NCBI GenBank assembly: GCA_022072165.1
Contig: JAJVIF010000003.1
Coordinates: 186,001-250,000 of the forward strand
From: a bacterium
GTDB taxonomy: Bacteria; JAJVIF01
Reading direction: 5' to 3'
Length of the DNA stretch: 64,000 bases
In this document: in pieces, positions 1 to 64,000 of the stretch
Position numbering within the stretch: the stretch's first letter is position 1
How the letters are laid out: the number at the start of each line of letters is the position of its first letter
Translations under genes and position numbers: made by a program
The notes under the pieces: generated by a model
What the model was told of the DNA's origin: nothing
Databases searched by the model: none
Seen by the model: only the letters and a program-made list of their open reading frames with translations

Positions 1-2589
1 GGACGTGCGGACCTCCATATCAACAACGTGCGCCTCGTGTTTCTGGAAGATGGCGCGACGAGCTTCTACGGCGACCCCAACAATGCCGCAGTCGCCGGGA
101 ACATTGATCTCCTCGCCAATGCCAACGGGTACACGGCCCTCCCCGCCACCTTTGTCGCACCGCCATCGGGCGTCAGCGCGTCGCTCTTTCCCTTCAAAGT
201 TTTTGAGACCGGGGATCCCCTGGCGCAGCCGACCGGCAACTTCAGCGCCGTGACCGGCTGGACCGGCGTCCTCAATGACCCCACCGGCTACAACGTCTTC
301 AGGATGGGAGGCAGCGCTTCCACCGAAGCGCAGTTCCGCCTGTCCGGGTCCTCCCTGCTGCAGGGGCGCATCGCGCTCCTTGGAAACTACATCGTCTCGG
401 CGGCCAACAAGAATCAGCGTCCGACCCCTGACTACTACATGCCCGAAGGGGCGATGCCGGAAGCCTGGAAAGTCATGGTGACCCCACCGGCGACCTTCAC
501 TGCGGATCCGGTGGGACAGTTTGATGTGGTAACCGTCGAGGTGGCGGACTGGCAGCATGGTGGCGTGGTCGATGCCGGCTTCCCGGGCGCGGACCGCACC
601 GGCCTGAAAGCCAGTGGCGATGTTGCCTCGGTGCAGGTCAGCATTCCTGCCTTCAGCGCCAATGCCTTCGGCCCGGTCACCACGCCGACCAGCGGCTCTG
701 GCACCCTGGCCTCCCCGCTCTCTTATGAAGTTACGGTCTCGAAGCCGGACACCTACACCACGCCGGGCGACGTCCTGGGTCTTGTGAAAGTCACCGACAG
801 CCGCACCAACTACCTGGCTATCGACAAGACACTGAGCGCCGGGACGGGGCTGAGCCAGCTGGCGGAAGTCGCGACCTACCAGGTCTTCCGCTTCACCCTC
901 GATGCCCCCAACACGCCGCCCACCTGCGATGGCTATACGGTCAACGGGAATCTCCCCAGCCCCACACCGCTCGTCATCCCCTCCGGCTTCAATGCCAGCC
1001 TGTCGGTCGCGCTGGACTTTAGCTTTACCAACGACACCGATGGCACCATCACCGGTGTCGATGTTGACTGGAGCTATGACGGCAGCCTCTTCAATGTCGA
1101 GGCGACCCGCACAGATGCCGGGAGCCTGACCTCCCCCACCGGCTATACGGCCCCTGACACCATCGGCATTCGCTTCACCGATGACGATGGCGCGCAGACC
1201 ATCTGCACAGTGGCCATCGGCAATGTCTATACCCCCACGACCACCCTCAATCCGGCAACGATCTACCTATCGCAGTCGCAGACCACGAACAATGTCCCCA
1301 ACGGCAACGACATGAATCTCGGCCGCATTGAGAAGCAGTTTGACTCCTACGGCAACACGGTGTACGCCCTCCTGAAAGCCGACACCACCGCGACCACCGG
1401 CCTGGTCTACCTGGCCCGTTCCCTGGATGGTGGGACCACCTGGAACCTGGCGGACTCCGTCCAAATCGGATCGGGTCTGGCGGCCGGCACGGGCAACCGT
1501 TTCGCGACCGTGACCATGACGGTCAACGCGGATGGCAGCGCGATCTACATCGCCGGTATCGGTTCTCCGACCACCGGCTCGTCCGGCAACGTGGTCTTCA
1601 GCCGGGTCAACACGGCGAGCTGGACCCTGGATGCCAGCATCCGTGGTGTCCAGGTCGAAAACGCCACGACGGCCTTCGATCCGCTGTTTAACGGCTTCGA
1701 GACCGCCATCGCCGCGCACCCCACCAACCCGGAGATCGTTTACATCTGCTCAGATGACGAGACTCCGGCCCGCAAGCTGCGGGTGGTGCAGATCAGTAAC
1801 GCAAAGTCAGCGGCCTCCCCGGCGGGCCTGACGTTCAGCCGTGTCGGCGGTGGCGATGGAGTCGCCTATGCCACGGATGGCGCTCAGTACAATTCCATCT
1901 TCGACCCCCACCTCTTCATGGAGACCAACGGCACCGGCTCCCTCCACATCGTGGGGCAGGCAGGCGGCGGAACGGTCACGACGGGCGCGATCGCTTATCG
2001 CGAGTATGACCTCGCTTCCAATACCTTCGTTGGTGCTGGTGCGGTTCTGATGACCGACTTCACCGCCGTCGGGACACACAACAACCGGGAGCCCCGGGTG
2101 GCCGTCGGGACCGACGGACGTCCGGTGCTCGTGATCCGCAGCGACGGCGCATCCGGGCAGGACCGTGCCATGATCCGCAAGGCGGCCCTGAGCAACCCGC
2201 CGTACAACTTCAGCGCTGCCAAAACTGTGGATCCCGACTGGGATACCGCCACTACCGCGAATCAGGAGAAGCCGGAGATCGAGATTGATCCCGCCACTGG
2301 CCTCATCTACGTCACCACCACCGACACCCGCGACATCGGCAGCGGCGAGAGCAACTCGAGCAATCCCAGCTCCTGGGAAACCGTGTTCGATGCCGAGCTG
2401 AATGTCCTGATCGACGGCCGGAAGCTCGACTTCGCCGGCATCGGCGACAACGGCGATGGCGACCGTATCACCCGTCCGCTGCTGACGCTGAAAGGGAGCC
2501 CCACCACCAAGCGCTGGATTTACTTCTGGCAGGACGCCAGCCGGAAGAACACCGCGAATCCTGACATCAAAATCCGCATCGCCCAGTAG
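1..2589 (+). CDS. Giant surface lipoprotein paralog A, 5' truncated
   Basis: The reading frame is open from base 1, so the gene starts outside the window; 862 residues are visible. The first visible residues (GRADLHINNV) match residues of the next gene just after its HPF motif, so only the signal peptide and the CxxC-HPF domain are missing. Family landmarks follow: YYMPEGAMPEAW near residue 145, the VADWQ motif near 183, a PKD-like module with two cysteines starting PPTCDGY near 305, then a beta-propeller-like C-terminal half with an Asp-box (SLDGGTTW). It ends 192 bases before paralog B and has its own terminator. No enzymatic role can be assigned; ligand binding or adhesion at the cell surface is inferred from the domains. 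Confidence 0.85.
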   Translation, partial: GRADLHINNVRLVFLEDGATSFYGDPNNAAVAGNIDLLANANGYTALPATFVAPPSGVSASLFPFKVFETGDPLAQPTGNFSAVTGWTGVLNDPTGYNVFRMGGSASTEAQFRLSGSSLLQGRIALLGNYIVSAANKNQRPTPDYYMPEGAMPEAWKVMVTPPATFTADPVGQFDVVTVEVADWQHGGVVDAGFPGADRTGLKASGDVASVQVSIPAFSANAFGPVTTPTSGSGTLASPLSYEVTVSKPDTYTTPGDVLGLVKVTDSRTNYLAIDKTLSAGTGLSQLAEVATYQVFRFTLDAPNTPPTCDGYTVNGNLPSPTPLVIPSGFNASLSVALDFSFTNDTDGTITGVDVDWSYDGSLFNVEATRTDAGSLTSPTGYTAPDTIGIRFTDDDGAQTICTVAIGNVYTPTTTLNPATIYLSQSQTTNNVPNGNDMNLGRIEKQFDSYGNTVYALLKADTTATTGLVYLARSLDGGTTWNLADSVQIGSGLAAGTGNRFATVTMTVNADGSAIYIAGIGSPTTGSSGNVVFSRVNTASWTLDASIRGVQVENATTAFDPLFNGFETAIAAHPTNPEIVYICSDDETPARKLRVVQISNAKSAASPAGLTFSRVGGGDGVAYATDGAQYNSIFDPHLFMETNGTGSLHIVGQAGGGTVTTGAIAYREYDLASNTFVGAGAVLMTDFTAVGTHNNREPRVAVGTDGRPVLVIRSDGASGQDRAMIRKAALSNPPYNFSAAKTVDPDWDTATTANQEKPEIEIDPATGLIYVTTTDTRDIGSGESNSSNPSSWETVFDAELNVLIDGRKLDFAGIGDNGDGDRITRPLLTLKGSPTTKRWIYFWQDASRKNTANPDIKIRIAQ

Positions 2590-2613
2590 TCCTCCTGCTG
2601 GTCTGCTCTGTCT

Positions 2614-2652
2614 GGCCGCCCTGCACTCCCCCAGGGCGGCCTTGTGGTTTTT
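2614..2652 (+). terminator. Rho-independent terminator after paralog A
   Basis: A perfect 10-bp stem GGCCGCCCTG/CAGGGCGGCC with an 8-base loop is followed by TTGTGGTTTTT, 24 bases after the stop codon. Confidence 0.8.
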
Positions 2653-2781
2653 CATTCTGCTGGCGACGCCTCAGAGACTTGCAACGTCCGTGCAATCCCG
2701 ATGTGACTTGTTTGCAATCCCACCCCCATACGCTGTTCAGAGCCAGCCACCTCATCTTTCACTCAACAGGAGACCGTGTCC

Positions 2782-5700
2782 ATGTATCTGCTATCTGCCA
2801 GCCGGCGATGGGCTTTGCCGCTGCTGAGCCTGTCACTGTTGGGAGCGATCGCGGGCTGTTCCCGGGGGTCCGCCTCCCTCAGCTCCCCTGATACTGCCCG
2901 CCCTGCGGGTTCAGACCTGCCCCCGCTGATGTCTCTGATACACACCGACAACGACGTCCTGACCACCGGTCAGTCCCCGCTGGGGGTCTTCGACTTTGCC
3001 TACGATGCTGCGAGCAACAGTGCGAGTCTCACGCCGCTGCGGGCTGCCACCGCGATTGGCGTCGGCTCAAACATCGCCACTGATGTCACCGCCGCCCTGT
3101 CAACTGCGACCTTTGGATGCCCCAGTTGCTTTGCGATCACGTCTGTTGATCGCGAGGTGATTGATGGACAGAGTGTCCTGACCCTGGGATTGCGCGTACG
3201 CCATCCGTTCCAGGCCCCTTCGATACCCACCTCCCGGGCGGACCTGCACATCAACAATGTCCGGCTGGTGTTCCAAAGCCTCGGGACGCAGGAGTTCTTT
3301 GGGGATGCGCCGAACGACCCGCTGGTAACCGGCAACGTGATCCGCATCCGGAACGCTGATGGGTATGCCCTGCTCCCCACCACCTTTATCCCGCTGCCTG
3401 AGGGTGTCACGGGCAATCTGTTCCCCTTCAAAGTCTTCGAAACGGGGGACAATCAGTCGAATCCCTTCGGCAACTTCCAGCCAACCACCGGCTGGAGCAG
3501 CGTCCTGAGCACGCCGACCGGCTTCAATGTCCTGCCCATGGGGGGCGAAGCCACCACCGACCTGCAGATCAATCTGCCCGGCACCCAGACGCAGCAGATC
3601 AGTGGACGCATTGCACTCCTCGCGAACTTTGTGGTCTCCGCCGGGAATCGCAGTCAGCGCCCCACCCCCACGTATTACATGCCCGAAGGGGCGATGCTGG
3701 AAGCCTGGAGCGTGGAGGTGACCACCCCGGGTCCCTTCCTCGGCGGCGGTGAGGAAGTCGGCACCGTCTCTGTAGCAGTCGCGGACTGGCAGGCCACCGC
3801 GAGTCAGGACCCCCTTTTTCCGGATACCGCGAATCCCGGAGGCCTCCTGGCGGATTCCCTCCCGGCCAGTGTGCTGGTGGACATTCCAGGCTTCAACGCC
3901 AGCGGTCCGTTCGGTCCCGCCGGCGCGCCTGTCAGCGGTACCGGGACCCCGGTAGATCCGCTGGTCTATGAACTCAGCATCACCAAGCCCGCTGGGACCC
4001 CGGCCGGGACTTACCCGGTGCTGGTCAAGGTCCTGGATACCCGAAGCAATCAGGATGCCCTGAATGCCAGTCTGAGTGTCACGACCGGACTCTCTATGCT
4101 GGAGCAGATCGCGACCTACCAGACGGGCACCATCTCGGTCGGCGTCGGCGATGCCCCTCCAACTTGCGGCGGCTACAACCTGACACCGCCACCAGTGAGT
4201 GGAACCGTGAACGTGGCACCGTTTGTCAACGTGGTAGCCGCCTTCGATGGCACCAACGACGACAACGGCATAGCACTGGTCGAAATGGACTGGGACTATG
4301 ACGGGACTTTCGCCCTCTCTTCCGACCCCGCCTATCGCTCGACCGCTTCACTGAGCAACCTTAGCTACCAGTACGACACCCTTGGGCTCCGCACCGTCGC
4401 CATTCGGTTCACCGACACCATCGGTCAGACCAATAACCCGGTCTGCACGTTCCTCGTGAATGTCACCACCGCAAGCCTGCCACCGTACTGCGGCGGCTTC
4501 ACGATCAACGGGAATCTCCCCGGTCCCCAGACCCTCACTGGCGGCTGCCCGGTCACCCTCGCCTTTGACTGGACCAACGATCCGGACGGCAACATCAACT
4601 ACGTCGAAGTGGACTGGGATTATGACGGCACTTTCGCCAGTTCAGGCGACCCGGACTACTCCCAGCTCTTCGAGTCCTCGATTGTGGACTCCCTGACCCG
4701 GGTCCTCCTCTCCACCCGCACCATTGCCCTCCGGTGGACCGACCTGACCATGGAGAGCAATGATCCCGCCACCTGCCAGTACGTCATCACTGTGACCGGC
4801 GGAGTCTCCGGTCCGGCCGCGAGTCTGATCCCCAACTCCTATCTTGCGAACGCCGCCCGCATCCAGCCGGTGGATCATCGGACGCCGGTCGCGAGCCACG
4901 GTGACAACGTGTATGTGCTTATCCGCAAGTCCGGCACTCCGTTCAACTCGTACATCTTTCGCTCTGCGGACGGTGGGCAGACCTGGGGCCCCGGCACAGA
5001 AGTCGGGAATGCTGGAGTCGGCACGGGTACTGGCGGAGCTGGCAACTACACGACCCTCGCCCTGGCCGTCACCGCAAGTGGCAAGCTGCTGCTGTTCGGC
5101 GCTGAGTTTGGGGGACCCTTTGCTTACTGGATCAATCGCCTGGAGAACAGCGGGGTGAACGAAGTCGCCTTTGATCCGGCAGCGACAAACGTCCTGATGT
5201 TCAATGCGGCTGGGGGGACCGATACGTTCCCCTTCGCGACCGGGTTCCACGCCGACCCCTCGGTCCAGACCGACCCCACGGACGCCAGCATCGCGTATGT
5301 GGCGGCCACGGATGGCATCGCCGGGAACAACTCCCAGCGCGTCAGACTCGTGCGCGTCAACAACGCCAGCAGCGGCACGCTCAGCTTCAGCCTGCTGGGG
5401 GATGCCTTCAGCTCGCCGGGGCAGTCCAACTTCGAGCCGCTGATCCGGGTGGATGGTGAAGGCGATGTCCACTGCATCGTCAAAAACACCAATGTCCTGA
5501 AGTACAAGGAATACAAGAAGGGTGCGGGGAGTATCCCTGCCGATCAGACTCTGAGCACCATCATCGGCGTCCCCTTTAACCCCTACATGGCCATCGGCGG
5601 TGATCTGCTGCCGGTGGTCACCTACGACCTCTCGAGCGATGTCTACCTGCTCAAAGCCTCCAATGCCACCGCGCCTACTTTTGGTGCATCGACGCCGGTC

Positions 5701-6051
5701 CTGGCTTCCAGCTCCGTGGTCAGCACGCAGGTCCGCCCGTTCGTCGATGTCGACAAGACCAACAACAACATCTTCGTCTCTTACGGCGACAACCGCTACG
5801 GCGGGACGGAGTCGAGCACCCTGCGACTCGCCACGACCCTGAGCGTCTGGAACAGTGCCCTGACCTCGACCCTCGTCTGCGATCTGCAGGTGGATGGTCC
5901 AGGGACAGACGACAACAACAACAACTTCGGCGATTCCATCGTCCACATCACCCAGGACTTCAGCCCCTCCGCAAAGCGCTATCTGGTCTTTTGGCTGGAT
6001 GGTGATGCCGCAGCCAACACCGATCCGCTCTATTGCCGGGTCTATCAGTAA
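2782..6051 (+). CDS. Giant surface lipoprotein paralog B (CxxC-HPF domain, two PKD-like modules, Asp-box repeats)
   Basis: 1089 residues. ATG 2782 is chosen over GTG 2776 because AGGAG at 2768-2772 lies 9 bases from it. A lipoprotein signal ends in LLGAIAGC (Cys about residue 27). The family domain follows: CPSC near residue 112, HPF 24 residues after the second Cys, RADLHINN, then YYMPEGAMLEAW and VAVADWQ. Two PKD-like modules begin PPTCGGY and PPYCGGF and contain WDYDGTF strands. The C-terminal half carries an Asp-box (SADGGQTW) and looks like a sialidase-type beta-propeller. It is probably exported and lipid-anchored. Tandem arrangement and similarity to paralog A suggest duplication. Substrate unknown. 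Confidence 0.88.
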   Translation: MYLLSASRRWALPLLSLSLLGAIAGCSRGSASLSSPDTARPAGSDLPPLMSLIHTDNDVLTTGQSPLGVFDFAYDAASNSASLTPLRAATAIGVGSNIATDVTAALSTATFGCPSCFAITSVDREVIDGQSVLTLGLRVRHPFQAPSIPTSRADLHINNVRLVFQSLGTQEFFGDAPNDPLVTGNVIRIRNADGYALLPTTFIPLPEGVTGNLFPFKVFETGDNQSNPFGNFQPTTGWSSVLSTPTGFNVLPMGGEATTDLQINLPGTQTQQISGRIALLANFVVSAGNRSQRPTPTYYMPEGAMLEAWSVEVTTPGPFLGGGEEVGTVSVAVADWQATASQDPLFPDTANPGGLLADSLPASVLVDIPGFNASGPFGPAGAPVSGTGTPVDPLVYELSITKPAGTPAGTYPVLVKVLDTRSNQDALNASLSVTTGLSMLEQIATYQTGTISVGVGDAPPTCGGYNLTPPPVSGTVNVAPFVNVVAAFDGTNDDNGIALVEMDWDYDGTFALSSDPAYRSTASLSNLSYQYDTLGLRTVAIRFTDTIGQTNNPVCTFLVNVTTASLPPYCGGFTINGNLPGPQTLTGGCPVTLAFDWTNDPDGNINYVEVDWDYDGTFASSGDPDYSQLFESSIVDSLTRVLLSTRTIALRWTDLTMESNDPATCQYVITVTGGVSGPAASLIPNSYLANAARIQPVDHRTPVASHGDNVYVLIRKSGTPFNSYIFRSADGGQTWGPGTEVGNAGVGTGTGGAGNYTTLALAVTASGKLLLFGAEFGGPFAYWINRLENSGVNEVAFDPAATNVLMFNAAGGTDTFPFATGFHADPSVQTDPTDASIAYVAATDGIAGNNSQRVRLVRVNNASSGTLSFSLLGDAFSSPGQSNFEPLIRVDGEGDVHCIVKNTNVLKYKEYKKGAGSIPADQTLSTIIGVPFNPYMAIGGDLLPVVTYDLSSDVYLLKASNATAPTFGASTPVLASSSVVSTQVRPFVDVDKTNNNIFVSYGDNRYGGTESSTLRLATTLSVWNSALTSTLVCDLQVDGPGTDDNNNNFGDSIVHITQDFSPSAKRYLVFWLDGDAAANTDPLYCRVYQ

Positions 6052-6088
6052 GTTCCAACGCATCACGCTCCCTCCGCCCTTGGTCTCC

Positions 6089-6128
6089 AGCGCTCCCGGA
6101 TTGCAGCCGGGAGCGCTTTGCTTTTCCT
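6089..6128 (+). terminator. Rho-independent terminator after paralog B
   Basis: The 11-bp stem AGCGCTCCCGG/CCGGGAGCGCT (6089-6099 with 6107-6117) is followed by TTGCTTTTCC, 38 bases after the stop codon. Confidence 0.8.
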
Positions 6129-6224
6129 TGCTGCCGCTGGTGAAGATCAGTGCGTGGCCGACAATCCAATGTGCAACGGTCGATGGCTGCTGCTGTCGAT
6201 CCGGAAAGTCATGAAAAGACGTAG

Positions 6225-6600
6225 CGACATGATTTGCTGCGCCGCTCAGAGGTTTTGCGTCCTGCCCATCGCGACGTGGCGTCGCGGCCCCCACCGACGC
6301 GGGCGTCGGACCACCGGGCGACCAGGGGTCGCCCCTCCGAGTCCATCCCACATCCAGCAATGCTTGGACAGCACTCCGCTGGTGGGTCGACCTCCAGGTC
6401 GATGGGTAGGGGGACTTGAGTCCCCAACACGGCAGCGCATAGAACTGTACGGACCACGCATCACGTCCCGGGTCTGAAGACCCGGTCTCCGGCGCAGGCG
6501 CATTCACTGCCCTAGCGACGAAGTGGGTCCCCCCCCGCTTGCGGGGGTGGTCGCATAGCGACCGGGGGCTCTCCGTAGCGACCGGGGGCTCCTGCCGGAT
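6225..6600. repeat. Palindrome-module island R1
   Basis: Non-coding island between convergent genes. In order it holds: a GACGT/GCGTC stem block and the block with CGACGCGGGCGTCG and GGGCGACC-GGTCGCCC stems; TCGACCTCCAGGTCGA; GGGGACTTGAGTCCCC at 6410-6425; a tag hairpin CCGGGTC-TGAA-GACCCGG at 6468-6485; and a CCCCGCTTGCGGGG stem followed by repeated GCGACCGGGGGCTC. The same modules recur in seven other islands of this window. No convincing ORF lies in it. Confidence 0.8.
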
Positions 6601-6609
6601 CCCGCAGAC

Positions 6610-6641
6610 ATAAAGCAACCGCCCCCGGATGCCGGGGGCGG
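6610..6641 (-). terminator. Terminator of the secretin gene
   Basis: Read on the minus strand, the perfect stem CCGCCCCCGG/CCGGGGGCGG is followed by TTGCTTTAT. It lies about 80 bases past the secretin stop codon. Confidence 0.75.
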
Positions 6642-6721
6642 GCCTCGCTCTACCTCGGGCAGGAGGTCTCGCGAAGTGGACGGTGGTGCGACGGTGAACT
6701 ACTACAGCGCTTGCGGCCCGG

Positions 6722-9121
6722 CTAGTCGCTCAGGCCCGCGCGCTGATTCGGGCCATAGAAGGTGTACCGGTCATCGGCGACTCCGCCCGCCCGGACATCT
6801 TCTTCAGAGTAGATCTGGGCCTGCACCTCAGCCGGGTTCTTCACCTGCTGCAGGGTCAGGAAGATGAGGAGCTCGGTCTCGTCATCCTGACGTGACTTCG
6901 AGCGGAACAGATTCCCGATCAGCGGCAGGTCGCCGAGGATCGGTACTTTAGCCGTGCTCTCGGCGATTTCCCGCTGAATCAGGCCACCGATAACCAGGGT
7001 TTCAGCATCCCGCAGTTGCACATTGGTGGTGACGGTGCGGGTGCGGAAGCCCGGAATCCCGGAGACCGCAAGTCCGAAGTCGACGGTCCGGACTGTCGGG
7101 TTCAGGGTGACGGTGATCATCCCGGTGGAATCGACTTGTGGTGTCGCGTTCAACTCGATGCCGAACTCCCGGAAGTCGACGATGTTGAAGCCGTTCTCGT
7201 TCTGGAAGGTGTACGGAATCTCGCCACCGACCCGGAACTTCGCTTCGTGGCCCGCCATCGTGACAATGTTGGGCTGACTGAGGATCTTCGCCCGACGGCT
7301 CGTTTCCAGCGCTTTGAGGAAGAAGTCCAGCGGGTCGTAGGTCATGTCGCCGACGTTCGGGTTGTTCACGATGCCCGGCTTCAGGCTGATGTCGAAGAGG
7401 CCACCGCCCGGGAACTCCGGATCCAGGATGTCGCTCAGGACGCCGAAGCTGAAGTCGCCGCTTTCGGTTTTCGCGCCAGATCCCATCTGGCGGAAGAGCT
7501 CATCCTTGTCGCGGTTGTTGAGTTCCACCATGCGGACCTTGATCAGGACCTGGATGGCCGAGTCGATCTCGATGAGATTGACCACATTCTCCGCAGCTCC
7601 CTGAGCGATCAGGGCCGCCCGATTCTTGAGTGATTCATTGGTCACGGACCCCTCGAGCACGACCGTTTTGTCGCCGACAAAGCTCACCTTCACGCCCTGA
7701 TCATTCAGGACCTGCGCGAGCTCCTGCCGTCGCCCTTCCATGCTGACACTGACATCGATGGTCCGGACTGTTCGGCCGATCCCCTCTTCCCAAGTAATCA
7801 ACGAAGTCCGGCCGGAGCCCTTGGCGGTCAGCAGCAGCTCACTCTGAGAGAGCACATTGATCGCCAGGACTTCCGGGTCTCCCACGCTGGTCCGCGCCAG
7901 GCGATTGACCGGCACGATGACACTCTCACCCTTGAAGAGATAGAGCGCAGGGGCGGACTTCTCGCTCATCGGCACGACTTCGGGCTGAGCGGGAGGGGTA
8001 TAGGTGGCGGGTCCACCGGTGCTCGGCGTTGGGGCAGGTGCGGCCTTGGGAACTGGCTCACTTTTGGTTTCCAGTTCCGTGATGCGAATGTCCATCGGCG
8101 GCTCGGCATCGGCCGCGAGGTCCATCTCCGCTTTGTTCTGCGCTCCCTGGATAGCCGCAGGATCCCAGGCCGGTGTATCAGCACCAGGCGCGACCCAGTC
8201 CTTGCCAGAGAAGGGCACATCATTGCTGGTCGCTTCCGCCTTGGGGGCTTTGGTCGAGGCCACGGCGACTTCAATGCCCTCAGGCGTCAGGCGGTCGGTG
8301 AAACTCACATAGCTGTTGAGATAGCAGACCACTTTGGTGTAACCGCCCGCTGCCGCCTTATAGATGCGGACTCCCTCGACCAGCGGCTGCTCCAGCTGGG
8401 CGATTTCGGTCAGGTCGTAACGAATCGCCGTCGCAGCCACGCCAGCAGGGCGGGCGGGGGTCTCAAAGACCAGCCGGTTGGGGAAGCGCTCCAGCCAGAC
8501 GGTGTAGCTGCCGACTTCCGGATACTTGAAGAGGATCGAGCCTCCATCGGCACCCGCATTGATGCTGACCGGCAGCGCATCGAGCACGACCGTATCAGCC
8601 ACCGGCTGAGTTTGTGTGGGGAGCGCGGTGGTGAGGGCCTGCGGAATCGGCGGCAGCGACGCGGGCTGCGACGCCAGGATGTCCGCCCCGGTCGTGAAGC
8701 TGATGGTCAGATGCTCCTGGTCCTGGGTGATACCAGGCACGACACGTCCGAAGGACGACGGGTGTTCGATCACCACGCGCACGATGTCGGAGCGGAACTG
8801 TCCCAGGCGTACCCGGGTCATGATCTGCCCCCCTTCCACCGGCAGGGAGATGGTCCCGGAGCCCTTGATCGCCAGACGCGCCGGTGCGAGGTCCACCACT
8901 GTACGCTGGGGATTGGCCAGGTGAGAGATGGTCGGATTCAGCGTGCCGGAAGTGACAAGCTGCACGACCGACGCGGTGTCATTGATCTGCACCGCTGTAA
9001 CCGGAATCGGTGCGCTGGCAGCGAATCCGGTACTCACAGCCAGCAGACAGGCCGCCAGCGTGAGCGTAAGACCCCGCAGAGGCCGGGTGGCCGGGTGGGG
9101 AGTTGCGGGTGAGCCCTTCAT
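6722..9121 (-). CDS. cpaC: Pilus secretin with AMIN domain (CpaC/RcpA-like)
   Basis: 799 residues. Forms the outer-membrane channel of a Flp/Tad-type pilus or related secretion system. Start ATG 9121 has AAGGA 8 bases upstream and opens a signal peptide cut near TGFAASA. Domains: AMIN (about 40-130, PVTAVQ...VRLGQFRSDIVRVVIE), a Pro/Ala linker, a CpaC-type pilus N-domain (about 393-465, LYLFKGESVIVPV), a BON-like segment (about 475-520), and the secretin core (about 520-757) with VPILGDLPLIGNLF near the end. AMIN is usual in PilQ but not expected in CpaC, so the protein looks hybrid. The upstream gene is cpaB. Function confident; exact system (Tad or other type IV pilus) less so. Confidence 0.88.
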   Translation of the reverse strand: MKGSPATPHPATRPLRGLTLTLAACLLAVSTGFAASAPIPVTAVQINDTASVVQLVTSGTLNPTISHLANPQRTVVDLAPARLAIKGSGTISLPVEGGQIMTRVRLGQFRSDIVRVVIEHPSSFGRVVPGITQDQEHLTISFTTGADILASQPASLPPIPQALTTALPTQTQPVADTVVLDALPVSINAGADGGSILFKYPEVGSYTVWLERFPNRLVFETPARPAGVAATAIRYDLTEIAQLEQPLVEGVRIYKAAAGGYTKVVCYLNSYVSFTDRLTPEGIEVAVASTKAPKAEATSNDVPFSGKDWVAPGADTPAWDPAAIQGAQNKAEMDLAADAEPPMDIRITELETKSEPVPKAAPAPTPSTGGPATYTPPAQPEVVPMSEKSAPALYLFKGESVIVPVNRLARTSVGDPEVLAINVLSQSELLLTAKGSGRTSLITWEEGIGRTVRTIDVSVSMEGRRQELAQVLNDQGVKVSFVGDKTVVLEGSVTNESLKNRAALIAQGAAENVVNLIEIDSAIQVLIKVRMVELNNRDKDELFRQMGSGAKTESGDFSFGVLSDILDPEFPGGGLFDISLKPGIVNNPNVGDMTYDPLDFFLKALETSRRAKILSQPNIVTMAGHEAKFRVGGEIPYTFQNENGFNIVDFREFGIELNATPQVDSTGMITVTLNPTVRTVDFGLAVSGIPGFRTRTVTTNVQLRDAETLVIGGLIQREIAESTAKVPILGDLPLIGNLFRSKSRQDDETELLIFLTLQQVKNPAEVQAQIYSEEDVRAGGVADDRYTFYGPNQRAGLSD

Positions 9122-9507
9122 GTGATCCATCCTTGGAGGCACGGAGTCGCCTTATGACAGGCGTATGCAGGCCAGGTGTGTCCGTTCAGGTCTCACCGAC
9201 CGGCGTCCATCCGGCAGTTGAGCGGACCTGGCTGGGGGCCAGCTTGCGGCCGGCGTTGCACCATTCCCCAGTCAGCACCTGAAAGAAACCGTCGCAGCCA
9301 TCCATCCAGCAGAGGCACAGCCGTAGCAGGCCTCCAGGGATGAGATGCCACTGGTGTTTTCGGCAGTGAGTGGACTGGCTGAAGGGTCAGATTTCCTGAC
9401 TCAGTCACAGTCCAGACGTGGATTCCACAACTCCCGCTTGTGGAGTCCCCGGCCTGGAGCGTCCCAGACCGGGGGGTGATATGTGAGGAGGGATGGGGTC
9501 TTAGCGA
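9122..9507. other. 386-base gap between cpaB and cpaC
   Basis: No credible gene. Two adjacent inverted repeats sit just past the cpaB stop: TCCACAA/TTGTGGA (9424-9444) and an imperfect CCCCGG...CCGGGG stem (9447-9475). Neither has a T-run, so they are not clear terminators. I looked for c-di-GMP and cobalamin riboswitch motifs on the minus strand and saw none. Confidence 0.5.
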
Positions 9508-10443
9508 CTAGTACGAGGCACCGTAGGCCAGCGGCTTCTCGAGATAGATCTCTTCCAGCTCACCACCCCGGATCACCTCGATGGTGATGCGCTCGATGGG
9601 GCGGAAGATCTCAGGATCCCCACTGGCGGGGGCGGCGGCAGGGCCCTTCACTGGCGCGGGCGGCGGGGTGTTGAAATCGGGATACCGGGGGAGGGCCGCG
9701 GGGGACGGAGCCGCTTTCGATTCCGCGTTGGGATTCGGGAAGACCTTCACCAGATCCGTGATGGGGGTGCCATCCGACATGGGACTGTAAATCTCGTCCG
9801 GATGGCGGAGAGTCAGCCGCAGGCTCCCCCGTTCATCCGCGAGGATGAGCTTCTCGCAGTCCTGCGGGGCGAGTTCCAGAGTGACGTTTTTGAACGTCTC
9901 GAGCACCCCATCCGACCCGGCCTCGGTCAGCGTCTCGACCGCCCGCACCGGGACATTCGCCAGGAGGGTGAAGGAGGCATCGACCCCCGAGACCTTTTCG
10001 GAAAACGTGCCGATGACATCCACATGGTCGCCAGGCTTGAGGTTGTAGCCCACGCCTTTGACATCGGACATGGAGATCGTGACCCCACGCTTGCCTTCAT
10101 CAATGATGAAGGCGAGATCGCGCATGTCGGTCTCTTCATTGAACTTGGCATTGAGGACCTGCTCGCCCTCGAAGATCACCTGCCCGGAGACCTTGCCCAG
10201 GACTTCATCCACTTCGCGAATGCTGTCCGGATGAATGGCATCCTTGGGCATCTCCACTTCCTCCACCATGGCTTCTTTCACCTTGGTGCGGGGGGGGATC
10301 TGGCTCTTGGCGATCACGACTTTGCCGTACTCCACGACAGCCGGGCTCGCCTGGCCCTCGATCTGCTTGATGTAGGTAAAGACCAGGACGACGGCCAGCA
10401 GTCCCAGGCCCATGGCTACGATCAGCGGCTTCTTGTTGCGCAT
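9508..10443 (-). CDS. cpaB: Flp pilus assembly protein CpaB (SAF domain)
   Basis: 311 residues. CpaB/RcpC proteins are periplasmic, membrane-anchored partners of the CpaC secretin. ATG 10443 is chosen: GAGGAG lies 10 bases upstream and the protein begins MRNKKP followed by a membrane helix (about 7-27). A SAF domain covers about 40-110 (IAKSQIPPRTKVKEAMV), then the RcpC region (GVTISMSDVKGVGYNLKPGDHVDV) about 120-210. The C-terminus is Pro/Ala-rich and probably unstructured. It is followed by the secretin on the same strand after a long gap. The tadA, tadB and flp genes expected nearby are not in this window. Confidence 0.9.
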   Translation of the reverse strand: MRNKKPLIVAMGLGLLAVVLVFTYIKQIEGQASPAVVEYGKVVIAKSQIPPRTKVKEAMVEEVEMPKDAIHPDSIREVDEVLGKVSGQVIFEGEQVLNAKFNEETDMRDLAFIIDEGKRGVTISMSDVKGVGYNLKPGDHVDVIGTFSEKVSGVDASFTLLANVPVRAVETLTEAGSDGVLETFKNVTLELAPQDCEKLILADERGSLRLTLRHPDEIYSPMSDGTPITDLVKVFPNPNAESKAAPSPAALPRYPDFNTPPPAPVKGPAAAPASGDPEIFRPIERITIEVIRGGELEEIYLEKPLAYGASY

Positions 10444-10620
10444 CGACGGTCCACTCCTCGAGGGGGCAGGCCGGCTCTGGCAGAACCAGGCGTACCCCTG
10501 TTGCGGGATAGCAATCACCCTTAGTGTCATTTGGGGTCCCTGAGTTGTGACCTGACTGCCGACATAGCTGTTAATGCGGCCTGGAAGGCTTGCTCCGGGT
10601 CGATCACCAGCCAGATGCCA

Positions 10621-10661
10621 TTGGCAAAAAGCAAACGGCGCCCCGTGGTGGGGCGCCGTTT
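10621..10661 (-). terminator. Terminator after the exported helical protein gene
   Basis: A 12-bp perfect stem AAACGGCGCCCC/GGGGCGCCGTTT with loop GTGGT. On the minus strand it is followed by GCTTTTTGCC. It separates the 10688-11323 gene from cpaB. Confidence 0.88.
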
Positions 10662-10687
10662 CCATACGTTTGATCACGGGAAGACTG

Positions 10688-11323
10688 CTACTCGGCGGCG
10701 GCCTGCACTACGGCCTTGTCTGCTTTGTCTTCCCTCTCGGCCAGGACATCCTTCACAATTTTCGGGGGGTCGTACAGCAGCCACTTGCAGGCTGCGACCG
10801 CCATCTCGGCGCTTTCCCGTCGTGCCGCAGTCATCGCCTGACGGAGCTCCGGATCGGTGACCTGCTCCCGGATTTCGGTCAGGACCTCGATCAGCTCAAC
10901 CTCATAGGCCAGCGCCAGGTCTACTGCTTCCGCTGTGTTGGCCGCCCCGGAGAAGCCCAGGATTTTGGGCTTCACGACCCCGGGGGCTTCCATTTCGGTG
11001 GCCGCGACATGTTCCTTCATCAGCGCCAGGCGCGCTTCATGCTGGGCCAGAAAGCCTTTGAACATCTTCCGGGCATCGGTGTTGTACCCCGGCTTGTTGC
11101 TCCCCAGCGAGTACGCCTGCGTCAGATACTGCTCCAGACCATGCCACTGATGCAGGGCTTTGGTGTTGGCGTCATACCGGGTGCTCATGGGGACCAGCCC
11201 AAGTTGTGTCCGCAGGATCCCGGCCTGTACCGGCACCGCCAGTGCCCCGATCGCCAACATCAGCGCCATCATGCGGAACACCGCACGGGCAGAACGGGAC
11301 CACGAGATACCGAGTCCAGACAT
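10688..11323 (-). CDS. Exported helical protein of unknown function
   Basis: 211 residues. A signal peptide runs to about residue 34 (MMALMLAIGALAVPVQA). The mature part is almost wholly helical and charged, with WHGLEQYLTQAY, KMFKGFLAQHEARLALMKEH and ELIEVLTEIREQV segments. I do not recognise a family. ATG 11323 is preceded by GGAGGG at about 12 bases; an internal Met (MMALM) could also serve. It is transcribed toward cpaB but has its own strong terminator, so co-transcription is doubtful. A periplasmic role near the pilus genes is only a guess. Confidence 0.6.
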   Translation of the reverse strand: MSGLGISWSRSARAVFRMMALMLAIGALAVPVQAGILRTQLGLVPMSTRYDANTKALHQWHGLEQYLTQAYSLGSNKPGYNTDARKMFKGFLAQHEARLALMKEHVAATEMEAPGVVKPKILGFSGAANTAEAVDLALAYEVELIEVLTEIREQVTDPELRQAMTAARRESAEMAVAACKWLLYDPPKIVKDVLAEREDKADKAVVQAAAE

Positions 11324-11429
11324 AGTCAGGAGCCCTCCAGGAGCAGACTGAGACGTTGTGCTTTATAGGATACCGATTATCAGTCGGGCGTTGAAGCATA
11401 AGCTGGGGTTCTGCCCGTTTGCAGGAAGA

Positions 11430-11635
11430 ATTTTGACACCGGGCAGGCCGCGGAGCGGATTCGCCCGGAGGGGCGACCCCCGGTCGCCCAGGGACCCGGC
11501 GCCTGCGCCGGTGGGTGGGCGACGCGCCCCGCCTCGCCAGATGCTTCCACGATAAGCCGACGAGGCGTCGGCACCGCCCAGCGACCGGGGGTCGCAGGCA
11601 CCGGGCGAGGATGGCTTCGCCCCTCCTACTTACTT
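11430..11635. repeat. Palindrome-module island R2 (long-unit subtype)
   Basis: About 190 bases: GGGGCGACCCCCGGTCGCCC stem, GGCGCCTGCGCC stem, a GACGAGGCGTC-type block, GCGACCGGGGGTCGC, and a final GGGCGAG...CTTCGCCC stem. The unit matches 18397-18562 in island R3 almost base for base outside its centre. It separates two minus-strand genes. Confidence 0.75.
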
Positions 11636-11677
11636 TCTTTAAGTTTTTCATCCGAAGGGGCCCATTTTGCCGCTCCC

Positions 11678-12154
11678 TCAGACGCTGTCAGGCGAATCCA
11701 TTACCCAGATGAAGAAGGACCTTTCCGCCTGAGGGACATCATCCGGGCGCAGGATGCTCACCGCTTCCTGTGGTTGCCCTGCTCCGTTGAGCGTGTAAGA
11801 GTAGCGCCAGCCAGTTGTCTGATTGCCAGGTTCAATGAACTCCAGCTCCCAGTATCCGGCGGTCGCATCGACACGGAGCGCAACCGCTCCCTGCCGGTTG
11901 GAGCGCGCAGCTACCAGATCAGCGGGGGTGCCATTGCTCGCTGGCCATCCACTCCCCAGGGCGAGTTCCATCGCTGCCCGCGACTCTGGCAAGGTACCCA
12001 TGAGCTGTACATACTGCCGACAGCGGGTGCTCAACTGCTCCATGCGACATCTGAGCAGCGCCAGCACCGGATCAGCGCTCGCCTCAAGCCGCGCCAGGCT
12101 GAGGCGGTTGCCCGGACACAGCCATCGGGCTCCCATCCGTGTTGTGAGGGGCAA
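11678..12154 (-). CDS. 3' half of a probably frameshifted exported protein gene
   Basis: 158 residues if read from ATG 12154. It overlaps the upstream frame (12084-12497) by 71 bases and sits one frame over (+1 shift). Its C-terminal part (LRVDATAGYWELEFI, YSYTLNGAG) resembles the C-terminal part of the intact 344-residue protein at 51599-52633 (LLDPTTDAWAIVATP, YWIYEDHGAG). The most likely reading is that both frames are one broken or frameshifted paralog of that gene. There is no good ribosome site for an independent start. Function unknown. Confidence 0.5.
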   Translation of the reverse strand: MPLTTRMGARWLCPGNRLSLARLEASADPVLALLRCRMEQLSTRCRQYVQLMGTLPESRAAMELALGSGWPASNGTPADLVAARSNRQGAVALRVDATAGYWELEFIEPGNQTTGWRYSYTLNGAGQPQEAVSILRPDDVPQAERSFFIWVMDSPDSV

Positions 12155-12497
12155 AGGGGAGAAGCTCTGCCTCCTGCAGCTGATGCAGATGGGCTGGAAG
12201 TGCCTCGTGGACGCGGTACCAGGCGATCAGGGCTGCACGGATGTCGGACTGAAACAGCAGACCTGCCTGCATCGCCGGATCCCGGAATTCCGGTGGCATG
12301 TGACTTTTCCACCCCGGAGGAGGAGTAGTCCGGATGAGAGCTGGAGCGTCTGCGGTCCCCTGCGCAGGCCGGGAATCAGGGGATTGGCGCGCAGCAGATA
12401 GAGTGGATGATGCGGTCTTTGGTTGGTGGAAATCCTTCGGCAGTTGTTGAGACCCTAAACCAAGCATGACCAATCCAGCGACGAACAAGGCTTTCAC
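12084..12497 (-). CDS. 5' half of a probably frameshifted exported protein gene
   Basis: 137 residues from GTG 12497, which has AAGGAG 6 bases upstream. A signal peptide opens it (KALFVAGLVMLGLG). The segment FQSDIRAALIAWYRVHEALP...LLPFAP resembles FEAALLSWQLNKGALP...LLPFLP in the intact protein at 51599-52633. Similarity appears to pass into the other frame near 12120-12150, where translation would need to skip one base to join 11678-12154. A CCCCTTTGCCCC tract lies close by, but no known slippery motif is evident. It may be a pseudogene, a sequence error or two overlapping genes. Confidence 0.5.
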   Translation of the reverse strand: MKALFVAGLVMLGLGSQQLPKDFHQPKTASSTLSAARQSPDSRPAQGTADAPALIRTTPPPGWKSHMPPEFRDPAMQAGLLFQSDIRAALIAWYRVHEALPAHLHQLQEAELLPFAPHNTDGSPMAVSGQPPQPGAA

Positions 12498-12627
12498 AGC
12501 GATCTCCTTAACGAAGTAAGATTCCGCTATCCGTGGATAGACCCAACGGGGATAATCAAAATGATACTCGACTTACCTCTTGAGGCAAGTGTGTGTAACT
12601 GACCTTAAGTCCCGTGCTCCGCCCTGC

Positions 12628-12641
12628 TACTATGCGACCGA
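12628..12641 (+). promoter_or_regulatory. Extended -10 box of pyrB (leaderless type)
   Basis: TGC-TACTAT (box 12628-12633) ends 7 bases before ATG 12641, and there is no ribosome-binding site. This spacing suggests that transcription starts at or very near the start codon. Confidence 0.5.
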
Positions 12642-13618
12642 TGGGCAGTGGCTACACCGGACCGCGTCCTCCCCAGCGACCTCCTGCCGCGGAGAGTGGG
12701 TACCGACATTGCGCTTCCATCGACGACCTCCCCCCCGGACAGATCGAACGCCTCTATAAGCGGGCGCGGCTGCTGCAGTCGATGCTGGAGCGGGGGATCC
12801 ATCTTCCCCAGACTCTGGAACACCGCCTGGGTATCACCTGCTTTCTGGAGCCCAGCACCCGGACCCGGGTGTCGTTTGAGGCCGCGGCCCTGCGTCTGGG
12901 AATGCAGCTCATCAGCATTACGGCTGCCGACTCCTCCCTGACCAAGGGCGAGTCCGACCGCGATACCCGCCTGACCCTCGAGAGCTACTGGCCCGATGCC
13001 CTGATTGTCCGGACCGCTGAGGCGGGACTGCCGCAGCGCTGGGCGACTGATGCCACCTGCAGTGTCATCAATGGCGGCGATGGCACCAATGAGCACCCCT
13101 CCCAGGCGCTGTATGACCGCTATACCCTCTGGGAAGCCCTGGGGAATTACCGGACACCGACCCTCCTCTTTGTCGGCGACATCGTGCATTCCCGGGTGGT
13201 GGGCTCACATGTCCGTCTTGCGGCCATGCTGGGGACCCGTGTGTTTTTGGCTGGTCCTCCCGCATGGACCGCAGTGCAGGAGAGATTCGCCCCCTGGCCT
13301 GAAGCCTGGGAGGTGGTAGATCTGGAGTCATTCCTCCCTAAGGCCGATGCCGTTTGCGCCCTCCGGGTGCAGACCGAACGGGGGGCGGCCACCGGGGTCA
13401 GCATGGAGGAGTACATCGCCGGCTGGCAACTGACTGCGGAGCGCCTGGATCGGCTGGCGCCACAGGCGGTGCTGCTCCATCCGGCCCCGGTGAATCGGGG
13501 CGTTGAGCTCAGTCCGGAGCTCGTGGAGTCGCCCCGCAGCTGGATCCAGCGTCAGGGAGGCAACGGACAGGCGGTCCGGATGGCGCTGCTGGAGTGGTGC
13601 CAGGGAGTGCAGTGGTGA
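12641..13618 (+). CDS. pyrB: Aspartate carbamoyltransferase, catalytic chain
   Basis: 325 residues. Joins carbamoyl phosphate and L-aspartate to carbamoyl aspartate, the first committed step of pyrimidine synthesis. The carbamoyl-phosphate loop is STRTR (about 72-76), with HPSQALYD (HPxQ motif) near 150 and HPAPVNRGVEL near the C-terminus. Start choice: upstream GTG 12614 and ATG 12632 are in frame but would precede or overlap the TACTAT -10 box, so ATG 12641 is preferred. No regulatory pyrI chain is seen. pyrC follows on the same strand after 271 bases. Confidence 0.93.
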   Translation: MGSGYTGPRPPQRPPAAESGYRHCASIDDLPPGQIERLYKRARLLQSMLERGIHLPQTLEHRLGITCFLEPSTRTRVSFEAAALRLGMQLISITAADSSLTKGESDRDTRLTLESYWPDALIVRTAEAGLPQRWATDATCSVINGGDGTNEHPSQALYDRYTLWEALGNYRTPTLLFVGDIVHSRVVGSHVRLAAMLGTRVFLAGPPAWTAVQERFAPWPEAWEVVDLESFLPKADAVCALRVQTERGAATGVSMEEYIAGWQLTAERLDRLAPQAVLLHPAPVNRGVELSPELVESPRSWIQRQGGNGQAVRMALLEWCQGVQW

Positions 13619-13889
13619 AAGTACCGCTACTTTCATATTATCAAAACAGCACTGACTGCACCGAAGCCCTCTGGGAGGCTTCAGAGATGTTGCGTTCATC
13701 ATGCCATTTTGATGCATTCAGCATGGGCACCCCTGAAAATGCCCCCCTGGTGTATCGCTCACATGCCGATGCCCCCCATTTTTGGGGCTTCTACGGCTCC
13801 CGATGGTCCAGATTTCACCCAGAACGGCATTATTTTTACAGCAACGTAAAACCACAGCCTTCCCCGAATTCATTACGGAGCGTGCATCG
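13619..13889 (+). promoter_or_regulatory. pyrB-pyrC intergenic leader with two hairpins
   Basis: The region holds GAAGCC/GGCTTC (13662-13681) and GCCCC...GGGGC with a T-rich loop (about 13770-13788). They might form an attenuator for pyrC, but I could not identify a PyrR-binding loop. Role uncertain. Confidence 0.3.
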
Positions 13890-15155
13890 ATGAACCTCCT
13901 CCTCACGGGCTTCCAGCTTTGCGACCCCACACAGCCCGCAGTCCCGGCTCTTCGGATCCGGGATGGGCAGATCCTGGAGGTCGGCGATTTAAAGCCCCTC
14001 GCGGGAGAAATAGTGGTCGATGCCCAGGGGCTGACCTGTGTCCCGGGGCTCATCGACATCCATGTCCACTTTCGCACCCCCGGCCAGACCCACAAGGAAT
14101 CATTCTGGAGCGGGATGCGGGCCGCCCTCGCCGGGGGCTACACCCAGGTCGTTCAGATGCCGAACACGACCCCGGTCCTGGACTCCCCCGCACTGGTCCG
14201 CCAGCAGACCACCACCCGCCCGGTCCGGTGTCATGTGGCGGCGGCGGTCACCGAGGGGTCCCGACAGGAGCGACTGGTCGACATGCCCCTCCTGCATCGG
14301 GCCGGAGCAGTGGCCTTTACCGATGATGGGCGTCCGGTCCGCTGGGAGCACAACATCCTGGCAGCGCTGCGTCAGAGCGCCGAGCTCGGGGTGCCGATCA
14401 TGGAGCACGCGGAGGTCCTGGAGCTGACGGAGGGGCATCCCATGCACGCTGGCTGGGTCGCCTCCAGCCTTGGCATCGCGGGGCAGCCATCGGAAGGTGA
14501 ATGGGGGATGGTCGCCCGGGATGCAGCCCTGGCAGCCCTCACCGGGGGGCATATCCACTTGTGTCATCTCTCGACCTGGGAGTCAGTGGAGATCCTGCGG
14601 GAGTATCAGGCGGCGGGTCATCGGGTCACCGGCGAAGTCACTCCGCATCATCTGCTCCTCACGGAGGAAGTGATTCTGCAATGGGGTCCGAATGCCAAGA
14701 TGGCACCACCCCTTCGGAGCGAACGGGACCGGGCCGCGCTGGTGGCGGCTTTACTGGATGGGACCATCGCGGCGGTCGCGACTGACCACGCGCCGCATAC
14801 ACCGTCCGAAAAGGACCAGCCCCTGGACCGGGCCCCGTTCGGAGTCATCGGGCTGGAGACCGCCTTCCCGCTCCTCTACACGCATCTGGTCTGCACCGGG
14901 CTCATGCCCCTGGTCGATCTCGTGCATCGGATGAGCACCGGTCCGGCAGCGCTCTGTCATCTGGCGGGGGGGAGCCTGGCCCCTGGGAGTCCGGCGGACC
15001 TGACCCTGCTGGACCTTGAGACCTCCTGGGTCATCGATGCCGATGACTTCGAGAGCAAGTCGCGCAACTGTCCGTTTATCGGCTGGCGGGTCCAGGGGAA
15101 GCCGCGTCACACCATGGTCGGCGGTCAGTGGCAATGGGGCCCGCGGCTTCAGTAA
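13890..15155 (+). CDS. pyrC: Dihydroorotase
   Basis: 421 residues, the usual size of the class I bacterial enzyme. Cyclises carbamoyl aspartate to dihydroorotate, the step after PyrB. ATG 13890 follows ACGGAG at 9 bases. Metal-binding motif DIHVHFRTPG (about 59-68) carries the HxH pair; HxxHLS and ATDHAPHT supply further ligands and the catalytic Asp. The canonical HVHLREPG reads HVHFRTPG here, so the Arg is kept and Glu is replaced by Thr. It is the second pyrimidine gene in a row. Confidence 0.94.
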   Translation: MNLLLTGFQLCDPTQPAVPALRIRDGQILEVGDLKPLAGEIVVDAQGLTCVPGLIDIHVHFRTPGQTHKESFWSGMRAALAGGYTQVVQMPNTTPVLDSPALVRQQTTTRPVRCHVAAAVTEGSRQERLVDMPLLHRAGAVAFTDDGRPVRWEHNILAALRQSAELGVPIMEHAEVLELTEGHPMHAGWVASSLGIAGQPSEGEWGMVARDAALAALTGGHIHLCHLSTWESVEILREYQAAGHRVTGEVTPHHLLLTEEVILQWGPNAKMAPPLRSERDRAALVAALLDGTIAAVATDHAPHTPSEKDQPLDRAPFGVIGLETAFPLLYTHLVCTGLMPLVDLVHRMSTGPAALCHLAGGSLAPGSPADLTLLDLETSWVIDADDFESKSRNCPFIGWRVQGKPRHTMVGGQWQWGPRLQ

Positions 15156-15203
15156 CACTCGCAATTCAGGCCGTTGTGACTTCCCTGACACAGACTTTTG
15201 GGG

Positions 15204-15320
15204 TAAAGTGGTTCCCGAAGCGTCCTGGCAGACGCCCGCAAGTCGGTCCTGATCAGTACACCTGCCGACCGACCCATCGCCCAATCGCCCCCGACGGGAA
15301 GTCAGGGGGCGATTTTTTTG
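15204..15320 (+). ncRNA. Candidate small structured RNA
   Basis: After pyrC, a TAAAGT box (15204-15209) is followed by hairpins GCGTC/GACGC (15220-15235) and GTCGGTC/GACCGAC (15242-15273), then a strong terminator. There is no ORF. It could be an independent RNA of about 105 bases or the pyrC 3' UTR. No SRP-RNA tetraloop or 6S bubble was seen and no good -35 was found. Confidence 0.35.
15284..15320 (+). terminator. Strong rho-independent terminator
   Basis: Stem ATCGCCCCC/GGGGGCGAT (15284-15292 with 15305-15313), extended by GAC/GTC, then seven T. It ends the pyrC or small-RNA transcript. Confidence 0.9.
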
Positions 15321-15391
15321 GGCAGAAGTGCGACCCGCGCTGCACCCACCTTCTCCGGGCCAGCCAGCCGCCAGCGATCCCGGCAGCCTCG

Positions 15392-15397
15392 TATAAT
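15392..15397 (+). promoter_or_regulatory. -10 box TATAAT upstream of paralog C
   Basis: A perfect TATAAT with no clear -35. It would give a leader of about 60 bases before ATG 15464. An ATG directly behind the box (15401) is in the same frame but would precede the signal peptide by 21 codons. Confidence 0.5.
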
Positions 15398-15463
15398 CCG
15401 ATGAACTCCGCTCTCCCCGGACCTGGCACCCGGGGAGTCACCCCCACCGAGGTTTCCTCTCTC

Positions 15464-18262
15464 ATGCGTCGATGCACCCTACCGCTGGCTTTGCTGAGTC
15501 TGACACTCCTGGTGGCCTGCTCCGGCGGGTCCGGCACCACCCCCGCGACCCCTGCGTCACCAGAGCCCGTCGCCGAACCGGCCACCTCCGGGGGACCGAG
15601 TCCGCAGTTCATCCCGACGGCCATCACCGACCAGCATGTTGCGGGCTTCGGGACCTTCGGCACCATCGGGGGGACCCTGGACCTCACGGACCTCAGCCTG
15701 ACCCTGGATCCGCCTGCCCGCACCGCCCAGCTGGGGGAGACCTTCGACCTCGATATCACCGACTTCACCAATGAGAATCCCTGTGTCGACTGCATGCGGA
15801 TCGATGGGGTCCAGGTGAACGGGCAGGGGGAGATCGTGCTGGGGGTGTCGCTGCGCCATCCTTTCAAAACGCCGGGCTTCTTCTTTTCCCGCCCCGACCT
15901 CAATGTCTTCGACACCCGGGTGATTCTGGTGCTGGGGGGCACCGACAGCTCCAATCAGATTCTGACGATTCCTGACAACGCCACCGCCCCTACAACTACC
16001 AGCGGCAACTTCGGAGCCGTAGTGAATGCCGATGGCTTCACCAGTCACTTCGACAGCCGGGCGGAGGATCCCCGGTACTTCGATCCGCCCAAGAATCTGG
16101 CGGGCAACATCAACGCCTTCAAACGCTTCTTTGTGGACCCGGTAAAGACGGAACCGTTTGAGCCGACGGTCCCCTCGGGCTGGAATGTCATGCCTATCGC
16201 CAGTCCGATCCAGGTGCAGGAGTTCGTGATCGACCCCACGCGCCTGGGGAGCGGCACGACCGTCCCCTTTGTGCTGGTGGCGGAAGCGGCCTGGGGGGTC
16301 GCCCGCAACAAAGCGCTGCCGGATGACGATCCAGGCGGGCGATTCAATCCGAAATACTGGCTGCCGGAGTTCAATCAGCATGAGCCCTGGAAAGTGGATG
16401 TCGAGGTGCTCAACAACGGCCTCACCGCCCTGCAGGGAGCGTCTTCAGTCCAGCTGCGCGTGCAGGTCGCCGACTGGCAGGCTGGCGAGACGGTCGACCC
16501 CGGCTACCCCGACCTGGGGAATCTCCGCGGACTGGCCGTAGCCTCCGATGTCGCCCGGGTCCGGGTCGCCATTCCGGGGGTCAACAATGTCGGAGCCTCG
16601 CAGACCACACCCACGAGTGGGGCAGGCTCTTTCAGTGATCCCTACATTTACAACTTCACACTGCAAAACGCTGAAGGGGCCTCCACCGGCACGTACTACG
16701 CTCTGGTGGCGGCGGAAGACAACCTGAACGGCTCCGCCGCCGGACCCCAGCGGGTCCCGGAACTCGGCTTCCCCCGTGAGGGCGCGGAAATCCAGAACTA
16801 CATCGGTTATGCAGTCGCGCCGGTGACCGTCAAGGACATCAACTTCCCACCGCAGGTCCTGACCTCCTTCACACCGGAGGGAGGCATCATCGATGTCGGA
16901 CAGCAGGCCTGCTTTGAGGCGAAAGTCACTGACCTCAACGCCGAAGACACGCACCTCATCGAATGGGACTTTTCTTACGACGCCTCGGTCGGCTTCACGG
17001 CGGAGGCGACCGGCGCGAGCATCTGCCATACCTACACGGCACCGAGCATCAACGTGGTCGCGGTCCAGGTAACCGACAACGGGAATCCGCCGCAGTCAGT
17101 GTTCATCAACAATGTCGCTACGATCCGGGTCAACGGGATCGTCGGTCCGTTCCGGCTCTTTGATGCCGCCCGGTTCGACAAGACCCCGCCGGATGGCGGC
17201 CAGAGCGGGCTGGGTTTTGTCTCCACCGGTCCCCTGCTCCTCCTCTTTAGCGGACAGGATGTCGGGGAAGATATCTTCATCTCCCGGACCACCAACGGCC
17301 AGACCTGGAGCGCGCCGGCGAATCTCAGTGTCCAGGCCGCCGGCGACCAGAGGCGTCCGGACATGGCCATCGCCGGCCAGGCGGTCATGATCGCCTGGGA
17401 AGATGGCGCAGGAATCCGCGGTGCGCTCTCGACCAATGGCGGGCAGAACTTCCAGGCGGGCTTCCAGATTGCAGCCAACGGGACGCTGCCGAGTGTGGCC
17501 GCCACCCAGCCGACCATTTTCTATGTCTCGTACTCCAACGGTGGCGATGTGTTCATCAAGGCCAACGCCATGGGGAATCTGGGGGACTTCACGGGCGCGG
17601 CGACCATCGTGAACGATGTCACCGATGGCCTCCAGACACGACCGGACATGGTGGCGGACCCCGACCAGGATCGGGTCTATCTCGCCTGGGAAGACAACCG
17701 CGATCCGGCGTTCGGCATTGACATCTATGGGGCCACCGCCACGAGTCGGGGGACCACCATCTCGGTGAATCGCGCCCTCTCCGATGACCGGGGGAGCGCG
17801 GATGACACCGAGCCCGCGATGGCTGTGGCCCAGAACGGTGACTGGGTCGGCGTGGTCTACCGCAGCAAGCGGTATCGCACGACCGGCGACATCCTCTTCA
17901 CCAAGAGCATCAATCAGGGCACAACGTACCAGCCGGCGGTGGTCCTGACCGCCGGGCCGGTGGCGACTTACTCCTCCCCCACGATCTCGGCCCGGAACGA
18001 CCTGACCGCCGTGATGGTGGCCTACAGTCGCCTGACCGGCACCAGCGACTATACGGTCCGCTACCACATCTCCTCAGATGGTGGCTCGTTCTTCAAGGCT
18101 CCCATCGATTCCGGCGCGATTGCATTTGCGGACCCCAGCCCCACAGTCGCGCTGCAGCCCAACGCGGGACAGAACATCTCCCTCGCCTGGACCGATCAGC
18201 GCAACGCTGGCACCCAGGACTTCGGGCAGATCTTCTTCATGCTTGGGTACGAGTTTAAGTAG
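15464..18262 (+). CDS. Giant surface lipoprotein paralog C
   Basis: 932 residues. ATG 15464 is chosen because it directly precedes a lipoprotein signal (MRRCTLPLALLS...LLVAC); GAGG lies 11 bases upstream. Family landmarks: CVDC near residue 107, HPF 21 residues after the second Cys, RPDLNVFD, EFNQHEPW and VADWQ. One PKD-like module begins FPPQVLTSF and contains EWDFSYDAS. The C-terminal half has weak Asp-box copies (SRTTNGQTW, STNGGQNF, SINQGTTY) and propeller-like strands such as VYLAWEDNRD. Compared with A and B it lacks the CGGY-type module. Surface ligand binding is inferred; no catalytic residues recognised. Confidence 0.88.
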   Translation: MRRCTLPLALLSLTLLVACSGGSGTTPATPASPEPVAEPATSGGPSPQFIPTAITDQHVAGFGTFGTIGGTLDLTDLSLTLDPPARTAQLGETFDLDITDFTNENPCVDCMRIDGVQVNGQGEIVLGVSLRHPFKTPGFFFSRPDLNVFDTRVILVLGGTDSSNQILTIPDNATAPTTTSGNFGAVVNADGFTSHFDSRAEDPRYFDPPKNLAGNINAFKRFFVDPVKTEPFEPTVPSGWNVMPIASPIQVQEFVIDPTRLGSGTTVPFVLVAEAAWGVARNKALPDDDPGGRFNPKYWLPEFNQHEPWKVDVEVLNNGLTALQGASSVQLRVQVADWQAGETVDPGYPDLGNLRGLAVASDVARVRVAIPGVNNVGASQTTPTSGAGSFSDPYIYNFTLQNAEGASTGTYYALVAAEDNLNGSAAGPQRVPELGFPREGAEIQNYIGYAVAPVTVKDINFPPQVLTSFTPEGGIIDVGQQACFEAKVTDLNAEDTHLIEWDFSYDASVGFTAEATGASICHTYTAPSINVVAVQVTDNGNPPQSVFINNVATIRVNGIVGPFRLFDAARFDKTPPDGGQSGLGFVSTGPLLLLFSGQDVGEDIFISRTTNGQTWSAPANLSVQAAGDQRRPDMAIAGQAVMIAWEDGAGIRGALSTNGGQNFQAGFQIAANGTLPSVAATQPTIFYVSYSNGGDVFIKANAMGNLGDFTGAATIVNDVTDGLQTRPDMVADPDQDRVYLAWEDNRDPAFGIDIYGATATSRGTTISVNRALSDDRGSADDTEPAMAVAQNGDWVGVVYRSKRYRTTGDILFTKSINQGTTYQPAVVLTAGPVATYSSPTISARNDLTAVMVAYSRLTGTSDYTVRYHISSDGGSFFKAPIDSGAIAFADPSPTVALQPNAGQNISLAWTDQRNAGTQDFGQIFFMLGYEFK

Positions 18263-18274
18263 GGCTCGAAGCAC

Positions 18275-18590
18275 ACGCCGGCTGGGCGTCGGCGTGACCC
18301 AGCGACCGGGGGTCGCAGCACCGGGCGAGGATGGCCTCGCCCCTCTGCTCAATTTCCATCTCGCTCTGCAACGTTTCAACTACGAGATTCCCGTTCGGAG
18401 GGGCGACCCCCCGGTCGCCCGGTGATCCGGCGCCTGCGCCGGTGGGTCCGCGACGCGCCCCGCGTCGCACGATAATCCCACGTCGCGCCGACGGGGCGTC
18501 GGCACCACCCAGCGACCGGGGGTCGCAGCACCGGGCGAGGATGGCCTCGCCCCTCCGCGCGACTTCACTTTCGCCCCTTCGAGTACGCAT
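18275..18590. repeat. Palindrome-module island R3 (long-unit subtype)
   Basis: Two copies of the end module (CAGCGACCGGGGGTCGCAG, then a GGGCGAGG...CCTCGCCC stem) flank a full unit at 18397-18562 that parallels island R2. It contains GGCGCCTGCGCC and CGACGCGCCCCGCGTCG stems. The island lies directly after paralog C. The remainder to 18801 shows no gene. Confidence 0.75.
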
Positions 18591-18801
18591 GAAGGTTGAG
18601 GCTACTGAAGCGGCACCCCACCATCTGAATCGCCCTGAATCTGTCTATGCCTCAGTTGCCGGGGCACAGCCACATCAACCGCGACAAAGGTGCTTCAAGG
18701 TGTGACGAGAGCTATCGCGTCAGGCTCGATCTGACAATGGCCTGGCGCTTGGCCACCGGGATAGTAGAGGTGCAGTTCGACGTCACACAGGAGGGCCATT
18801 C

Positions 18802-20073
18802 ATGCCCCGTCTGCACCCCGCGCTGACCAATGCGTCAGCAGCTTCATCCCTGCCCTGCCCCCCATCCAGCGAGGTCATCTCGCAGGCCCGGATCGCCCTG
18901 GCCCTGGGGCAGCTGCAGGAGGTCACCCGGCTCCTGGAGCCGGTCCTGACCGTCGCCGCCTCGGCTACGACAGTCGATGGATTTTTGCTGGCCGCAGAGG
19001 CGGCACTCGAAAGCCGACAACTCGCCGAGTCCCGGTCGCTGGTCCGGCGTGTCGCGACTGAATGTGAGCTGCAGGGCGATGATCTGAATGCGCTGAAACC
19101 CGGGACCGACTACACCGCCGCACAACTCGCCTTCGATGCCGGGATCCTGAGCGCGCAGGCCGCCTGTGCCCTCGGAGAAGGCCCCGCGAAGGTCTGGTTC
19201 CACCAGGCGATCTACAGTCCGGACGGCGTCTTCTGCCTGGCGGACCAGTTCAACCGACGGCTCATCGCCTGCGACTCTGCCGGCCACATCCTGTGGGGTA
19301 AGCAGCTGCCGCATCGCCTGCCGGTCACCAGCCCGGTCCCGCCGCCGAGCCTTCTGCTGTCACAGCGTCCGGATGAGGGGCTCAGCTACATCGACAATGA
19401 GTATCGCGACTTCGCGCGGATGAACCGGTTCGCGGCTTATCAGACCCTGACGCCGCTCGGGTCGGGGAACCATACCTATGGGTCCTTCACTCAGGACTTC
19501 TTCGGCAATGTCTATGCGACCTGCATGGACCGGGAAACCATCGCCATCTACACCGAGGATGGCACACTGATCAAGGAAATCAGCCTCCCCGATATCGACA
19601 TCGCCAAGCCGGTGATGCCCTTCGCCATCCTGGGCGACGATGAGGGGCATATCTACCTCTATGACACCCAGTCGCTCATCGTGCTGGACCGCTACGGCCA
19701 TGTGCTGTTCCGGCACGAGTTCCCGCCAGCACCCATCCCGGCGCTGCTGCAACAGGGACTGCCGGGCGGGATGCACCTTACTCCCGATGGACATCTCTGG
19801 CTGGCGCGCCCCACAGAGGGACGGATTGTGAAGGTCCATCCGGAGCGCAACGGCATCCTCGCCGAAATCGGTCCGGACCTCCCCGGCGCGAGCCTGGTGA
19901 GCCCGGTTGATGTCCTGGCGGACTGGAGCGATCAGCTCTATGTCGTGGATGCCGGAGCGGGGCGTGTCCTGCGGGTAAATCAGCAGGGAACCGATGCGAG
20001 TGTCCTGTTTGAGCGCCCCTGGTGGACCGGATTGTCCCTCACGCCATCTGCGCCGGTGACTTCCTGGGCGTAG
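18802..20073 (+). CDS. Beta-propeller (NHL-like) protein of unknown function
   Basis: 423 residues. ATG 18802 follows AGGAGG at 8 bases. No signal peptide is evident. Residues 25-125 look helical and TPR-like (QARIALALGQLQEVTRLLEP). From about 135 onward come repeated strands of NHL/SMP-30-like type: YSPDGVFCLADQFNRRLIACD, FGNVYATCMDRETIAIY, DEGHIYLYDTQSLIVLDRYG, DGHLWLARPTEGRIVKV, SDQLYVVDAGAGRVLRVN. The repeat D-x(n)-G-x-I/V pattern fits a six-bladed propeller. Ligand unknown. A 91-residue small gene follows. Confidence 0.7.
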   Translation: MPRLHPALTNASAASSLPCPPSSEVISQARIALALGQLQEVTRLLEPVLTVAASATTVDGFLLAAEAALESRQLAESRSLVRRVATECELQGDDLNALKPGTDYTAAQLAFDAGILSAQAACALGEGPAKVWFHQAIYSPDGVFCLADQFNRRLIACDSAGHILWGKQLPHRLPVTSPVPPPSLLLSQRPDEGLSYIDNEYRDFARMNRFAAYQTLTPLGSGNHTYGSFTQDFFGNVYATCMDRETIAIYTEDGTLIKEISLPDIDIAKPVMPFAILGDDEGHIYLYDTQSLIVLDRYGHVLFRHEFPPAPIPALLQQGLPGGMHLTPDGHLWLARPTEGRIVKVHPERNGILAEIGPDLPGASLVSPVDVLADWSDQLYVVDAGAGRVLRVNQQGTDASVLFERPWWTGLSLTPSAPVTSWA

Positions 20074-20128
20074 CGACTCCCTGATCCAGTCACCGGTGAG
20101 CCACCTGACACTGGGCGACGCAAGTGGG

Positions 20129-20140
20129 TATCCTCTTGCG
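20129..20140 (+). promoter_or_regulatory. -10 box TATCCT next to the start codon
   Basis: TATCCT (20129-20134) ends 6 bases before ATG 20141 with no ribosome site, the leaderless arrangement seen elsewhere in this window. Confidence 0.4.
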
Positions 20141-20416
20141 ATGCCCCCTGGAGTCCGGCTGCGATACACCACCGATAGCGAGCTGCCCTCCGGCTTCCTC
20201 AGTGGGCCGGAGTTCGCAGCATTACTGGAGTACCTTCAGACCAGCGACTCTTTTGTGCTGGTGGCGGACCGGAAGATCGACTGGGCGCGGTATCAGCAGG
20301 AATGGGAGCGTCGGAGCGACGGGGTGGTGTTTGTCCTGGACTTTCCCTTCGAGCGCTCCCGGGGAGCCTGGCTGCCCAGGACTCTGCATCCGACAGCCCA
20401 TCTCGCAAATCTCTAG
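20141..20416 (+). CDS. Small hypothetical protein
   Basis: 91 residues from ATG 20141; an in-frame GTG at 20096 would add 15 residues but lies upstream of the probable -10 box. The protein (SELPSGFLSGPEFAALLEYLQTSDSFVLVADRKIDWARYQQEWERR) is mixed alpha/beta with no recognised family, signal or membrane segment. It converges with the gene ending at 20438, only 21 bases away. Confidence 0.5.
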   Translation: MPPGVRLRYTTDSELPSGFLSGPEFAALLEYLQTSDSFVLVADRKIDWARYQQEWERRSDGVVFVLDFPFERSRGAWLPRTLHPTAHLANL

Positions 20417-20437
20417 TCCCCCCCTTGCCCGTAACCC

Positions 20438-21481
20438 TTACACCATAGCCATGAGGGGCTCATCGATGCGGGGGAACGCCGCCGGGATGGCCGGTTCATG
20501 CTCCAGTGAGGGGAGCGGAAGCCAGGGCTGATCGGCCATGGCTGCCGATTGCTGAGCCGCCTCGATGACCTGCAGTGTATAGAGGGAATCGGCTCCCGGG
20601 ACTGGCGACTCTCCGTCGGTGCGGATCGCCTGCAGGAACGCCGTGAGCTCCCGGCGCAGAGGCTCCGCCCGCATGATCGGGACTTCGCTCGCGCCGATGG
20701 TGTTGCTGATGATGAGCTGCTGCTTCATGAAGTCGAGCAGGGCGGTGCAGTGCTCCCACTGCACCGTGAGACGTCGGTTTTTGTACCGATAGAGCCAGCT
20801 CATTTCCGCAACACCACTCTTGAAGAGTCCGAACTCCAGGTGAATGGTCGCGGCATCTGCCCCCATGGTGGCATCGGTGCCGATGACGGTCGCCCGGACT
20901 TCGGTCGCCCGGCGATCGGTGAGCCAGGAAAGGAGGTCGATGTCGTGACAGCCAACATCGAGCATGATGCCGGCATCGGTGATGCGGGGCGGACGAGGCG
21001 CGACCCGCAGGGAAGAAATCCCGATGATGGGTCCCAGCGTGCCGTAGCCAATGATGTCCCGCAGGGCCTGAATCGCCGGATTGAAACGCTCGATGTGCCC
21101 CACCATCAGCAGGAGATGGCGACTCGCGGCGGCGGCATTGAGTTCCTGGCACTGCCGAAAAGTCGAAGCCAGGGGCTTTTCCACGAGACAGTGGATGCCC
21201 CTATCCAGACAGGCGAGGGTCACCGCGTGATGGTCGGCGGTGGGGACCACGACACTGACCGCGTCGAGACCCTCATCGAGGAGCGCGTCCAGTTGCGTGA
21301 AGGGCTGACAGCCGCATCGTGATGCAATCTGCGCGGCACGCTGGGGATCCGCATCGAGGACCCCGACCAGATCGACGTCGGGCATGGAGGCATACAGCCG
21401 GGCATGGTGTTGTCCCATCACCCCGACCCCCAGGACCCCGACTCGGAGGGGTGCCTGCAACGATGTCAGTACGGTGTTCAT
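20438..21481 (-). CDS. Gfo/Idh/MocA-family oxidoreductase next to lpxA (GnnA-like)
   Basis: 347 residues. NAD(P)-binding Rossmann fold with VGVLGVGVMGQHHAR (about 13-27) and the EKPLAS motif near 100, then the C-terminal alpha/beta domain. ATG 21481 lies 20 bases past the lpxA stop, so the two are probably co-transcribed. In Acidithiobacillus and Leptospira an enzyme of this family (GnnA) beside lpxA oxidises UDP-GlcNAc to the 3-keto sugar that GnnB aminates, giving a diamino-sugar lipid A. Position supports that role here, but no gnnB is adjacent, so the assignment is an inference. Another sugar dehydrogenase role is possible. Confidence 0.8.
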   Translation of the reverse strand: MNTVLTSLQAPLRVGVLGVGVMGQHHARLYASMPDVDLVGVLDADPQRAAQIASRCGCQPFTQLDALLDEGLDAVSVVVPTADHHAVTLACLDRGIHCLVEKPLASTFRQCQELNAAAASRHLLLMVGHIERFNPAIQALRDIIGYGTLGPIIGISSLRVAPRPPRITDAGIMLDVGCHDIDLLSWLTDRRATEVRATVIGTDATMGADAATIHLEFGLFKSGVAEMSWLYRYKNRRLTVQWEHCTALLDFMKQQLIISNTIGASEVPIMRAEPLRRELTAFLQAIRTDGESPVPGADSLYTLQVIEAAQQSAAMADQPWLPLPSLEHEPAIPAAFPRIDEPLMAMV

Positions 21482-21501
21482 CCGTGGTCTTCTCCCCGGT
21501 C

Positions 21502-22386
21502 CTAACTCACGACGACCCGCGCGGCGGGCTCGCTCTGGCTGTCCTGTGTACTGGCCTCGCCCGCGGTGACTGACACCGATCCGGCCCCGGAGCCGGCATG
21601 ACGCTGCTGGGAGCCGCCCGAGAGTCCCCGCCGGCTGGTGGCGATGAACTTCAGGAGCTCGGCGATTTCCGGCTCCAGTGGCAGGGTGGTTTTGATCTGC
21701 TCGACCGCTTCGCGCATCGTGAGCTGGGAGCGATAGAGATACCGGAAGGCGGTTTTCAGATGCTGGCGGGTCGAGGCGGAGATGCCGTTGCGCTGCAGGC
21801 CAATCGAGTTCAGTCCAAAGACGACGGCGGGCACGGGGCCACTGGTGATCATGAAGGGGGGGGCATCCTGATTCAGGCCGCTGTCGCCGCCAACCATCGC
21901 CATGGTGCCGATGTGTACGAACTGATGAATGGCGCTCAGGCCACCGATGGTGGCGCGGTCGTGGATCTCCACATGTCCACCAATGGCCACCGCATTGGCG
22001 ATGGTGACGTGATTGCCGATATAGCAGTCGTGTCCGACATGGCAGCTGGTCATCAACATGCAGTCGCTGCCGATGCGCGTCGCCTGGCCATCTTTGGTGG
22101 CCCGGGAGATCGTGACGTATTCCCGCATGATGGTGCGGGGTCCGATTTCCAGGAAGGTCTGCTGGCCCCCGAACTTGCGGTCCTGCGGATCGCCCCCAAT
22201 GACCGCCCCCTGATGCACGACACACTCAGCGCCCAGACGGGTGCCGCCCAGCACGGTCGCGTGGCTCATCACCACGCACCCGGATCCCAGTTCCGCGTTG
22301 TCAGCGATGTAGGCAAAGGGCCCGACCTCAACCCCCTCACCGAGGGTCGCCTTTGGGCTCACTACTGCCAGTGGATGGATGCCCAT
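21502..22386 (-). CDS. lpxA: UDP-GlcNAc acyltransferase LpxA
   Basis: 294 residues. Catalyses the first step of lipid A synthesis, O- or N-acylation of the UDP-sugar at C3. ATG 22386 has AAAGGGAGG upstream and starts MGIHPLAVV. Left-handed beta-helix hexapeptide repeats fill residues 1-190 (VGPFAYIADNAELG). The catalytic His lies in CHVGHDC (about 115-121), and IHQFVHIG and VGGDSGL follow; the Gly in the latter lies where E. coli has its acyl-length ruler, tentatively allowing a long chain. The C-terminus is helical with a 35-residue Ser/Gly-rich tail. lpxD lies 31 bases upstream with no fabZ between. Confidence 0.93.
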   Translation of the reverse strand: MGIHPLAVVSPKATLGEGVEVGPFAYIADNAELGSGCVVMSHATVLGGTRLGAECVVHQGAVIGGDPQDRKFGGQQTFLEIGPRTIMREYVTISRATKDGQATRIGSDCMLMTSCHVGHDCYIGNHVTIANAVAIGGHVEIHDRATIGGLSAIHQFVHIGTMAMVGGDSGLNQDAPPFMITSGPVPAVVFGLNSIGLQRNGISASTRQHLKTAFRYLYRSQLTMREAVEQIKTTLPLEPEIAELLKFIATSRRGLSGGSQQRHAGSGAGSVSVTAGEASTQDSQSEPAARVVVS

Positions 22387-22417
22387 GCGGGCTCCTCCCT
22401 TTCGGAGGGTCGGAATC

Positions 22418-23497
22418 TCAGGCGAGATCCGGCCCTGACTCGTCGTCGTGTGATGTCCCGGTCGGGACCAGCTGTCGCAGCAGTTGCTCAGCGCTCTCGA
22501 GGCGCTGCACGATGTCCGGCAGGCGCTGCAGCAGCACCAGCTCCTTGAGGACATCGCGATGATTGCGGGCCGGGAGCCCCCAGACCTGACTCCCTGGGGC
22601 CACATCGCGGGTGACCCCGGCCTGCCCGCCTACCAGACTGCCCCGGCCCACCCGGACTCGGTTCTGGAAGCCGACCTGACCCGCAATGACGCAGTAGTCT
22701 TCGATGATCACGCCGCCAGCAAGCCCGCACTGGGCGGCCATCCGGATGTGATTCCCCAACTGGCAGTTGTGGCCAATCATGATGAGGTTGTCGAGCTTGA
22801 CGTCATCACCGAGGACTGTGTCATCGAGGGTGCCCCGATCGATGGTGGTGCAGGCCCCGATTTCACAGTCATCTCCCACGACCACTTTCCCAAACTGGGG
22901 CTGCTTCAGCGCGGCATCGAAGCCATCAGTGAATCCGAAGCCATCGCCGCCGATGACCGCATTGGGATGGATCACACAGCGATGTCCGATCCGGCAGTCC
23001 CGACCCACCACAACACCGGGGAAGAGATAGCAGTCCTCGCCGATGACCGCTCCTTCATCCAGGACCACCCCGGCGCGCAGGACAGTCCGGGCACCGACCG
23101 AGACCCCCGCATGGATCACCACCCGCGGACCGATGGCGACCCCGGCACCGATGTGCGCCCCAGGATCAATGACCGCAGTCGGGTGGATGCCGACTGGCTC
23201 CATCGGAAATCCGGGAAAGAGCAGCTGGCAGATTTGGGCGAAGGTGCGCCGGACCTGGGTTGTTTCCAGAATGGCGGGCGAGGTCACCGGCCCCGGGATC
23301 AGACTCGTGACGACCGCCGCGGCGGAGGACGAAAGGGCCCGGGGGACATCCCGCTCCCGTTCCGCAAAAATCACGCTGCCGGGTCGGGCCGAATCCAGAC
23401 TTGCCACGCCTGTGACCCGCTGGCTCCCATCGCCATGCAGGGTCGCGCCGACAAGCTGGGCCAGTTCGGCGACCGTGTAGGTCGCAGTGGTGTTCAT
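22418..23497 (-). CDS. lpxD: UDP-3-O-acylglucosamine N-acyltransferase LpxD
   Basis: 359 residues, normal length. Adds the second acyl chain of lipid A. The N-terminal uridine-binding domain (1-100, with VTGVASLDSARPGSVIF) is followed by left-handed beta-helix repeats (about 105-310). The catalytic His motif MIGHNCQLG is present. Start codon ATG 23497 overlaps the preceding stop by 4 bases (ATGA), so translation is coupled. Lies between the unknown membrane-anchored protein and lpxA. Confidence 0.95.
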   Translation of the reverse strand: MNTTATYTVAELAQLVGATLHGDGSQRVTGVASLDSARPGSVIFAERERDVPRALSSSAAAVVTSLIPGPVTSPAILETTQVRRTFAQICQLLFPGFPMEPVGIHPTAVIDPGAHIGAGVAIGPRVVIHAGVSVGARTVLRAGVVLDEGAVIGEDCYLFPGVVVGRDCRIGHRCVIHPNAVIGGDGFGFTDGFDAALKQPQFGKVVVGDDCEIGACTTIDRGTLDDTVLGDDVKLDNLIMIGHNCQLGNHIRMAAQCGLAGGVIIEDYCVIAGQVGFQNRVRVGRGSLVGGQAGVTRDVAPGSQVWGLPARNHRDVLKELVLLQRLPDIVQRLESAEQLLRQLVPTGTSHDDESGPDLA

Positions 23498-24576
23498 GAG
23501 GTACTGACTCCGGTGGTCTCTGGTGCGGCCTCCGGGAAGAGGAGGCCCTGGATCTGCGACGTCACATCTGCGCCGGTGCCTTCCTGCAGGTATTGGCCCC
23601 GCAGCGCAGCCGCCATTCGATGCTCCCGCAAGGTTTCATAGCGTTGCCAGAACTGTGCCAGCGCTGCTTCCTCCGCTTCACTTACAGCCAGGAGACTGGC
23701 AGGCGCGGTGCCGGAGGTCGCGATTTCTTCGTGGCGTGCATAGAGCTGCTGCAGGGCCACTGGCAGCGTGGAGGGTGACAAGAACGCTCCAGCCTCCAGC
23801 AGTTGCGAGGCTTCCTGGCGACCGTTTTCATGGAGCCCCTGAGCGGCCAGCTCCAGAGCCGCGAGCCGGGCATCGAGCCGGACATCCCAGTCCGCATCGA
23901 AGCGGGCCAGATCCGCTTCCAGGGTCTCCCGGAACGCGGTGCGAATGGCCTCGACTTCGGCGGCCGCACTCCAGCCGCGACGTCGCTGCTGGCGCGCCAA
24001 GACTTCCGACAGCTGCAGGTGACTCGGCGTGATTTCGTCGCGCGGGACAGTCGCCAGAACATGCGCCCGATGCGCCTCGGCCAGCCGCGGCATGACTTCT
24101 GCCTGCGGATAGACCCGCCACCAGTCATCGATGGTCTGCCAATAACGCGTAGCCGCCAGATGGTCCCGGGCAGCGCTCATAGTCAGGTACTCTGCGGCCA
24201 GGGTTCGGAGCTCGGAGCGGAGCCCGGTCTGCCCGGGCAGCCCACCGGGGGTCCGGGGCAGCGCGCTGATGCGGGACTGTTCATGCTGCCGCACCCGCTG
24301 CCAGACCAGCTGCAGCTCTGGCGCGAGGTCCGGCACTGGCACCACCGCGAGTTCCCATCCCGCAACTGCGATCCCGGTCTCGTCAGGCGTCACGACCGCC
24401 GGTCGACTGGTCCACCATTGCGCTACCGGGTCCATGGCCGCGAGTTGCGCCCGACTGATCTGCCCGGTGCGGACGGCCACTGGACGGGTCCAGTGCGCCC
24501 ACATGCCCGCACCCACCACTGCCAGGAGCAGCAGGCTGGACCCGAGGATCGCGATGGGCTGCCAGCGGGCACGCAT
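23494..24576 (-). CDS. Membrane-anchored protein of unknown function in the bam-lpx operon
   Basis: 360 residues. One N-terminal membrane helix (about 8-28, IAILGSSLLLLAVVGAGMWAH) is followed by a long, mainly helical region, Glu/Ala/Leu-rich with coiled-coil character (RLDARLAALELAAQGLHENGRQEASQLLEAG). The helix probably anchors it to the inner membrane with the bulk in the periplasm. It starts 23 bases after ompH and overlaps lpxD by 4 bases, so it is tightly locked into the envelope operon. I recognise no family. A chaperone or scaffold role in outer-membrane assembly is only a guess from location. Confidence 0.75.
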   Translation of the reverse strand: MRARWQPIAILGSSLLLLAVVGAGMWAHWTRPVAVRTGQISRAQLAAMDPVAQWWTSRPAVVTPDETGIAVAGWELAVVPVPDLAPELQLVWQRVRQHEQSRISALPRTPGGLPGQTGLRSELRTLAAEYLTMSAARDHLAATRYWQTIDDWWRVYPQAEVMPRLAEAHRAHVLATVPRDEITPSHLQLSEVLARQQRRRGWSAAAEVEAIRTAFRETLEADLARFDADWDVRLDARLAALELAAQGLHENGRQEASQLLEAGAFLSPSTLPVALQQLYARHEEIATSGTAPASLLAVSEAEEAALAQFWQRYETLREHRMAAALRGQYLQEGTGADVTSQIQGLLFPEAAPETTGVSTS

Positions 24577-24599
24577 GTGCCGGCCTCCCTGTCAGTGGC

Positions 24600-25079
24600 T
24601 TACTTGTGCTTTTGCAGCTCTTTGATCACGGCAGGTGTCAGATCGACTCCTCCGAAGTGCACGGCTGCGGCTTCCAGGACGACTTCCACGCCACTCTGGG
24701 CCCCTACGGCATCGATCGCCTGCGCGACCTGTGATGCGAGGGGAGCGAAGAGCTGGTCGTGATGTTTGTCGACCTCAGCGTTGATGGTTTCGTTCCTGAT
24801 GAGCAGTTCCTTTTTCTCGGCGTCGCTCAGCGTGCGCCCCTTGAAGCTGTTGAGTTCCTTCAGCCGGTTTTCCCGGTAAGTCGCTACCGCCTGCTGAGTT
24901 GAGGCGAACTTGGGGTGCCCCTTGATGGCGAGCTCGGAATCGACGTAGCCGACAGCGAAGCCGGCAGCGACGGGCCGAGTGGTGGTGGCGAGCCAGAAGG
25001 CGCAGAGCAGCAGCGTCACACAGACCCCCAGGCTCAGGTGGCGCAGCGCGTTCTGGCGCAGTACAGCGGTTGCAGTCAT
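24600..25079 (-). CDS. ompH: OmpH/Skp-family periplasmic chaperone
   Basis: 159 residues, typical Skp size. Skp holds unfolded outer-membrane proteins in the periplasm for delivery to BamA. Signal peptide to about residue 39 (LLLCAFWLATTTRPVAA), then the OmpH core: VGYVDSELAIKGHPKF, a long helical hairpin (ENRLKELNSFKGRTLSDAEKK), and the C-terminal strand EVVLEAAAVHFGGVDLTPAVI that closes the trimer base. Position between bamA and lpxD matches many diderms. Confidence 0.88.
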   Translation of the reverse strand: MTATAVLRQNALRHLSLGVCVTLLLCAFWLATTTRPVAAGFAVGYVDSELAIKGHPKFASTQQAVATYRENRLKELNSFKGRTLSDAEKKELLIRNETINAEVDKHHDQLFAPLASQVAQAIDAVGAQSGVEVVLEAAAVHFGGVDLTPAVIKELQKHK

Positions 25080-25135
25080 GGTGCGATCGTGTCCTCAGTT
25101 CCTGTAGGCGTTCCCGGTCGCCTGCGAGTGTTGGA

Positions 25136-26506
25136 TCAGAGCCGGAAGCTGGTGCGGAGCCACCAGAGTCCGGACGTGTCAGTAAAGACGCCGACTCCCA
25201 GTTGCTGGGTCGGCTGGTACAGCATCCCGACCTGTGTCTGGCCATCGTCGTCGGCCCGGTACACCTCCGCGGTAAGGCGGATTTGCGGGATCGGACTGAA
25301 CGATGCGAAAGCTTTGGGCGCTCCTTCGGAGATGTCCCAGGCCGCACCGGCGAACCAGGGACCCTCAAAAATCCCCAGTCCGGCATCCGCCCGGACATCG
25401 ACATCCTCGGTCAGCACGTTGAGCACCACGAAGGGCTCGACGATTCCCAGACGCCAGCCGGCCAGCGCTTCAAACTCTGCGGGCCGGTCATCGTTGTTCA
25501 GGTCCACGAACATCTCAGCCCGCAGGTGCACCCGGGTGCTTTCAGTCCGGGCCAGTGCCCGAATCTCCCCCGGCTCGTTGTCCGGGAAGCGCAACTGCAC
25601 TGTTGGCCGGACGATGGCGAAGGTACGAGCGGTTGAGGAAGTTCGAAGGGCCTCTTCCAGCACCGCCGCAAGCGCCGGCGTTGCTTCCCGGACCACCGCG
25701 ATCGGCTGGCCGACAAAGAGGTCGGCGTGGCGCAGCAACAACTCTTCCAGCGGATCCAGGGTGATCATGAGGAGGGAGTCCGACCGGGCTTCCACCCGGT
25801 AGTTCGTCACCAGCGGCGGACGGGGGGTCAGGTGGAGCAATGCGATGGCTTCTGCTGCCAAATCGACTTCCATAGTGACCACATGGTCCGGCCACGCGGC
25901 CGCCACGTGGTCGGGCACGACCCAATGGGCTTCGACCTGCTCCCGAGCCCAGTCCCGATTCCGGGGTCCGAGGGGGAGACCAATGAGGTGGGGTGCCAGC
26001 TCCGCGATGGCCGCTGCTGCGACCCCCTCGAGCGTGAGCGCATGACGCTCCTGCCAGAACGAAGGGAGTGACGCATCGGCGAGGTCCAGCCGGACCGACT
26101 CCACGCCTCCCCCCACCAGATCAAGCGTGGCGGTGGCCTGGATTGGCTCTTCGGTGGTCAGCACGAGACTGGTGAGGCGGTAGCCCCGGTCCTCCAGCTC
26201 GAAATTGACCCCGGTCAGAACCTGCGCGGCAACCCCGATGGGCTGCTGCTGCAATGCTTCAAGTGTCAAGGTGCCGTCCACGCCCAGCAGCGCGGTCAGG
26301 GTGCCGGTCAGCAGCTCGCTAATCCGCTGCCGAATCGCTTCCGGGAGGGGTCGTGCACTCACGACTTCCACCGGGGCGATCTCTGCGCTCCAGCCCGGTC
26401 CACTCAGGACCAGCAGCAGCAGCGCAGGAAGGAGCCAGCCACCCTGTCGGTCCGGCCCCCGGTACTTAGAACATTTGGCCAAAGCCGAGAACCACCTGAC
26501 TGTCAT
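25136..26506 (-). CDS. Exported protein of unknown function, coupled to bamA
   Basis: 456 residues from ATG 26506; GTG 26512 and TTG 26482 are alternatives. All overlap the 3' end of bamA, so translation is probably coupled. A signal peptide (WLLPALLLLVLSGPGWSA) is cut before EIAPVEVV. The mature protein alternates amphipathic strands and helices, with VVTMEVDL, LMITLDPLEELLL and a strand-rich C-terminal third (RLTAEVYRADDDGQTQ) ending WWLRTSFRL. That could form a small barrel or a POTRA-like periplasmic unit. No family recognised. Location between bamA and ompH suggests a role in outer-membrane protein assembly. Confidence 0.72.
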   Translation of the reverse strand: MTVRWFSALAKCSKYRGPDRQGGWLLPALLLLVLSGPGWSAEIAPVEVVSARPLPEAIRQRISELLTGTLTALLGVDGTLTLEALQQQPIGVAAQVLTGVNFELEDRGYRLTSLVLTTEEPIQATATLDLVGGGVESVRLDLADASLPSFWQERHALTLEGVAAAAIAELAPHLIGLPLGPRNRDWAREQVEAHWVVPDHVAAAWPDHVVTMEVDLAAEAIALLHLTPRPPLVTNYRVEARSDSLLMITLDPLEELLLRHADLFVGQPIAVVREATPALAAVLEEALRTSSTARTFAIVRPTVQLRFPDNEPGEIRALARTESTRVHLRAEMFVDLNNDDRPAEFEALAGWRLGIVEPFVVLNVLTEDVDVRADAGLGIFEGPWFAGAAWDISEGAPKAFASFSPIPQIRLTAEVYRADDDGQTQVGMLYQPTQQLGVGVFTDTSGLWWLRTSFRL

Positions 26507-28478
26507 CCCCACCGAGGTCGAAGCCCCAGTCGATACGGAGCGGCGCGACCCCCAGGAAGGGAATGCGATAGCGGATCCCCACCCCGGCGGTGGTGAGGAG
26601 GTTGCCGAAGTCGAGGGATTCCCCGGGCTGCGCGGCGGTGCCCATGTCGAAGAAGACCGCAGCGCTCAGGTCGTTCACCACCGGGAAGCGATACTCCAGG
26701 TTGGCCAGAATCTGCTTGTCCCCGGTTTGTGTGGCGTACTCCACACCACGGATCGTGGCGGTTCCCCCAAGCTCGTAGCGGTCCAGGAGCCCCAGATTGC
26801 CGAGGGTCCCACCGGCCTGCAGACGGAGCGCGAAGACATGCGGACGCTCCAGCGGACCACTGGTCGAGGTCACCTTTTCTTCGCCGCTCAGACGCCAGTA
26901 CCGCTTGAATTCGCCCGTGATCTTCACGGCATCGAAGTCGCCACCCAGGGGACCACCGAAGTAGTTCGCCACGATGCCAGTCACCGAGCCGCTGGCAGGA
27001 TCCAGGGGAAAGTCCCGGGTGTCCCGGGTGAGCCCCAGGGTGAGGCTGTGCGACGAGCCATCCAGGAGGCCGCGCTGGGCGAATTCGGAAATGTCGGTGA
27101 TGTCGGCGGTCGACTCCGGATTCAGCGTGATCTCGCCGTTGAGAAACTTCAGCCCGATGCTGGCATCGATATCGCGGCTGACCGGATAGACATACCGGAC
27201 TTCCCCCCCGGTCCGGCGGGTGTCGTAGGACGCAAAGCGGTCCCGGTCATTGGGGTCGCGCTCGGTGTCGGTGAAGCTCTGCCGGAAGAGTTCCAGTCCG
27301 AGGCTCGACCCATCATTGCGGAAGTAGGGAATGAAGTACGACAGGCTCCCTTCCGCTTCCGGTCCACCAATCTGCCCGCTGGCGCGAATCGACTGCCCCT
27401 TCCCCTGGAAGTTGCGCTCGGCATAGCTGAGGGTCCCGAGGAGCCCATCGTTGGAGGAGTACCCGACCCCAAAGCCGAGCTGCCCAGTGCGGGCCTCTAC
27501 GAACTTCAGGATCAGAATCAGTTCCTGGTCATCCGTAAACTCAAAGTCCACCCCGACATCATCAAACAACTGCAGCGCGAAGAGCTTGCGCCGGACCGCA
27601 TTGAGTTCCTTGACGTTAAAAATTTCGCCGGGCTTCAGCGTGATCTCCCGCCAGATCACCTGATTGTTGGTCTTGCGATTCCCCCGGATGCGAATCTCTT
27701 TGATTACCCCTTCATTGACATGCAGCATGATGGTGCCGGTGTCCGGCCCTTCAGTGATTGGCTCCCAGCGAGTCACCCCTGCCGCGACATACCCCCGGCT
27801 CCGATACTCGCCTTCCAGCGCTTTGATACCAGCGGTGATGGCATCGTTCGAGATGACTTCCCCGATCACCAGGGGCTTGTCCGAATTGTTGGTGAAGGCC
27901 CGCTCCAGATCCCCGGTCGGAATCAGCCCTTCGCCCTTGTCGATCACCACCTGCGCCCGGCTGAAGGGCGGCATTTCTTCGAGCAGGATGATCAGCCGGA
28001 CCCCGCCACTCAGGGCTTCGGGCGTGAACTCCGGCGGTGAGGCCCAGACCCCCATGTCATTAATGCGACGCAGGTCTTCCTGCAGGGCGCTGGGGGAAAA
28101 GTCCATCCCAGGACGCAGACGCATTACCACCAGAATCTGGTCGTCGGTGATACGCCGATTCCCGCGAAACTCGATGCTGCGGACCACCACGCCCGTACGG
28201 GGCGTAGAAGGTGCGGCTTCCCGGACCGGGGTTGGCGTCGGGGCGGGCGGCGGCGTTGCCGGCTCGTCATCCGCCGGGACTTCCTCGTCCGCCACGTCAT
28301 CATCTGACGCAGGCTCATCCTCAACGGCTGTTTGGTCGGCCTCCATCATGACGGAGGCTTCAGCTTCGTCAGGGTCCAGCGCTCCAGGATCACCCTCCGC
28401 CAGCACAGGAGTCAGCACGACTCCGCACACCAGCCAGAGTGCACATAGCGCGGAAACCAGATGACGGAGCCAGGTCAC
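26466..28478 (-). CDS. bamA: Outer-membrane protein assembly factor BamA (Omp85)
   Basis: 670 residues, shorter than the usual 750-800. GTG 28478 has GGAGGA upstream. A signal peptide (to about 27) leads into an acidic Pro-rich stretch (28-95) not typical of the family. About three POTRA domains follow (96-330: VVRSIEFRGNRRITDDQIL, then IKEIRIRGNRKTNNQVI), against five in E. coli. The rest is the 16-stranded barrel, with TIRGVEYAT in the loop-6 VRGF/Y position and a terminal Phe as the barrel signal. BamA inserts barrel proteins into the outer membrane. It begins the bam-lpx run. Confidence 0.93.
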   Translation of the reverse strand: MTWLRHLVSALCALWLVCGVVLTPVLAEGDPGALDPDEAEASVMMEADQTAVEDEPASDDDVADEEVPADDEPATPPPAPTPTPVREAAPSTPRTGVVVRSIEFRGNRRITDDQILVVMRLRPGMDFSPSALQEDLRRINDMGVWASPPEFTPEALSGGVRLIILLEEMPPFSRAQVVIDKGEGLIPTGDLERAFTNNSDKPLVIGEVISNDAITAGIKALEGEYRSRGYVAAGVTRWEPITEGPDTGTIMLHVNEGVIKEIRIRGNRKTNNQVIWREITLKPGEIFNVKELNAVRRKLFALQLFDDVGVDFEFTDDQELILILKFVEARTGQLGFGVGYSSNDGLLGTLSYAERNFQGKGQSIRASGQIGGPEAEGSLSYFIPYFRNDGSSLGLELFRQSFTDTERDPNDRDRFASYDTRRTGGEVRYVYPVSRDIDASIGLKFLNGEITLNPESTADITDISEFAQRGLLDGSSHSLTLGLTRDTRDFPLDPASGSVTGIVANYFGGPLGGDFDAVKITGEFKRYWRLSGEEKVTSTSGPLERPHVFALRLQAGGTLGNLGLLDRYELGGTATIRGVEYATQTGDKQILANLEYRFPVVNDLSAAVFFDMGTAAQPGESLDFGNLLTTAGVGIRYRIPFLGVAPLRIDWGFDLGGDDSQVVLGFGQMF

Positions 28479-28531
28479 GATGAGGGTCCTCCGGGGACAC
28501 GGGATGCCACTGCGGCCATTGTAGGCATCAC

Positions 28532-29245
28532 TCAGCGTCCCTCCGCCCGCTGGAAGGCCAGCATCGCGGCTAACGCGACTAAATCCAGCGAGGGGGCGGG
28601 GATGGGAGTCGCGACTGGCGGCTCTGTGGCCGGGCTCTCAGGAGGAGTCCCTACACTCGCCGACTCCCGTGGAGCCGGGAGTTCAGTGGCAGTCGGGAGG
28701 ACTAGGGGGCGTCGCAATGGCGGACGCGCCTGGGCAGCCGGTTGCGCTACCGGAGCGATTACTGGTTCGGCTTGCGCCTCGGGCAGGACCTCGGGTTCCG
28801 CCGCTACTTCGGGGAGCACTGCCGGCGGCGTGAGTGGCGGCAACTGCGCGAGAGTCGCCCGGGACTCGGTCGGTTCCTGCACGGGGGTGGTCGTTTTGGG
28901 GAGGATCACCGGACGGGCTGCAGGGACTTCCGAAGGGAGCAGCCGTCCAGAGAAGAGTGTCAGCGCCAGCGCGGTGACACCGATGGCGGCCCAGGCCAGT
29001 GGTGTGCGGTGGGGCACCCCGGAGACCAGCGGAGCGACCGGAGCTGCCACCGTATCTGCGGCCTCCACCCAGCCGAGCTCGGGACCGAGTTGTTCCGCCA
29101 GGAGTTTCAGCTCCGCCTGAGCGGTGATGAGATGCGTCATGGCGGTCCGGGAATGTCCCGCCGCCAGATCATCTTTGAGTCGACCGAGCCAGTCCTCGGC
29201 ATACGCGACACGCTGCAGCGCGCGTCGGGCGCAGACTTCGTCCAT
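28532..29245 (-). CDS. Single-pass membrane protein with Pro-rich tail
   Basis: 237 residues from ATG 29245 (GTG 29248 is one codon earlier; AAGGA lies upstream). The N-terminal 60 residues are helical (RALQRVAYAEDWLGRLKDDL), resembling a four-helix or anti-sigma-like cytoplasmic part. One membrane helix lies near 82-100 (LAWAAIGVTALALTLF). The rest is a Pro/Ala/Glu low-complexity chain, likely periplasmic. It precedes bamA on the same strand by 53 bases. No family recognised. Confidence 0.6.
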   Translation of the reverse strand: MDEVCARRALQRVAYAEDWLGRLKDDLAAGHSRTAMTHLITAQAELKLLAEQLGPELGWVEAADTVAAPVAPLVSGVPHRTPLAWAAIGVTALALTLFSGRLLPSEVPAARPVILPKTTTPVQEPTESRATLAQLPPLTPPAVLPEVAAEPEVLPEAQAEPVIAPVAQPAAQARPPLRRPLVLPTATELPAPRESASVGTPPESPATEPPVATPIPAPSLDLVALAAMLAFQRAEGR

Positions 29246-29440
29246 CACAGAGCACGTCCTTTGCGAGACCTCGCGGGGCTGGTGCGCCTGGTGTCATCAC
29301 CCAGGGCCAACTGGTGATGAGCACTATCACCCCGCTCTATTGATTACAGTCCGCAGGTGACCCGGCTTTGTGACCACTTTTCGACAACTTTTTCTGTAGC
29401 ACTTTGCGACACCACCAGGACGCTGGTCTTCGAACCAGCA

Positions 29441-29478
29441 TGAAAAGAAAAACCGCCTCCGGCGAGCCGGAGGCGGTC
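29441..29478 (-). terminator. Strong terminator of paralog D
   Basis: On the minus strand, ACCGCCTCCGGC/GCCGGAGGCGGT (12 bp, tiny loop) is followed by TTTTTCTTTTC, 26 bases after the stop codon. Confidence 0.92.
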
Positions 29479-29503
29479 CAGGCAGATGATCAGAGCGGAC
29501 GGA

Positions 29504-32500
29504 TTACTGCAGCGTGCCCCGGGAGGCGAAGAGCTCATTCGTCCCGCCATCGGTGTCCCCACCCCAGAAGAGCGTGACAGCGTTCGCACCGCTCAACGGA
29601 GTGCTGCGGTCCGTGACGATCCAGGGGAACTTGTCGCTGACGATGTTGTACGGGTCGAAGTGATTCGCTGCATGGTCGCTGGCGATGACCGTGAGGCTGC
29701 TGTTCAGCACGACCCCGTAGATTTCCGGGTTCGCCGTGCTGAAGCCGAACGTATCTTCCCGGGTGTCTTCCCAGACCACCCAGATGTTGCCGCTGCCATC
29801 GACACAGAGGCTGGGGTGCACCTGGTCGCGCTCCGCCGCTGCCCGCCCGATGCGCGTGTTGTCGGTATTGACCTTCAGCGCTGAGGTGAATGATGGGATC
29901 CCCGCGCTGTCACCCCGGACCAGGAAGATGTCGTTGGAGCCGTCGCGGTCATCGCTCCAGGCGATGAGGGGGCGGTCCGAGGTATCGACCCAGAGGGCCG
30001 GGTCGGTGCCACCACTGGTGCCCGTACTGCCGGGCAGCGTCTGGTTGCCATAGGCGCTGCCGGTCCCCGCCGGATTGAACTGGGCATAGCCCACGACATC
30101 CGGCCCAGGCCTGACATCGCTCCAGGTGACATGCACATCGCCGCTGCTGTCATAGGCCATGTCCAGGGTGTTGCGGGAGGTCGCGCCACCGACGAGGGGG
30201 AAGAGGACGCCGGTGAGCTGGGTCCAGGTGCTGGTCCCGCCATTACCGGCATCAGCGGAGCGCCAGAAGTCCAGCTGCCCGCTGTTGTTGGCGATGACCC
30301 CCACCACAACATTGTTGACAGTGGACGGATGGACGGCGATGTCGACCTGTCGGCCATTGGGATAAGCCCCCAGAGCGATGATCCGTCGGTTGGCTCCGGA
30401 AGTTGGATTCCACATGTTTGTGCCGCTGGATGTGTTGGCCTTGCGGAAGGCGAGGTTGCCGCTCAAGTCCATGTAGACAGCGTAGGGGAGCAGTCCATCG
30501 GCCGCGTCGATAGCGGCACTCCGCGTGTTGTTCTGTGCGGCGGTATCGACATTGGCCCGATCCACCCAGGTGCTGCCACCTGTGGTGGAGCGGACCGTGT
30601 TCAGGAAGTAATTTGAGCCCGCGTTATTGGAGGCGTAGCCGATGGCGAATGCGTTGTTCCCGTTGCGGGACAACGCGGTGCCGATCACGCTCTTCTGGAT
30701 GCTCCAGTTCGCCCGGAGCCCATCCACTTCCGCATACGACTGTGCCGCCCAGGGGGTGATCATCACTTCCCGGCGGAGATAGCCAAACGCGCCGACGTTG
30801 TCCGTGACCCGCAGGGCCACATAGGTGGACCCGTAGGTGTTGTACGTCCGGGGGGTCGGGTTCTGGATCATCTGGTCGCTGGTGAAACCGACACCGAAGT
30901 CGCTGCTGTTGACGTTGATGTTTTCGTAGTCCCAGTCCCAGGCGACAACGGTCCCATCGGTGTCAAAGCTCGTGCTGCCATCAAAGTCCAGCGACTGGGT
31001 CCGGTTGATGTAGAGCGGCACTGACGTAGTCAGATTGGGGTAGGGTACCCCCGCGCTCCAGATGCCGGATCCCGTCGGGACGGACACTGCCCGGGTAATT
31101 TCCGCCACCGGACGCGCATTGGGTCCCACCGTAAAGGTGACACTGCTGATGCAGAAGCCGCCATCGGTATCGGTCACCCGCATGGCGATCGTGCGGTTCA
31201 CCGGGGTCGAGAGGGGATTGATGAAGTCGTAGACGATGCTGTTCTGCCCGTTGTACAGCGGGTTGGGATCAAACGTGACCCCGTCGTAGTCATCATCCCA
31301 GGCGAAGACCAGCGCGGCGAACGGGTCCTCCACATCGGTGGCGGTGGCTCCGGTCAGTCCCTTGTTGCCCCCGGAGGGGACATTGGTTCCGGCGGGAATG
31401 ACACTTAAGGGGCAGGTCGGCACGTTGTTGGGAGCGACGGTGAAGTCGAGGGTTACCGGACCACAGGTCGCGGCCTCGGTGTCGGTGACCCGCAGGGCGA
31501 TCTGCCGGTTTACAGGCCCGGCGGTGGTGTTGTTCAGCGTAGTGGAGGCGATCGCTCCCGTGGCATCGACCGTGAAGGTCATGCCGTCGTAGTCAAAGTC
31601 CCACTCGAAGGTCAGAGAGCCCTGGGGATCGTTGTCATCGGTGGTTGCCGTGGCATCGAGCAGCACGTTGGTCCGGTGCGGCACACTCCCACCGTTGGGG
31701 GTCCCCACAAGGGAGCAGTTCGGCGGCAGGTTGCCCGGCGCGACCGGCAGGTGCACCACCTGATAAGTCGAGTAGTCGCTGATGGTGAACTGGGTGACAC
31801 CATCGCGTCGCACGCCACCGTTCACCGGCGGGGCATCCCGCAGTTCATCCCGGACCGCAATGAAGCCCAGGTAATCGCCAGCGGGAGCCAGCAGGGTGTT
31901 GCTGACGGCGAAGCTGTAAATCAGCGGGTTCGCGATGGACCCATCGCCGCTGAGCGCCGTTGTCTGGGTCTGCACGCCGTTGATCAGGTCCGGCGCGATC
32001 AGCGCGACACTCGCGACCCGGGACGACTGCCGCAGGCTGTCGAGGGGGGCGGTCTCGAAAGGATAGCCCGGCGTCACCGTGCCGAGGCTCTGCTGCCAGT
32101 CGTTGACCGCGACTTCGACGGTCGCAAACGACGAAGCGTTATTGCTGATGAGGGTGTTGGCGGTGATGTTCGGTAGCACCCGCCAGGCTTCCTTGCGGTT
32201 GTACTCCGGCAGGAAGTACCGGGGGGAGCGGCGGTTCCCCGGCTGCCCCACGGGGATGTTGCCGCGCGCGGAGACACCGTACTTGGCATCGAGGGCCAGC
32301 ACCACACCCACCTGCTCCGCGCCATCGAAGTCCAGGACCATCGTCCCGGTGGCGGTCTGCCCCATGCCGAAGACGTTGTAGCCCTGGGGATTCTGGAGAT
32401 TCGTAAATCCGCTGACCGTCGCCGGGTTGAACTGTCCCGCCACCGGCGCTTCGACTTTCATCAGGATGTACGGATAGACCGTCGCTTCCGAGCCGGTGAT

Positions 32501-33178
32501 GTTGTCGATCACCCGCGTGAGATGCGAGGCGTAGCCATCGGCGTTCGTGAGGAACCCGGGCTTTTTGATCTTGAGATTCGAGGTCACGCCGCCGGCGAGG
32601 CGGGTCTCGATCTGGGGGATCGTCACGAAGTCCGACGGGCCAGCCAGTCCGGGGATCGCCAGCTGGAGCTGCATGTCGAAGACATGCAGGTCGAGGCGTC
32701 CGGACCCAGGCGGCGGGACCGCGAAGGGATGCCGGGTTTCGACTTTGACTTCGACATTGCCATCGCCATTGAGCGAGAGGCCCGTCACCTGCAGACAATC
32801 AGCGCAGGGGGAATTGCGGAAGAAGTCGGTGACATCGACCTCGAAATCTTCCCCCAGCTGCCCGGAGCGGACCAGTGGCTCCAGGGAGGCCTGGAGACTG
32901 GTAGCGTCCATCCGGAGGCCCCAGAGCCCGAAGAGCCCGACTCCGGAATCGACCGCGGATGGATCAATGCCGACAGGCAGCGGACCGGCATGCTGCGGAA
33001 AGACAATGGGCGCTTCTGGCACCGCGGCCGATGCCGATGGCGCAATGGTTTCGTTAGTGGGAGTTGGGGCGGGGGTGGAGTCGCCGGTGGGCGTCATGGG
33101 CGATCGTCCACCTCCGGAGCAGCCGATTAGTAGCCCCAGGGCGGCAAACAGGGCCACCGAGCCGAACGGGGTGCGCAT
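29504..33178 (-). CDS. Giant surface lipoprotein paralog D, largest member
   Basis: 1224 residues. ATG 33178 has AGGAGG at 10 bases and opens a lipoprotein signal ending LGLLIGC. The family domain holds CADC near residue 126, HPF 21 residues after the second Cys, RLDLHVFD, EYNRKEAW and VNDWQQ. Three PKD-like modules follow, starting PPNCSLVG, VPTCPLSV and RPVAEITR, each with an EWDFDYDG-type strand; this is one or two more than its paralogs. The C-terminal part is propeller-like (WRSADAGNGGTSTW, VTWSDVRPGPDVV, IAWSDDRDGSND). It is divergent from the kinase/ATPase gene. Probably on the cell surface; substrate unknown. Confidence 0.88.
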   Translation of the reverse strand: MRTPFGSVALFAALGLLIGCSGGGRSPMTPTGDSTPAPTPTNETIAPSASAAVPEAPIVFPQHAGPLPVGIDPSAVDSGVGLFGLWGLRMDATSLQASLEPLVRSGQLGEDFEVDVTDFFRNSPCADCLQVTGLSLNGDGNVEVKVETRHPFAVPPPGSGRLDLHVFDMQLQLAIPGLAGPSDFVTIPQIETRLAGGVTSNLKIKKPGFLTNADGYASHLTRVIDNITGSEATVYPYILMKVEAPVAGQFNPATVSGFTNLQNPQGYNVFGMGQTATGTMVLDFDGAEQVGVVLALDAKYGVSARGNIPVGQPGNRRSPRYFLPEYNRKEAWRVLPNITANTLISNNASSFATVEVAVNDWQQSLGTVTPGYPFETAPLDSLRQSSRVASVALIAPDLINGVQTQTTALSGDGSIANPLIYSFAVSNTLLAPAGDYLGFIAVRDELRDAPPVNGGVRRDGVTQFTISDYSTYQVVHLPVAPGNLPPNCSLVGTPNGGSVPHRTNVLLDATATTDDNDPQGSLTFEWDFDYDGMTFTVDATGAIASTTLNNTTAGPVNRQIALRVTDTEAATCGPVTLDFTVAPNNVPTCPLSVIPAGTNVPSGGNKGLTGATATDVEDPFAALVFAWDDDYDGVTFDPNPLYNGQNSIVYDFINPLSTPVNRTIAMRVTDTDGGFCISSVTFTVGPNARPVAEITRAVSVPTGSGIWSAGVPYPNLTTSVPLYINRTQSLDFDGSTSFDTDGTVVAWDWDYENINVNSSDFGVGFTSDQMIQNPTPRTYNTYGSTYVALRVTDNVGAFGYLRREVMITPWAAQSYAEVDGLRANWSIQKSVIGTALSRNGNNAFAIGYASNNAGSNYFLNTVRSTTGGSTWVDRANVDTAAQNNTRSAAIDAADGLLPYAVYMDLSGNLAFRKANTSSGTNMWNPTSGANRRIIALGAYPNGRQVDIAVHPSTVNNVVVGVIANNSGQLDFWRSADAGNGGTSTWTQLTGVLFPLVGGATSRNTLDMAYDSSGDVHVTWSDVRPGPDVVGYAQFNPAGTGSAYGNQTLPGSTGTSGGTDPALWVDTSDRPLIAWSDDRDGSNDIFLVRGDSAGIPSFTSALKVNTDNTRIGRAAAERDQVHPSLCVDGSGNIWVVWEDTREDTFGFSTANPEIYGVVLNSSLTVIASDHAANHFDPYNIVSDKFPWIVTDRSTPLSGANAVTLFWGGDTDGGTNELFASRGTLQ

Positions 33179-33322
33179 GAGCGAGTTCCTCCTGGCGGGG
33201 TTGGGACAGATCCCGGACGGCGGCACGGCGGGGAGCCGGGTGGAAGTCGTGACAACTCCAGCCGGCGGGGGGAGTCGAGCCCTCCCCGGATCGTGCAGCG
33301 CGGTCTGTGCCTAAGTAGAGAG

Positions 33323-33328
33323 ATTCTA
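33323..33328 (-). promoter_or_regulatory. Probable -10 box of paralog D
   Basis: On the minus strand TG-TAGAAT lies about 145 bases before the start codon, giving a long leader. No clear -35 is present. Confidence 0.35.
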
Positions 33329-33470
33329 CAGCGCCGCAAATGACCCCGGTGCCCCAAAACCCGACTTTTTTCCAACAACCGGCCCTGCCGCCGCCCGACA
33401 CAGGTCAAGACTTGTTCAGCCTGCCTAATAGTAATGAAGCCGGCGCAGACCCTGCCGGACCCGTCGCACT

Positions 33471-36400
33471 ATGTCCTTCGCCGCACAGCCACCCGATGCG
33501 ATCACGCCGCTGACCGGCCTCCCGGTCGAGCCGCCGCCTGCCCCGGATGCAGCGATGCGCTCCGGCGCGGCTCGACTGGCGGAACTGACCGCCGAAGCCG
33601 CCGCGACACCGAGCCTGGTGGGTCTCACCATCAAGCAGCGCTACACCCTCTGGGAGTGCATCGGAGCAGGACTCCAGGCGCAGGCCTATCTCGCATATGA
33701 CAACCTCCTGGAGGGGAAGGTTGTTGTCAAAGTCCTCTCGACGGAAATCGAAGGCATTCCCCTCCCCCTCCCCGACAGCTGGGAAGAAGAAGCCAAGAAG
33801 GCGATGCGGGTCCGCAATTGCCCTTACATCGCTTCGGTCACCGACCTCGGCCAGGAAACCCTGACCCTCCCCGATGGTTCGGTGCGCGAAGTGGCGTTCA
33901 TCGTCTGGGAATACGTCCGGGGCACCACCCTCGATGAATATGCCGAGACGGCCACGGACCTCACCCTGGAGTTTTTGCTGGACCTCGCCCAGCAGCTGAC
34001 CCAGGTCCTGCGAGTCCTCCATGCCAGCGACCTGGTGCATGGCGATCTGCACAGCAAGAACGTGATGCTGGACCGCGATCCGGCGGGACGTCCGGCGATT
34101 AAAGTCATCGACTTCGGCCTGTCGCATCAGGGGACCGATGGCAAGGGCCTCTTCCGCGACCTGCGGAGCGTGCACCGCATCCTGCATCACCTGATGGAAC
34201 AGCGTCGCGCCAGTCTGGGATCCGCGCGACTGAGCGAGCGGGATCAGGAATTCAGTGCCATCGTGGCGCAGTTCGGCATCGAGCCCTCCGGCGACCATGC
34301 CGAACATCTGGTCTTTTTGGAATCCGCCCTGCATCAGCTGGCACGACGTCACCTCGCGATGCAGCCGGCGATCAGCACGTTTGAGACGCTGGATGACCTC
34401 TTTCCCTGGAGCCAGACAGTCCTGGCCCAAACCTACTCATTTCGGGCGGTTCCGTGTGTCGGACGACAGGAGCTGATCCAGCGGGTGCTCGGGACACTGA
34501 GTAATGCGCTGCAGGAGGGACACGGCACGATCCTGCTCCTCCGGGGGGAGAGCGGAGTCGGGAAAAAGCGCCTCGCCTGGGAAGCGCTTCATGAGTTCTG
34601 TCTGGCGCATCACGAGGTCTTCCTGCTGACCGCCCGGGGCCACCGGGGGTCCGGGGTCACTCCCTTCAGTGCCGTCCGCCAGATGCTGCGCAGCTTCCTG
34701 GGTGAGCACCGTCAGGAGGACTATCCCCGGCTGCTGAGTCTGCTGTTGCCGGACAGTCAGCCGCTGATTGCTCCGCTTATCGATTTTCTGCTGGAGGAGC
34801 AACCGGGGGCAGGGGGTGCGACTGGTCTCGGCTCGACGGCCTTCGAACACCTCATTGCGCGGATCCTGGCCAAGATTTCACTGCAGCGACCCCTCATCCT
34901 CTGGGTGAGCGATGTGCAGTACCTCGATGACCCGAGTCGTCAGTGCCTCCTGCAGATCGCCCGGGACACCACCCGCTTCCCGCTGATCCTCGTGGGGACC
35001 TATGGCGCAGGCGACCTCGATGCCGGCGGCAGCGTGGTGCTGCTGGAGGAATGGCTCACCGCCATGCGGGGGCTCGGCTGCCTGGAGTTGCCGGTCAAAG
35101 TGCTGCCCCGACCCCAGGTCGCGCAGTTCATTGCGGCGGCCCTCCCCTGGCCCGGACTCGCTCCGGAGCACGCCCTCGTCGATGCCCTCTGGATGCACTC
35201 GGGCGGGAATCCTTACCTGCTGCAGGAATCCCTGTCGTATCTGATGCAGGCGGGGATTCTGGAGTCCACCGAGGACCGGGGCTGGCTGGTGGATACGGTT
35301 GCGCTGCAGGACCTGGGGACCTCCAGCATCCAGCTGTTGCTGGAACGACGCCTGCAGCAGCTCGATCCCTTCCAGCGCGAAGTCCTCGACCTCGCTGCCT
35401 GCTGGGGCTCCGACTTCCCCGAAAGCGATGTCACGCTGCTCTTCCGGGAGCGCGCTGTCGAAGCCACGGCCGCGCTCTACACCGCCCAGGAGCAGGGACT
35501 GCTGGTCGCCCAGCGGCCCGGGACGCTTTCTTTCCAGCCGTACGCCCTTTGGGAGATCATCGTCCAGCAGCTGACACCGGAGCAGCGCCGACGCAACCAC
35601 CTGCGGGTGGCTGCTCAGCTCCAGGCCCGGGAAGAAAGCCACCTGTCGCATGAGGCAGCCCTCACGATCGCCCGGCACTGGGAGATTGCCGGCGATGCCC
35701 AGCGTGCTCTGGAGTACTGCCAGATTGCCGCCGATCGCGCCCTCCTGGTTCGGGCCAATGAAGCGGCCCTCGATGCCTGTCAGATGGCGCTCCATCTCAT
35801 TGGGCAGAACAGCCTTCCCTCCCTGGAGGGGTCGCGCCTCACCGCGCTGACCCACCTGCAGCAGGCGAAGGCGTACCGCTACCTCGGCGACCAGGCCGCC
35901 CAGGAAGAGTACGCCGTCAAAGCCTTCGAAGGGGCGGTCATTGCCCGGGATGCGCAACTGGAGCTGCGGGCACTCAAAGCGATGGGGGAGTACTACCGGA
36001 GCATCGCCGACTACGAGAGTTCGACGGACTACTTCCGGCAGGGTCTCGACATCGCGGCCGAACTCAACGACCGGGGACGTCGGGCCCGCTTTCACAAGGA
36101 GATGGGGGTCAACTTCTATCTCCTGGGCGACATGGAAGCCGCTGAAGCGGAGTACCAGCAGGCGATCAGTATCAATCTGGAGCTGGGGGATGCCGAGGGT
36201 CTCGCCCGGGTCTACAACAATCTCGGCATGATCTGTCGCAATCGGGGGGAATGGACCGCCGCGAAAGACTGGTTTGAGAAGGCCATCGCGCATTTCCAGG
36301 AGGCCGGCGAGTCCCGGGGCCTGGTCCTGCCGATGGGGAACATGGCAATCATCTACACCGAAGAGGGTGAATATGAGAAAGCGATGATCCTGCTGAAGGA

Positions 36401-37130
36401 GCTACTGAAGAACGAGGTGCAGCTGGGCGAAGCGCGCCTGCGGGCCAAGATTCGCGTGACGCTGGGGGATGTCCAGGCGGAAATCGGCGAGGATGCCGAG
36501 GCGCTGGAAAACTACGAGCACTCGTTGCAGGTCTATCAGGCGCTGGGCGATCGCCAGGGCGAATGCGAAGTCCTCACCAACATCGCCGCGATGTACTTCG
36601 AGCAGGGAAAGCTCGATCTCGCCGAGCAGTACCACCGCCTCGGCCTCGATCTCAAGCGGGAGATCGGCTACGAGTGGGGGGTCCCTCTCGATCACTACGA
36701 TCTCGCCCGGGTCCACCTCTCCCGCCGGGAAACACAGAAGGCGCTCCAGTCGATTGATCAGGGTCTGGAGATCGCGCAGCGACTCCGTATGCACGAACTG
36801 GAGTTCTCACTGCATGTGCTGCAGGTCGCCGCGCTTGAACTGGAAGAAGCGACCCCGGCACGGGATCTGGCGCGGCGCTATGAGCATCTGCTGGAGCTCT
36901 ATCCCGATGTGAAGCGGGGGATCACCAAGCAGCGGCAACTGATGTTCCTGGTGCAGGTGGGGACCTTCTTCAGAAATCAGCATTCACCGGCAGGGGAGCA
37001 GCTGCTGGAGGAAGCCCGGAGCCTGCTGCGACAGCTGGCGCGACGCTTGATACGTCCGGAGCGGAAGGCACGCTTCTGGGAAAAGTACCGTCGGCTCTTC
37101 CCGCATCTGGAGCTCTCCGCCCGGGTGTAG
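33471..37130 (+). CDS. Ser/Thr kinase - AAA ATPase - TPR signalling protein (STAND-like)
   Basis: 1219 residues. Residues about 57-330 are a protein kinase-like domain: glycine loop IGAGLQAQAY, lysine in VVVKVL, catalytic HGDLHSKN near 190 and DFGLS near 213. A second unit has Walker A GESGVGKK near 358 and a Walker B-like LILWVSDVQYLDD near 483, as in the AAA_16/STAND ATPases of PknK and fungal-type tripartite regulators. About 700-1200 is a TPR array (YNNLGMICRNRGEWTAAKDWF). No membrane helix seen, so cytoplasmic. There is no ribosome site at ATG 33471. Such proteins sense a ligand through the TPRs and signal by phosphorylation. No partner regulator is adjacent; two giant lipoproteins flank it. 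Confidence 0.88.
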   Translation: MSFAAQPPDAITPLTGLPVEPPPAPDAAMRSGAARLAELTAEAAATPSLVGLTIKQRYTLWECIGAGLQAQAYLAYDNLLEGKVVVKVLSTEIEGIPLPLPDSWEEEAKKAMRVRNCPYIASVTDLGQETLTLPDGSVREVAFIVWEYVRGTTLDEYAETATDLTLEFLLDLAQQLTQVLRVLHASDLVHGDLHSKNVMLDRDPAGRPAIKVIDFGLSHQGTDGKGLFRDLRSVHRILHHLMEQRRASLGSARLSERDQEFSAIVAQFGIEPSGDHAEHLVFLESALHQLARRHLAMQPAISTFETLDDLFPWSQTVLAQTYSFRAVPCVGRQELIQRVLGTLSNALQEGHGTILLLRGESGVGKKRLAWEALHEFCLAHHEVFLLTARGHRGSGVTPFSAVRQMLRSFLGEHRQEDYPRLLSLLLPDSQPLIAPLIDFLLEEQPGAGGATGLGSTAFEHLIARILAKISLQRPLILWVSDVQYLDDPSRQCLLQIARDTTRFPLILVGTYGAGDLDAGGSVVLLEEWLTAMRGLGCLELPVKVLPRPQVAQFIAAALPWPGLAPEHALVDALWMHSGGNPYLLQESLSYLMQAGILESTEDRGWLVDTVALQDLGTSSIQLLLERRLQQLDPFQREVLDLAACWGSDFPESDVTLLFRERAVEATAALYTAQEQGLLVAQRPGTLSFQPYALWEIIVQQLTPEQRRRNHLRVAAQLQAREESHLSHEAALTIARHWEIAGDAQRALEYCQIAADRALLVRANEAALDACQMALHLIGQNSLPSLEGSRLTALTHLQQAKAYRYLGDQAAQEEYAVKAFEGAVIARDAQLELRALKAMGEYYRSIADYESSTDYFRQGLDIAAELNDRGRRARFHKEMGVNFYLLGDMEAAEAEYQQAISINLELGDAEGLARVYNNLGMICRNRGEWTAAKDWFEKAIAHFQEAGESRGLVLPMGNMAIIYTEEGEYEKAMILLKELLKNEVQLGEARLRAKIRVTLGDVQAEIGEDAEALENYEHSLQVYQALGDRQGECEVLTNIAAMYFEQGKLDLAEQYHRLGLDLKREIGYEWGVPLDHYDLARVHLSRRETQKALQSIDQGLEIAQRLRMHELEFSLHVLQVAALELEEATPARDLARRYEHLLELYPDVKRGITKQRQLMFLVQVGTFFRNQHSPAGEQLLEEARSLLRQLARRLIRPERKARFWEKYRRLFPHLELSARV

Positions 37131-37146
37131 TTCGCGGGAATGCAAA

Positions 37147-37170
37147 CAGGCGGCCCGGATGGACCGCCTG
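37147..37170 (-). terminator. Hairpin between the convergent kinase and paralog E genes
   Basis: CAGGCGG/CCGCCTG with a 10-base loop. On the minus strand TTTGCATT follows, so it more likely ends the paralog E transcript. Confidence 0.55.
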
Positions 37171-37198
37171 AGATACTGCTGTTGATGACCGGGCTGGG

Positions 37199-40015
37199 TT
37201 AGAAGCGTCGGAAGTTGATCGCCCCACCATCGGCACTGGTCTGGTAGAGTGCGCCGAAGTCCTGGGTGCCCGGGAAGGGCACCACATAAGCGCGTGGGAA
37301 ACCGACCGGACCAATCGCCTCTTCCGGACTGAACGTCGCGCCATTGTCGCAGGATGTCCGTCCTCGTAGCGTATTGGAAGCCCCGCCGCTTGCGGTCCAG
37401 TAGAGCATCAGCTCACCGGTGGGGTAGTAGCGGACGCCGGGGTACTGGACATAGGCACTCCCTGAATCCAGGTTGGTCTGGAAGGTCGTAGTTTGTCCGC
37501 CAGTCGTGCTGGTGAAGAGGCAGACCCCAATGCTGCTGTTGTTGTTAAAACGCGCGGCATAGGCCAGCGTCATGCCCGTCGCATCGGTGGGATCCGCCAT
37601 ACCTCGGCCATAGGCAAAGACTGTCGAAATCCCGATACCAGTGTTGTGGAAGTAATGATTGACTGGGCTCCAACTCGCGCCGTTGTCATCACTCCGTCGG
37701 ATCCAGAGGGCCCCATCGGAGCCGGTGCCAAAGCGGACCGAGCAGTGATAGACCTTGTTGTTGGGCGCAAAGAAGAGACTGGCACCAAAGCCGCCATCAC
37801 ACAGACCCGGCAGCATCGGTCCAGCCCCCAGGGCCAGCGCGCCGCTGCTGGTCTGCACAGTTTTAAAATTGCAGGTGCCGGTGCTGTAGCTCAGGATGAC
37901 ATGCGCGGGATTGTTGGGATCAACGGCCCCGGTGAGGGAGTACTTCTGGCCAACAGAATCTACAAAGCGCTCCACCCAGGGATCCTGGCCGTAGTTGCCA
38001 CTGGTCCAGACTGAGAGCCGGGTATTGCCAAAATCAGGACGTGGCTGCTGTCCCATGGCATACACCGTTCCATCCGGACTGGCGACCACGTACATGTCCC
38101 CCCAGGGGTTGACACTCGGTGTATCCGGTGGACTGTAGGACTGATCAATGACCGCACCCGCAGTCCAGGTGGCCCCGCCATCGGCAGAGACATACAGCCG
38201 ATGGGCATAGTCAGACTCAGATGGCGTCGCGTTGTCGTAGACCAGGGCATAGGCATGGTTGCCGGCTATTGCCATCCGGTAGTCACCGGAGAAGTTGCCG
38301 TTGTTCAGGGACTGCTGAGAAAATGCATTCGCGCTGAGCACACTGACTTCTGGTTCCGGCAGAAACGAAGTGATAGTGACTGGCACCACCGCAATGCTCG
38401 AGAGTCCACCAGGATCGGTAACCCGGACCGCGGCGGCATACGAACCCACCGGACAATACTGGAAGCTCCCTGTCGATACGCCGGAGGCTGGGGTATCCGG
38501 AACAAAGTTCCCTGGATCTCCACCCGGCAAATCGTAGTCAAACTCGAAAGTCAGATTAGCCGGGGTTTCCGCATCGGTGCTGGCGCTGGCATCAAAGAGG
38601 ACAGGCTTGCCGATCGCCCCAATAGCAGGATTGGGATTCAGGGCAGCGGTGGGAGGCGTATTCGGGACTGAGGTGTCTTCCACTTCAACCATGACCAGCG
38701 TCCCAGTATGGAAATCAGTCGGCTGGAAGAACGAAATCTCCCGATTGAGGCCGGAGGTCGGAGTTGGCTGACGCTGGTCCACCGCTTCTACCCATGCCCA
38801 GTAGGTCCCCGCACCAGTGCTGAGCTGATTCGTGATGAGCGTGGTCCAGACCGCATCGTCATAGAGACCCGTCCCACTCTGGGGAGTGGCTGGATCGAGG
38901 TTCAGCGGTGTCGCAAGGAGGCCCGGTACCCGGACAGTCAGTGATGCCACATCACTGGCAGCCGCGGTCTGATCCGGAGGTGTCTCCGCGAAGGCGAAGC
39001 CGTTCGCCACCACTGCACCCCGCTGCCAGTCACGCAGCCGGATTTCCAAAGTGGCGTTAGAAGACGGGTCGCCAGCTTCGAGGTTGTTATTGCTGAGTGT
39101 CGCCGTGACCGTCCAGGGCGCCTTGTGATGAAACTCCGGGAGGTAGTAGATCGGCTGCTGGCGCTGACCGATGTTGGAACCACGCCCCTGCGCACCCTGT
39201 CCCCAGGCGAGACCAATGGCGAGCCCCACCCGCAGTTCAGTCTGTCCGGGCTGGAGGTCGAACTTGAACTCGACTTCATCCCGCTCGCCCATCGCCATGG
39301 TGTTGTGACCCTGGGGGTTGCGGAGGTCGGCAAAGCCGTTCTGATTGCTGCCGGCAAAATTCCCGGGGCCGTCATCGCGAAAGAAGACGCGGTACGGATG
39401 CTCGGTCACATTGGGAGTCGGGTAATACGGCTCCAGGACGCTGTCGTAGAGATTGGTGTATCCCTCAGCATTTACCAGGACTTCCCGGGCGGCCGTCCGC
39501 CCGCTGCCAAAGCTCACAGGGCTGCCGAAGCCCTCGGTGAGGATGAAACCCATCACATCGAACGCGTGGAGGTCCAGACGACTGGCGAGGGTATAGGGCT
39601 GTGTCGGCAGCGCAAAGGGATGCGTCATGGCGATCCGGACGAGCACATTGCCATCCGGTGCAAAACTGATACCCGTGACTTCCAGGCAATCCTTACAAGG
39701 GGAGTTCGTGAAGAATCCGGTCCCATCGAGCTGGTAAGCGTCGCCCTTGGCCTCCGCGGTCCGAAGCGGTTCCAGCGACGCCTGCAGATTGCCGTTTTGT
39801 GGTGCCGTGATGGTGAGGGTATGCAGCCACCCGGCTTCGTTGTAGACCTCCATCCCGCCCGCGTCGCCGGTCAGGGCGATCATGGAGCCGGGAATGACAG
39901 GAGGTGGGGTGGCGGTGCCCGCCGAACCCGCGGGTGACAGCGGAGTACGGCTGCCTCCCTGGCAGGCGGTCGCCAGGAGGGCCAGAGCAAGCGTGGAGAG
40001 GAGATACCGGGACAT
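37199..40015 (-). CDS. Giant surface lipoprotein paralog E
   Basis: 938 residues. ATG 40015 has GGGAG upstream and a lipoprotein signal MSRYLLSTLALALLATAC. Family domain: CKDC near residue 110, HPF 21 residues after the second Cys, RLDLHAFD, EFHHKAPW, LRDWQRG. One PKD-like module starts PPTAALNP and lacks the Cys of A and B. The propeller half has the clearest Asp-boxes of the five (SADGGATW, SDDNGASW), plus STTGGQTT. It ends convergent with the kinase/ATPase gene. Ligand unknown; surface exposure inferred from the signal and domain types. Confidence 0.88.
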   Translation of the reverse strand: MSRYLLSTLALALLATACQGGSRTPLSPAGSAGTATPPPVIPGSMIALTGDAGGMEVYNEAGWLHTLTITAPQNGNLQASLEPLRTAEAKGDAYQLDGTGFFTNSPCKDCLEVTGISFAPDGNVLVRIAMTHPFALPTQPYTLASRLDLHAFDVMGFILTEGFGSPVSFGSGRTAAREVLVNAEGYTNLYDSVLEPYYPTPNVTEHPYRVFFRDDGPGNFAGSNQNGFADLRNPQGHNTMAMGERDEVEFKFDLQPGQTELRVGLAIGLAWGQGAQGRGSNIGQRQQPIYYLPEFHHKAPWTVTATLSNNNLEAGDPSSNATLEIRLRDWQRGAVVANGFAFAETPPDQTAAASDVASLTVRVPGLLATPLNLDPATPQSGTGLYDDAVWTTLITNQLSTGAGTYWAWVEAVDQRQPTPTSGLNREISFFQPTDFHTGTLVMVEVEDTSVPNTPPTAALNPNPAIGAIGKPVLFDASASTDAETPANLTFEFDYDLPGGDPGNFVPDTPASGVSTGSFQYCPVGSYAAAVRVTDPGGLSSIAVVPVTITSFLPEPEVSVLSANAFSQQSLNNGNFSGDYRMAIAGNHAYALVYDNATPSESDYAHRLYVSADGGATWTAGAVIDQSYSPPDTPSVNPWGDMYVVASPDGTVYAMGQQPRPDFGNTRLSVWTSGNYGQDPWVERFVDSVGQKYSLTGAVDPNNPAHVILSYSTGTCNFKTVQTSSGALALGAGPMLPGLCDGGFGASLFFAPNNKVYHCSVRFGTGSDGALWIRRSDDNGASWSPVNHYFHNTGIGISTVFAYGRGMADPTDATGMTLAYAARFNNNSSIGVCLFTSTTGGQTTTFQTNLDSGSAYVQYPGVRYYPTGELMLYWTASGGASNTLRGRTSCDNGATFSPEEAIGPVGFPRAYVVPFPGTQDFGALYQTSADGGAINFRRF

Positions 40016-40197
40016 GTGACGGCTCCCTTCAGAGCTGGAGGACTGGCACCAATAGCAACGGCCCCGCACCTTCCCACGTGGGCGTGCAATGGCTGAATCC
40101 ACTCGCCACCAGTGAAAACTGTTGGCGAAGAGACTTCAGTGGGCGTACTGCTTTGGGCAGAGTCGAGTATAGCGAACCTGACACTGATCTGTTTCAA

Positions 40198-41892
40198 TCA
40201 GCCTGAAGCAACACCTGTGGCTTCTCGCAGATAGCTGGACGCCAGTTCCCGGGCCGCCGACTGGTCGATCCGGTCCCCCAGCATTCGCGCCAGTTCCGCG
40301 ACCCGTGCATCCCCCTCCACCGGCACGATGGTGATGCGGTCCCCCGCCAGATCTCGTCGCACCGCCAGATGCTGGGCGGCACAGGCCGCCACCTGCGGCA
40401 AGTGACTCACGATCAGCACCTGCTGCCACTGGCTGAGCTCCCGGAACTTCGCTCCCACCTGGAATGCCGTATCCCCACCAATACCCAAATCCCCTTCGTC
40501 CACCACCATCAACGACTGCAACGGCGGGAAGGCCTGCAGCGCCTTGAACGCCAGCGCCAGGCGTGTCACTTCCCCACCTGAAGCTATCTGCTGGAAGGGC
40601 TGCAGCGCTTCCCGGGGAGCAGTCGCCAGCAACAGGTCCACATGGTCGCTTCCCGAGGCTCCTAGAGCCGACGGGTCCGCTTCGATCCGGAACTCCACCC
40701 GGGCATGCGCCAGATTCAGGTCCTTCAGATGCCCCAACAGCCGTGCCTCAACCAGGGGGGCGAGGGCGATCCGACGGGCATGCAGGAGCGCAGCTGCCTG
40801 CCGCGCAGTGCTTTCTGCCTGAGCGACCTCTTGCTGCAGCAGCGCCATCTGCTCTTCGCCCCCTTCGATGAGTTCCAAATCAGTGGCGACCTGATCCCGC
40901 AGCGCCAGAAGCCCCGCGAAATCGAGGCGGTACTTCCGCTTGAGTTGCTCCAGTTGCGCCAGACGGCGGTCGACACGATGCAGCCGTTCGGGATCCCCCT
41001 CCAGCTGCTCGCTGTAATGGAGCAGCTGACGTCCCCACTCCTGGAGCTGCTCCAGCATCCCGGCCAGTTGTTCGCGACAGACGGCCCAGTCCGCGTCGAG
41101 GTCCGCGAGGAGTTCCACCCGCTCCAGGACCGCCGCCAGCTGGTCATAGACTGCCGGCGACTCCGGGGCGCTTTCCTGCAGGAGCGTGGCCGCTTCCCCC
41201 GCGGCCTGTCGCAACTCGGCGATGCTGGCCAGTCGCTGCTGCTCCTGGTTGAGACGCGCTTCCTCATCGGGCATCAGCTGCGCGATGGTCAGTTCCTGAT
41301 GCTGGAACTCCAGAAAGCTGTGTCGCTCCAGGGCGGCCGCCCGTTGCTGTTCGGCTGCCGCAAGTGCGGATCGTGCTTTTTTGAGGGTGCGGAAGGCCTG
41401 CTCCATCGCGAGACATGCTGCACGGTGTTCGGGATCGCCGAGCGAATCGAGGAGCGTCGCCGGATCGATCCGTGTGAGGTAGCGGACCTGGTTTTGCCCG
41501 AGCAGGTCCATGAGCGCTTCGCTGATCTGCTGCAGGACCCCCAGCGAAATGCGACGGCCATTGAGGAAAACCCGGGAACGTCCGCCACGGACCACCGAGC
41601 GCTCGAGGAGGAACTCCCCCTCTTCTTCGGGCTCCCAGATGCCAGCGGCGATCAGGCTCTGGACCTCCGGACGGGCCGGGTCGAGCAGGAAGGTCCCCAG
41701 CACTTTCACTTCCCCGGTGGCCTGCGCGAAGACATCCTCGCCCACCTTTTCACCGAGCAAAAAGCCGAGGGCACCAAGGAGCATGGACTTGCCTACCCCG
41801 GTCTCGCCGGTGATGGCGGTCATGCCCGGTCCGAAGGTCAGCCGGGTGTCGTGGAGGAGCTTGAAGTCGGCGATCTCGAGTTCGCAGAGCAT
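40198..41892 (-). CDS. recN: DNA repair protein RecN
   Basis: 564 residues, the usual length. SMC-like ATPase that works in double-strand break repair with RecA. Walker A GETGVGKS at 29-36, long coiled coil (about 160-380) around a short hinge, ABC signature ASGGEVTRLALAF near 440, and Walker B VVDEGDLGIGGD, where the family usually has DEIDxGIGG, so Ile is replaced by Gly. ATG 41892 is chosen; a TACACT box lies 11 bases upstream. Divergent from the 141-residue gene with only 43 bases between starts. Confidence 0.94.
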   Translation of the reverse strand: MLCELEIADFKLLHDTRLTFGPGMTAITGETGVGKSMLLGALGFLLGEKVGEDVFAQATGEVKVLGTFLLDPARPEVQSLIAAGIWEPEEEGEFLLERSVVRGGRSRVFLNGRRISLGVLQQISEALMDLLGQNQVRYLTRIDPATLLDSLGDPEHRAACLAMEQAFRTLKKARSALAAAEQQRAAALERHSFLEFQHQELTIAQLMPDEEARLNQEQQRLASIAELRQAAGEAATLLQESAPESPAVYDQLAAVLERVELLADLDADWAVCREQLAGMLEQLQEWGRQLLHYSEQLEGDPERLHRVDRRLAQLEQLKRKYRLDFAGLLALRDQVATDLELIEGGEEQMALLQQEVAQAESTARQAAALLHARRIALAPLVEARLLGHLKDLNLAHARVEFRIEADPSALGASGSDHVDLLLATAPREALQPFQQIASGGEVTRLALAFKALQAFPPLQSLMVVDEGDLGIGGDTAFQVGAKFRELSQWQQVLIVSHLPQVAACAAQHLAVRRDLAGDRITIVPVEGDARVAELARMLGDRIDQSAARELASSYLREATGVASG

Positions 41893-41903
41893 CCTGACGG
41901 GGG

Positions 41904-41928
41904 AGTGTACGCCGGTTGCAGGCATAAT
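41904..41928. promoter_or_regulatory. Overlapping divergent promoters of recN and the 41936 gene
   Basis: TACACT on the minus strand (41904-41909) is 11 bases from the recN ATG; CATAAT on the plus strand (41923-41928) is 7 bases from GTG 41936. Each promoter's upstream region lies inside the other gene's start. Neither start has a ribosome site. Confidence 0.5.
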
Positions 41929-41935
41929 CGCCGTC

Positions 41936-42361
41936 GTGGCCACTCCCACTCTGACCGATCGCGGCACCGGCCAGCACCTGGTGCTCGTGGTGAAGCGGAT
42001 CCTGGCACCGGGGATTCACACCGCCCCTGGCTTTGGGGTCGCGTGGTTCGCGCCTGCCGGCACGACACGTCAGACCCTGGGCGCGACGACTCTCCGCGCC
42101 TGGCGCTTCTTTGTCACGCCCTGCAAAGCCTTCCCCCTGCTCCGCGACAGCTTCACCACTCCCGCCCTCCGCTGTGATGGACGGGGGCTCACCGTCACGG
42201 CTCCTGACAGTCATCCGCCAGATATGTGGGAACAGCGACTGGGCGATGTCGCCGCGCCGGTCCCGATTCCCTGGCCCCTGGGGAGCGTCGGTAATCCGGG
42301 GCCTGACTATGTGCCGCCGAAGAAGGGTGGCAAACGCCCCACTGCCGGTGATGCCCAGTGA
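41936..42361 (+). CDS. Hypothetical protein
   Basis: 141 residues from GTG 41936. The N-terminal 95 residues have mixed strands (GQHLVLVVKRILAPGIHTAPGFGVAWFAP); the C-terminus is Pro/Lys-rich (PGPDYVPPKKGGKRP). No recognised family, signal or membrane segment. Its stop overlaps the GTG start of the next gene (GTGA at 42358-42361), so the two are translationally coupled. Confidence 0.6.
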   Translation: MATPTLTDRGTGQHLVLVVKRILAPGIHTAPGFGVAWFAPAGTTRQTLGATTLRAWRFFVTPCKAFPLLRDSFTTPALRCDGRGLTVTAPDSHPPDMWEQRLGDVAAPVPIPWPLGSVGNPGPDYVPPKKGGKRPTAGDAQ

Positions 42362-43068
42362 TCCGGGGAGCGCGGCGCGGCGCGGTTGAGATCCACTATG
42401 ACGACTCCCTCGCGGCGTTTCACTGCCCGCACTGCGGCATGGAATTCGCCCCCGATGATGTCCTGTGCATCAGCTGCGGCTATGAGTTCGCCGATGAGCA
42501 GCACCCCTACGCTGTGTCGTTGCGTCGCCCGACCCCAGTCCTCGATGCCGCCGGGTTCCTGACCGACGACAGCGCGGCAGCGCTGACCACCGCGCTCCAG
42601 GCGCTGAGCCAGCAGTGCGGCATGGAAGTCCTCCTTGCGATCTTCCCGCCCGAGCTGCAGCGCCCGCCATCGGAGATCGCGTGGTACTACGGCAACACCT
42701 GGGAAGTGGGGGGCATCACCAGCGACATCGGTCCCATCCGTCTCCCTCCTGCTGAGCCCGCAAAACTGATGCTTGCGGCTCTCGGCGAGATTCTGCTCCT
42801 CCCCTGGACCCTGCTGAAGTCGGTGGTGCAACTGGCGTTGCACGCCCTGAAGCCCCCTCCCTCACCCACCGAGCGGGGGCTTCTCATCGCGGTCTTCCCC
42901 CACTGGAAGACCATCACGCTGGAGCCGACGATTGCCGCGGACAGCACCTGGAAGCTGGGAGATCCGGAGCTCGCCGCCCTGCTGGAAGCGACAGTTGCGG
43001 ACCTCACTCCGGAGTCGCTGCAACATCTCGTGGCATCACTGGGAACCTATTGCGATCCGCCGGCGTAA
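42358..43068 (+). CDS. Zinc-ribbon plus TPM-domain protein
   Basis: 236 residues. A zinc ribbon has CPHCG (about 23-27) and CISCG (about 37-41). It is followed by a TPM-type domain (about 60-110: VLDAAGFLTDDSAAALTTALQAL), a fold seen in thylakoid and bacterial TPM phosphatase-like proteins. A hydrophobic stretch near 136-160 (LAALGEILLLPWTLLKSVV) could be a membrane segment, and the C-terminus carries a further alpha/beta part. Function unknown; many TPM proteins act at membranes. It is coupled by a 4-base overlap to the upstream gene and is followed by a TPR lipoprotein. Confidence 0.7.
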   Translation: MIRGARRGAVEIHYDDSLAAFHCPHCGMEFAPDDVLCISCGYEFADEQHPYAVSLRRPTPVLDAAGFLTDDSAAALTTALQALSQQCGMEVLLAIFPPELQRPPSEIAWYYGNTWEVGGITSDIGPIRLPPAEPAKLMLAALGEILLLPWTLLKSVVQLALHALKPPPSPTERGLLIAVFPHWKTITLEPTIAADSTWKLGDPELAALLEATVADLTPESLQHLVASLGTYCDPPA

Positions 43069-43110
43069 GGGGAGGTCCCGCAGCGGGGCCGATGATGGAC
43101 ATTAATCCTG

Positions 43111-43983
43111 ATGAAGCCCGGCCTCCTGATCCTGGTCCTGCTGCTCAGCATCGGCGCCCTCCTCCCCGGATGCGCCGGGTCGCCGCGCCAACCCCGGGCT
43201 CCGCAGGTGGTGGATGGCACGGAAGCGGGCATCGACCTGGTGGAGGCGACCCGGTCGCTCAAGGCGCAGCTCGAAGTCGCGCCGGAAGACCCCCAGACGC
43301 TTCTGGCACTGGGCAATGTGTTTGCGCGTCGCGGACTCTACAGCGAGGCGATTGCGACTTTTCGGACCCTGACCCGGGTCGATGATCAGCACGCGGTCGG
43401 CTGGCACAATCTCGCCCTGTGTTATGAGCGTCAGGGGCTGATCCGCGAAGCCCGGGCTGCCGCGGAAACGGCCGCGACCCTCGCCCCCGGGAATCAGATG
43501 TTTGTGCAGGAAGTCCAGCGTGTGACAGCCCTCCAGCGAGACGGGGAGTCGGGGCAGCGCGCCTTTACCGAAAAGGTGTCGCAGGCGTATCACGCCCTGA
43601 ATCGCTTCGATGCCGATGGCCTGAAGTACGCCGCGTCCTTGGTGGAAGACCTCATGCGGGTCTGGCCAGAGCAGAGCGAAACCTGGAATGCGGCGGGGCT
43701 GGTGGCGGTCCGACAAGGGGATGTCGTGGCGGGCGCGACCCGCTTCGATACGGCCATCGAGCGGAATCCCAAGGCCTTGCAGGCGCGATACAACCGCGCA
43801 CTCCTCGCGTGGCAGGCGGGGGAGCCGGCGCTGGCACGACGTCATTTGTCAGCGCTTCGGAACCTCTTGCCTGCGGATGATGACCGTGGACGCCTCTATG
43901 TTGATCAGCTCCTGGGGGACCTCGACGCCGGGAAATCCCCCACCGATGCCCGCTTTGCCGCCCGGGAGTTCCCGGTCCGGTAA
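43111..43983 (+). CDS. TPR-repeat lipoprotein
   Basis: 290 residues. Lipoprotein signal MKPGLLILVLLLSIGALLPGC (Cys 21). TPR units follow, for example PQTLLALGNVFARRGLYSEAIATFRTLTRV and ALQARYNRALLAWQAGEPALARRHL. These proteins usually scaffold envelope complexes, as PilF and BamD do; the specific partner is unknown. ATG 43111 has no strong ribosome site. It is third in a co-directional set of small unknown genes. Confidence 0.75.
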   Translation: MKPGLLILVLLLSIGALLPGCAGSPRQPRAPQVVDGTEAGIDLVEATRSLKAQLEVAPEDPQTLLALGNVFARRGLYSEAIATFRTLTRVDDQHAVGWHNLALCYERQGLIREARAAAETAATLAPGNQMFVQEVQRVTALQRDGESGQRAFTEKVSQAYHALNRFDADGLKYAASLVEDLMRVWPEQSETWNAAGLVAVRQGDVVAGATRFDTAIERNPKALQARYNRALLAWQAGEPALARRHLSALRNLLPADDDRGRLYVDQLLGDLDAGKSPTDARFAAREFPVR

Positions 43984-44018
43984 GCCGGACTCGCTTGCGC
44001 AGGTCCGCCCGGGTGCCC

Positions 44019-44031
44019 TACGCTCCCTGTC
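44019..44031 (+). promoter_or_regulatory. Possible -10 box of the small membrane protein gene
   Basis: TACGCT (44019-44024) lies 7 bases before ATG 44032. It is a weak match, listed because the spacing repeats at other genes here. Confidence 0.3.
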
Positions 44032-44166
44032 ATGCTGCGGCAACTCCCAACACCAGTCCGGTTTGCGGTCGCGTTGCTGCTGGGCGCGTTATGTGCGGTG
44101 GGGTTCACGCTGATTGTGTATGGCGGGGTCATGGTGTTCCAGCAACTGCCGCAATCGGGTCGGTAA
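44032..44166 (+). CDS. Small single-pass membrane protein
   Basis: 44 residues: MLRQLPTPVRFAVALLLGAL at the start, then one membrane helix (about 12-37) and a short QQLPQSGR tail. It follows the TPR lipoprotein by 48 bases on the same strand. Codon use is normal for this genome. It could be a real small membrane protein; no family is recognised. Confidence 0.45.
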   Translation: MLRQLPTPVRFAVALLLGALCAVGFTLIVYGGVMVFQQLPQSGR

Positions 44167-44184
44167 GTAGCTTCTAAAACATCC

Positions 44185-44990
44185 CCTGGCGACTGTGTGG
44201 AGAGCCCCCGGCGGCGGCGGAAAGCCCCCGGTCGCTTCGCGACCACCCCCGCAAGCGGGGGGGGACCCACATAATCGTTACGGCAGCGAATGCGCCTGCG
44301 CCGGAGACCAGGTCTTTAGACCTGGACGTGGTATGTGGTCCGGACGGATCTAAGCGCTAGCGTGTCGGGGACTGGACCAAAGATCGCCCATACCTTGGAC
44401 TGAAGCGCTCGTGCCGTAGTAGTGCACCCCCTCCCCAGCCCTTCCCCGGACCAAGGTCCAGGGGAGGGAGCCAGAGGGGATCGCCCGACGCAAAGTGCCG
44501 CTAACTGCTCCCCCCCACCCGACCTTGGTCGGGAGGGGGGCTGGGGGGGGAGGGACATGGACCAGTGACCCATGCGCCGGAGCCCAGGCCCTAACCGGAG
44601 ACCAGGTCTTTAGACCTGGGACGTGATGTGTGGTCTGCACGGATCCATGCGCCGTTGTGTTGCGGACTGGACCAAAGATCACCCAGACTTTGGGCTGCGG
44701 CGCGTGCGCCGCTTGGGATTCTTAGGGTGTCTTCGCCAGGCGGCGCCAGGCCGCAGTCCATAGCAGAGAAGAATCGCAATGCACTGAACCCGGAGGGGCG
44801 ACCCCTGGTCGCCCGGTGGTCCGACGCCCGCGTCGGTGGGGGCCGCGACGCCACGTCGCGGTGAAAAAACGGGGGAACAAAGGCGGCGCAGCAAGCCTCG
44901 TCGCTACGGGAAGTCCTCGGTCGCTGCGAGTGGCCCCCGGCGGCGGCGCCGCCGGGGGCCACTCGCAGCGCGATCAGGTGCTTCCCGCCA
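44185..44990. repeat. Palindrome-module island R4
   Basis: Largest island with R7. Order is the reverse of R1: GCGACCACCCCCGCAAGCGGGG, tag hairpin CCAGGTC-TTTA-GACCTGG (44308-44325), a G-rich CCCTCCCC/GGACCAAGGTCC block (about 44420-44560), a second tag hairpin (44602-44619), then the GGGCGACC/GGTCGCCC and GACGCCCGCGTC block (44795-44860) and GCGGCGCAGCAAGCC. A GGCGGCGCCGCC stem sits at 44940-44960, just before the rnpA promoter. Confidence 0.8.
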
Positions 44991-45008
44991 CATGCGCCCA
45001 GCCCCGAC

Positions 45009-45014
45009 TACAAT
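45009..45014 (+). promoter_or_regulatory. -10 box TACAAT of rnpA
   Basis: TACAAT ends 11 bases before ATG 45026, leaving a leader of only a few bases and no ribosome site. Confidence 0.5.
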
Positions 45015-45025
45015 CGACTCCTGCT

Positions 45026-45436
45026 ATGAACCGACGCCCGACACTGCGCCGCCGCGATGAGTTCCAGCGGGCCTATCGCAAGGGGACCCGGGCCTTTCAG
45101 GATTTCCTGCAACTTCGCTACCTCGTCCGGGGCGATGATGGCCCCCTGCGTCTCGGCATCGTCATCCGCAGCGCGGTGATCCGACGGGCGGTCCGACGCA
45201 ACCGGGTGCGCCGTATGCTGCGGGAATCGATCCGCCAGCTGCTGCCCCAGGTTCCCTCCGGGATCGACCTGGTGCTGATCACCCAGGGGGAGCCTGCCTG
45301 CGACCATCAGCGTTACATCGATGCCGTCGTCCAGCGGGGATTACGGAAGTGCGGCGTGATGGGTCTGGAGCCACCGCCCTGGCCCACTGAACTCCCCGCC
45401 AACCGTTTCGCGGTCCGGGAAGGGGCGGGGGCATGA
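45026..45436 (+). CDS. rnpA: Ribonuclease P protein component
   Basis: 136 residues. Binds RNase P RNA for tRNA 5' maturation. Start MNRRPTLRRRDEFQRAYRKG is the usual RnpA opening. The conserved RNA-binding helix RRAVRRNRVRRMLRESIRQ lies near 57-75. The family's usual partner rpmH is not upstream; an island of palindromes is there instead and rpmH lies about 10 kb away. The 3' end overlaps yidD by 4 bases (ATGA). Confidence 0.93.
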   Translation: MNRRPTLRRRDEFQRAYRKGTRAFQDFLQLRYLVRGDDGPLRLGIVIRSAVIRRAVRRNRVRRMLRESIRQLLPQVPSGIDLVLITQGEPACDHQRYIDAVVQRGLRKCGVMGLEPPPWPTELPANRFAVREGAGA

Positions 45437-45720
45437 AGCGGTTGCTGGTCGGGGCGATCCATCTGTATCGTCGGTTTCTGGGGATCCATCTGCCGCCGGT
45501 CTGTCGCTTCCAGCCGACCTGTTCGCACTACGCGGAGGAGGCGCTGGAGCGGCATGGAGTCCTGAAAGGGAGTATGCTCGCCGGTTGGCGCCTGTTGCGC
45601 TGCAATCCGTGGGGCGAATCGGGGTGGGACCCGGTCCCTGCGGGGCATTGGGGGGCGGCCTGGCGGCGTCGACTCATCGGCGCGCCCCTCCCACCACCCA
45701 CTGAAGGGGACCCGTCCTAA
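45433..45720 (+). CDS. yidD: Membrane protein insertion efficiency factor YidD
   Basis: 95 residues. YidD assists insertion of membrane proteins next to YidC. The family motif is intact: CRFQPTCSHYAEEAL, then RLLRCNPWGESGWDPVP. The N-terminal amphipathic helix (MKRLLVGAIHLYRRFLG) binds the membrane. Start overlaps rnpA by 4 bases and yidC starts 6 bases after its stop. Confidence 0.95.
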   Translation: MKRLLVGAIHLYRRFLGIHLPPVCRFQPTCSHYAEEALERHGVLKGSMLAGWRLLRCNPWGESGWDPVPAGHWGAAWRRRLIGAPLPPPTEGDPS

Positions 45721-45726
45721 ACCGGC

Positions 45727-46623
45727 ATGATCGACGCCATCGCTCAGCTCCTGACGAGCATTCTGCTCTTCCTCCACGCCACCATCGTCCCCGACTGGGG
45801 CTGGGCCATCCTGGTCCTGACCCTCCTCGTGCGCGCGGCCATCTGGCCCCTCACCCGCGCCCAGGTGGAGAGCATGAAGAAGATGCAGGCCCTGGCACCT
45901 CAGATGAAGGAACTGGAGGTGAAGTACAAGGACGACCCTGAGAAAAAGGCGCAGGAAACCCTCCGGATCTACACCGCCAACAAGATCAATCCCCTGTCGG
46001 GCTGCCTGCCGGTGCTGATCCAGATGCCGGTCCTCATCGGGATGTTTGTCGCCCTGCGCGACCCCCGCTTCACCAAGCAGCTGCCTGGCTTCGACAATGC
46101 TTCTTTCTTCGGAATGCGCCTGATCGTGAAGCCCCTCGAGATGAGCCCCTTCCCGGAGATCGAGCGGATTCCGGGGATGTTCGACCTCGCCCAACTCATC
46201 GCGCATCCCTTCATGTACGACCGCTTTCTGTATCTGCCGGCCATGGGCCTGTTCGTTTTGTACATCGTGTCCTCCTGGTTCTACTCCAAGCAGATGCAGG
46301 CGCAGTCTGCGGCCACCATGGACGCCAATCAGAAAATGATGAGCAACATGATGATGTTCATGCTGCTCTACTTCGGGCTCATCTTCCCGGTGGGCTTGCT
46401 CCTCTACTTCGTGGTCTCAAACTTCATTCAGATGATCCAGCAGCAACTGACCCCCTCGGCGGTACCCGCCGCTGCGGTAGCCGAGGCGAGCGTCCAGGAT
46501 GCCTCCGGAGCAAAGGTCGCTGCCGAAGTGCTGGACCCCTCCGACCCGAAGGCTTCCGCCCGACTTCGGGGCAAGCGGCGGAAGGCCGCGCCGGAATCCA
46601 CTGAAGCGGACCCCGACTCCTGA
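45727..46623 (+). CDS. yidC: Membrane protein insertase YidC, short form
   Basis: 298 residues. Inserts proteins into the inner membrane. It lacks the large periplasmic P1 domain of proteobacterial YidC and has no lipoprotein Cys; the OxaI core begins at once (VPDWGWAILVLTLLVRAAIWPLTRAQ), with the conserved Arg of the hydrophilic groove in LVRAAIWP. Further helices include SGCLPVLIQMPVLIGMF and the C-terminal SNMMMFMLLYFGLIFPVGLLLY. The last 50 residues are Ala/charged and end basic (LRGKRRKAAP), which may contact ribosomes. It ends the rnpA-yidD-yidC run. Confidence 0.94.
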   Translation: MIDAIAQLLTSILLFLHATIVPDWGWAILVLTLLVRAAIWPLTRAQVESMKKMQALAPQMKELEVKYKDDPEKKAQETLRIYTANKINPLSGCLPVLIQMPVLIGMFVALRDPRFTKQLPGFDNASFFGMRLIVKPLEMSPFPEIERIPGMFDLAQLIAHPFMYDRFLYLPAMGLFVLYIVSSWFYSKQMQAQSAATMDANQKMMSNMMMFMLLYFGLIFPVGLLLYFVVSNFIQMIQQQLTPSAVPAAAVAEASVQDASGAKVAAEVLDPSDPKASARLRGKRRKAAPESTEADPDS

Positions 46624-46632
46624 TCGTCGCTG

Positions 46633-47070
46633 TCAGGCGGACAGTTCCAGATCGACCCCCATGACCTCGCGGATCGCGGCCACACAGAGGGTATCCACGG
46701 CCATGAACATGGCGCTGGTGTCGCCGTCCTCCGCCTCCGGCGGTTCCGGCTCATTGAGGGGGCCAGGGAGGGTCGTAAAGGTGAGATTGGGATGCTGCGC
46801 TGCCAGCAGCAGCTTGATGGCGGCATCGGTCCGGACTTCGAGGGCTTCCCTGGAGTCCGCCCCCAGCTCCAGGGTCGTGGAGCCCTCCACCCAGATACCG
46901 TCATCGCGACGCAGGGTGATCCACCACCAGTTGGTGAGGGGCCCGGCGGGATCCCATTGCTCGTAGTCGCGGGTTTCAATGGTCCCGATCGGGACATGGT
47001 CCCAGAGGATGCGGAGATTGGGGAGGTTGTCGAATGCGCCGGAAGTCGGGCCGGTGAGGGTGTCGGTCAT
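46633..47070 (-). CDS. Hypothetical protein
   Basis: 145 residues from ATG 47070, chosen because it starts MTDTLTG just after a TATCCT box. No signal peptide or membrane helix. It has alternating strands (NWWWITLRRDDGIWVEGSTTLELG) and a helical second half (TDAAIKLLLAAQHP). No recognised family. It converges with yidC, with 9 bases between. Confidence 0.65.
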   Translation of the reverse strand: MTDTLTGPTSGAFDNLPNLRILWDHVPIGTIETRDYEQWDPAGPLTNWWWITLRRDDGIWVEGSTTLELGADSREALEVRTDAAIKLLLAAQHPNLTFTTLPGPLNEPEPPEAEDGDTSAMFMAVDTLCVAAIREVMGVDLELSA

Positions 47071-47077
47071 GGGAGGG

Positions 47078-47083
47078 AGGATA
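47078..47083 (-). promoter_or_regulatory. -10 box TATCCT next to the start codon
   Basis: On the minus strand TATCCT ends 7 bases before ATG 47070, as at pyrB. Confidence 0.45.
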
Positions 47084-47094
47084 CGCGGTCTGCC

Positions 47095-47445
47095 AGTGTC
47101 GCGTGTGGTGCTGATGGAGCCCGAGCGGCGCAAGCGGCGCAGTCCATCAGCACTCCAACGCCGGGATGTGGCGTCCCGGCACCCACCGTCGGGGAACCGG
47201 GCGACCCTTGGTCGCCCCTCCAAGATTCATCATGTGCTGTCCCGGAGTCCAGGTCTTTAGACCTGGAGCGTGAGGTCTTGCCAGAGCGGCGCGAGCGCCG
47301 CGGTCCATCGGAGGCACCACAACAAACCTTTTTCAAACCCCCTGGTGGGTCGACCTCCAGGTCGATGGGCTCGGGGACTTTTAGTCCCCGAGGCTATGAC
47401 GCGGTCCTGGGATCCATTGTGGGGGGTCGAGGGATAGAAGAAGAA
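47095..47445. repeat. Palindrome-module island R5
   Basis: Contains GCGGCGCAAGCGGCGC, a block with GGGCGACC-TTGGTCGCCC, the tag hairpin CCAGGTC-TTTA-GACCTGG (47249-47266), GGCGCGAGCGCC, TCGACCTCCAGGTCGA (about 47348-47363) and GGGGACTTTTAGTCCCC (about 47373-47389). It lies between two minus-strand transcription units. Confidence 0.78.
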
Positions 47446-47448
47446 AGT

Positions 47449-47524
<76 letters not shown>

Positions 47525-47530
47525 GCTGGC

Positions 47531-47559
47531 ATTGTGGGGGAAAGCCGCCTCTCCCGCAA
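47531..47559 (-). promoter_or_regulatory. Promoter of tRNA-Lys
   Basis: On the minus strand TTGCGG, 17 bases, CACAAT. The -10 box ends 6 bases before the mature tRNA 5' end, so transcription would start at or within one base of it. Confidence 0.5.
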
Positions 47560-47577
47560 GGGGTACCGGCCAATGCC

Positions 47578-47877
47578 CTAGTCGCTGCTCGACTCCGTCG
47601 CGGGCTTGGGGGGCGGAGCGGGGGTGTCCGACGGCTCCGACGCTGGCGTGGTGTCGGCCTTGGTCGACGTCGCACTGCTGCTTTCCTTCGCGGGACTGGT
47701 GCGACTGTCATTGACATAGAAGCCCGCGCCTTTGAAGACAATCCCCACGTTGGAAATGATCTTCTTCGCCTTCCCGCCACACTCCGGACACTTGGCGCTT
47801 GGACGTTCAGGCACCTTGGTGAGGAACTCCTCGAAGAGATGCCGGCACTGAGTGCACTGAAACTCGTAGATGGGCAT
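47578..47877 (-). CDS. FmdB-family zinc-ribbon protein
   Basis: 99 residues from ATG 47877 (AAAGGAG upstream; GTG 47883 is an alternative). Zinc ribbon MPIYEFQCTQC and CPECGG, then a FmdB-type IISNVGIVFKGAGFYVND stretch, and a Ser/Thr/Pro-rich tail. FmdB proteins are proposed regulators of formamide/amide use or small RNA-binding factors; the role is not settled. It is last in the dnaK-grpE-hspR-fmdB run. Confidence 0.85.
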   Translation of the reverse strand: MPIYEFQCTQCRHLFEEFLTKVPERPSAKCPECGGKAKKIISNVGIVFKGAGFYVNDSRTSPAKESSSATSTKADTTPASEPSDTPAPPPKPATESSSD

Positions 47878-47979
47878 GTCCACGGAACTCCTTTGCGGTG
47901 ATAGCGAAACCCACCCGCAGTGGGTGGGTCAGATGGCGCGAGTATACGCGCCGGATGTCGACCCCAGGCTGGCCGACCG

Positions 47980-48402
47980 CTACGGCTCGCGTCGCGCTGG
48001 CGGTGCAGCAGTCCGCAGGGGTACCAGCTGGGTGGGCTCCGTGAGCCCATACTCCTCCAGCGTGATCTGGAAGCGTTCCGCCAGGGCTTCGAGGATCCGC
48101 TGAAACTCCGTGCGGTCGGACACGATCTGGGCCTTGAGATGGAGAATGACCTCCACCCCGGCGAGATTGATGCCCATGTCGCGGGTGTAGGTGAGGATTT
48201 CCTGCAGCCGCTCGACATCGGCCTCCGAGTAAAGACGGGTCCGCTTCGGGGTCCGTCCGGGGGTCAGCAGCCCCTGTCGCTCATAGAGCCGGAGGGTCTG
48301 CGGATGGACTTCCAGCATCTCCGCGACCACCGAGATGGAGTAGCGCGGCCGGTCGCGCTCGCTAACGGCATCCTGGCTGCTGCTGGCGGTTCTGCGCGGC
48401 AT
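47980..48402 (-). CDS. hspR: Heat-shock repressor HspR (MerR family)
   Basis: 140 residues. DNA-binding MerR-type winged helix (about 20-90: YSISVVAEMLEVHPQTLRLYERQGLL), with a coiled-coil dimer helix (VEVILHLKAQIVSDRTEFQRI). HspR binds HAIR sequences (CTTGAGT-N7-ACTCAAG) together with DnaK as corepressor. A HAIR-like site lies just upstream of its own gene and another at the dnaK promoter, supporting self-limiting control. GAGGAGG precedes ATG 48402. In Actinobacteria the order is dnaK-grpE-dnaJ-hspR; dnaJ is missing here. Confidence 0.9.
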   Translation of the reverse strand: MPRRTASSSQDAVSERDRPRYSISVVAEMLEVHPQTLRLYERQGLLTPGRTPKRTRLYSEADVERLQEILTYTRDMGINLAGVEVILHLKAQIVSDRTEFQRILEALAERFQITLEEYGLTEPTQLVPLRTAAPPARREP

Positions 48403-48425
48403 TGCTCCTCCTCTCGGGCCTGAAA

Positions 48426-48446
48426 GTTGAGTCTAGCACACTCAGA
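48426..48446. promoter_or_regulatory. HAIR-like operator upstream of hspR
   Basis: GTTGAGT-N7-ACTCAGA matches the HspR-binding HAIR consensus CTTGAGT-N7-ACTCAAG in 11 of 14 positions. It overlaps a TAGACT -10-like box and lies 24 bases before the start codon. Confidence 0.65.
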
Positions 48447-48496
48447 TTTTCGTCCGCGTGCAGCGAGTCCTACAGTCAGAGCGCGACATGGCAGGC

Positions 48497-49147
48497 TTAC
48501 GATGCAGCCGGCGCCGCGTCCTCTTCAGCCGAGGGTGCTGCGGCGAGGACCACCCGCGCCGGACGCAGCACCCGATCGCGGAAGCGATAGCCCCGGGTCG
48601 CCACCGACAGGATCGTGTTGGGGGCGACATCGGCAGCGACTTCGGTCCCGATGACTTCCATGCAGGAGGGGTCGAAACCCGCCCCGGTGTTGATGGCTTC
48701 GATGCCATGCTGCTCCAGGACCCGATGCAGTTCCTGGACCGTGTACTTCACCCCTTCGATGACCGCCTGCGCCTGGGGGTCCAGCGCTGGCAGATCGAAG
48801 GTGAGGGACATCTCGAAGTAATCCAGGACCCGCAGCAGGTCCCCCGCCAGTTCCTGCCCACCATACTTGCGGATCTCCGCCTTTTCCTTGTCGACCCGGG
48901 CGCGGTAGGTCTGGAATGAGGCCCGCTCCAGCTTCAGGTCATGCAGCGCCGCGTGGAGCTGGGCCGCCGGGTCATCGGTCGGGGCGAGGTCCGGATCCGC
49001 CGCCGGAACATCTTCCAGCGGCAGGATCACGGCGTCGGCTTCATCCTCCACCGCCGGGGGGAGGATGGGCTCATCGGTATGTGACGCCTCTTCCGAGGCA
49101 TCCCGGAAAGAGCGACCGTCCAAAAACGGCGCGTGGGAGTCAGTCAT
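48497..49147 (-). CDS. grpE: DnaK nucleotide exchange factor GrpE
   Basis: 216 residues. Releases ADP from DnaK. A long acidic N-terminus (to about 60) is followed by the dimer helix (LHDLKLERASFQTYRARVDKEKAEIRKYG), the four-helix part (LLRVLDYFEMSL) and the beta-wing (FDPSCMEVIGTEVAADVAPNTIL). Lies 29 bases after dnaK. Confidence 0.94.
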   Translation of the reverse strand: MTDSHAPFLDGRSFRDASEEASHTDEPILPPAVEDEADAVILPLEDVPAADPDLAPTDDPAAQLHAALHDLKLERASFQTYRARVDKEKAEIRKYGGQELAGDLLRVLDYFEMSLTFDLPALDPQAQAVIEGVKYTVQELHRVLEQHGIEAINTGAGFDPSCMEVIGTEVAADVAPNTILSVATRGYRFRDRVLRPARVVLAAAPSAEEDAAPAAS

Positions 49148-49176
49148 GGCACCTCCAGAGGCTCGCAGCGGGCCAG

Positions 49177-51042
49177 TTATCGCTCGGGGTCGGCATCGAT
49201 GACGGTCCCTTCGTGGACCCCATCCGACGCTGCACCGTTTTGGCTGTAGTCGCTCGCACCATTCATGGAGGGCTCCTGCGCGGCCCCCTGGGAGTAAAGC
49301 TCGGTCGCCAGGGCGTAACTGGCCTGATTCAGATCCTCGGTCGCCTGGTCGATCTCTTCGCGCGACTTGCTCTCCGCCTCGGCGAAGATCCCGCGAGCTT
49401 TCACAAGCGCATCTTCGAGGGTCTGACGCGCTCCAGCGCTGACTTTCTCGCTGTTCTCGCGGAGGGTCTTGTCGATCTGGAAGATGGTGTTGTCGAGGCG
49501 ATTCACCGCATCGACCTTCTCCCGGGCGAGCTTGTCGGCTTCCGCGAACTGCTCCGCCTCCCGCTGCATCCGGTCGATCTCTTCGGGGGTCAGGTTGCTC
49601 GTGCCCGTGATGGTGATGTCCTGCTTGCGCCCGGTCCCCTTGTCGATGGCGGTCACCACCAGGATGCCGTTGGCATCGATGGCGAATTTGACCTCGATCT
49701 GCGGGATTCCCCGGGGGGCTGGCGGAATGCCGGTCAGCTGAAACTTCCCGAGGGTCCGGTTGTCCCGGGCAAACTGCCGCTCGCCCTGCAGGACATGGAC
49801 CTCCACGGTCGGCTGGCCATCGGCGGCGGTGGTGAAGGTTTCCGCCTTTTCGATGGGGTAGTAGCTGTTGCGGTCGATGAGACGGGTCATCACCCCGCCG
49901 AGAGTCTCCAGTCCCAGGGACATCGGGGTCTTTTCGATCAGGACGATGTCGCTCTTCATTTCGCGGGTCATCACACCCGCCTGGATCGCAGCGCCGATGG
50001 CCACCGCTTCATCCGGATTCACCGAGTGATTCGGCTCCAGACCAGTGAGCTTCTTCACCAGCGCCTGGACCGCCGGAATCCGGGAGGACCCCCCGACCAG
50101 GATGACCTCATCGATCTTGATGCTGCCGGTCTTCAGGCGGCCTTCGGCGAGCTCCAGCGCGGTCTTCACCGGCCGCTCAATGCGGGTAAAGAGGTCATCG
50201 CAGAGCTGCTCGAACTTGGCCCGGCTCAGTTCCGTGTTGAAGTGCTTGGGACCGTTCTGATCCGCGCTGAGGAACGGCAGGTTGATGCTGGTCTTCTGGG
50301 AGCTGGAGAGCTCGATTTTGGCGCGCTCCGCCGCTTCTTTGATCCGCTGCATCGCCATCTTGTCGCTGGAGAGGTCAATGCCAGTCTGGCTCTTAAACTC
50401 TGCGACCATCCAGTGCATGATCTTGTGGTCGAAGTCATCGCCCCCCAGGTGGTTGTCGCCACCGAGGCCCAGGACATCGAAGACGCCCCCCTCGCCGATC
50501 TCGATGATGGACACATCGAAGGTGCCCCCGCCGAGATCGAAGACCATCACGATTTCGTCTTTCTTGCGATCCAGCCCATAGGCGAGGGCGGCGGCGGTCG
50601 GCTCATTGATGATGCGCAGGACTTCCAGCCCCGCGATCTGACCCGCCTCCATGGTCGCCTTGCGCTGGCCATCCTCAAAATACGCCGGCACCGTAATGAT
50701 CGCCTTGGTGACCGCTTCGCCCAGATAGGCTTCCGCGGCGGCCTTCAGTTTGCTCAGGATGAACGCGGAGATTTCCTGGGGGGTGTAGTCCTTGTCATTG
50801 ATGCGGACTTTGCGGGCGGACCCCATGTCGCGCTTGATAGAAGCGACCGTGCGATCCGGATTCTGGATCGCCTGGTTCTTGGCCGCCTTGCCAACCAGCC
50901 GCTCGCCATCATCAGTGAAGGCCACGACAGACGGCGTGGTGCGATCCCCTTCCTGATTCACGATGACTGTCGGTTCGCCGCCCTCGATGAGCGCCACAAC
51001 CGAGTTAGTAGTACCGAGATCGATGCCGACGACCTTGCTCAT
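49177..51042 (-). CDS. dnaK: Chaperone DnaK (Hsp70)
   Basis: 621 residues, normal size. ATP-driven chaperone; ATG 51042 with AAAGGAGG at 9 bases begins [14 protein letters not shown]. The ATPase domain has [30 protein letters not shown] and [13 protein letters not shown]; the linker and substrate domain follow. Under HspR control via a HAIR site at the promoter. First gene of dnaK-grpE-hspR-fmdB. Confidence 0.97.
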
Positions 51043-51074
51043 GGGGTCGCACCTCCTTTGCTGATGACGCTCCA

Positions 51075-51103
51075 TGTATAAAACATGAGTCCACTCCTGT
51101 CAA
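51075..51103 (-). promoter_or_regulatory. Sigma-70-type promoter of dnaK
   Basis: On the minus strand TTGACA (51098-51103), 17-base spacer, TATACA (51075-51080), close to consensus. Confidence 0.8.
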
Positions 51104-51104
51104 G
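51084..51104. promoter_or_regulatory. HAIR-like HspR operator at the dnaK promoter
   Basis: Minus strand CTTGACA-N7-ACTCATG, matching CTTGAGT-N7-ACTCAAG in 11 of 14 positions and covering the -35 box, so HspR binding would block RNA polymerase. A further palindrome GACAA-GAAAA-TTGTC (51109-51123) lies just upstream. Confidence 0.7.
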
Positions 51105-51124
51105 AAGGGACAAGAAAATTGTCG

Positions 51125-51550
51125 AGGCATGAAAGGGCGGAGCGGCGGAGGCTCCCGGTCGCTTCGGAAAGCCCCCGGGCCCTGTGGAAAGCCCCCGGTC
51201 GCTGCGCGACCACCCCCGCAAGCGGGGGGGGACCGAAATCGCTGCGATGACCGTGGTGCTGGACTGCGGGATACGCGCCGCGTCGCCTGGACCGCAATCA
51301 CGCCCACGTCGGGGACCAGGTCGTTAGACCTGGGAGGTGATGAGGTGTCTGTACTGCTTCACGCGATGCCATGTGGGGGACTAAAGTCCCCCGACCCCTC
51401 GACCAGGAAATCGACACACCGGTCGACCTAGAGGTCGATCCACCAGTAATTGCGATGCGTATCAACCCCCGGAGGGGCGACCCCCGGTCGCCCGGCACCC
51501 CGACGCCCCCGTCGGTGGGCCGCCGGGACGCCTCGTCACGGCCAAGAATG
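51125..51550. repeat. Palindrome-module island R6
   Basis: Exact reverse order of R1: GCGACCACCCCCGCAAGCGGGG first; tag hairpin CCAGGTC-GTTA-GACCTGG (51316-51333); GGGGGACTAAAGTCCCCC (about 51374-51391); TCGACCTAGAGGTCGA (about 51424-51439); and last the GGGCGACC-GGTCGCCC and GACGCCCCCGTC block (51475-51540). It lies between dnaK and the next minus-strand gene. Confidence 0.8.
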
Positions 51551-51598
51551 AATGCGATACCCGGACCAGGCGCTTACTCCAACTGGAGCATCAATCCG

Positions 51599-52633
51599 CT
51601 ACTCAGGGGTCATTGTCAGTGACCACTTCACCAATGATCGCCACTCAGGAGCTTTCCCTTCAAACCGAGGATCCTTCACACCCCGGCTCAGGACCTGGAA
51701 GCCGAACGTCCCGGCGCCGTGGTCCTCATAGATCCAATAGGTAGTCGCAGCTGAACTGCCGATTGCTGGAGTCGCCACAATAGCCCAGGCATCTGTGGTG
51801 GGGTCCAGCAGCACTTCGGCAACCATGCCCGTGGACTCATCATCTGTACTGGCAAAGAAGCCTGGCGCAGGCGTAACACGAAGCAGGTCTTCCACCGCCT
51901 GCCAACTGGACGGCCAGGTCCCGGTGCCGTTCCGGTACATCAAAAGCATTTCCTTCACCACCTGGCGCAGGCACCACAGGCGGCGCTCATTGAATCCACT
52001 GGAAAGTAGCAACACCTCCTGCCCGCTGAGGCCTGCACGACCCTTTTGACGGCGCTCCAGGTCCAGCGATGCCAGTTCAGCAGCAGTCCGATTCATCTGT
52101 CGATACGTTTGCTGGAGCTGGACCGTCCGGTCCAGGATGCGTGTCTGGCGATCCAGACCCCCAGTCATCCCGTCCGGATTGTCGCTGCTTGTCAACCACC
52201 CCAGTCGATGCAGCACCAATTGGGGGTCTTGCAAGACGAGCCGCAATTCATCACTGTCGAGGGGTGACGTGGCATCACCGAAGGTGAGACGCGCTGGGAC
52301 GCCTGTTGAGAACACAGGCAGGAAGGGGAGTAGTCGGGATGCCAGCAGAGCGTCGGCAGTGGCAGGCAAAGCGCCCTTGTTCAGCTGCCAGGACAACAGT
52401 GCGGCCTCAAAGCTGGTGTCGAGGAGCACACGATAGCCAAGGGCCTGACCTTGCGGATCGTTTGTGGCAACCGGCGCGAAGAAGGGCTCGGTAGCCGCGG
52501 CGCTGCCCACTGGACTCGCCTCGGCAGCTTCGGTCGGATCAGCTTGCGTGTCGGCCACTCCCTGCCGCAGTGACGCGAACGCAGTGATGAATACCAACGT
52601 GGAGAAAAAAACGACTTGTAGCAATCTGGTCAT
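51599..52633 (-). CDS. Exported protein of unknown function, intact paralog of the 11.7-12.5 kb gene
   Basis: 344 residues. Signal peptide MTRLLQVVFFSTLVFITAFA; GGAG lies 8 bases before ATG 52633. The first part (FEAALLSWQLNKGALPATADALLASRLLPFLP) and the C-terminal part resemble the two frames at 11678-12497. A middle helical stretch (TYRQMNRTAAELASLDLERRQKG) and LLMYRNGTGTWPSSWQAVEDLL follow. The last 90 residues are strand-rich (STGMVAEVLLDPTTDAWAIVA). It resembles secreted proteins that carry a type II pseudopilin-like end-domain, but I cannot confirm a family. Confidence 0.68.
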   Translation of the reverse strand: MTRLLQVVFFSTLVFITAFASLRQGVADTQADPTEAAEASPVGSAAATEPFFAPVATNDPQGQALGYRVLLDTSFEAALLSWQLNKGALPATADALLASRLLPFLPVFSTGVPARLTFGDATSPLDSDELRLVLQDPQLVLHRLGWLTSSDNPDGMTGGLDRQTRILDRTVQLQQTYRQMNRTAAELASLDLERRQKGRAGLSGQEVLLLSSGFNERRLWCLRQVVKEMLLMYRNGTGTWPSSWQAVEDLLRVTPAPGFFASTDDESTGMVAEVLLDPTTDAWAIVATPAIGSSAATTYWIYEDHGAGTFGFQVLSRGVKDPRFEGKAPEWRSLVKWSLTMTPE

Positions 52634-52747
52634 GGTTGACTCCAGAAGGTCAGGGATGTCTTTGTAGTGCCTCCCCTCACGCCAGCAGTTGACTGACTAC
52701 CTCAGTTTACACACACACAAGGAAACATTTGTCAAGCAAAAGCTCTG

Positions 52748-53632
52748 CTACCGCGACACCCGGGCCAGCAGGAGCATCTGACGCAATCCCAGAGCGCACC
52801 AGGCGAACCAGCGCAAGGGATGCCACGGCGATGGCGCGAGGTGCCGGCACACATAGGTGAACGCCGCCCGGTGAAACTGACGAATCGCAAAAGGCTTCGC
52901 TTTACTCGCAGACCCATCCCCCTGATGCCGGATCGCCCCCGCCGCGAGATAGCAAGTCCCCAGGTGCAGCTGGTCGTGATACCGCTTGCACAAATCGGCA
53001 TCCTCCCAATAGAGGAAGAACGCGGGATCGAAGCCTCCCAGGCGGAGGAAGTCCGCGCGACGCACCACCAGGGCAGTCCCGGCTACCCAGTCCACGGGCT
53101 GGCTGGCACCGTCGGCGACCTGATCCGCCAGGAGAAAACGGCGCGACAACGGATTGTTGGGCCACAAGCGTCGCAACAACGACTTGCGTCCTGCCACCCC
53201 GCTCCAGGGATCCGGGAAGCTCCGGGCAGTCGGCTCCAGCATCCCATTCGGACGATACACACGCAGACCCACGACCCCGATGGCTGGAGACGTGGCAAGC
53301 AGCTCGCAGGCGGCATCCAGGGCGTTATCCAGCACGAGGCAATCCGGATTCAGGAAGCAGAGGTATGTCGCATCTGTCGCCTCCGCTCCCCGATTACAGG
53401 CAGCACCGAATCCCAGATTAGCCTCCAATTGGTGGACCCGCACGTCGTCTTTGCTGTCAAGCGCTGCCGCCAGAGATGCACCGGAACCATCGGGGCTGGC
53501 GTTGTCGAGGACGTGGATCTCGCAGGGCATCGCCGCAGACTGCTGTGTCAGTGAGTCGATCAGCGCCAGGACATCATCGCCCGACTGATAGGCGACGACG
53601 ATGATGGCGAGGGTCGGGGCGGGGGTGCTCAC
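52748..53632 (-). CDS. Family 2 glycosyltransferase (rhamnosyltransferase-like)
   Basis: 294 residues from GTG 53632, with TACGCT 10 bases upstream. GT2 fold: LAIIVVAYQSGDDV nucleotide-binding start, VLDNASPDGS, the DXD-position motif FLNPDC and the catalytic-region LYWEDADLCKR, as in WbbL-like O-antigen or cell-wall rhamnosyltransferases. The C-terminal 45 residues have a hydrophobic and basic segment (HLAPSPWHPLRWFAWCALGLRQ) that may bind the membrane. No other polysaccharide genes adjoin it. Confidence 0.88.
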   Translation of the reverse strand: MSTPAPTLAIIVVAYQSGDDVLALIDSLTQQSAAMPCEIHVLDNASPDGSGASLAAALDSKDDVRVHQLEANLGFGAACNRGAEATDATYLCFLNPDCLVLDNALDAACELLATSPAIGVVGLRVYRPNGMLEPTARSFPDPWSGVAGRKSLLRRLWPNNPLSRRFLLADQVADGASQPVDWVAGTALVVRRADFLRLGGFDPAFFLYWEDADLCKRYHDQLHLGTCYLAAGAIRHQGDGSASKAKPFAIRQFHRAAFTYVCRHLAPSPWHPLRWFAWCALGLRQMLLLARVSR

Positions 53633-53713
53633 AGCAGCGGGTAGCGTACCCCCTTTCGCCTGTGCGCCTGCAGAATGTCGCTGGACCGGGCAACGGGAGT
53701 CAGCGCTGACGAT

Positions 53714-54145
53714 CTAGGACAAAACGCTCAGCGCTGCGGCACTCGCTTCCATTGAGGGCCAGACGTGCCCCACATCATTCGGATGCGCCCTTTGCCAGAC
53801 CTGCCAGCGGGTGCCATCGGTGACTCCCCAGCACGCCGCCCGGAACGCCCGGGCGTAGGCGAGCACCTGCGCGACATCGGCAGGTCCTGGCGGATGCGCT
53901 TTGCATTCCACGATGCCCCAGGCGGTCCCCCCCGCTGCTTCATCAGTCAGGCCGATGACGAGATCCGCACGACCTGCCGCCTGTCCCAGTACGGGATGGC
54001 CGACCTCACAGCGCAGCAGATGCCACGGATACCCAAGGCGGAGCAACTCGCCGATGACCTGCTGCCGGACCGCTTCTTCGGGGGTGTCGGGTACGGCATA
54101 ACCGCGCAGACGACACAGGCGGGTACGGGCGGTGGAGATTGGCAT
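53714..54145 (-). CDS. HsdR-N-like PD-(D/E)XK protein
   Basis: 143 residues. Resembles the stand-alone form of the N-terminal nuclease domain of type I restriction HsdR (HSDR_N_2 type): EEAVRQQVIGELLRLGYP, GRADLVI with D61, and IVECKA with E80 and K82, which fits PD-(D/E)XK. There is no methylase or specificity gene nearby, so a restriction system is unlikely; a repair or housekeeping nuclease is possible. A TAAGCT box lies 10 bases before ATG 54145. Confidence 0.75.
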   Translation of the reverse strand: MPISTARTRLCRLRGYAVPDTPEEAVRQQVIGELLRLGYPWHLLRCEVGHPVLGQAAGRADLVIGLTDEAAGGTAWGIVECKAHPPGPADVAQVLAYARAFRAACWGVTDGTRWQVWQRAHPNDVGHVWPSMEASAAALSVLS

Positions 54146-54294
54146 GGCACCCGCAAGCTTAGCGGGTCCTGGATTGTGTGGAGGCGACAGGAGAGAGCGT
54201 CCGGAATCCGGCCACTACCATGGGTTATGAGGCAACCGATTGGGGGGTTGGGCAGTCTTAACGTGCGAGGCACCGACCGAAAGGGGGCACGAAG

Positions 54295-54849
54295 ATGACC
54301 CACTTCCAGATGAGCTTTCAGGACGCGCTGCAGCGGCACTTCACGCTGGTGTCGCCGGAGTCACTCCGGGAGGTGCTGCTCAACATTCTTGAATATCAGC
54401 CGCAGTACCTGACACCGATTCCCAGCGGCGCACGGGAGCGCTTCAAGATGCTCCTGACCCAGACCGGGCGGCGCATCTTCGCGCAAGCCTTCGCGGGGCG
54501 CTACCAGGGCCTCGCCCGGGAGGAGTTGGAGGCGAACTACGAAGCCGCCATTGGTCGGCTCCGTCGTGAACTGCATTCGACGATCACCGATTGGGACCGC
54601 CTGCAGCAGCGTCAGGGACAGCCCAGCCAGCTGGTCCGGACCTACCCGCAGCAGCAGTTGCTCCGGGCACTGCAGAAGCCGCTACGGGATATCCATGCGA
54701 TGGGACTGAAGGAGGGGTATCTGGCCCGGATGCAGCGGCTGGGGGGCGAGGTGGCGATGGGCGTGTCGCCGGCATCGGCGGAAGCGCTGCTCCAGAGTGA
54801 GGTCCCGGCAGAACTGGAGCGCCTCCTGATGGAGGCTGCCACGCGCTGA
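54295..54849 (+). CDS. Hypothetical helical protein
   Basis: 184 residues, ATG 54295 with AAAGGGGG upstream. All-helical, charged, with many Gln and Arg (ARERFKMLLTQTGRRIF, WDRLQQRQGQPSQLVRTYPQQQLLRALQKPL). No signal or membrane helix and no recognised family. It is followed by a strong terminator and is opposite to rpmH. Confidence 0.6.
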   Translation: MTHFQMSFQDALQRHFTLVSPESLREVLLNILEYQPQYLTPIPSGARERFKMLLTQTGRRIFAQAFAGRYQGLAREELEANYEAAIGRLRRELHSTITDWDRLQQRQGQPSQLVRTYPQQQLLRALQKPLRDIHAMGLKEGYLARMQRLGGEVAMGVSPASAEALLQSEVPAELERLLMEAATR

Positions 54850-54869
54850 GGAGAGCGAGCGGGAAAGCG

Positions 54870-54907
54870 AACGCACCCGGGGAGACCCGGGTGCGTTGGT
54901 TTGTGTG
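54870..54907 (+). terminator. Terminator between the 54295 gene and rpmH
   Basis: A perfect 12-bp stem AACGCACCCGGG/CCCGGGTGCGTT with GAGA loop, then GGTTTGTGTG. The symmetric stem may also stop rpmH transcription from the other side. Confidence 0.8.
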
Positions 54908-54973
54908 TGGGTTCACTGGTGCAGGAGCCGGACCCCGGAGGGTGGCGGCGCCTCGCTGCCAGTGCAGCCAGAG

Positions 54974-55132
54974 CTACCAGGAGCCCTTCTTGGGGACCTC
55001 GACTGTCAGGCGATGACGGCCCTTGGCGCGTCGCGCCTTGATGACCCGCTGTCCGGCCTTGGTCTGCATCCGCTGGCGGAAGCCATGCACGCGGAGGCGT
55101 CGGCGATTCTTCGGCTGATAGGTGCGCTTCAT
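54974..55132 (-). CDS. rpmH: 50S ribosomal protein L34
   Basis: 52 residues, starting [18 protein letters not shown] and containing [21 protein letters not shown], typical bL34 of normal length. In most bacteria rpmH stands directly before rnpA; here it lies about 10 kb away on the opposite strand, beside a helical unknown protein and a Rieske oxygenase. Confidence 0.96.
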
Positions 55133-55273
55133 GCGTCGTTCCCCTTAGCAGGCCCCGTCGATGCGGTGGCAGGACTGACCACTATGGCCCCGGTGCCGGG
55201 GCGCGGACTGGATACTCTACCTGAAAAGCCGTGTCGATGCCAGTAGCAACCGGTTTGTCAATTTCGGACTGCC

Positions 55274-56311
55274 TTATGACAACCCGAACTCCTCCAGCAG
55301 CCGCACAAAATGCGCGACTCCGACCTCCCGCGCCGGGTGCAGGACCCCCCGGTCGTAGCTGCCACTGGCGAGCCCCCGCTGCACCGCCTCGCAAATCGCG
55401 AGGTCTTCCAGCTGGACTTCGTGGGAATAGTGGATCAACTGCGCGGCCTCGGCAGGGTCCTGCTCCGGATGGAGAAAGAAGTCACAGATCACTTCGCACT
55501 GGTCGATTCCCCGAGGGAGCACCAGATTCATCGACACCAGCCCGAAGGAGCAGTTCAGGATGAAGTTGGGGAACGCCCAGTACCACTTCGCCCCGCCGGC
55601 TTCCGCATCAGTCCCCAGGGGCAACGGATCATGGCCGGTGAGGTCTGGCGGCGAAAACTGCAGCGAATGCCAGCGTCGGGTAGTGATGGTGTAGCGCTCG
55701 TCGTCAACCATCCGGAAAAGGCTGGGATGGACCATCTGCAGGTGATACGGCTCGAGGAAATTCTCGATGTAGACCTTCCAGTTGCACTGCATCAGATAGG
55801 ACATCCGCCGCTCAAAGCGCATATCAGCAATCCTGAAAGGCGCGACCTCCGCCGCCATCTCGCCCAGCCATGCAGTCAGCGATGGCCCGCCGCTATTCCG
55901 CAATCGCACAAAAAGCCACTGCTCCCAGGCCCCGACCTCGCCTTGAGGAAGCTGACACTGTGCTGTCGGGAGCGTCGCAAGGTCGAAATCCGGTGCATGG
56001 ACCAGCTGGCCCGTCAGGTCGTAACTCCAGCCGTGGTAGGCACAGACCAGCCGGGTCGAGCTGCCCGGCTCCCGGCAGACCGGACCCGCCCGATGACGGC
56101 AGACATTGCTCAGGGCGTGGTACTGGTCCGGCCCCTCCCGGGTCAGGACCAGGGGAACACCGGCGACCTCTACCGGAAACGCGCCCCGCTCGGGAGGGAG
56201 CTCAGTGCGACGCGCCGCCAGTTGCCAGGTGGTGGGAAACAGTTGCTCGCGTTCCCACACCGCCACTGCAGGATCCGTACACCAGCGACTGGGGGCGGTG
56301 GGGAGGACCAT
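55274..56311 (-). CDS. Rieske-type ring-hydroxylating or demethylating oxygenase, alpha subunit
   Basis: 345 residues. Rieske [2Fe-2S] ligands C71-x-H73 and C90-x2-H93 (CRHRAG, CAYHGW). The mononuclear iron site has NWKVYIENFLEPYHLQMVHP with H190 and H195. This class includes aromatic ring hydroxylases, choline monooxygenase and glycine-betaine demethylase; the substrate is unknown. It starts 5 bases after the Crp-type gene, so they form an operon. The reductase component is not in the window. Confidence 0.88.
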   Translation of the reverse strand: MVLPTAPSRWCTDPAVAVWEREQLFPTTWQLAARRTELPPERGAFPVEVAGVPLVLTREGPDQYHALSNVCRHRAGPVCREPGSSTRLVCAYHGWSYDLTGQLVHAPDFDLATLPTAQCQLPQGEVGAWEQWLFVRLRNSGGPSLTAWLGEMAAEVAPFRIADMRFERRMSYLMQCNWKVYIENFLEPYHLQMVHPSLFRMVDDERYTITTRRWHSLQFSPPDLTGHDPLPLGTDAEAGGAKWYWAFPNFILNCSFGLVSMNLVLPRGIDQCEVICDFFLHPEQDPAEAAQLIHYSHEVQLEDLAICEAVQRGLASGSYDRGVLHPAREVGVAHFVRLLEEFGLS

Positions 56312-56316
56312 GGGAG

Positions 56317-57024
56317 CTAGTGCACGAAGGACTCCGCCGCCTGGCCATCGGCCAGCAGCTCCAGGGCGGGGCAGTCCGCCAGCTCGATCTGCCGTCCATC
56401 GATGACAATCAATCCCCGGTGCTGGAGGGCCGCGAAGGTCCGGGAGAGAGTTTCGCGCGAGAGGCCCAGCATCGTGGCGAGGGTGGTCTTGCTAATGGGG
56501 AGCCGGACCATGGGATGCTCGTTCGGGCCACTCTCCTTCACCGGCAGCGTCAGGAGATAACCCCCCACGCGCTGCTCGGCATGATGCAGGGAGAGATCCT
56601 CGATGCGGTCGGCCAGGACATTGCACTGTGTCGCCAGATTGGCGAGAAGCTGGAGCGCCAGGTCGTGGTGCTGACGCACCACCTCTTTGAACGCCGCCTT
56701 GGGGAAGTAGAGAAACTCGCCACCCTCCAGCACCGAGGCATGGCAGGGAAAAGAACTGTCCGACAGGACAGACATTGTGCCGATTTGCTGCCCCGGGCCG
56801 AGGAGACAGAGAATTTGCTCTCGGCCATCGGGGGTCTCCCGATAGCTCTTGACGAGGCCCGAAAGGGCGCTGAAATACCCCTCCGGGGCATCCCCCTGGC
56901 GCCAGAGTCGCTGTCCCTTACGCAGCCGTTTCAGAATGGCGATGCGCGCCAGTTCAGCGAGGGTATTCGGTTCCAGCCCCCGGTAGAGCCGGAAATGTGT
57001 GAGCAGCGACGGATCCACAGCCAT
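56317..57024 (-). CDS. Crp/Fnr-family transcriptional regulator
   Basis: 235 residues from ATG 57024; the ATG at 57036 overlaps the TACAAT box (57035-57040), so the internal start is preferred. A cyclic-nucleotide-binding-like beta-roll (about 15-125: GYFSALSGLVKSYRETPDGREQILCLLGPGQQIG) is followed by a winged helix (KTTLATMLGLSRETLSRTFAALQHRG). No N-terminal Fe-S Cys cluster as in Fnr. Probably controls itself and the adjacent oxygenase. Confidence 0.9.
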   Translation of the reverse strand: MAVDPSLLTHFRLYRGLEPNTLAELARIAILKRLRKGQRLWRQGDAPEGYFSALSGLVKSYRETPDGREQILCLLGPGQQIGTMSVLSDSSFPCHASVLEGGEFLYFPKAAFKEVVRQHHDLALQLLANLATQCNVLADRIEDLSLHHAEQRVGGYLLTLPVKESGPNEHPMVRLPISKTTLATMLGLSRETLSRTFAALQHRGLIVIDGRQIELADCPALELLADGQAAESFVH

Positions 57025-57034
57025 GATGTCGGTC

Positions 57035-57040
57035 ATTGTA
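57035..57040 (-). promoter_or_regulatory. -10 box TACAAT of the Crp/Fnr gene
   Basis: On the minus strand TACAAT ends 10 bases before ATG 57024; no ribosome site follows. Confidence 0.5.
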
Positions 57041-57141
57041 CGCAGAATCAGACGTCCGGCGTGCTCACCCTCCCCACCGATGGCTGGTGCACGCGGGTAC
57101 CATGGACCTGGTCGTAGCTTTTACCGCTTCGGGGGGTCGTC

Positions 57142-58065
57142 ATGTCGCGTCTGTTGCTGGTCAGTCTGCTCTGCTGCCTGATGGGTGGCATTGCTGAAGC
57201 CAAGCCGATTCCGCGTGGGGCGAAGCTGCTTTATGAAAAGACCACGAACTACCACTTCATCCAGGTCTACGACCTCGCGGGGGTCCGGACCCTGGCGTTT
57301 GATGGCTCGGAAGAGACCATCATGCGGATCAACGACCCCATCCACTCGGGATTCGAGTACCTCAACTTCTTCCACGCGGCCTTCGCCATCAACGGGTCGA
57401 TCCAGCGGGTGTTGATGGTCGGGCTGGGGGGCGGCTCGGTGGCGAAGCAGTTCCAGACCTACTACCCCGGTGTCCAGATCGACATCGTGGAGCTGGACCC
57501 GGTGGTCGTGGATGTCGCGCGGGATTACTTCCAGTTCACGCCGGGTCCTAATACCCGTATCCACACGATGGATGGACGCCAGTTCCTTCGCGGCACGCAG
57601 GTGAAGTACGACCTCATCCTGATGGACGCTTACACGTCGAACCCCTACGGCTCCTTTATCCCGTTTCACCTCGCCACCGAAGAGTTCTTTGCCCTGGCAA
57701 AGAGCCGGCTGCAGCCGGGCGGCCTGCTGGCGTATAACGTCATTGGGCAGCTCAATGGCTGGCGTAAGAACATTCTCGGGAGCCTGTTCAAGACGATGGA
57801 GGGGAGCTTTAACACGATCTACATGTTCCCGGCGAGCAGCAGCCGAAACGTGGTTCTCATCGGCGACACCGGCGCTTCCCGGTACAGCAAGGCCGCCCTG
57901 ACCTCTTCGGCCAACAGCCTGGTCGCGCGGGGTCGCGCTCCGATGCCAGGATTTGTCGCGATGTTTCGCAAGGTGTATGACCCGGAGAGTCGTCCGGCGG
58001 CATACAGGAGCAGCCCGGTCCTGCGGGATGACTTTGCGCCGGTCGATGGTTTGCTGAAGGACTAG
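57142..58065 (+). CDS. Exported spermidine synthase-like protein
   Basis: 307 residues. A signal peptide MSRLLLVSLLCCLMGGIAEA precedes a SpeE-like methyltransferase fold. Motifs: MVGLGGGSVAKQFQTYYP (dcSAM/SAM site), VELDPVVVDVARDYF, MDGRQFL and YDLILMDAY with the conserved Asp. SpeE normally works in the cytoplasm; this copy seems periplasmic or membrane-attached, so polyamine synthesis is uncertain. GGGGGG precedes ATG 57142. It diverges from the Crp/Fnr gene. Confidence 0.82.
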   Translation: MSRLLLVSLLCCLMGGIAEAKPIPRGAKLLYEKTTNYHFIQVYDLAGVRTLAFDGSEETIMRINDPIHSGFEYLNFFHAAFAINGSIQRVLMVGLGGGSVAKQFQTYYPGVQIDIVELDPVVVDVARDYFQFTPGPNTRIHTMDGRQFLRGTQVKYDLILMDAYTSNPYGSFIPFHLATEEFFALAKSRLQPGGLLAYNVIGQLNGWRKNILGSLFKTMEGSFNTIYMFPASSSRNVVLIGDTGASRYSKAALTSSANSLVARGRAPMPGFVAMFRKVYDPESRPAAYRSSPVLRDDFAPVDGLLKD

Positions 58066-58880
58066 CGCAGGCGAGACAGAGCGGCGCAGCAAGCCACGCC
58101 GCTACCGATGCTACAGCGCCGTGTGTGCGCGACGGTCCAAACAGAAAGTCGTAACGACGATATGGGCCCCCCCCTTTTGCGGGGATGGCGGCGCAGCCGC
58201 CGGGGGCTCATCGCGCAGCCGCCGGGAGCTTCCGTAGCGGCGGGGCTTGCTGCGCCGCACTGCTCTTCTGCTGATTGCCCCCGTCGCGACGAGACGTCGC
58301 GGCCCCCGCCGACCGGGGGTCGGGGCACCGGGCGACCGGGGGTCGCCCCTCCGATCCAGTTGCGTTTGGCCTTCTGCGCTGCAATGGACTGCGGCGCTGG
58401 CGCCGCCTGGCGAAGACACCTTAAAAATCTCGAGCGGCGCAAGCGCCGCGGTCCAGCGGAGTCATTGCCCACGAGTCCTTGTTGCCAGGCCGGGGGCCTG
58501 GCGGTCCCACCGACCGGGGGTCGGGGCACCGGGCGACCGGGGGTCGCCCCTCCGGGTCCTTTCCAGCTATCAATCAATCGCAATGCTACTGGGGGGTCGA
58601 CCTCCAGGTCGATGGGTCGGGGGACTTGAGTGCCCAACGCAACAGTGCATGGATAAGTGCGGACCACACATTACGTCTTGGGTCTAAAGACCCGGGCTCC
58701 GGAAGGGCCTGAGCTCCGGCGCTTGAGCCGCTTGTCCATGTCCCTCCCCCCCCAGCCCCCCCTCCCGACTAAGGTCTGGTGGGGGGGAGACAGAGGCATC
58801 AAATCAAAGCGGCGCAGCCAGCTTCCAGTTTTGATGGGGGGAAGTTGAGGTCACCTCCCCAGAAACTTGCTCCAGAACAT
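58066..58880. repeat. Palindrome-module island R7
   Basis: Order: G/C stem with GGCGGCGCAGCCGCC, two copies of the block with CCGACCGGGGGTCGG and GGGCGACC-GGTCGCCC stems (about 58310-58355 and 58510-58560), TCGACCTCCAGGTCGA (about 58597-58612), a GGGGACTTGAGTGCCC stem (imperfect), tag hairpin T(G)GGTC-TAAA-GACCCG (about 58678-58695) and a CCCTCCCC/GGTGGGGGG block. No ORF is credible. The rest to 58951 is unassigned. Confidence 0.8.
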
Positions 58881-58951
58881 GGGAAAATCCTCCCGGGTCG
58901 CCACGGCATCTCAGCAGATGGCAGGGTCGCCATACGACCCAACCTAACGGC

Positions 58952-59503
58952 ATGGCAGACGACAAGAACCGGGCATTCCTGGGGATGGTGGAGCCGCTCT
59001 ATGAGCGGGCGTACACGTTTGCGGTCCACCTGACCGGGTCGCCGGTGGATGCCGAGGACTTGCTGCAGGAGGCGCTGCTGCAGGCGTTGCGAAAGTTCGA
59101 CACCTTGCGGGAGCCGGCGCGCTTCAAGAGTTGGTTCTACCGGATTCTGCACAACACCTGGCTGGAGGCGGGCCGACGGAAGTCCCGACGCCCGTCGGTG
59201 TCGATGGCCCCGGAAAGCTTCTTCCACGTGAGCGATGCCGGTCCCGGCCCGGCGGAGCGGTACAGCGAGATCGAGTATCTCCTGCAGCATGTCAATCCAG
59301 TCCAGCGGGAGACACTCCTGCTGTTTGAAGTGGAGGGGTTCTCGCTGAAAGAGATCGCGGACATGCACGCTGTCGGCATCGCGACTGTCAAGAGTCGGCT
59401 CTTCCAGGCCAAGGAGAAGATTCGCCGGGGATTGCATGGCATCCGGCCGCAGGCGTTCGGCAGCGAGCCGGTCCCGGAGGGGGTACAACATGTGGTCTTC
59501 TGA
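58952..59503 (+). CDS. ECF-type RNA polymerase sigma factor
   Basis: 183 residues. Region 2 (DAEDLLQEALLQALRKF, FKSWFYRILHNTWLEAGRR) and region 4 (ETLLLFEVEGFSLKEIADMHAVGIATVKSRLFQAKEKIRRG) are intact; regions 1.2/3 are absent as expected. Its stop overlaps the ATG of a membrane protein that is probably its anti-sigma factor. No ribosome site precedes ATG 58952. Confidence 0.92.
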   Translation: MADDKNRAFLGMVEPLYERAYTFAVHLTGSPVDAEDLLQEALLQALRKFDTLREPARFKSWFYRILHNTWLEAGRRKSRRPSVSMAPESFFHVSDAGPGPAERYSEIEYLLQHVNPVQRETLLLFEVEGFSLKEIADMHAVGIATVKSRLFQAKEKIRRGLHGIRPQAFGSEPVPEGVQHVVF

Positions 59504-60431
59504 CAAACCAACACCATTCGACCGTCATCTCGACATCGCCTGTCGGAAAAGTACGCCCAACGCCCTGGACGACACCACCGGCCAGGAGTTGGGGGACGTG
59601 AACCAGTTGCTGGCGCAGCACTTCGCGCAGCCGGTCCCCCCCCCACCGCACTTGTCGTGGATGGCGGTCCAGGACCTCATTCTGCAGGCGCCGGCCCCCG
59701 CCGCTCCCCTCCCCTGGTATCGCACGCTCTTCCAGCCCGGACAGCTCGCGATGGCGAGCGCTGCCGCCGCGATCGCCGTCACCCTCTTTGCCTTTGTCCC
59801 GGTCTACCGCACCTCGGTCCCCGCGCTGGAGGGGACGGTCTATGCCCGGGGAGGCGACCAGGCGACAGCCTTGCCGACCTCTGAAGGGCTCGCGCCGGTG
59901 GTCACGGGGAAACGTCGCGTGATCTACCTCGAGTCCCGTGTCAACAGTGGTGGCCCGGCTTCACAGCGGACCGTAGCGGAGAGTACGCCCGAGGGACAGC
60001 TGGAGGCGCTTGGACGACTCCCCGAGGGTGGCACCAGTGATGACCAGGAACTGGCAGCGGTCGCGAGCCAGCAGATGCTGCGGCCCTATCTGAAGATGAT
60101 CGAAACCGACGACATCAGTTATGCCCGGATGCAGGAAGAGGTCCGCGCCCTGAACCAGCAGTCCGGCACCGATGTGCGGTTCTTCCTCAACACGCGAGAG
60201 ACCGAGATCGAGGAGCGCATGACGGCCCTGGAGCTGTTTCGTCGGACCATCGGCGGCGATGGCTTCCTGCCGAAGACCACCATCCGGGTCGAGAAGCAGC
60301 TGGTTTTCATTAGCGATGAGCAGCTGGCGTCAGATGAGCATCTTCCCCGGGAGCTCCTGCTGCTGATGGAGCAGGCCGCCGCTGCCCAGGCTGCTGCGGG
60401 TCAGCAATCCACGGGTCCTGACAGTCCCTGA
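59490..60431 (+). CDS. Probable anti-sigma factor, single-pass membrane protein
   Basis: 313 residues from ATG 59490, which has CCGGAGGGGG upstream and overlaps the sigma gene by 14 bases. The cytoplasmic N-terminus (about 1-85) is followed by a membrane helix (about 86-106, LAMASAAAAIAVTLFAFVPVY) and a 200-residue extracytoplasmic part with helical RTREIEERMTALELFR-like stretches. No zinc-binding HxxxCxxC anti-sigma motif is visible. The role rests on gene overlap and topology only. Confidence 0.7.
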   Translation: MWSSDKPTPFDRHLDIACRKSTPNALDDTTGQELGDVNQLLAQHFAQPVPPPPHLSWMAVQDLILQAPAPAAPLPWYRTLFQPGQLAMASAAAAIAVTLFAFVPVYRTSVPALEGTVYARGGDQATALPTSEGLAPVVTGKRRVIYLESRVNSGGPASQRTVAESTPEGQLEALGRLPEGGTSDDQELAAVASQQMLRPYLKMIETDDISYARMQEEVRALNQQSGTDVRFFLNTRETEIEERMTALELFRRTIGGDGFLPKTTIRVEKQLVFISDEQLASDEHLPRELLLLMEQAAAAQAAAGQQSTGPDSP

Positions 60432-60465
60432 TCCAGGGCGGAAGGTCGCAACAATCGCACCCGGT

Positions 60466-60503
60466 TCCACCCCCGGCGCAAGCCGGGGGTGCGGTGTTTT
60501 TCC
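60466..60503 (+). terminator. Terminator after the anti-sigma gene
   Basis: CACCCCCGGC/GCCGGGGGTG stem (10 bp) followed by CGGTGTTTTTCC. Confidence 0.8.
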
Positions 60504-60539
60504 AGCCGACGATCTATTCCCAATACAGCCCCGGCAGCT

Positions 60540-61250
60540 ATGCCACAGTCGGAGCCCAGGTCTTTAGACCTGGGACGAAAAACTGCTGTCGAGCAAAAGC
60601 GGCGCAGCAAGCCAGGGAACTTCCGTAGCGACGTGGCTTGCTGCGCCGCTCATCTGTATGTTGCCTACGCCCCCGCCGCGACGAGGCGTCGCGGCACCCA
60701 CCGACGCGGGCGTCGGACCACCGGGCGACCGGGGGTCGCCCCTCCGGGTGGAGGGCAGTACGATTCAGCTCTGCGATGGACGGCGGCGATTGCGCTGCCT
60801 CCCTGATGCCGCGGGCAGGGTGCCCGCGAGACCCACCGACGCGGGCGTCGGGGCACCGGGCGACCGGGGGTCGCCCCTCCGAATCCTTTCCAAACATCCA
60901 TAAACCGCACTACCACTAGGGGGGTCGACCTCCGGGTCGACCGGCGTGTCGACCTTCAGGTCGATGGGTCGGGGGACTTTTAGTCCCCAACACGGCACCG
61001 CATAGATTTGTACGGACCACGCATCACGTCCCAGGTCTAAAGACCTGGTCTCCGGTAAGGGCCCGGGCTCCCGAAGGGCTTGAGCTCCGGGGCTTGTGCC
61101 GCTGGTCCATGTCCCTCCCCTGGACCTCGGTCCAGGGGAGGGGGTCTACTCTTACGGCGCAGGCGCACTCTCAGTCACATCGATGATGTGGGTCCCCCCC
61201 GCTTGCGGTGGTGGTCGCGGAGCGACCAGGGGCCTATCACGTAGCGGCCT
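60540..61250. repeat. Palindrome-module island R8
   Basis: Same order as R1. Tag hairpin CCCAGGTC-TTTA-GACCTGGG (60555-60574); GGCGCAGCAAGCC and its inverted copy GGCTTGCTGCGCC; two blocks with CGACGCGGGCGTCG and GGGCGACC-GGTCGCCC stems (about 60690-60750 and 60830-60885); TCGACCTTCAGGTCGA; GGGGACTTTTAGTCCCC (about 60972-60988); second tag hairpin CCAGGTC-TAAA-GACCTGG (61031-61048); CCTGGACCTCGGTCCAGG; and GCTTGCGGTGGTGGTCGC. It fills the gap between convergent genes. Confidence 0.8.
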
Positions 61251-61254
61251 GGGA

Positions 61255-61950
61255 CTATGCCAGATCGAAGAGCAGGATCTCAACCTCCTCGACCCCCCGG
61301 AGCTCCAGTTGCGACTCCCCGGAGACCGCCGCGCCATCACCAGCCGTGAGGGTCGTGCCGTTGAGCTGCACCGTCCCGCGCCCCACCTGCAGCCAGGCAT
61401 GACGCCCCTCCGCCAGCGGATAAGAGACCTGTGCGCCTGGCGGCAGGATCGCGGCATAGAGCGCGACATCCTGGTGTACGGTCACGGACCCCTCGCGGCC
61501 ATCCCGGGAGGCCACCAGTCGCAGGGTGCCGGTCCGCTCCTCGACCGGGAAAGTTGCCTGCTCGTAGCCCGGTGTCAGCCCCTTCTCTTCTGGAAAAATC
61601 CAGATCTGAAGCAGGTGGGTTTCCTCATCGGAGGCGCTGAACTCGCTATGGGTCACGCCGGTGCCGGCGGTCATCCGCTGGACATCCCCCGGACGAATGA
61701 CCGACCCGTTTCCGATGCTGTCCCGATGCTCCAGCGCCCCTGACAGCAGATAGGTGATGATCTCCATGTCCCGGTGCGGATGGGTCGGAAAGCCCGCCCG
61801 TGGAGCGACACGATCATCGTTGATGACTCGCAGGGTCCGGAAGTGGATGTGTTCCGGGTCGCAGTACTCCCCGAAGGAAAACGTATGGGCCGTCTTGAGC
61901 CAACCGAAGTCGAACTGACCGCGGGCGGCGGCGGGGCGCACCTGGATCAT
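61255..61950 (-). CDS. Pirin-family bicupin protein
   Basis: 231 residues. ATG 61950 (GGAGGT upstream) begins MIQVRPAAARGQFDFGWLKT. The metal-binding set of the N-terminal cupin is complete: H57, H59, H101 and E103, as in human pirin. The C-terminal cupin starts near 130. Bacterial pirins act as quercetinase-like dioxygenases or regulators; which applies here cannot be told. Confidence 0.92.
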   Translation of the reverse strand: MIQVRPAAARGQFDFGWLKTAHTFSFGEYCDPEHIHFRTLRVINDDRVAPRAGFPTHPHRDMEIITYLLSGALEHRDSIGNGSVIRPGDVQRMTAGTGVTHSEFSASDEETHLLQIWIFPEEKGLTPGYEQATFPVEERTGTLRLVASRDGREGSVTVHQDVALYAAILPPGAQVSYPLAEGRHAWLQVGRGTVQLNGTTLTAGDGAAVSGESQLELRGVEEVEILLFDLA

Positions 61951-62059
61951 GAGAGCACCTCCAGCGATGCTTGATGTGAGCAACGGTTCAGATGTACGCC
62001 ATCCCGGCGCAGACTGCCAAGAGGGTTGGGGTGAGCCTAAGGCACCAGAGTGCTCCCAG

Positions 62060-62461
62060 TTAATCGACTATAGTTTTCAAAAATTCGCGCTTGCTGCGAT
62101 CCTGCCGATACTCCGCTACCAGGGCATCGGCATCAGCCATGGTCAGGGCCGCCCGGGAGTTGAAGATCACGATCCGGACCCGGTTGTAACCGGTGGCGGT
62201 GTACTCCTGCTGCAGCCAGTCGAGGAGTTTGTGCAGGTCGGCATCGGACAGGTTGCGCTCCACTGCGAGAGCTTCGAAATGGTCCCAGGTCCCGTCATTG
62301 AAACCGGGGGCTTCGCCACTCAGTCGCTGGAACGGCACCGGCGGACGACTCCGGAGGGCCAGGATCCCCGAGACCAGCAGCCAGACCACGGCGACGCCAG
62401 CGATCCAGCGGAGCCACTGACGCACGATCTCGCGGGGTTTTTGCGGCCCAAATCCGGCCAT
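62060..62461 (-). CDS. Membrane-anchored hypothetical protein
   Basis: 133 residues. One membrane helix near 18-38 (WIAGVAVVWLLVSGILAL). The rest is alpha/beta: WDHFEALAVERNLSDADLHKLLDWLQQEY, RVRIVIFNSRAALTMADADALVAEYR. No family recognised. Starts 5 bases after the stop of the 69-residue gene, so they form a pair. Confidence 0.68.
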   Translation of the reverse strand: MAGFGPQKPREIVRQWLRWIAGVAVVWLLVSGILALRSRPPVPFQRLSGEAPGFNDGTWDHFEALAVERNLSDADLHKLLDWLQQEYTATGYNRVRIVIFNSRAALTMADADALVAEYRQDRSKREFLKTIVD

Positions 62462-62466
62462 GATCG

Positions 62467-62676
62467 TCAGTTTTTGCGCATCACTTCGATCTTCGCCACG
62501 GCCGTATACGGCACATGGAACTCACACTCCACCTCGGTGGTGTCCTTGCGATTCTTGCCGAACCAGAGAAGTTCCTGCCCCAATGGGGAATGGCCCCAGA
62601 AGCGGACTCCCTCCGGCAGAAGCTCGCCGGTCAGTAGCTGCACCTTGGCGGGTTGATCCAGGTAATCGTCGAGCAT
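62467..62676 (-). CDS. Small hypothetical protein
   Basis: 69 residues from ATG 62676, which has GGAGG at 8 bases. A longer start at 62715 is in frame but overlaps the TACAAT box (62713-62718), so it is less likely. The sequence (PAKVQLLTGELLPEGVRFWGHSPLG, then VECEFHVPYTAVAKIEVMRKN) is strand-rich. Function unknown; first of a two-gene unit with the membrane-anchored protein. Confidence 0.65.
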   Translation of the reverse strand: MLDDYLDQPAKVQLLTGELLPEGVRFWGHSPLGQELLWFGKNRKDTTEVECEFHVPYTAVAKIEVMRKN

Positions 62677-62712
62677 GCGCGAACCTCCGGCGACGGTCAG
62701 GTAACGGTCCTG

Positions 62713-62718
62713 CATTGT
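62713..62718 (-). promoter_or_regulatory. -10 box TACAAT of the 62.7 kb minus-strand pair
   Basis: On the minus strand TACAAT lies about 36 bases before ATG 62676, giving a short leader with a GGAGG site, in contrast to the leaderless starts. Confidence 0.45.
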
Positions 62719-62757
62719 AGACCGAACTCTGCGACAGAGCGTGATACCGTATCTGTC

Positions 62758-63777
62758 GTGAACGACCTCTCACCGGGTCCTGCGGTCGAGAATGCCGACC
62801 AGCATGAACTGCGCACGACACTGCGGGCGGCTGCCATTGCGCCGCCGACGGATGTTGCGGGCCGGCTGCTCTGGATTGGCAGGACCGCCCTTGCGACCTG
62901 GCGCCACCCCTGGATCTGGCTCCTGATGGTAGGTTACGTCCTGGCGGCGGGGCTGGTGTGGGGGACGCTCCTCTTCTTCATGTCGTTCGTGACCTTGCTG
63001 GGGAGTCAGCTCTCGGCGCTGGCGGGTGACACGACGACCGCCAGCGTGTTGGTGTTCCTCTTGCTTGCTGGGGCCTTCATCAGCGCTGGTCTGCTCGCGG
63101 CTGGCTACAACGGTGGCCTGATCCGGATGCTCGCGCCGCTGATTGCAGGACAGCCGCCGGATGCCATGCGCTTTGTGAGTGGCGCGATGACCCTCGGTCC
63201 CCGACTCTTCCTCGTGTTCTGTGTCGCGGTGCTGCTGGCCAGCATCCCGATTTGGCTCCTCACACGCTTCTTCTGGGATCTGCTGCGGGACTTCGGCTGG
63301 GGGGTGCTAACTTCTCCCTGGAACCCTACCCTGCAATGGTGGGTGTTGGCCGAGATCGCCGGACGGATGCTCGGCATCGCCATCACCATTACGGCGATGA
63401 ATCTCCTGCTCGGTCCCTGGCAGGCGCTGGTGGGGACCCAGCGGGTGCATCTGCTGGCGGCGTTACCCCTGACTGTGGGACGACTGGTCCGGGAGTTCCC
63501 GGTGTCGGTGGTGGTGCTGGGGCTGATCGGACTGTTGCAATGGGGTTTTCGCGAATGGTCCGCCTCCGCACCGATGGCGGCATCGATGGTGCAGTTACTG
63601 GTGACCCCGACCTGCTGGATGGCGCTGCTCTGCCTCATGGCCCCGGACTATGTGGCGGAATCGCCGTCACCAACGCAGCGCCGGATGAAGTCACCTGTGG
63701 CCGTGAACCGAACGCAGCCGGTTCCCCAGGCGGACGTCACCAACCCCATCCCGGGATTGTTGCCGCACGGGCAGTAG
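62758..63777 (+). CDS. Polytopic membrane protein of unknown function
   Basis: 339 residues from GTG 62758. TGA-TACCGT (box 62745-62750) ends 7 bases before it, with no ribosome site. About six membrane helices: IWLLMVGYVLAAGLVWGTLLF, VLVFLLLAGAFISAGLLAAGY, LFLVFCVAVLLASIPIWLL, and others to about residue 300, then a Pro-rich cytoplasmic or periplasmic tail. Resembles DUF-type helical membrane proteins with no known activity. It diverges from the 62467-62676 gene. Confidence 0.75.
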   Translation: MNDLSPGPAVENADQHELRTTLRAAAIAPPTDVAGRLLWIGRTALATWRHPWIWLLMVGYVLAAGLVWGTLLFFMSFVTLLGSQLSALAGDTTTASVLVFLLLAGAFISAGLLAAGYNGGLIRMLAPLIAGQPPDAMRFVSGAMTLGPRLFLVFCVAVLLASIPIWLLTRFFWDLLRDFGWGVLTSPWNPTLQWWVLAEIAGRMLGIAITITAMNLLLGPWQALVGTQRVHLLAALPLTVGRLVREFPVSVVVLGLIGLLQWGFREWSASAPMAASMVQLLVTPTCWMALLCLMAPDYVAESPSPTQRRMKSPVAVNRTQPVPQADVTNPIPGLLPHGQ

Positions 63778-63797
63778 CTCCGCTCCAGCTGGGTAGC

Positions 63798-64000
63798 TTA
63801 CATCCCCTGCTTCGCCCGGGCATCCAGAATCGCCGCTGCGCCGGGGTACTCCCGGAAATCCTGCGGGTTCTGGGAAACCGCCAGTGCCGTTTCAATGGTG
63901 ATTTCGTCGTCTTTGAGGAGCTTCTTGAGCGCCATGTCGAGGGTCTGCATACCCATCTTGGACCCGGACTCCATCATCGAGGGAATCTGGTGGACCTTCG
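63798..64000 (-). CDS. pilT: Type IV pilus retraction ATPase PilT, C-terminal end only
   Basis: The gene runs off the window; 66 residues are visible. They begin KVHQIPSMMESGSKMGMQTL and continue DMALKKLLKDDEITIETALAVSQNP, the hallmark PilT/PilU C-terminus. PilT hexamers power retraction of type IV pili. This suggests the cell has a retracting type IV pilus besides the Tad-like genes at 6.7-10.4 kb. PilU cannot be excluded. Confidence 0.93.
   Translation of the reverse strand, partial: KVHQIPSMMESGSKMGMQTLDMALKKLLKDDEITIETALAVSQNPQDFREYPGAAAILDARAKQGM

Follow-up and report, generated by a model that had tools for sequence, protein, structure and literature searches.

A large, apparently class-restricted lipoprotein family with an undescribed N-terminal domain and variable C-terminal parts

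Five paralogous lipoprotein genes

The window, i.e., the whole stretch of 64,000 nucleotides analyzed here, contains five genes for large lipoproteins, in each of which an N-terminal part (head) and a C-terminal part (tail) can be delimited:

Gene 1, 3' part: 1-2589, plus strand; 5' end outside the window, whole ORF L001:13557-16589 encoding a lipoprotein of 1010 aa
Head of gene 1, in-window part: 1-906, plus strand; delimited by alignment
Tail of gene 1: 907-2586, plus strand; Asp-box-like repeat at 1420-1443
Gene 2: 2782-6051, plus strand; lipoprotein of 1089 aa, lipobox at 2848-2862
Head of gene 2: 2962-4146, plus strand; CPSC at 3118-3129, HPF at 3202-3210, RADLH at 3235-3249, DWQ at 3784-3792
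Tail of gene 2: 4147-6048, plus strand; PKD-like, with an Asp-box-like repeat at 4963-4986
Gene 3: 15464-18262, plus strand; lipoprotein of 932 aa, lipobox at 15509-15523
Head of gene 3: 15632-16840, plus strand; CVDC at 15782-15793, HPF at 15857-15865
Tail of gene 3: 16841-18259, plus strand; PKD_4-like, with three Asp-box-like repeats
Gene 4: 29504-33178, minus strand; 1224 aa, ATG at 33178 (frame open to 33226), lipobox at 33116-33130
Head of gene 4: 31736-32956, minus strand; CADC at 32795-32806, HPF at 32723-32731; AF2 model of low confidence
Tail of gene 4: 29507-31735, minus strand; PKD-like modules and an Asp-box-like repeat
Gene 5: 37199-40015, minus strand; 938 aa, ATG at 40015 (frame open to 40102), lipobox at 39959-39973
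Head of gene 5: 38675-39871, minus strand; CKDC at 39686-39697, HPF at 39614-39622
Tail of gene 5: 37202-38674, minus strand; BNR/Asp-box-like propeller

The ORF of gene 1 starts at L001:13557, 444 nt before window position 1, and has its own lipobox and a CASC motif. A first-pass annotation of the window had recognized the five genes as relatives and proposed a search with the N-terminal 250 residues. BLASTP comparison established that they are paralogs and that the homology extends further, across the entire head of approximately 400 aa (27-43% identity, E-values of 1e-21 to 1e-110). The shared elements are the lipobox, a CxxC motif (CASC, CPSC, CVDC, CADC and CKDC, respectively), HPF, RxDL[HN], DWQ and the Asp-box-like repeats. 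The distance from CxxC to HPF, given earlier as exactly 21 or 24 residues, is indeed 21 in three genes, but 23 or 24 in the others. The described Asp-box repeats are present in Asp-box-like form, but in the five window proteins all PKD and BNR matches stay under the Pfam cut-off, and significant matches to PKD_4 and PKD were obtained only in the genome-wide analysis described below.

Three neighboring features deserve mention. Divergently from gene 4, at 33471-37130 on the plus strand, lies an ORF encoding a fusion of a Ser/Thr protein kinase, an AAA ATPase and TPR repeats, which has a regulatory look. Just beyond the window two adjoining genes (L002:14426-17590 and L002:17714-19000, minus strand) encode large zinc-metallopeptidase-like proteins with HEVGHTLGLRHNYKAS motifs. 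A lipoprotein of 309 aa (L002:2111-3040, minus strand) recalls the head by its NADGF and DWQ motifs but does not match the head profile.

Sequence signature and predicted fold of the head

The head follows the lipoprotein signal and comprises approximately 330-400 aa. Searches of Pfam and NCBIfam gave no family-level match, and the PDB sequences yielded nothing beyond chance. Together with the lack of a whole-length fold match this bears out the earlier statement that the N-terminal domain lies outside known families; the head is undescribed and new to the libraries searched (Pfam, NCBIfam, PDB). As a new domain family it would give a name to several hundred proteins which are now without annotation. 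Weak matches of heads in Pfam and PDB to APOBEC-like proteins, PARP2, protein A, the collagen-binding protein Cnm and CBM49 were judged to be due to chance or unproven.

Which residues characterize the family was assessed in the alignment of the 137 heads recovered from this genome (see below). The His of HP(F) is conserved in all 134 heads that are aligned at this position. Over all 137 heads, conservation reaches 96-98% for the R, D and L of RxDL and 98% for the later Asp, that of DWQ. In contrast, CxxC is complete in only 42 of 137 heads; elsewhere the loop is mostly shortened and H-P is kept. Of the proposed CxxC-HPF signature the HPF part thus holds in other members and the CxxC part does not: the family signature is H-P together with R-x-D-L. 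In a relative genus, 57 of 62 sampled heads contain CxxC, a sample which was picked by similarity and is hence biased. The CxxC heads of this genome are clustered, yet a FastTree tree, in which many branches are weak, requires nine changes to explain their distribution. In 32 of the 42 heads the pair represents the only two Cys residues, so that both either pair with each other or jointly bind something. This, and the proximity of CxxC and His in the sequence, would suit a thiol-redox or metal-binding domain centered on CxxC...HP. Since about two thirds of the heads lack CxxC and H-P is kept independently of it, we regard such a function of the domain as highly improbable.

The structure prediction, which had also been proposed earlier, differed in quality between a relative's head and a window head. 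An AlphaFold model of a relative's head, based on an alignment of 67 rows, was confident (pLDDT 93.0, pTM 0.87) and all-beta, whereas the AF2 model of a window head (gene 4) was poor (pLDDT 61.5). The fold is carried over to the window heads by homology, at 19-27% identity; the modelled head is a distant homolog which shares approximately 20-25% of its residues with those of the window. From the strand order and the best fold neighbors the head probably consists of two Ig-like sandwiches. These neighbors are RbmA and the beta domains of transglutaminase and sulfite oxidase, none of which gives a good alignment along the full length (top TM approximately 0.2); a fold search against viral models found nothing. 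The top match of the relative's head is RbmA, a biofilm scaffold of Vibrio cholerae with tandem FnIII domains (E 5.5e-4, TM 0.22, 11% identity), and these values are no evidence of homology. A neighbor of this kind, and one constant module adjoining the membrane anchor in about 137 proteins, could be expected if the heads self-assembled into an S-layer-like lipoprotein coat, a lattice decorated by the tails. As the fold match is too weak to imply homology, a coat appears unlikely.

The all-beta fold would also be compatible with a glycan-binding head. In such a polysaccharide-capture array, analogous to SusD/CBM systems, the tails would add further binding or hydrolysis, and tails with GH43, F5/8C and BNR domains do occur. 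At E<=0.1, seven of 67 heads displayed a weak similarity to CBM49 (Pfam), with a best E-value of 2e-4; the first member scored 13.7 bits against a cut-off of 23.4. However, it spans approximately 20 residues and is confined to the second half of the head, and most tails are without a carbohydrate family. To our knowledge, the H-P, R-x-D-L and D-W-Q motifs match no known CBM signature. Polysaccharide capture is therefore an improbable role for the family, though slightly less so than the coat. The adhesion or carbohydrate binding suggested in the first-pass annotation may apply to individual tails and is ruled out as a function of the family as a whole.

Copy number, distribution and tails

A profile built from the five window heads gave 113 matches in the genome to which the window belongs, and a broader profile of 44 members gave 137. 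The latter number is a lower bound. The earlier assumption of an expanded family is hereby confirmed: at least 137 member ORFs were recovered, whose open frames total 391 kb or 12.0% of 3,260,764 bases, with a median length of 962 aa. The argument used at the time, five copies in 64 kb, is nevertheless unremarkable, given a genome mean of approximately 2.7 per 64 kb. Members are solitary in 52 cases, and the remainder form groups of two to nine.

Relatives of the same class carry the family to a similar extent, with at least 133, at least 139 and, in a genome which is 82% complete, 111 head matches. Outside the class the head was absent from 381 genomes in a profile search in which five candidates were scored per genome, and no viral contig searched contained it. 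A pattern scan of the named genomes of GTDB r220 seeded with the window heads gave no match; seeded with heads of a relative, it returned matches in only two MAGs, LacPavin_0920_SED3_MAG_49_9 and CSMAG_1386. The latter (DAOVJF01) is labelled Planctomycetota but has the family in common with the former, a lake-sediment MAG; the label may be wrong and was not trusted. Among the genomes sampled the family thus appears class-restricted and lineage-specific, and no description of it was found in the open-access literature. Spending 12% of a 3.26 Mb genome on one undescribed family almost amounts to a hallmark of a bacterial group about which little is known.

The tails are far more diverse than the heads. 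Among 87 tails scanned against Pfam (E<=1e-3), PKD_4 was found in 28 and PKD in 20, and SBBP, BNR_2, FG-GAP, Reprolysin, M57, MauG, cytochrome c, GH43 and F5/8C in smaller numbers. The motif HExxHxx[GN]xxH is present in five tails and CxxCH in four. Since the tails include propellers as well as haem proteins and peptidase-like ones, no single function can be assigned to them, and the head is the common part. Many tails are built from the same ordinary modules as PKD, BNR/Asp-box, SBBP and FG-GAP repeat proteins, but the head belongs to none of these families. The scale of the family (12% of the genome, class-wide), its enzymatic tails and the recombination between heads and tails described below had been missed in the first-pass annotation.

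A lipobox-like site was identified in 130 of 137 members. The residue at position +2, scored in 124, was S, Q, A, N, G, T or R and never D. In Escherichia coli, a +2 residue other than Asp directs lipoproteins to the outer membrane. The window also encodes Omp85 and LpxD-like proteins, which makes a diderm envelope likely. Assuming that the +2 rule is valid here, both observations support a predicted sorting of the members to the outer membrane. A search for the surface-lipoprotein exporter SlipAM gave no match in this genome, but none in any control genome either.

Only few of the 137 members are interrupted by stops and almost all are intact ORFs. SD-like sites precede 107 of the 124 members with a scorable start, and a terminator-like hairpin lies within 83 nt of the stop codon in 68 of 124 members, where 0.8 would be expected from shuffled sequences. 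Long simple-sequence tracts occur in two of 137 members. On account of the intact ORFs, the SD-like sites and the terminators, most members look like separate, expressible genes, and there is no obvious library of silent cassettes. A repeat of approximately 30 nt which flanks recombined genes was considered as a recombination site and rejected, as it represents the GC-rich terminator hairpin.

Head-tail recombination and possible role of the family

Comparison of tandem pairs of members revealed that in several of them head and tail have different histories. In the pair C1:1016325/1022273, 2280 bp are 99.9% identical at the DNA level, followed by a sharp drop to no detectable similarity; dS is 0.00 for the head and 0.69 for the tail overall, the first approximately 200 tail codons lying within the identical tract. 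In the pair C1:1694601/1698503 the heads differ by a dS of 0.006, and the tails are 27% identical with a dS of 1.8 and a BLAST E-value of 0.29, which is not significant. Such near-zero head dS next to high tail dS indicates recombination, as one duplication plus selection is insufficient to explain it. Either head conversion or tail replacement may be the mechanism. In principle, tandem near-identical heads could have been distorted by assembly.

The same pattern is found across the genome. In 45 of the 141 pairs with heads at least 55% identical no tail similarity is detectable, and in the rest the median tail identity is 33%. In 52 of 113 genes, head and tail have their best partner in one and the same member, whereas in 61 the two partners differ. 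In the relative genus, heads 85% identical sit on unrelated tails, and tails 67% identical are found under heads 53% identical. Two pairs with comparable dS in head and tail (1.2-1.7) display a dN of 0.12 and 0.26 in the heads versus 0.73 and 0.83 in the tails; folding alone could account for this purifying selection on the head. One very recent whole-member tandem duplication was observed (C1:1622303-1625245 and C1:1627718-1630525, L056), with head and tail protein 100% and DNA 99.3% identical.

Known families offer partial parallels. PE and PPE proteins have helical N-termini and are substrates of type VII secretion, whereas the head described here is predicted to be all-beta, stands behind a lipoprotein signal and has no detected sequence relation to them; no Pfam match to a PE or PPE domain was obtained in 44 heads of this genome or in the 67-head alignment. 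The T9SS C-terminal domain, dockerin and PEP-CTERM are each one module common to dozens of otherwise unrelated proteins, and resemble the head in this respect, but the head is N-terminal, approximately 400 aa long and located directly behind the lipid anchor. With the PE/PPE proteins, which occupy approximately 10% of the Mycobacterium tuberculosis genome (PMC12209268) and for which gene conversion was reported (PMC2758852, PMC1762029), the family shares a conserved N-terminal module with a variable C-terminal part, a large genome share, possible gene conversion and restriction to a lineage. It thus rivals PE/PPE in genome share, by a different domain and, presumably, a different export route. 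The VlhA haemagglutinins of avian mycoplasmas, with up to 70 copies (PMC4534519), are likewise a large multigene family of lipoproteins. In contrast to these, the present family is both scattered and clustered, with many members having their own terminators, with enzymatic-looking tails and almost no simple-sequence tracts, in an apparently diderm host; its heads match no haemagglutinin (VlhA) model in Pfam or NCBIfam, and its tails match PKD and propeller models. Layout and genome share resemble those of PE/PPE and VlhA without homology, the domain itself being new to the libraries searched.

These parallels in copy number and genome share, and the fast divergence of tails recombined against near-identical heads, raise the question of antigenic or phage-receptor variation, in which surface proteins would be varied by gene conversion to evade recognition, with a purpose like that of VlhA or PPE. 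Against this stand the almost complete set of intact ORFs with their SD-like sites and terminators, the scarcity of simple-sequence tracts and the enzymatic look of some tails, and the title of one relative's MAG indicates lake sediment and no host. We consider evasion of this kind unlikely, to about the same degree as polysaccharide capture.

The interpretation which we favor, by a little over even chances, is that of a class-restricted mega-family of lipoproteins with a head-stalk-tail layout, in which the head would lie close to the membrane and act as a platform that displays or docks interchangeable effectors of the outer surface. The layout leads from the lipobox via the conserved, predicted all-beta head and often PKD modules to the variable tail. 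The outer membrane would be the destination of the proteins, which would be exposed on the cell exterior, and the head may be kept constant because all members dock to a common partner or to each other. The interchangeable effectors would then comprise propellers with a binding role, peptidases, redox proteins and a glycosidase, and new ones may arise by tandem duplication, fast divergence of the tail and subsequent head-tail exchange or head conversion. More tentatively, the head may be an undescribed generic surface-docking module of this candidate class with a dedicated partner, serving more than 100 interchangeable effectors per genome, so that new surface proteins arise by tail exchange under a constant head; the chances of this narrower version are somewhat below even. 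With its recombined heads and tails, the family makes it possible to test by what means a bacterium lacking an obvious host varies its surface.

A few members consist of little more than the head. Three adjoining short ones of 461-555 aa (C1:156544-161877, L035) are nearly head only and are a possible clue to a role of the head alone. In the relative genus (G001), about a dozen ORFs of 401-428 aa match just the first approximately 230 positions of the head profile and perhaps form a head-only subfamily.

Follow-up and report, generated by a model that had tools for sequence, protein, structure and literature searches.

Gene content of the lpxA locus

The window, by which we mean the whole stretch of 64,000 nucleotides that was analysed, corresponds to positions 186001-250000 of contig C3 in a genome of 3.26 Mb that is 99.1% complete (G000). 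On its minus strand, lpxA (21502..22386; 294 aa) begins with an ATG at 22386, behind AGGGAGGAG, and is followed by a gnnA-like gene for a Gfo/Idh/MocA oxidoreductase (20438..21481, minus strand; 347 aa, ATG at 21481). The stop of lpxA and the start of gnnA are separated by 20 bases (21482..21501), a distance given in the earlier note and confirmed as exact by the ORF listing and the sequence. This short gap and the common strand suggest that the two genes are probably carried on one transcript. Immediately upstream of lpxA, also on the minus strand, lies lpxD (22418..23497; 359 aa). The same cluster continues upstream on this strand with genes labelled by reading as those of a Skp/OmpH-like protein (24600..25079) and of a BamA-like outer-membrane assembly factor (26466..28478). 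Catenovulum and Sinorhizobium have the order lpxD-fabZ-lpxA, whereas in the window fabZ is absent between lpxD and lpxA (22387-22417). Two further genes of the pathway, lpxC (C1:911452) and lpxB (C2:672076), are unlinked in this genome.

The four genomes available for this small phylum were compared, namely the window genome and those designated G001, G002 and G003. The order lpxD-lpxA-gnnA was observed in all four, with 44-47% protein identity between LpxA and GnnA of the window and their counterparts. Since the adjacency of lpxA and gnnA is kept in every genome at this level of divergence, it is not due to chance. In G001 the cluster extends to lpxD-lpxA-gnnA-lpxB-msbA-kdsB-waaA-lpxK, where msbA, kdsB and lpxB were labelled by reading. 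Lipid A models were the best NCBIfam matches for waaA and lpxK of this genome, lpxK scoring over its cut-off and waaA under it.

Assignment of the oxidoreductase

The protein encoded next to lpxA contains the domains PF01408 (102 bits) and PF22725 (GFO_IDH_MocA_C3, 50 bits). In a sequence search of the PDB the top match was 7bvj with 150.6 bits, followed by the next distinct sequence with 74.3; the entry is titled 'UDP-N-acetylglucosamine 3-dehydrogenase GnnA from Acidithiobacillus ferrooxidans'. An AlphaFold model of the protein (pLDDT 88.9) superimposes on 7bvj over 301 residues with Z 37.5 and 34% identity, at rank 2. None of the best 50 rows of the fold comparison reaches a higher identity; the Z score itself is shared by many Gfo/Idh/MocA chains. 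The best NCBIfam match is UDP-GlcNAc 3-dehydrogenase NF040723, at 291 bits; this archaeal equivalog has a cut-off of 450 bits, which the protein misses. Two WlbA-like fusion proteins scanned against the same model scored 144 and 120 bits.

Residues K102 (the lysine of the EKP motif), D175, H179 and D180 are invariant in an alignment of 21 sequences. The EKP lysine, the Asp and the His-Asp pair are, we assume, the catalytic residues of the Gfo/Idh/MocA family. We found no second Gfo/Idh/MocA enzyme in the 99.1%-complete genome, and the only other PF01408 match, at 25 bits, reads as the regulator Rex. The window oxidoreductase is thus GnnA-like, as proposed in the earlier note and now backed by the sequence match to 7bvj, the fold and the synteny, and 3-dehydrogenase activity is predicted from the same three lines of evidence.

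A candidate GnnB on another contig

Matches to PF01041 were found at six places in the window genome. The strongest candidate for gnnB is located on contig C1 (about 295768-296904), unlinked to gnnA, and encodes a C3-type aminotransferase of 378 aa that matches PF01041 (DegT/DnrJ/EryC1/StrS PLP aminotransferase) with 362 bits. Among solved proteins it is closest to 7b0d, DesV, WbpE, 4qgr and QdtB. K196, presumably the PLP lysine, is invariant among 13 sequences and kept in all 15 of a second alignment. Unlinked 1:1 counterparts with 43-46% identity, far above that of other DegT proteins, are present in all four genomes of the phylum. The earlier note had held that a genome lacking gnnB would refute its proposal; the proposal is not refuted in this way, since the genome contains one unlinked C3-type DegT aminotransferase, conserved 1:1 with gnnA in the four genomes.

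The other PF01041 matches were also considered. The protein at C1:695876 is ArnB/PseC-like, which we take to mean the C4 type, and the one at C1:1781539 is divergent; both match the family of the C1:295768 protein far less well and were rejected as GnnB. The remaining three places are weak matches. In raw identity the candidate comes closest to a Streptomyces FdtB-type enzyme (46-47%), and its branch in the tree is long. A function of the FdtB/QdtB/DesV kind was rejected on the tree described below and on the lack of a QdtA-like cupin among the neighbouring genes, as judged by reading.

In a tree of 67 rows, the candidate is placed in a branch of 50 rows with support of 98/91. This branch holds all 16 gnnA-linked GnnBs, the Legionella enzymes, WbpE and 4qgr, and enzymes of the FdtB/DesV type fall outside it. 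When Nitrospirota were added, giving 90 rows, the GnnB/WbpE branch was recovered with 100/98 and 78 rows. The enlarged tree left out eight names of the 69-row set: two duplicates, the near-copy LINK_L084, the ArnB outgroup, GFO_L177 and the early-branching unlinked rows L134, L135 and L149. Part I of the branch contains nearly all gnnA-adjacent GnnBs and does not include the candidate. Part II (subclade II, 89/97) comprises the enzymes of the window's phylum, Legionella, WbpE, 4qgr and many unlinked enzymes, together with two gnnA-linked rows, L061 (adjacent) and L071 (3.9 kb apart).

Gene context was inspected for 11 loci of part II. In five of them (L198, L200, L201, L202 and L205, relatives from Nitrospirota) the gene follows a dehydrogenase-hexapeptide acetyltransferase fusion, an arrangement that resembles a WlbA-WlbB-type fusion before a WbpE-like transaminase (two of the fusions were scanned). 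The genomes of L201, L202 and L205 carry a separate gnnB beside gnnA. This context makes a role in lipid A improbable for some enzymes of part II, and therefore membership in part II alone does not mean GnnB. The assignment is instead made because GnnA is the sole dehydrogenase of its kind in the genome and the candidate the sole clear C3-type transaminase; on these grounds the C1 protein is likely GnnB.

Distribution and linkage of gnnA and gnnB

Relatives of GnnA were confirmed in at least 582 stretches. From among the matches listed, 80 named loci belonging to many phyla were fetched. An lpx gene is present in the stretch in at least 48 of the 80 loci (lpxB in at least 40, lpxA in at least 30), and gnnB in at least 16, adjacent to gnnA in 15; these counts are lower bounds, as many stretches are incomplete and the lpx queries came from one phylum. 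A whole-genome search for gnnB (E <= 1e-40) covered 49 of the 64 loci without gnnB in the stretch and disclosed a gnnB-like gene elsewhere in 47 genomes, leaving two with no candidate. The 67-row tree includes 35 of the 47 best remote matches, 28 of them inside the GnnB/WbpE branch and seven outside; the others stayed out of the tree as two duplicate rows, one fragment that was too short, and sequences that were not fetched. Because remote gnnB-like genes occur in 47 of 49 genomes, linkage to gnnA was dropped as a test for gnnB.

Known systems differ in this respect. The named locus closest to the A. ferrooxidans gnnA-gnnB system (7bvj/7bvk), L053, has the order lpxD-lpxA-gnnA-gnnB-lpxB. The window GnnA is homologous to the A. 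ferrooxidans enzyme, with the same fold and the best sequence match among solved proteins, whereas gnnB of the window genome lies on a different contig from gnnA, and its product in a different aminotransferase subclade. In Mesorhizobium loti (PMC5644692), gnnA and gnnB are unlinked from each other, as they are in the window genome; the M. loti gnnA also lies away from the lpxA cluster, whereas gnnA of the window adjoins lpxA.

The Legionella group offers a second comparison. In F. gormanii, L. drozanskii and L. wadsworthii, gnnA lies directly before lpxB, and the best gnnB-like gene is remote, beside lapB, and belongs to subclade II. An lpx gene next to gnnA and a remote subclade II enzyme are features shared with the window genome. 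The lapB neighbour was confirmed with NCBIfam in two of these genomes and labelled by reading in the third; at L163:4384-6690 and L165:3758-6064 the gnnB-like gene was seen directly behind lapB and before a pyrF-like gene. The neighbours in the window genome are different, namely M16 peptidase-like and DUF58-like genes (by reading). GlcN3N lipid A is found in most Legionella species (PMC7867332). By analogy with M. loti and the Legionella group, we regard an unlinked gnnB as a normal arrangement.

Co-occurrence of the two genes was followed in 61 genomes sampled from the phylum of Candidatus Manganitrophus (Nitrospirota by NCBI), where a gnnB counted as strong if it scored 340 bits or more or was a direct neighbour of gnnA. 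Of these genomes, 55 carry gnnA, including three weak matches (about 153-159 bits), each with an adjacent gnnB. A strong gnnB was found in 43 of the 55 (30 adjacent, 13 unlinked only) and in one of the six genomes without gnnA. The association has a Fisher p of 0.005, a value that ignores kinship and draft incompleteness.

LpxA

LpxA of the window exceeds both curated cut-offs, with 317 bits against 231 for TIGR01852 and 327 against 226 for NF003657. It keeps the equivalents of E. coli H125, presumably the catalytic His, as well as of H122, H160, Q161, K76, D74, N198, R204 and G173. The equivalent of N138 is Ala. Residues were compared in 45 LpxAs. N138 is lost in 29 of the 30 proteins of the gnnA-linked set and in all four of the phylum, and is kept in eight of the 11 classical ones, a signal that comes down to three kinship-independent pairs and is not significant. 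The gnnA-linked set includes Legionella adelaidensis on the chemistry of the genus, not on a linked gnnA, and Methylobacterium and others were placed in the classical set on an assumed lipid A chemistry. The correlation of N138 loss with the gnnA label is only suggestive of a GlcNAc3N-selective LpxA, and it was set aside as proof of selectivity because only three pairs are independent.

Proposed pathway and alternative explanations

We consider it probable that the locus is the lpxA-gnnA unit of a GnnA/GnnB route with a remote GnnB, leading to lipid A with an amide-linked primary chain at C3, at C3' or at both. GnnA would oxidise the 3''-OH of UDP-GlcNAc with NAD+, and the remote transaminase encoded on C1 (about 295768-296904) would aminate the resulting 3-keto sugar to give UDP-GlcNAc3N. 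LpxA would then acylate the 3''-amine of this sugar nucleotide, and LpxC, LpxD and LpxB, encoded at C1:911452, in the window and at C2:672076, respectively, would carry the product on to lipid A with at least one amide-linked primary chain at C3/C3'. We infer each of these chemical steps from the genes and their families, the synteny in four of four genomes, the partner gene, and the presence of lpxC, lpxD and lpxB. Lipid A could contain amide-linked chains, as proposed in the earlier note, with GlcN3N as one or both of its sugars, and this is the best supported of the readings considered. Lipid A of the GnnA/GnnB kind is already known from other bacteria, and this bacterium with its few relatives is probably a further instance of it in an uncharacterised phylum.

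Within this explanation, LpxA may accept both sugars, giving a hybrid GlcN3N/GlcN backbone and not an all-amide one, an outcome which we treat as possible, if somewhat doubtful. The LpxA of A. ferrooxidans is said to accept both sugars, and hybrid backbones are known for C. jejuni and some Legionella. C. canimorsus has two lpxA genes and a hybrid lipid A backbone (PMC3342949). A single lpxA was found in the window genome, a number equally compatible with a hybrid and with an all-amide backbone.

A different use of the same enzymes is improbable. GnnA and the remote aminotransferase could make UDP-GlcNAc3N or UDP-GlcNAc3NAcA for an O-antigen, a capsule or an S-layer glycan, with ordinary GlcN lipid A and an adjacency of gnnA to lpxA that is incidental. 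The WbpB/WbpE (WlbA/WlbC) pathway to UDP-GlcNAc3NAcA proceeds through two chemical steps of the same kinds as GnnA/GnnB, its enzymes are related to the pair of the window genome, and subclade II places WbpE-type enzymes together with the candidate aminotransferase. Since the genome has three homologues of UDP-sugar 6-dehydrogenase, a product of the UDP-GlcNAc3NAcA type is conceivable. A related pair on a haloarchaeal plasmid has genes for an acyltransferase and for a nucleotide sugar dehydrogenase as neighbours, and in G002 and G003 gnnB comes after an SLBB/Wza-like export gene (labelled by reading). However, gnnA of the window sits in an lpx cluster, directly after lpxA as in all four genomes, and in G001 it is enclosed between lpxA and lpxB. 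Furthermore, no second Gfo/Idh/MocA gene was found in the window genome, and no sugar-pathway genes were visible, by reading, next to gnnB in G000 or G001.

Least of all do we expect GnnA to act in lipid A without GnnB, its 3-keto sugar nucleotide being either re-reduced or consumed in another way and the aminotransferase being unrelated: 12 of the 55 genomes with gnnA in the Manganitrophus phylum have no strong gnnB and two of 49 genomes no gnnB at E <= 1e-40, but many of the gnnB-less genomes are draft MAGs as judged by title or contig number, both genes are present in all four genomes of the window's phylum, and we know of no 3-keto lipid A.

Possible wider distribution of GlcN3N lipid A

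Ester-linked acyl chains are removed by esterases and mild base, to which amide-linked ones are resistant. Such lipid A is also recognised differently by immune receptors. Mutants of C. jejuni in gnnA and gnnB are altered in TLR4 activation and peptide sensitivity (PMC8036547). If the assignment of the remote GnnB to the lpxA-gnnA unit is true, genomes suffice to predict lipid A throughout an uncharacterised phylum, and searches for gnnB have to reach beyond the neighbourhood of gnnA. With GnnA relatives in at least 582 stretches, the distribution of GlcN3N lipid A is a testable question. Our literature search, which was thin on subscription journals, found no survey of gnnA and gnnB across phyla. 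Less expected were the wide occurrence of GnnA relatives outside the well-studied Proteobacteria and the often remote position of gnnB. As a speculation that we ourselves judge rather unlikely to hold in full, GlcN3N lipid A would be the rule in many Gram-negative phyla that have been little studied, this phylum and most Nitrospirota among them, and the remote aminotransferases of subclade II (from the window's own phylum, Legionella, Zixibacteria, Calditrichia and part of Nitrospirota) would include an unrecognised second GnnB lineage serving the GnnA of lpx operons.

Other features of the window

Two large lipoprotein-like ORFs were noted in the window (15128-18262 and 29504-33226). They have in common the motif DITDF...NPC.DC / DVTDF...SPCADC, followed by HPF, and contain PKD-like stretches as judged by reading. 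A related ORF is present in G002 (L038:13985-16306). The ORF at 15128-18262, which encodes a large secreted protein, is followed immediately downstream by a G+C-rich element of 89 bases in two direct copies (18276-18364 and 18486-18574). The copies are 87% identical and 210 bases apart, and between them lie imperfect inverted copies (18398-18434).
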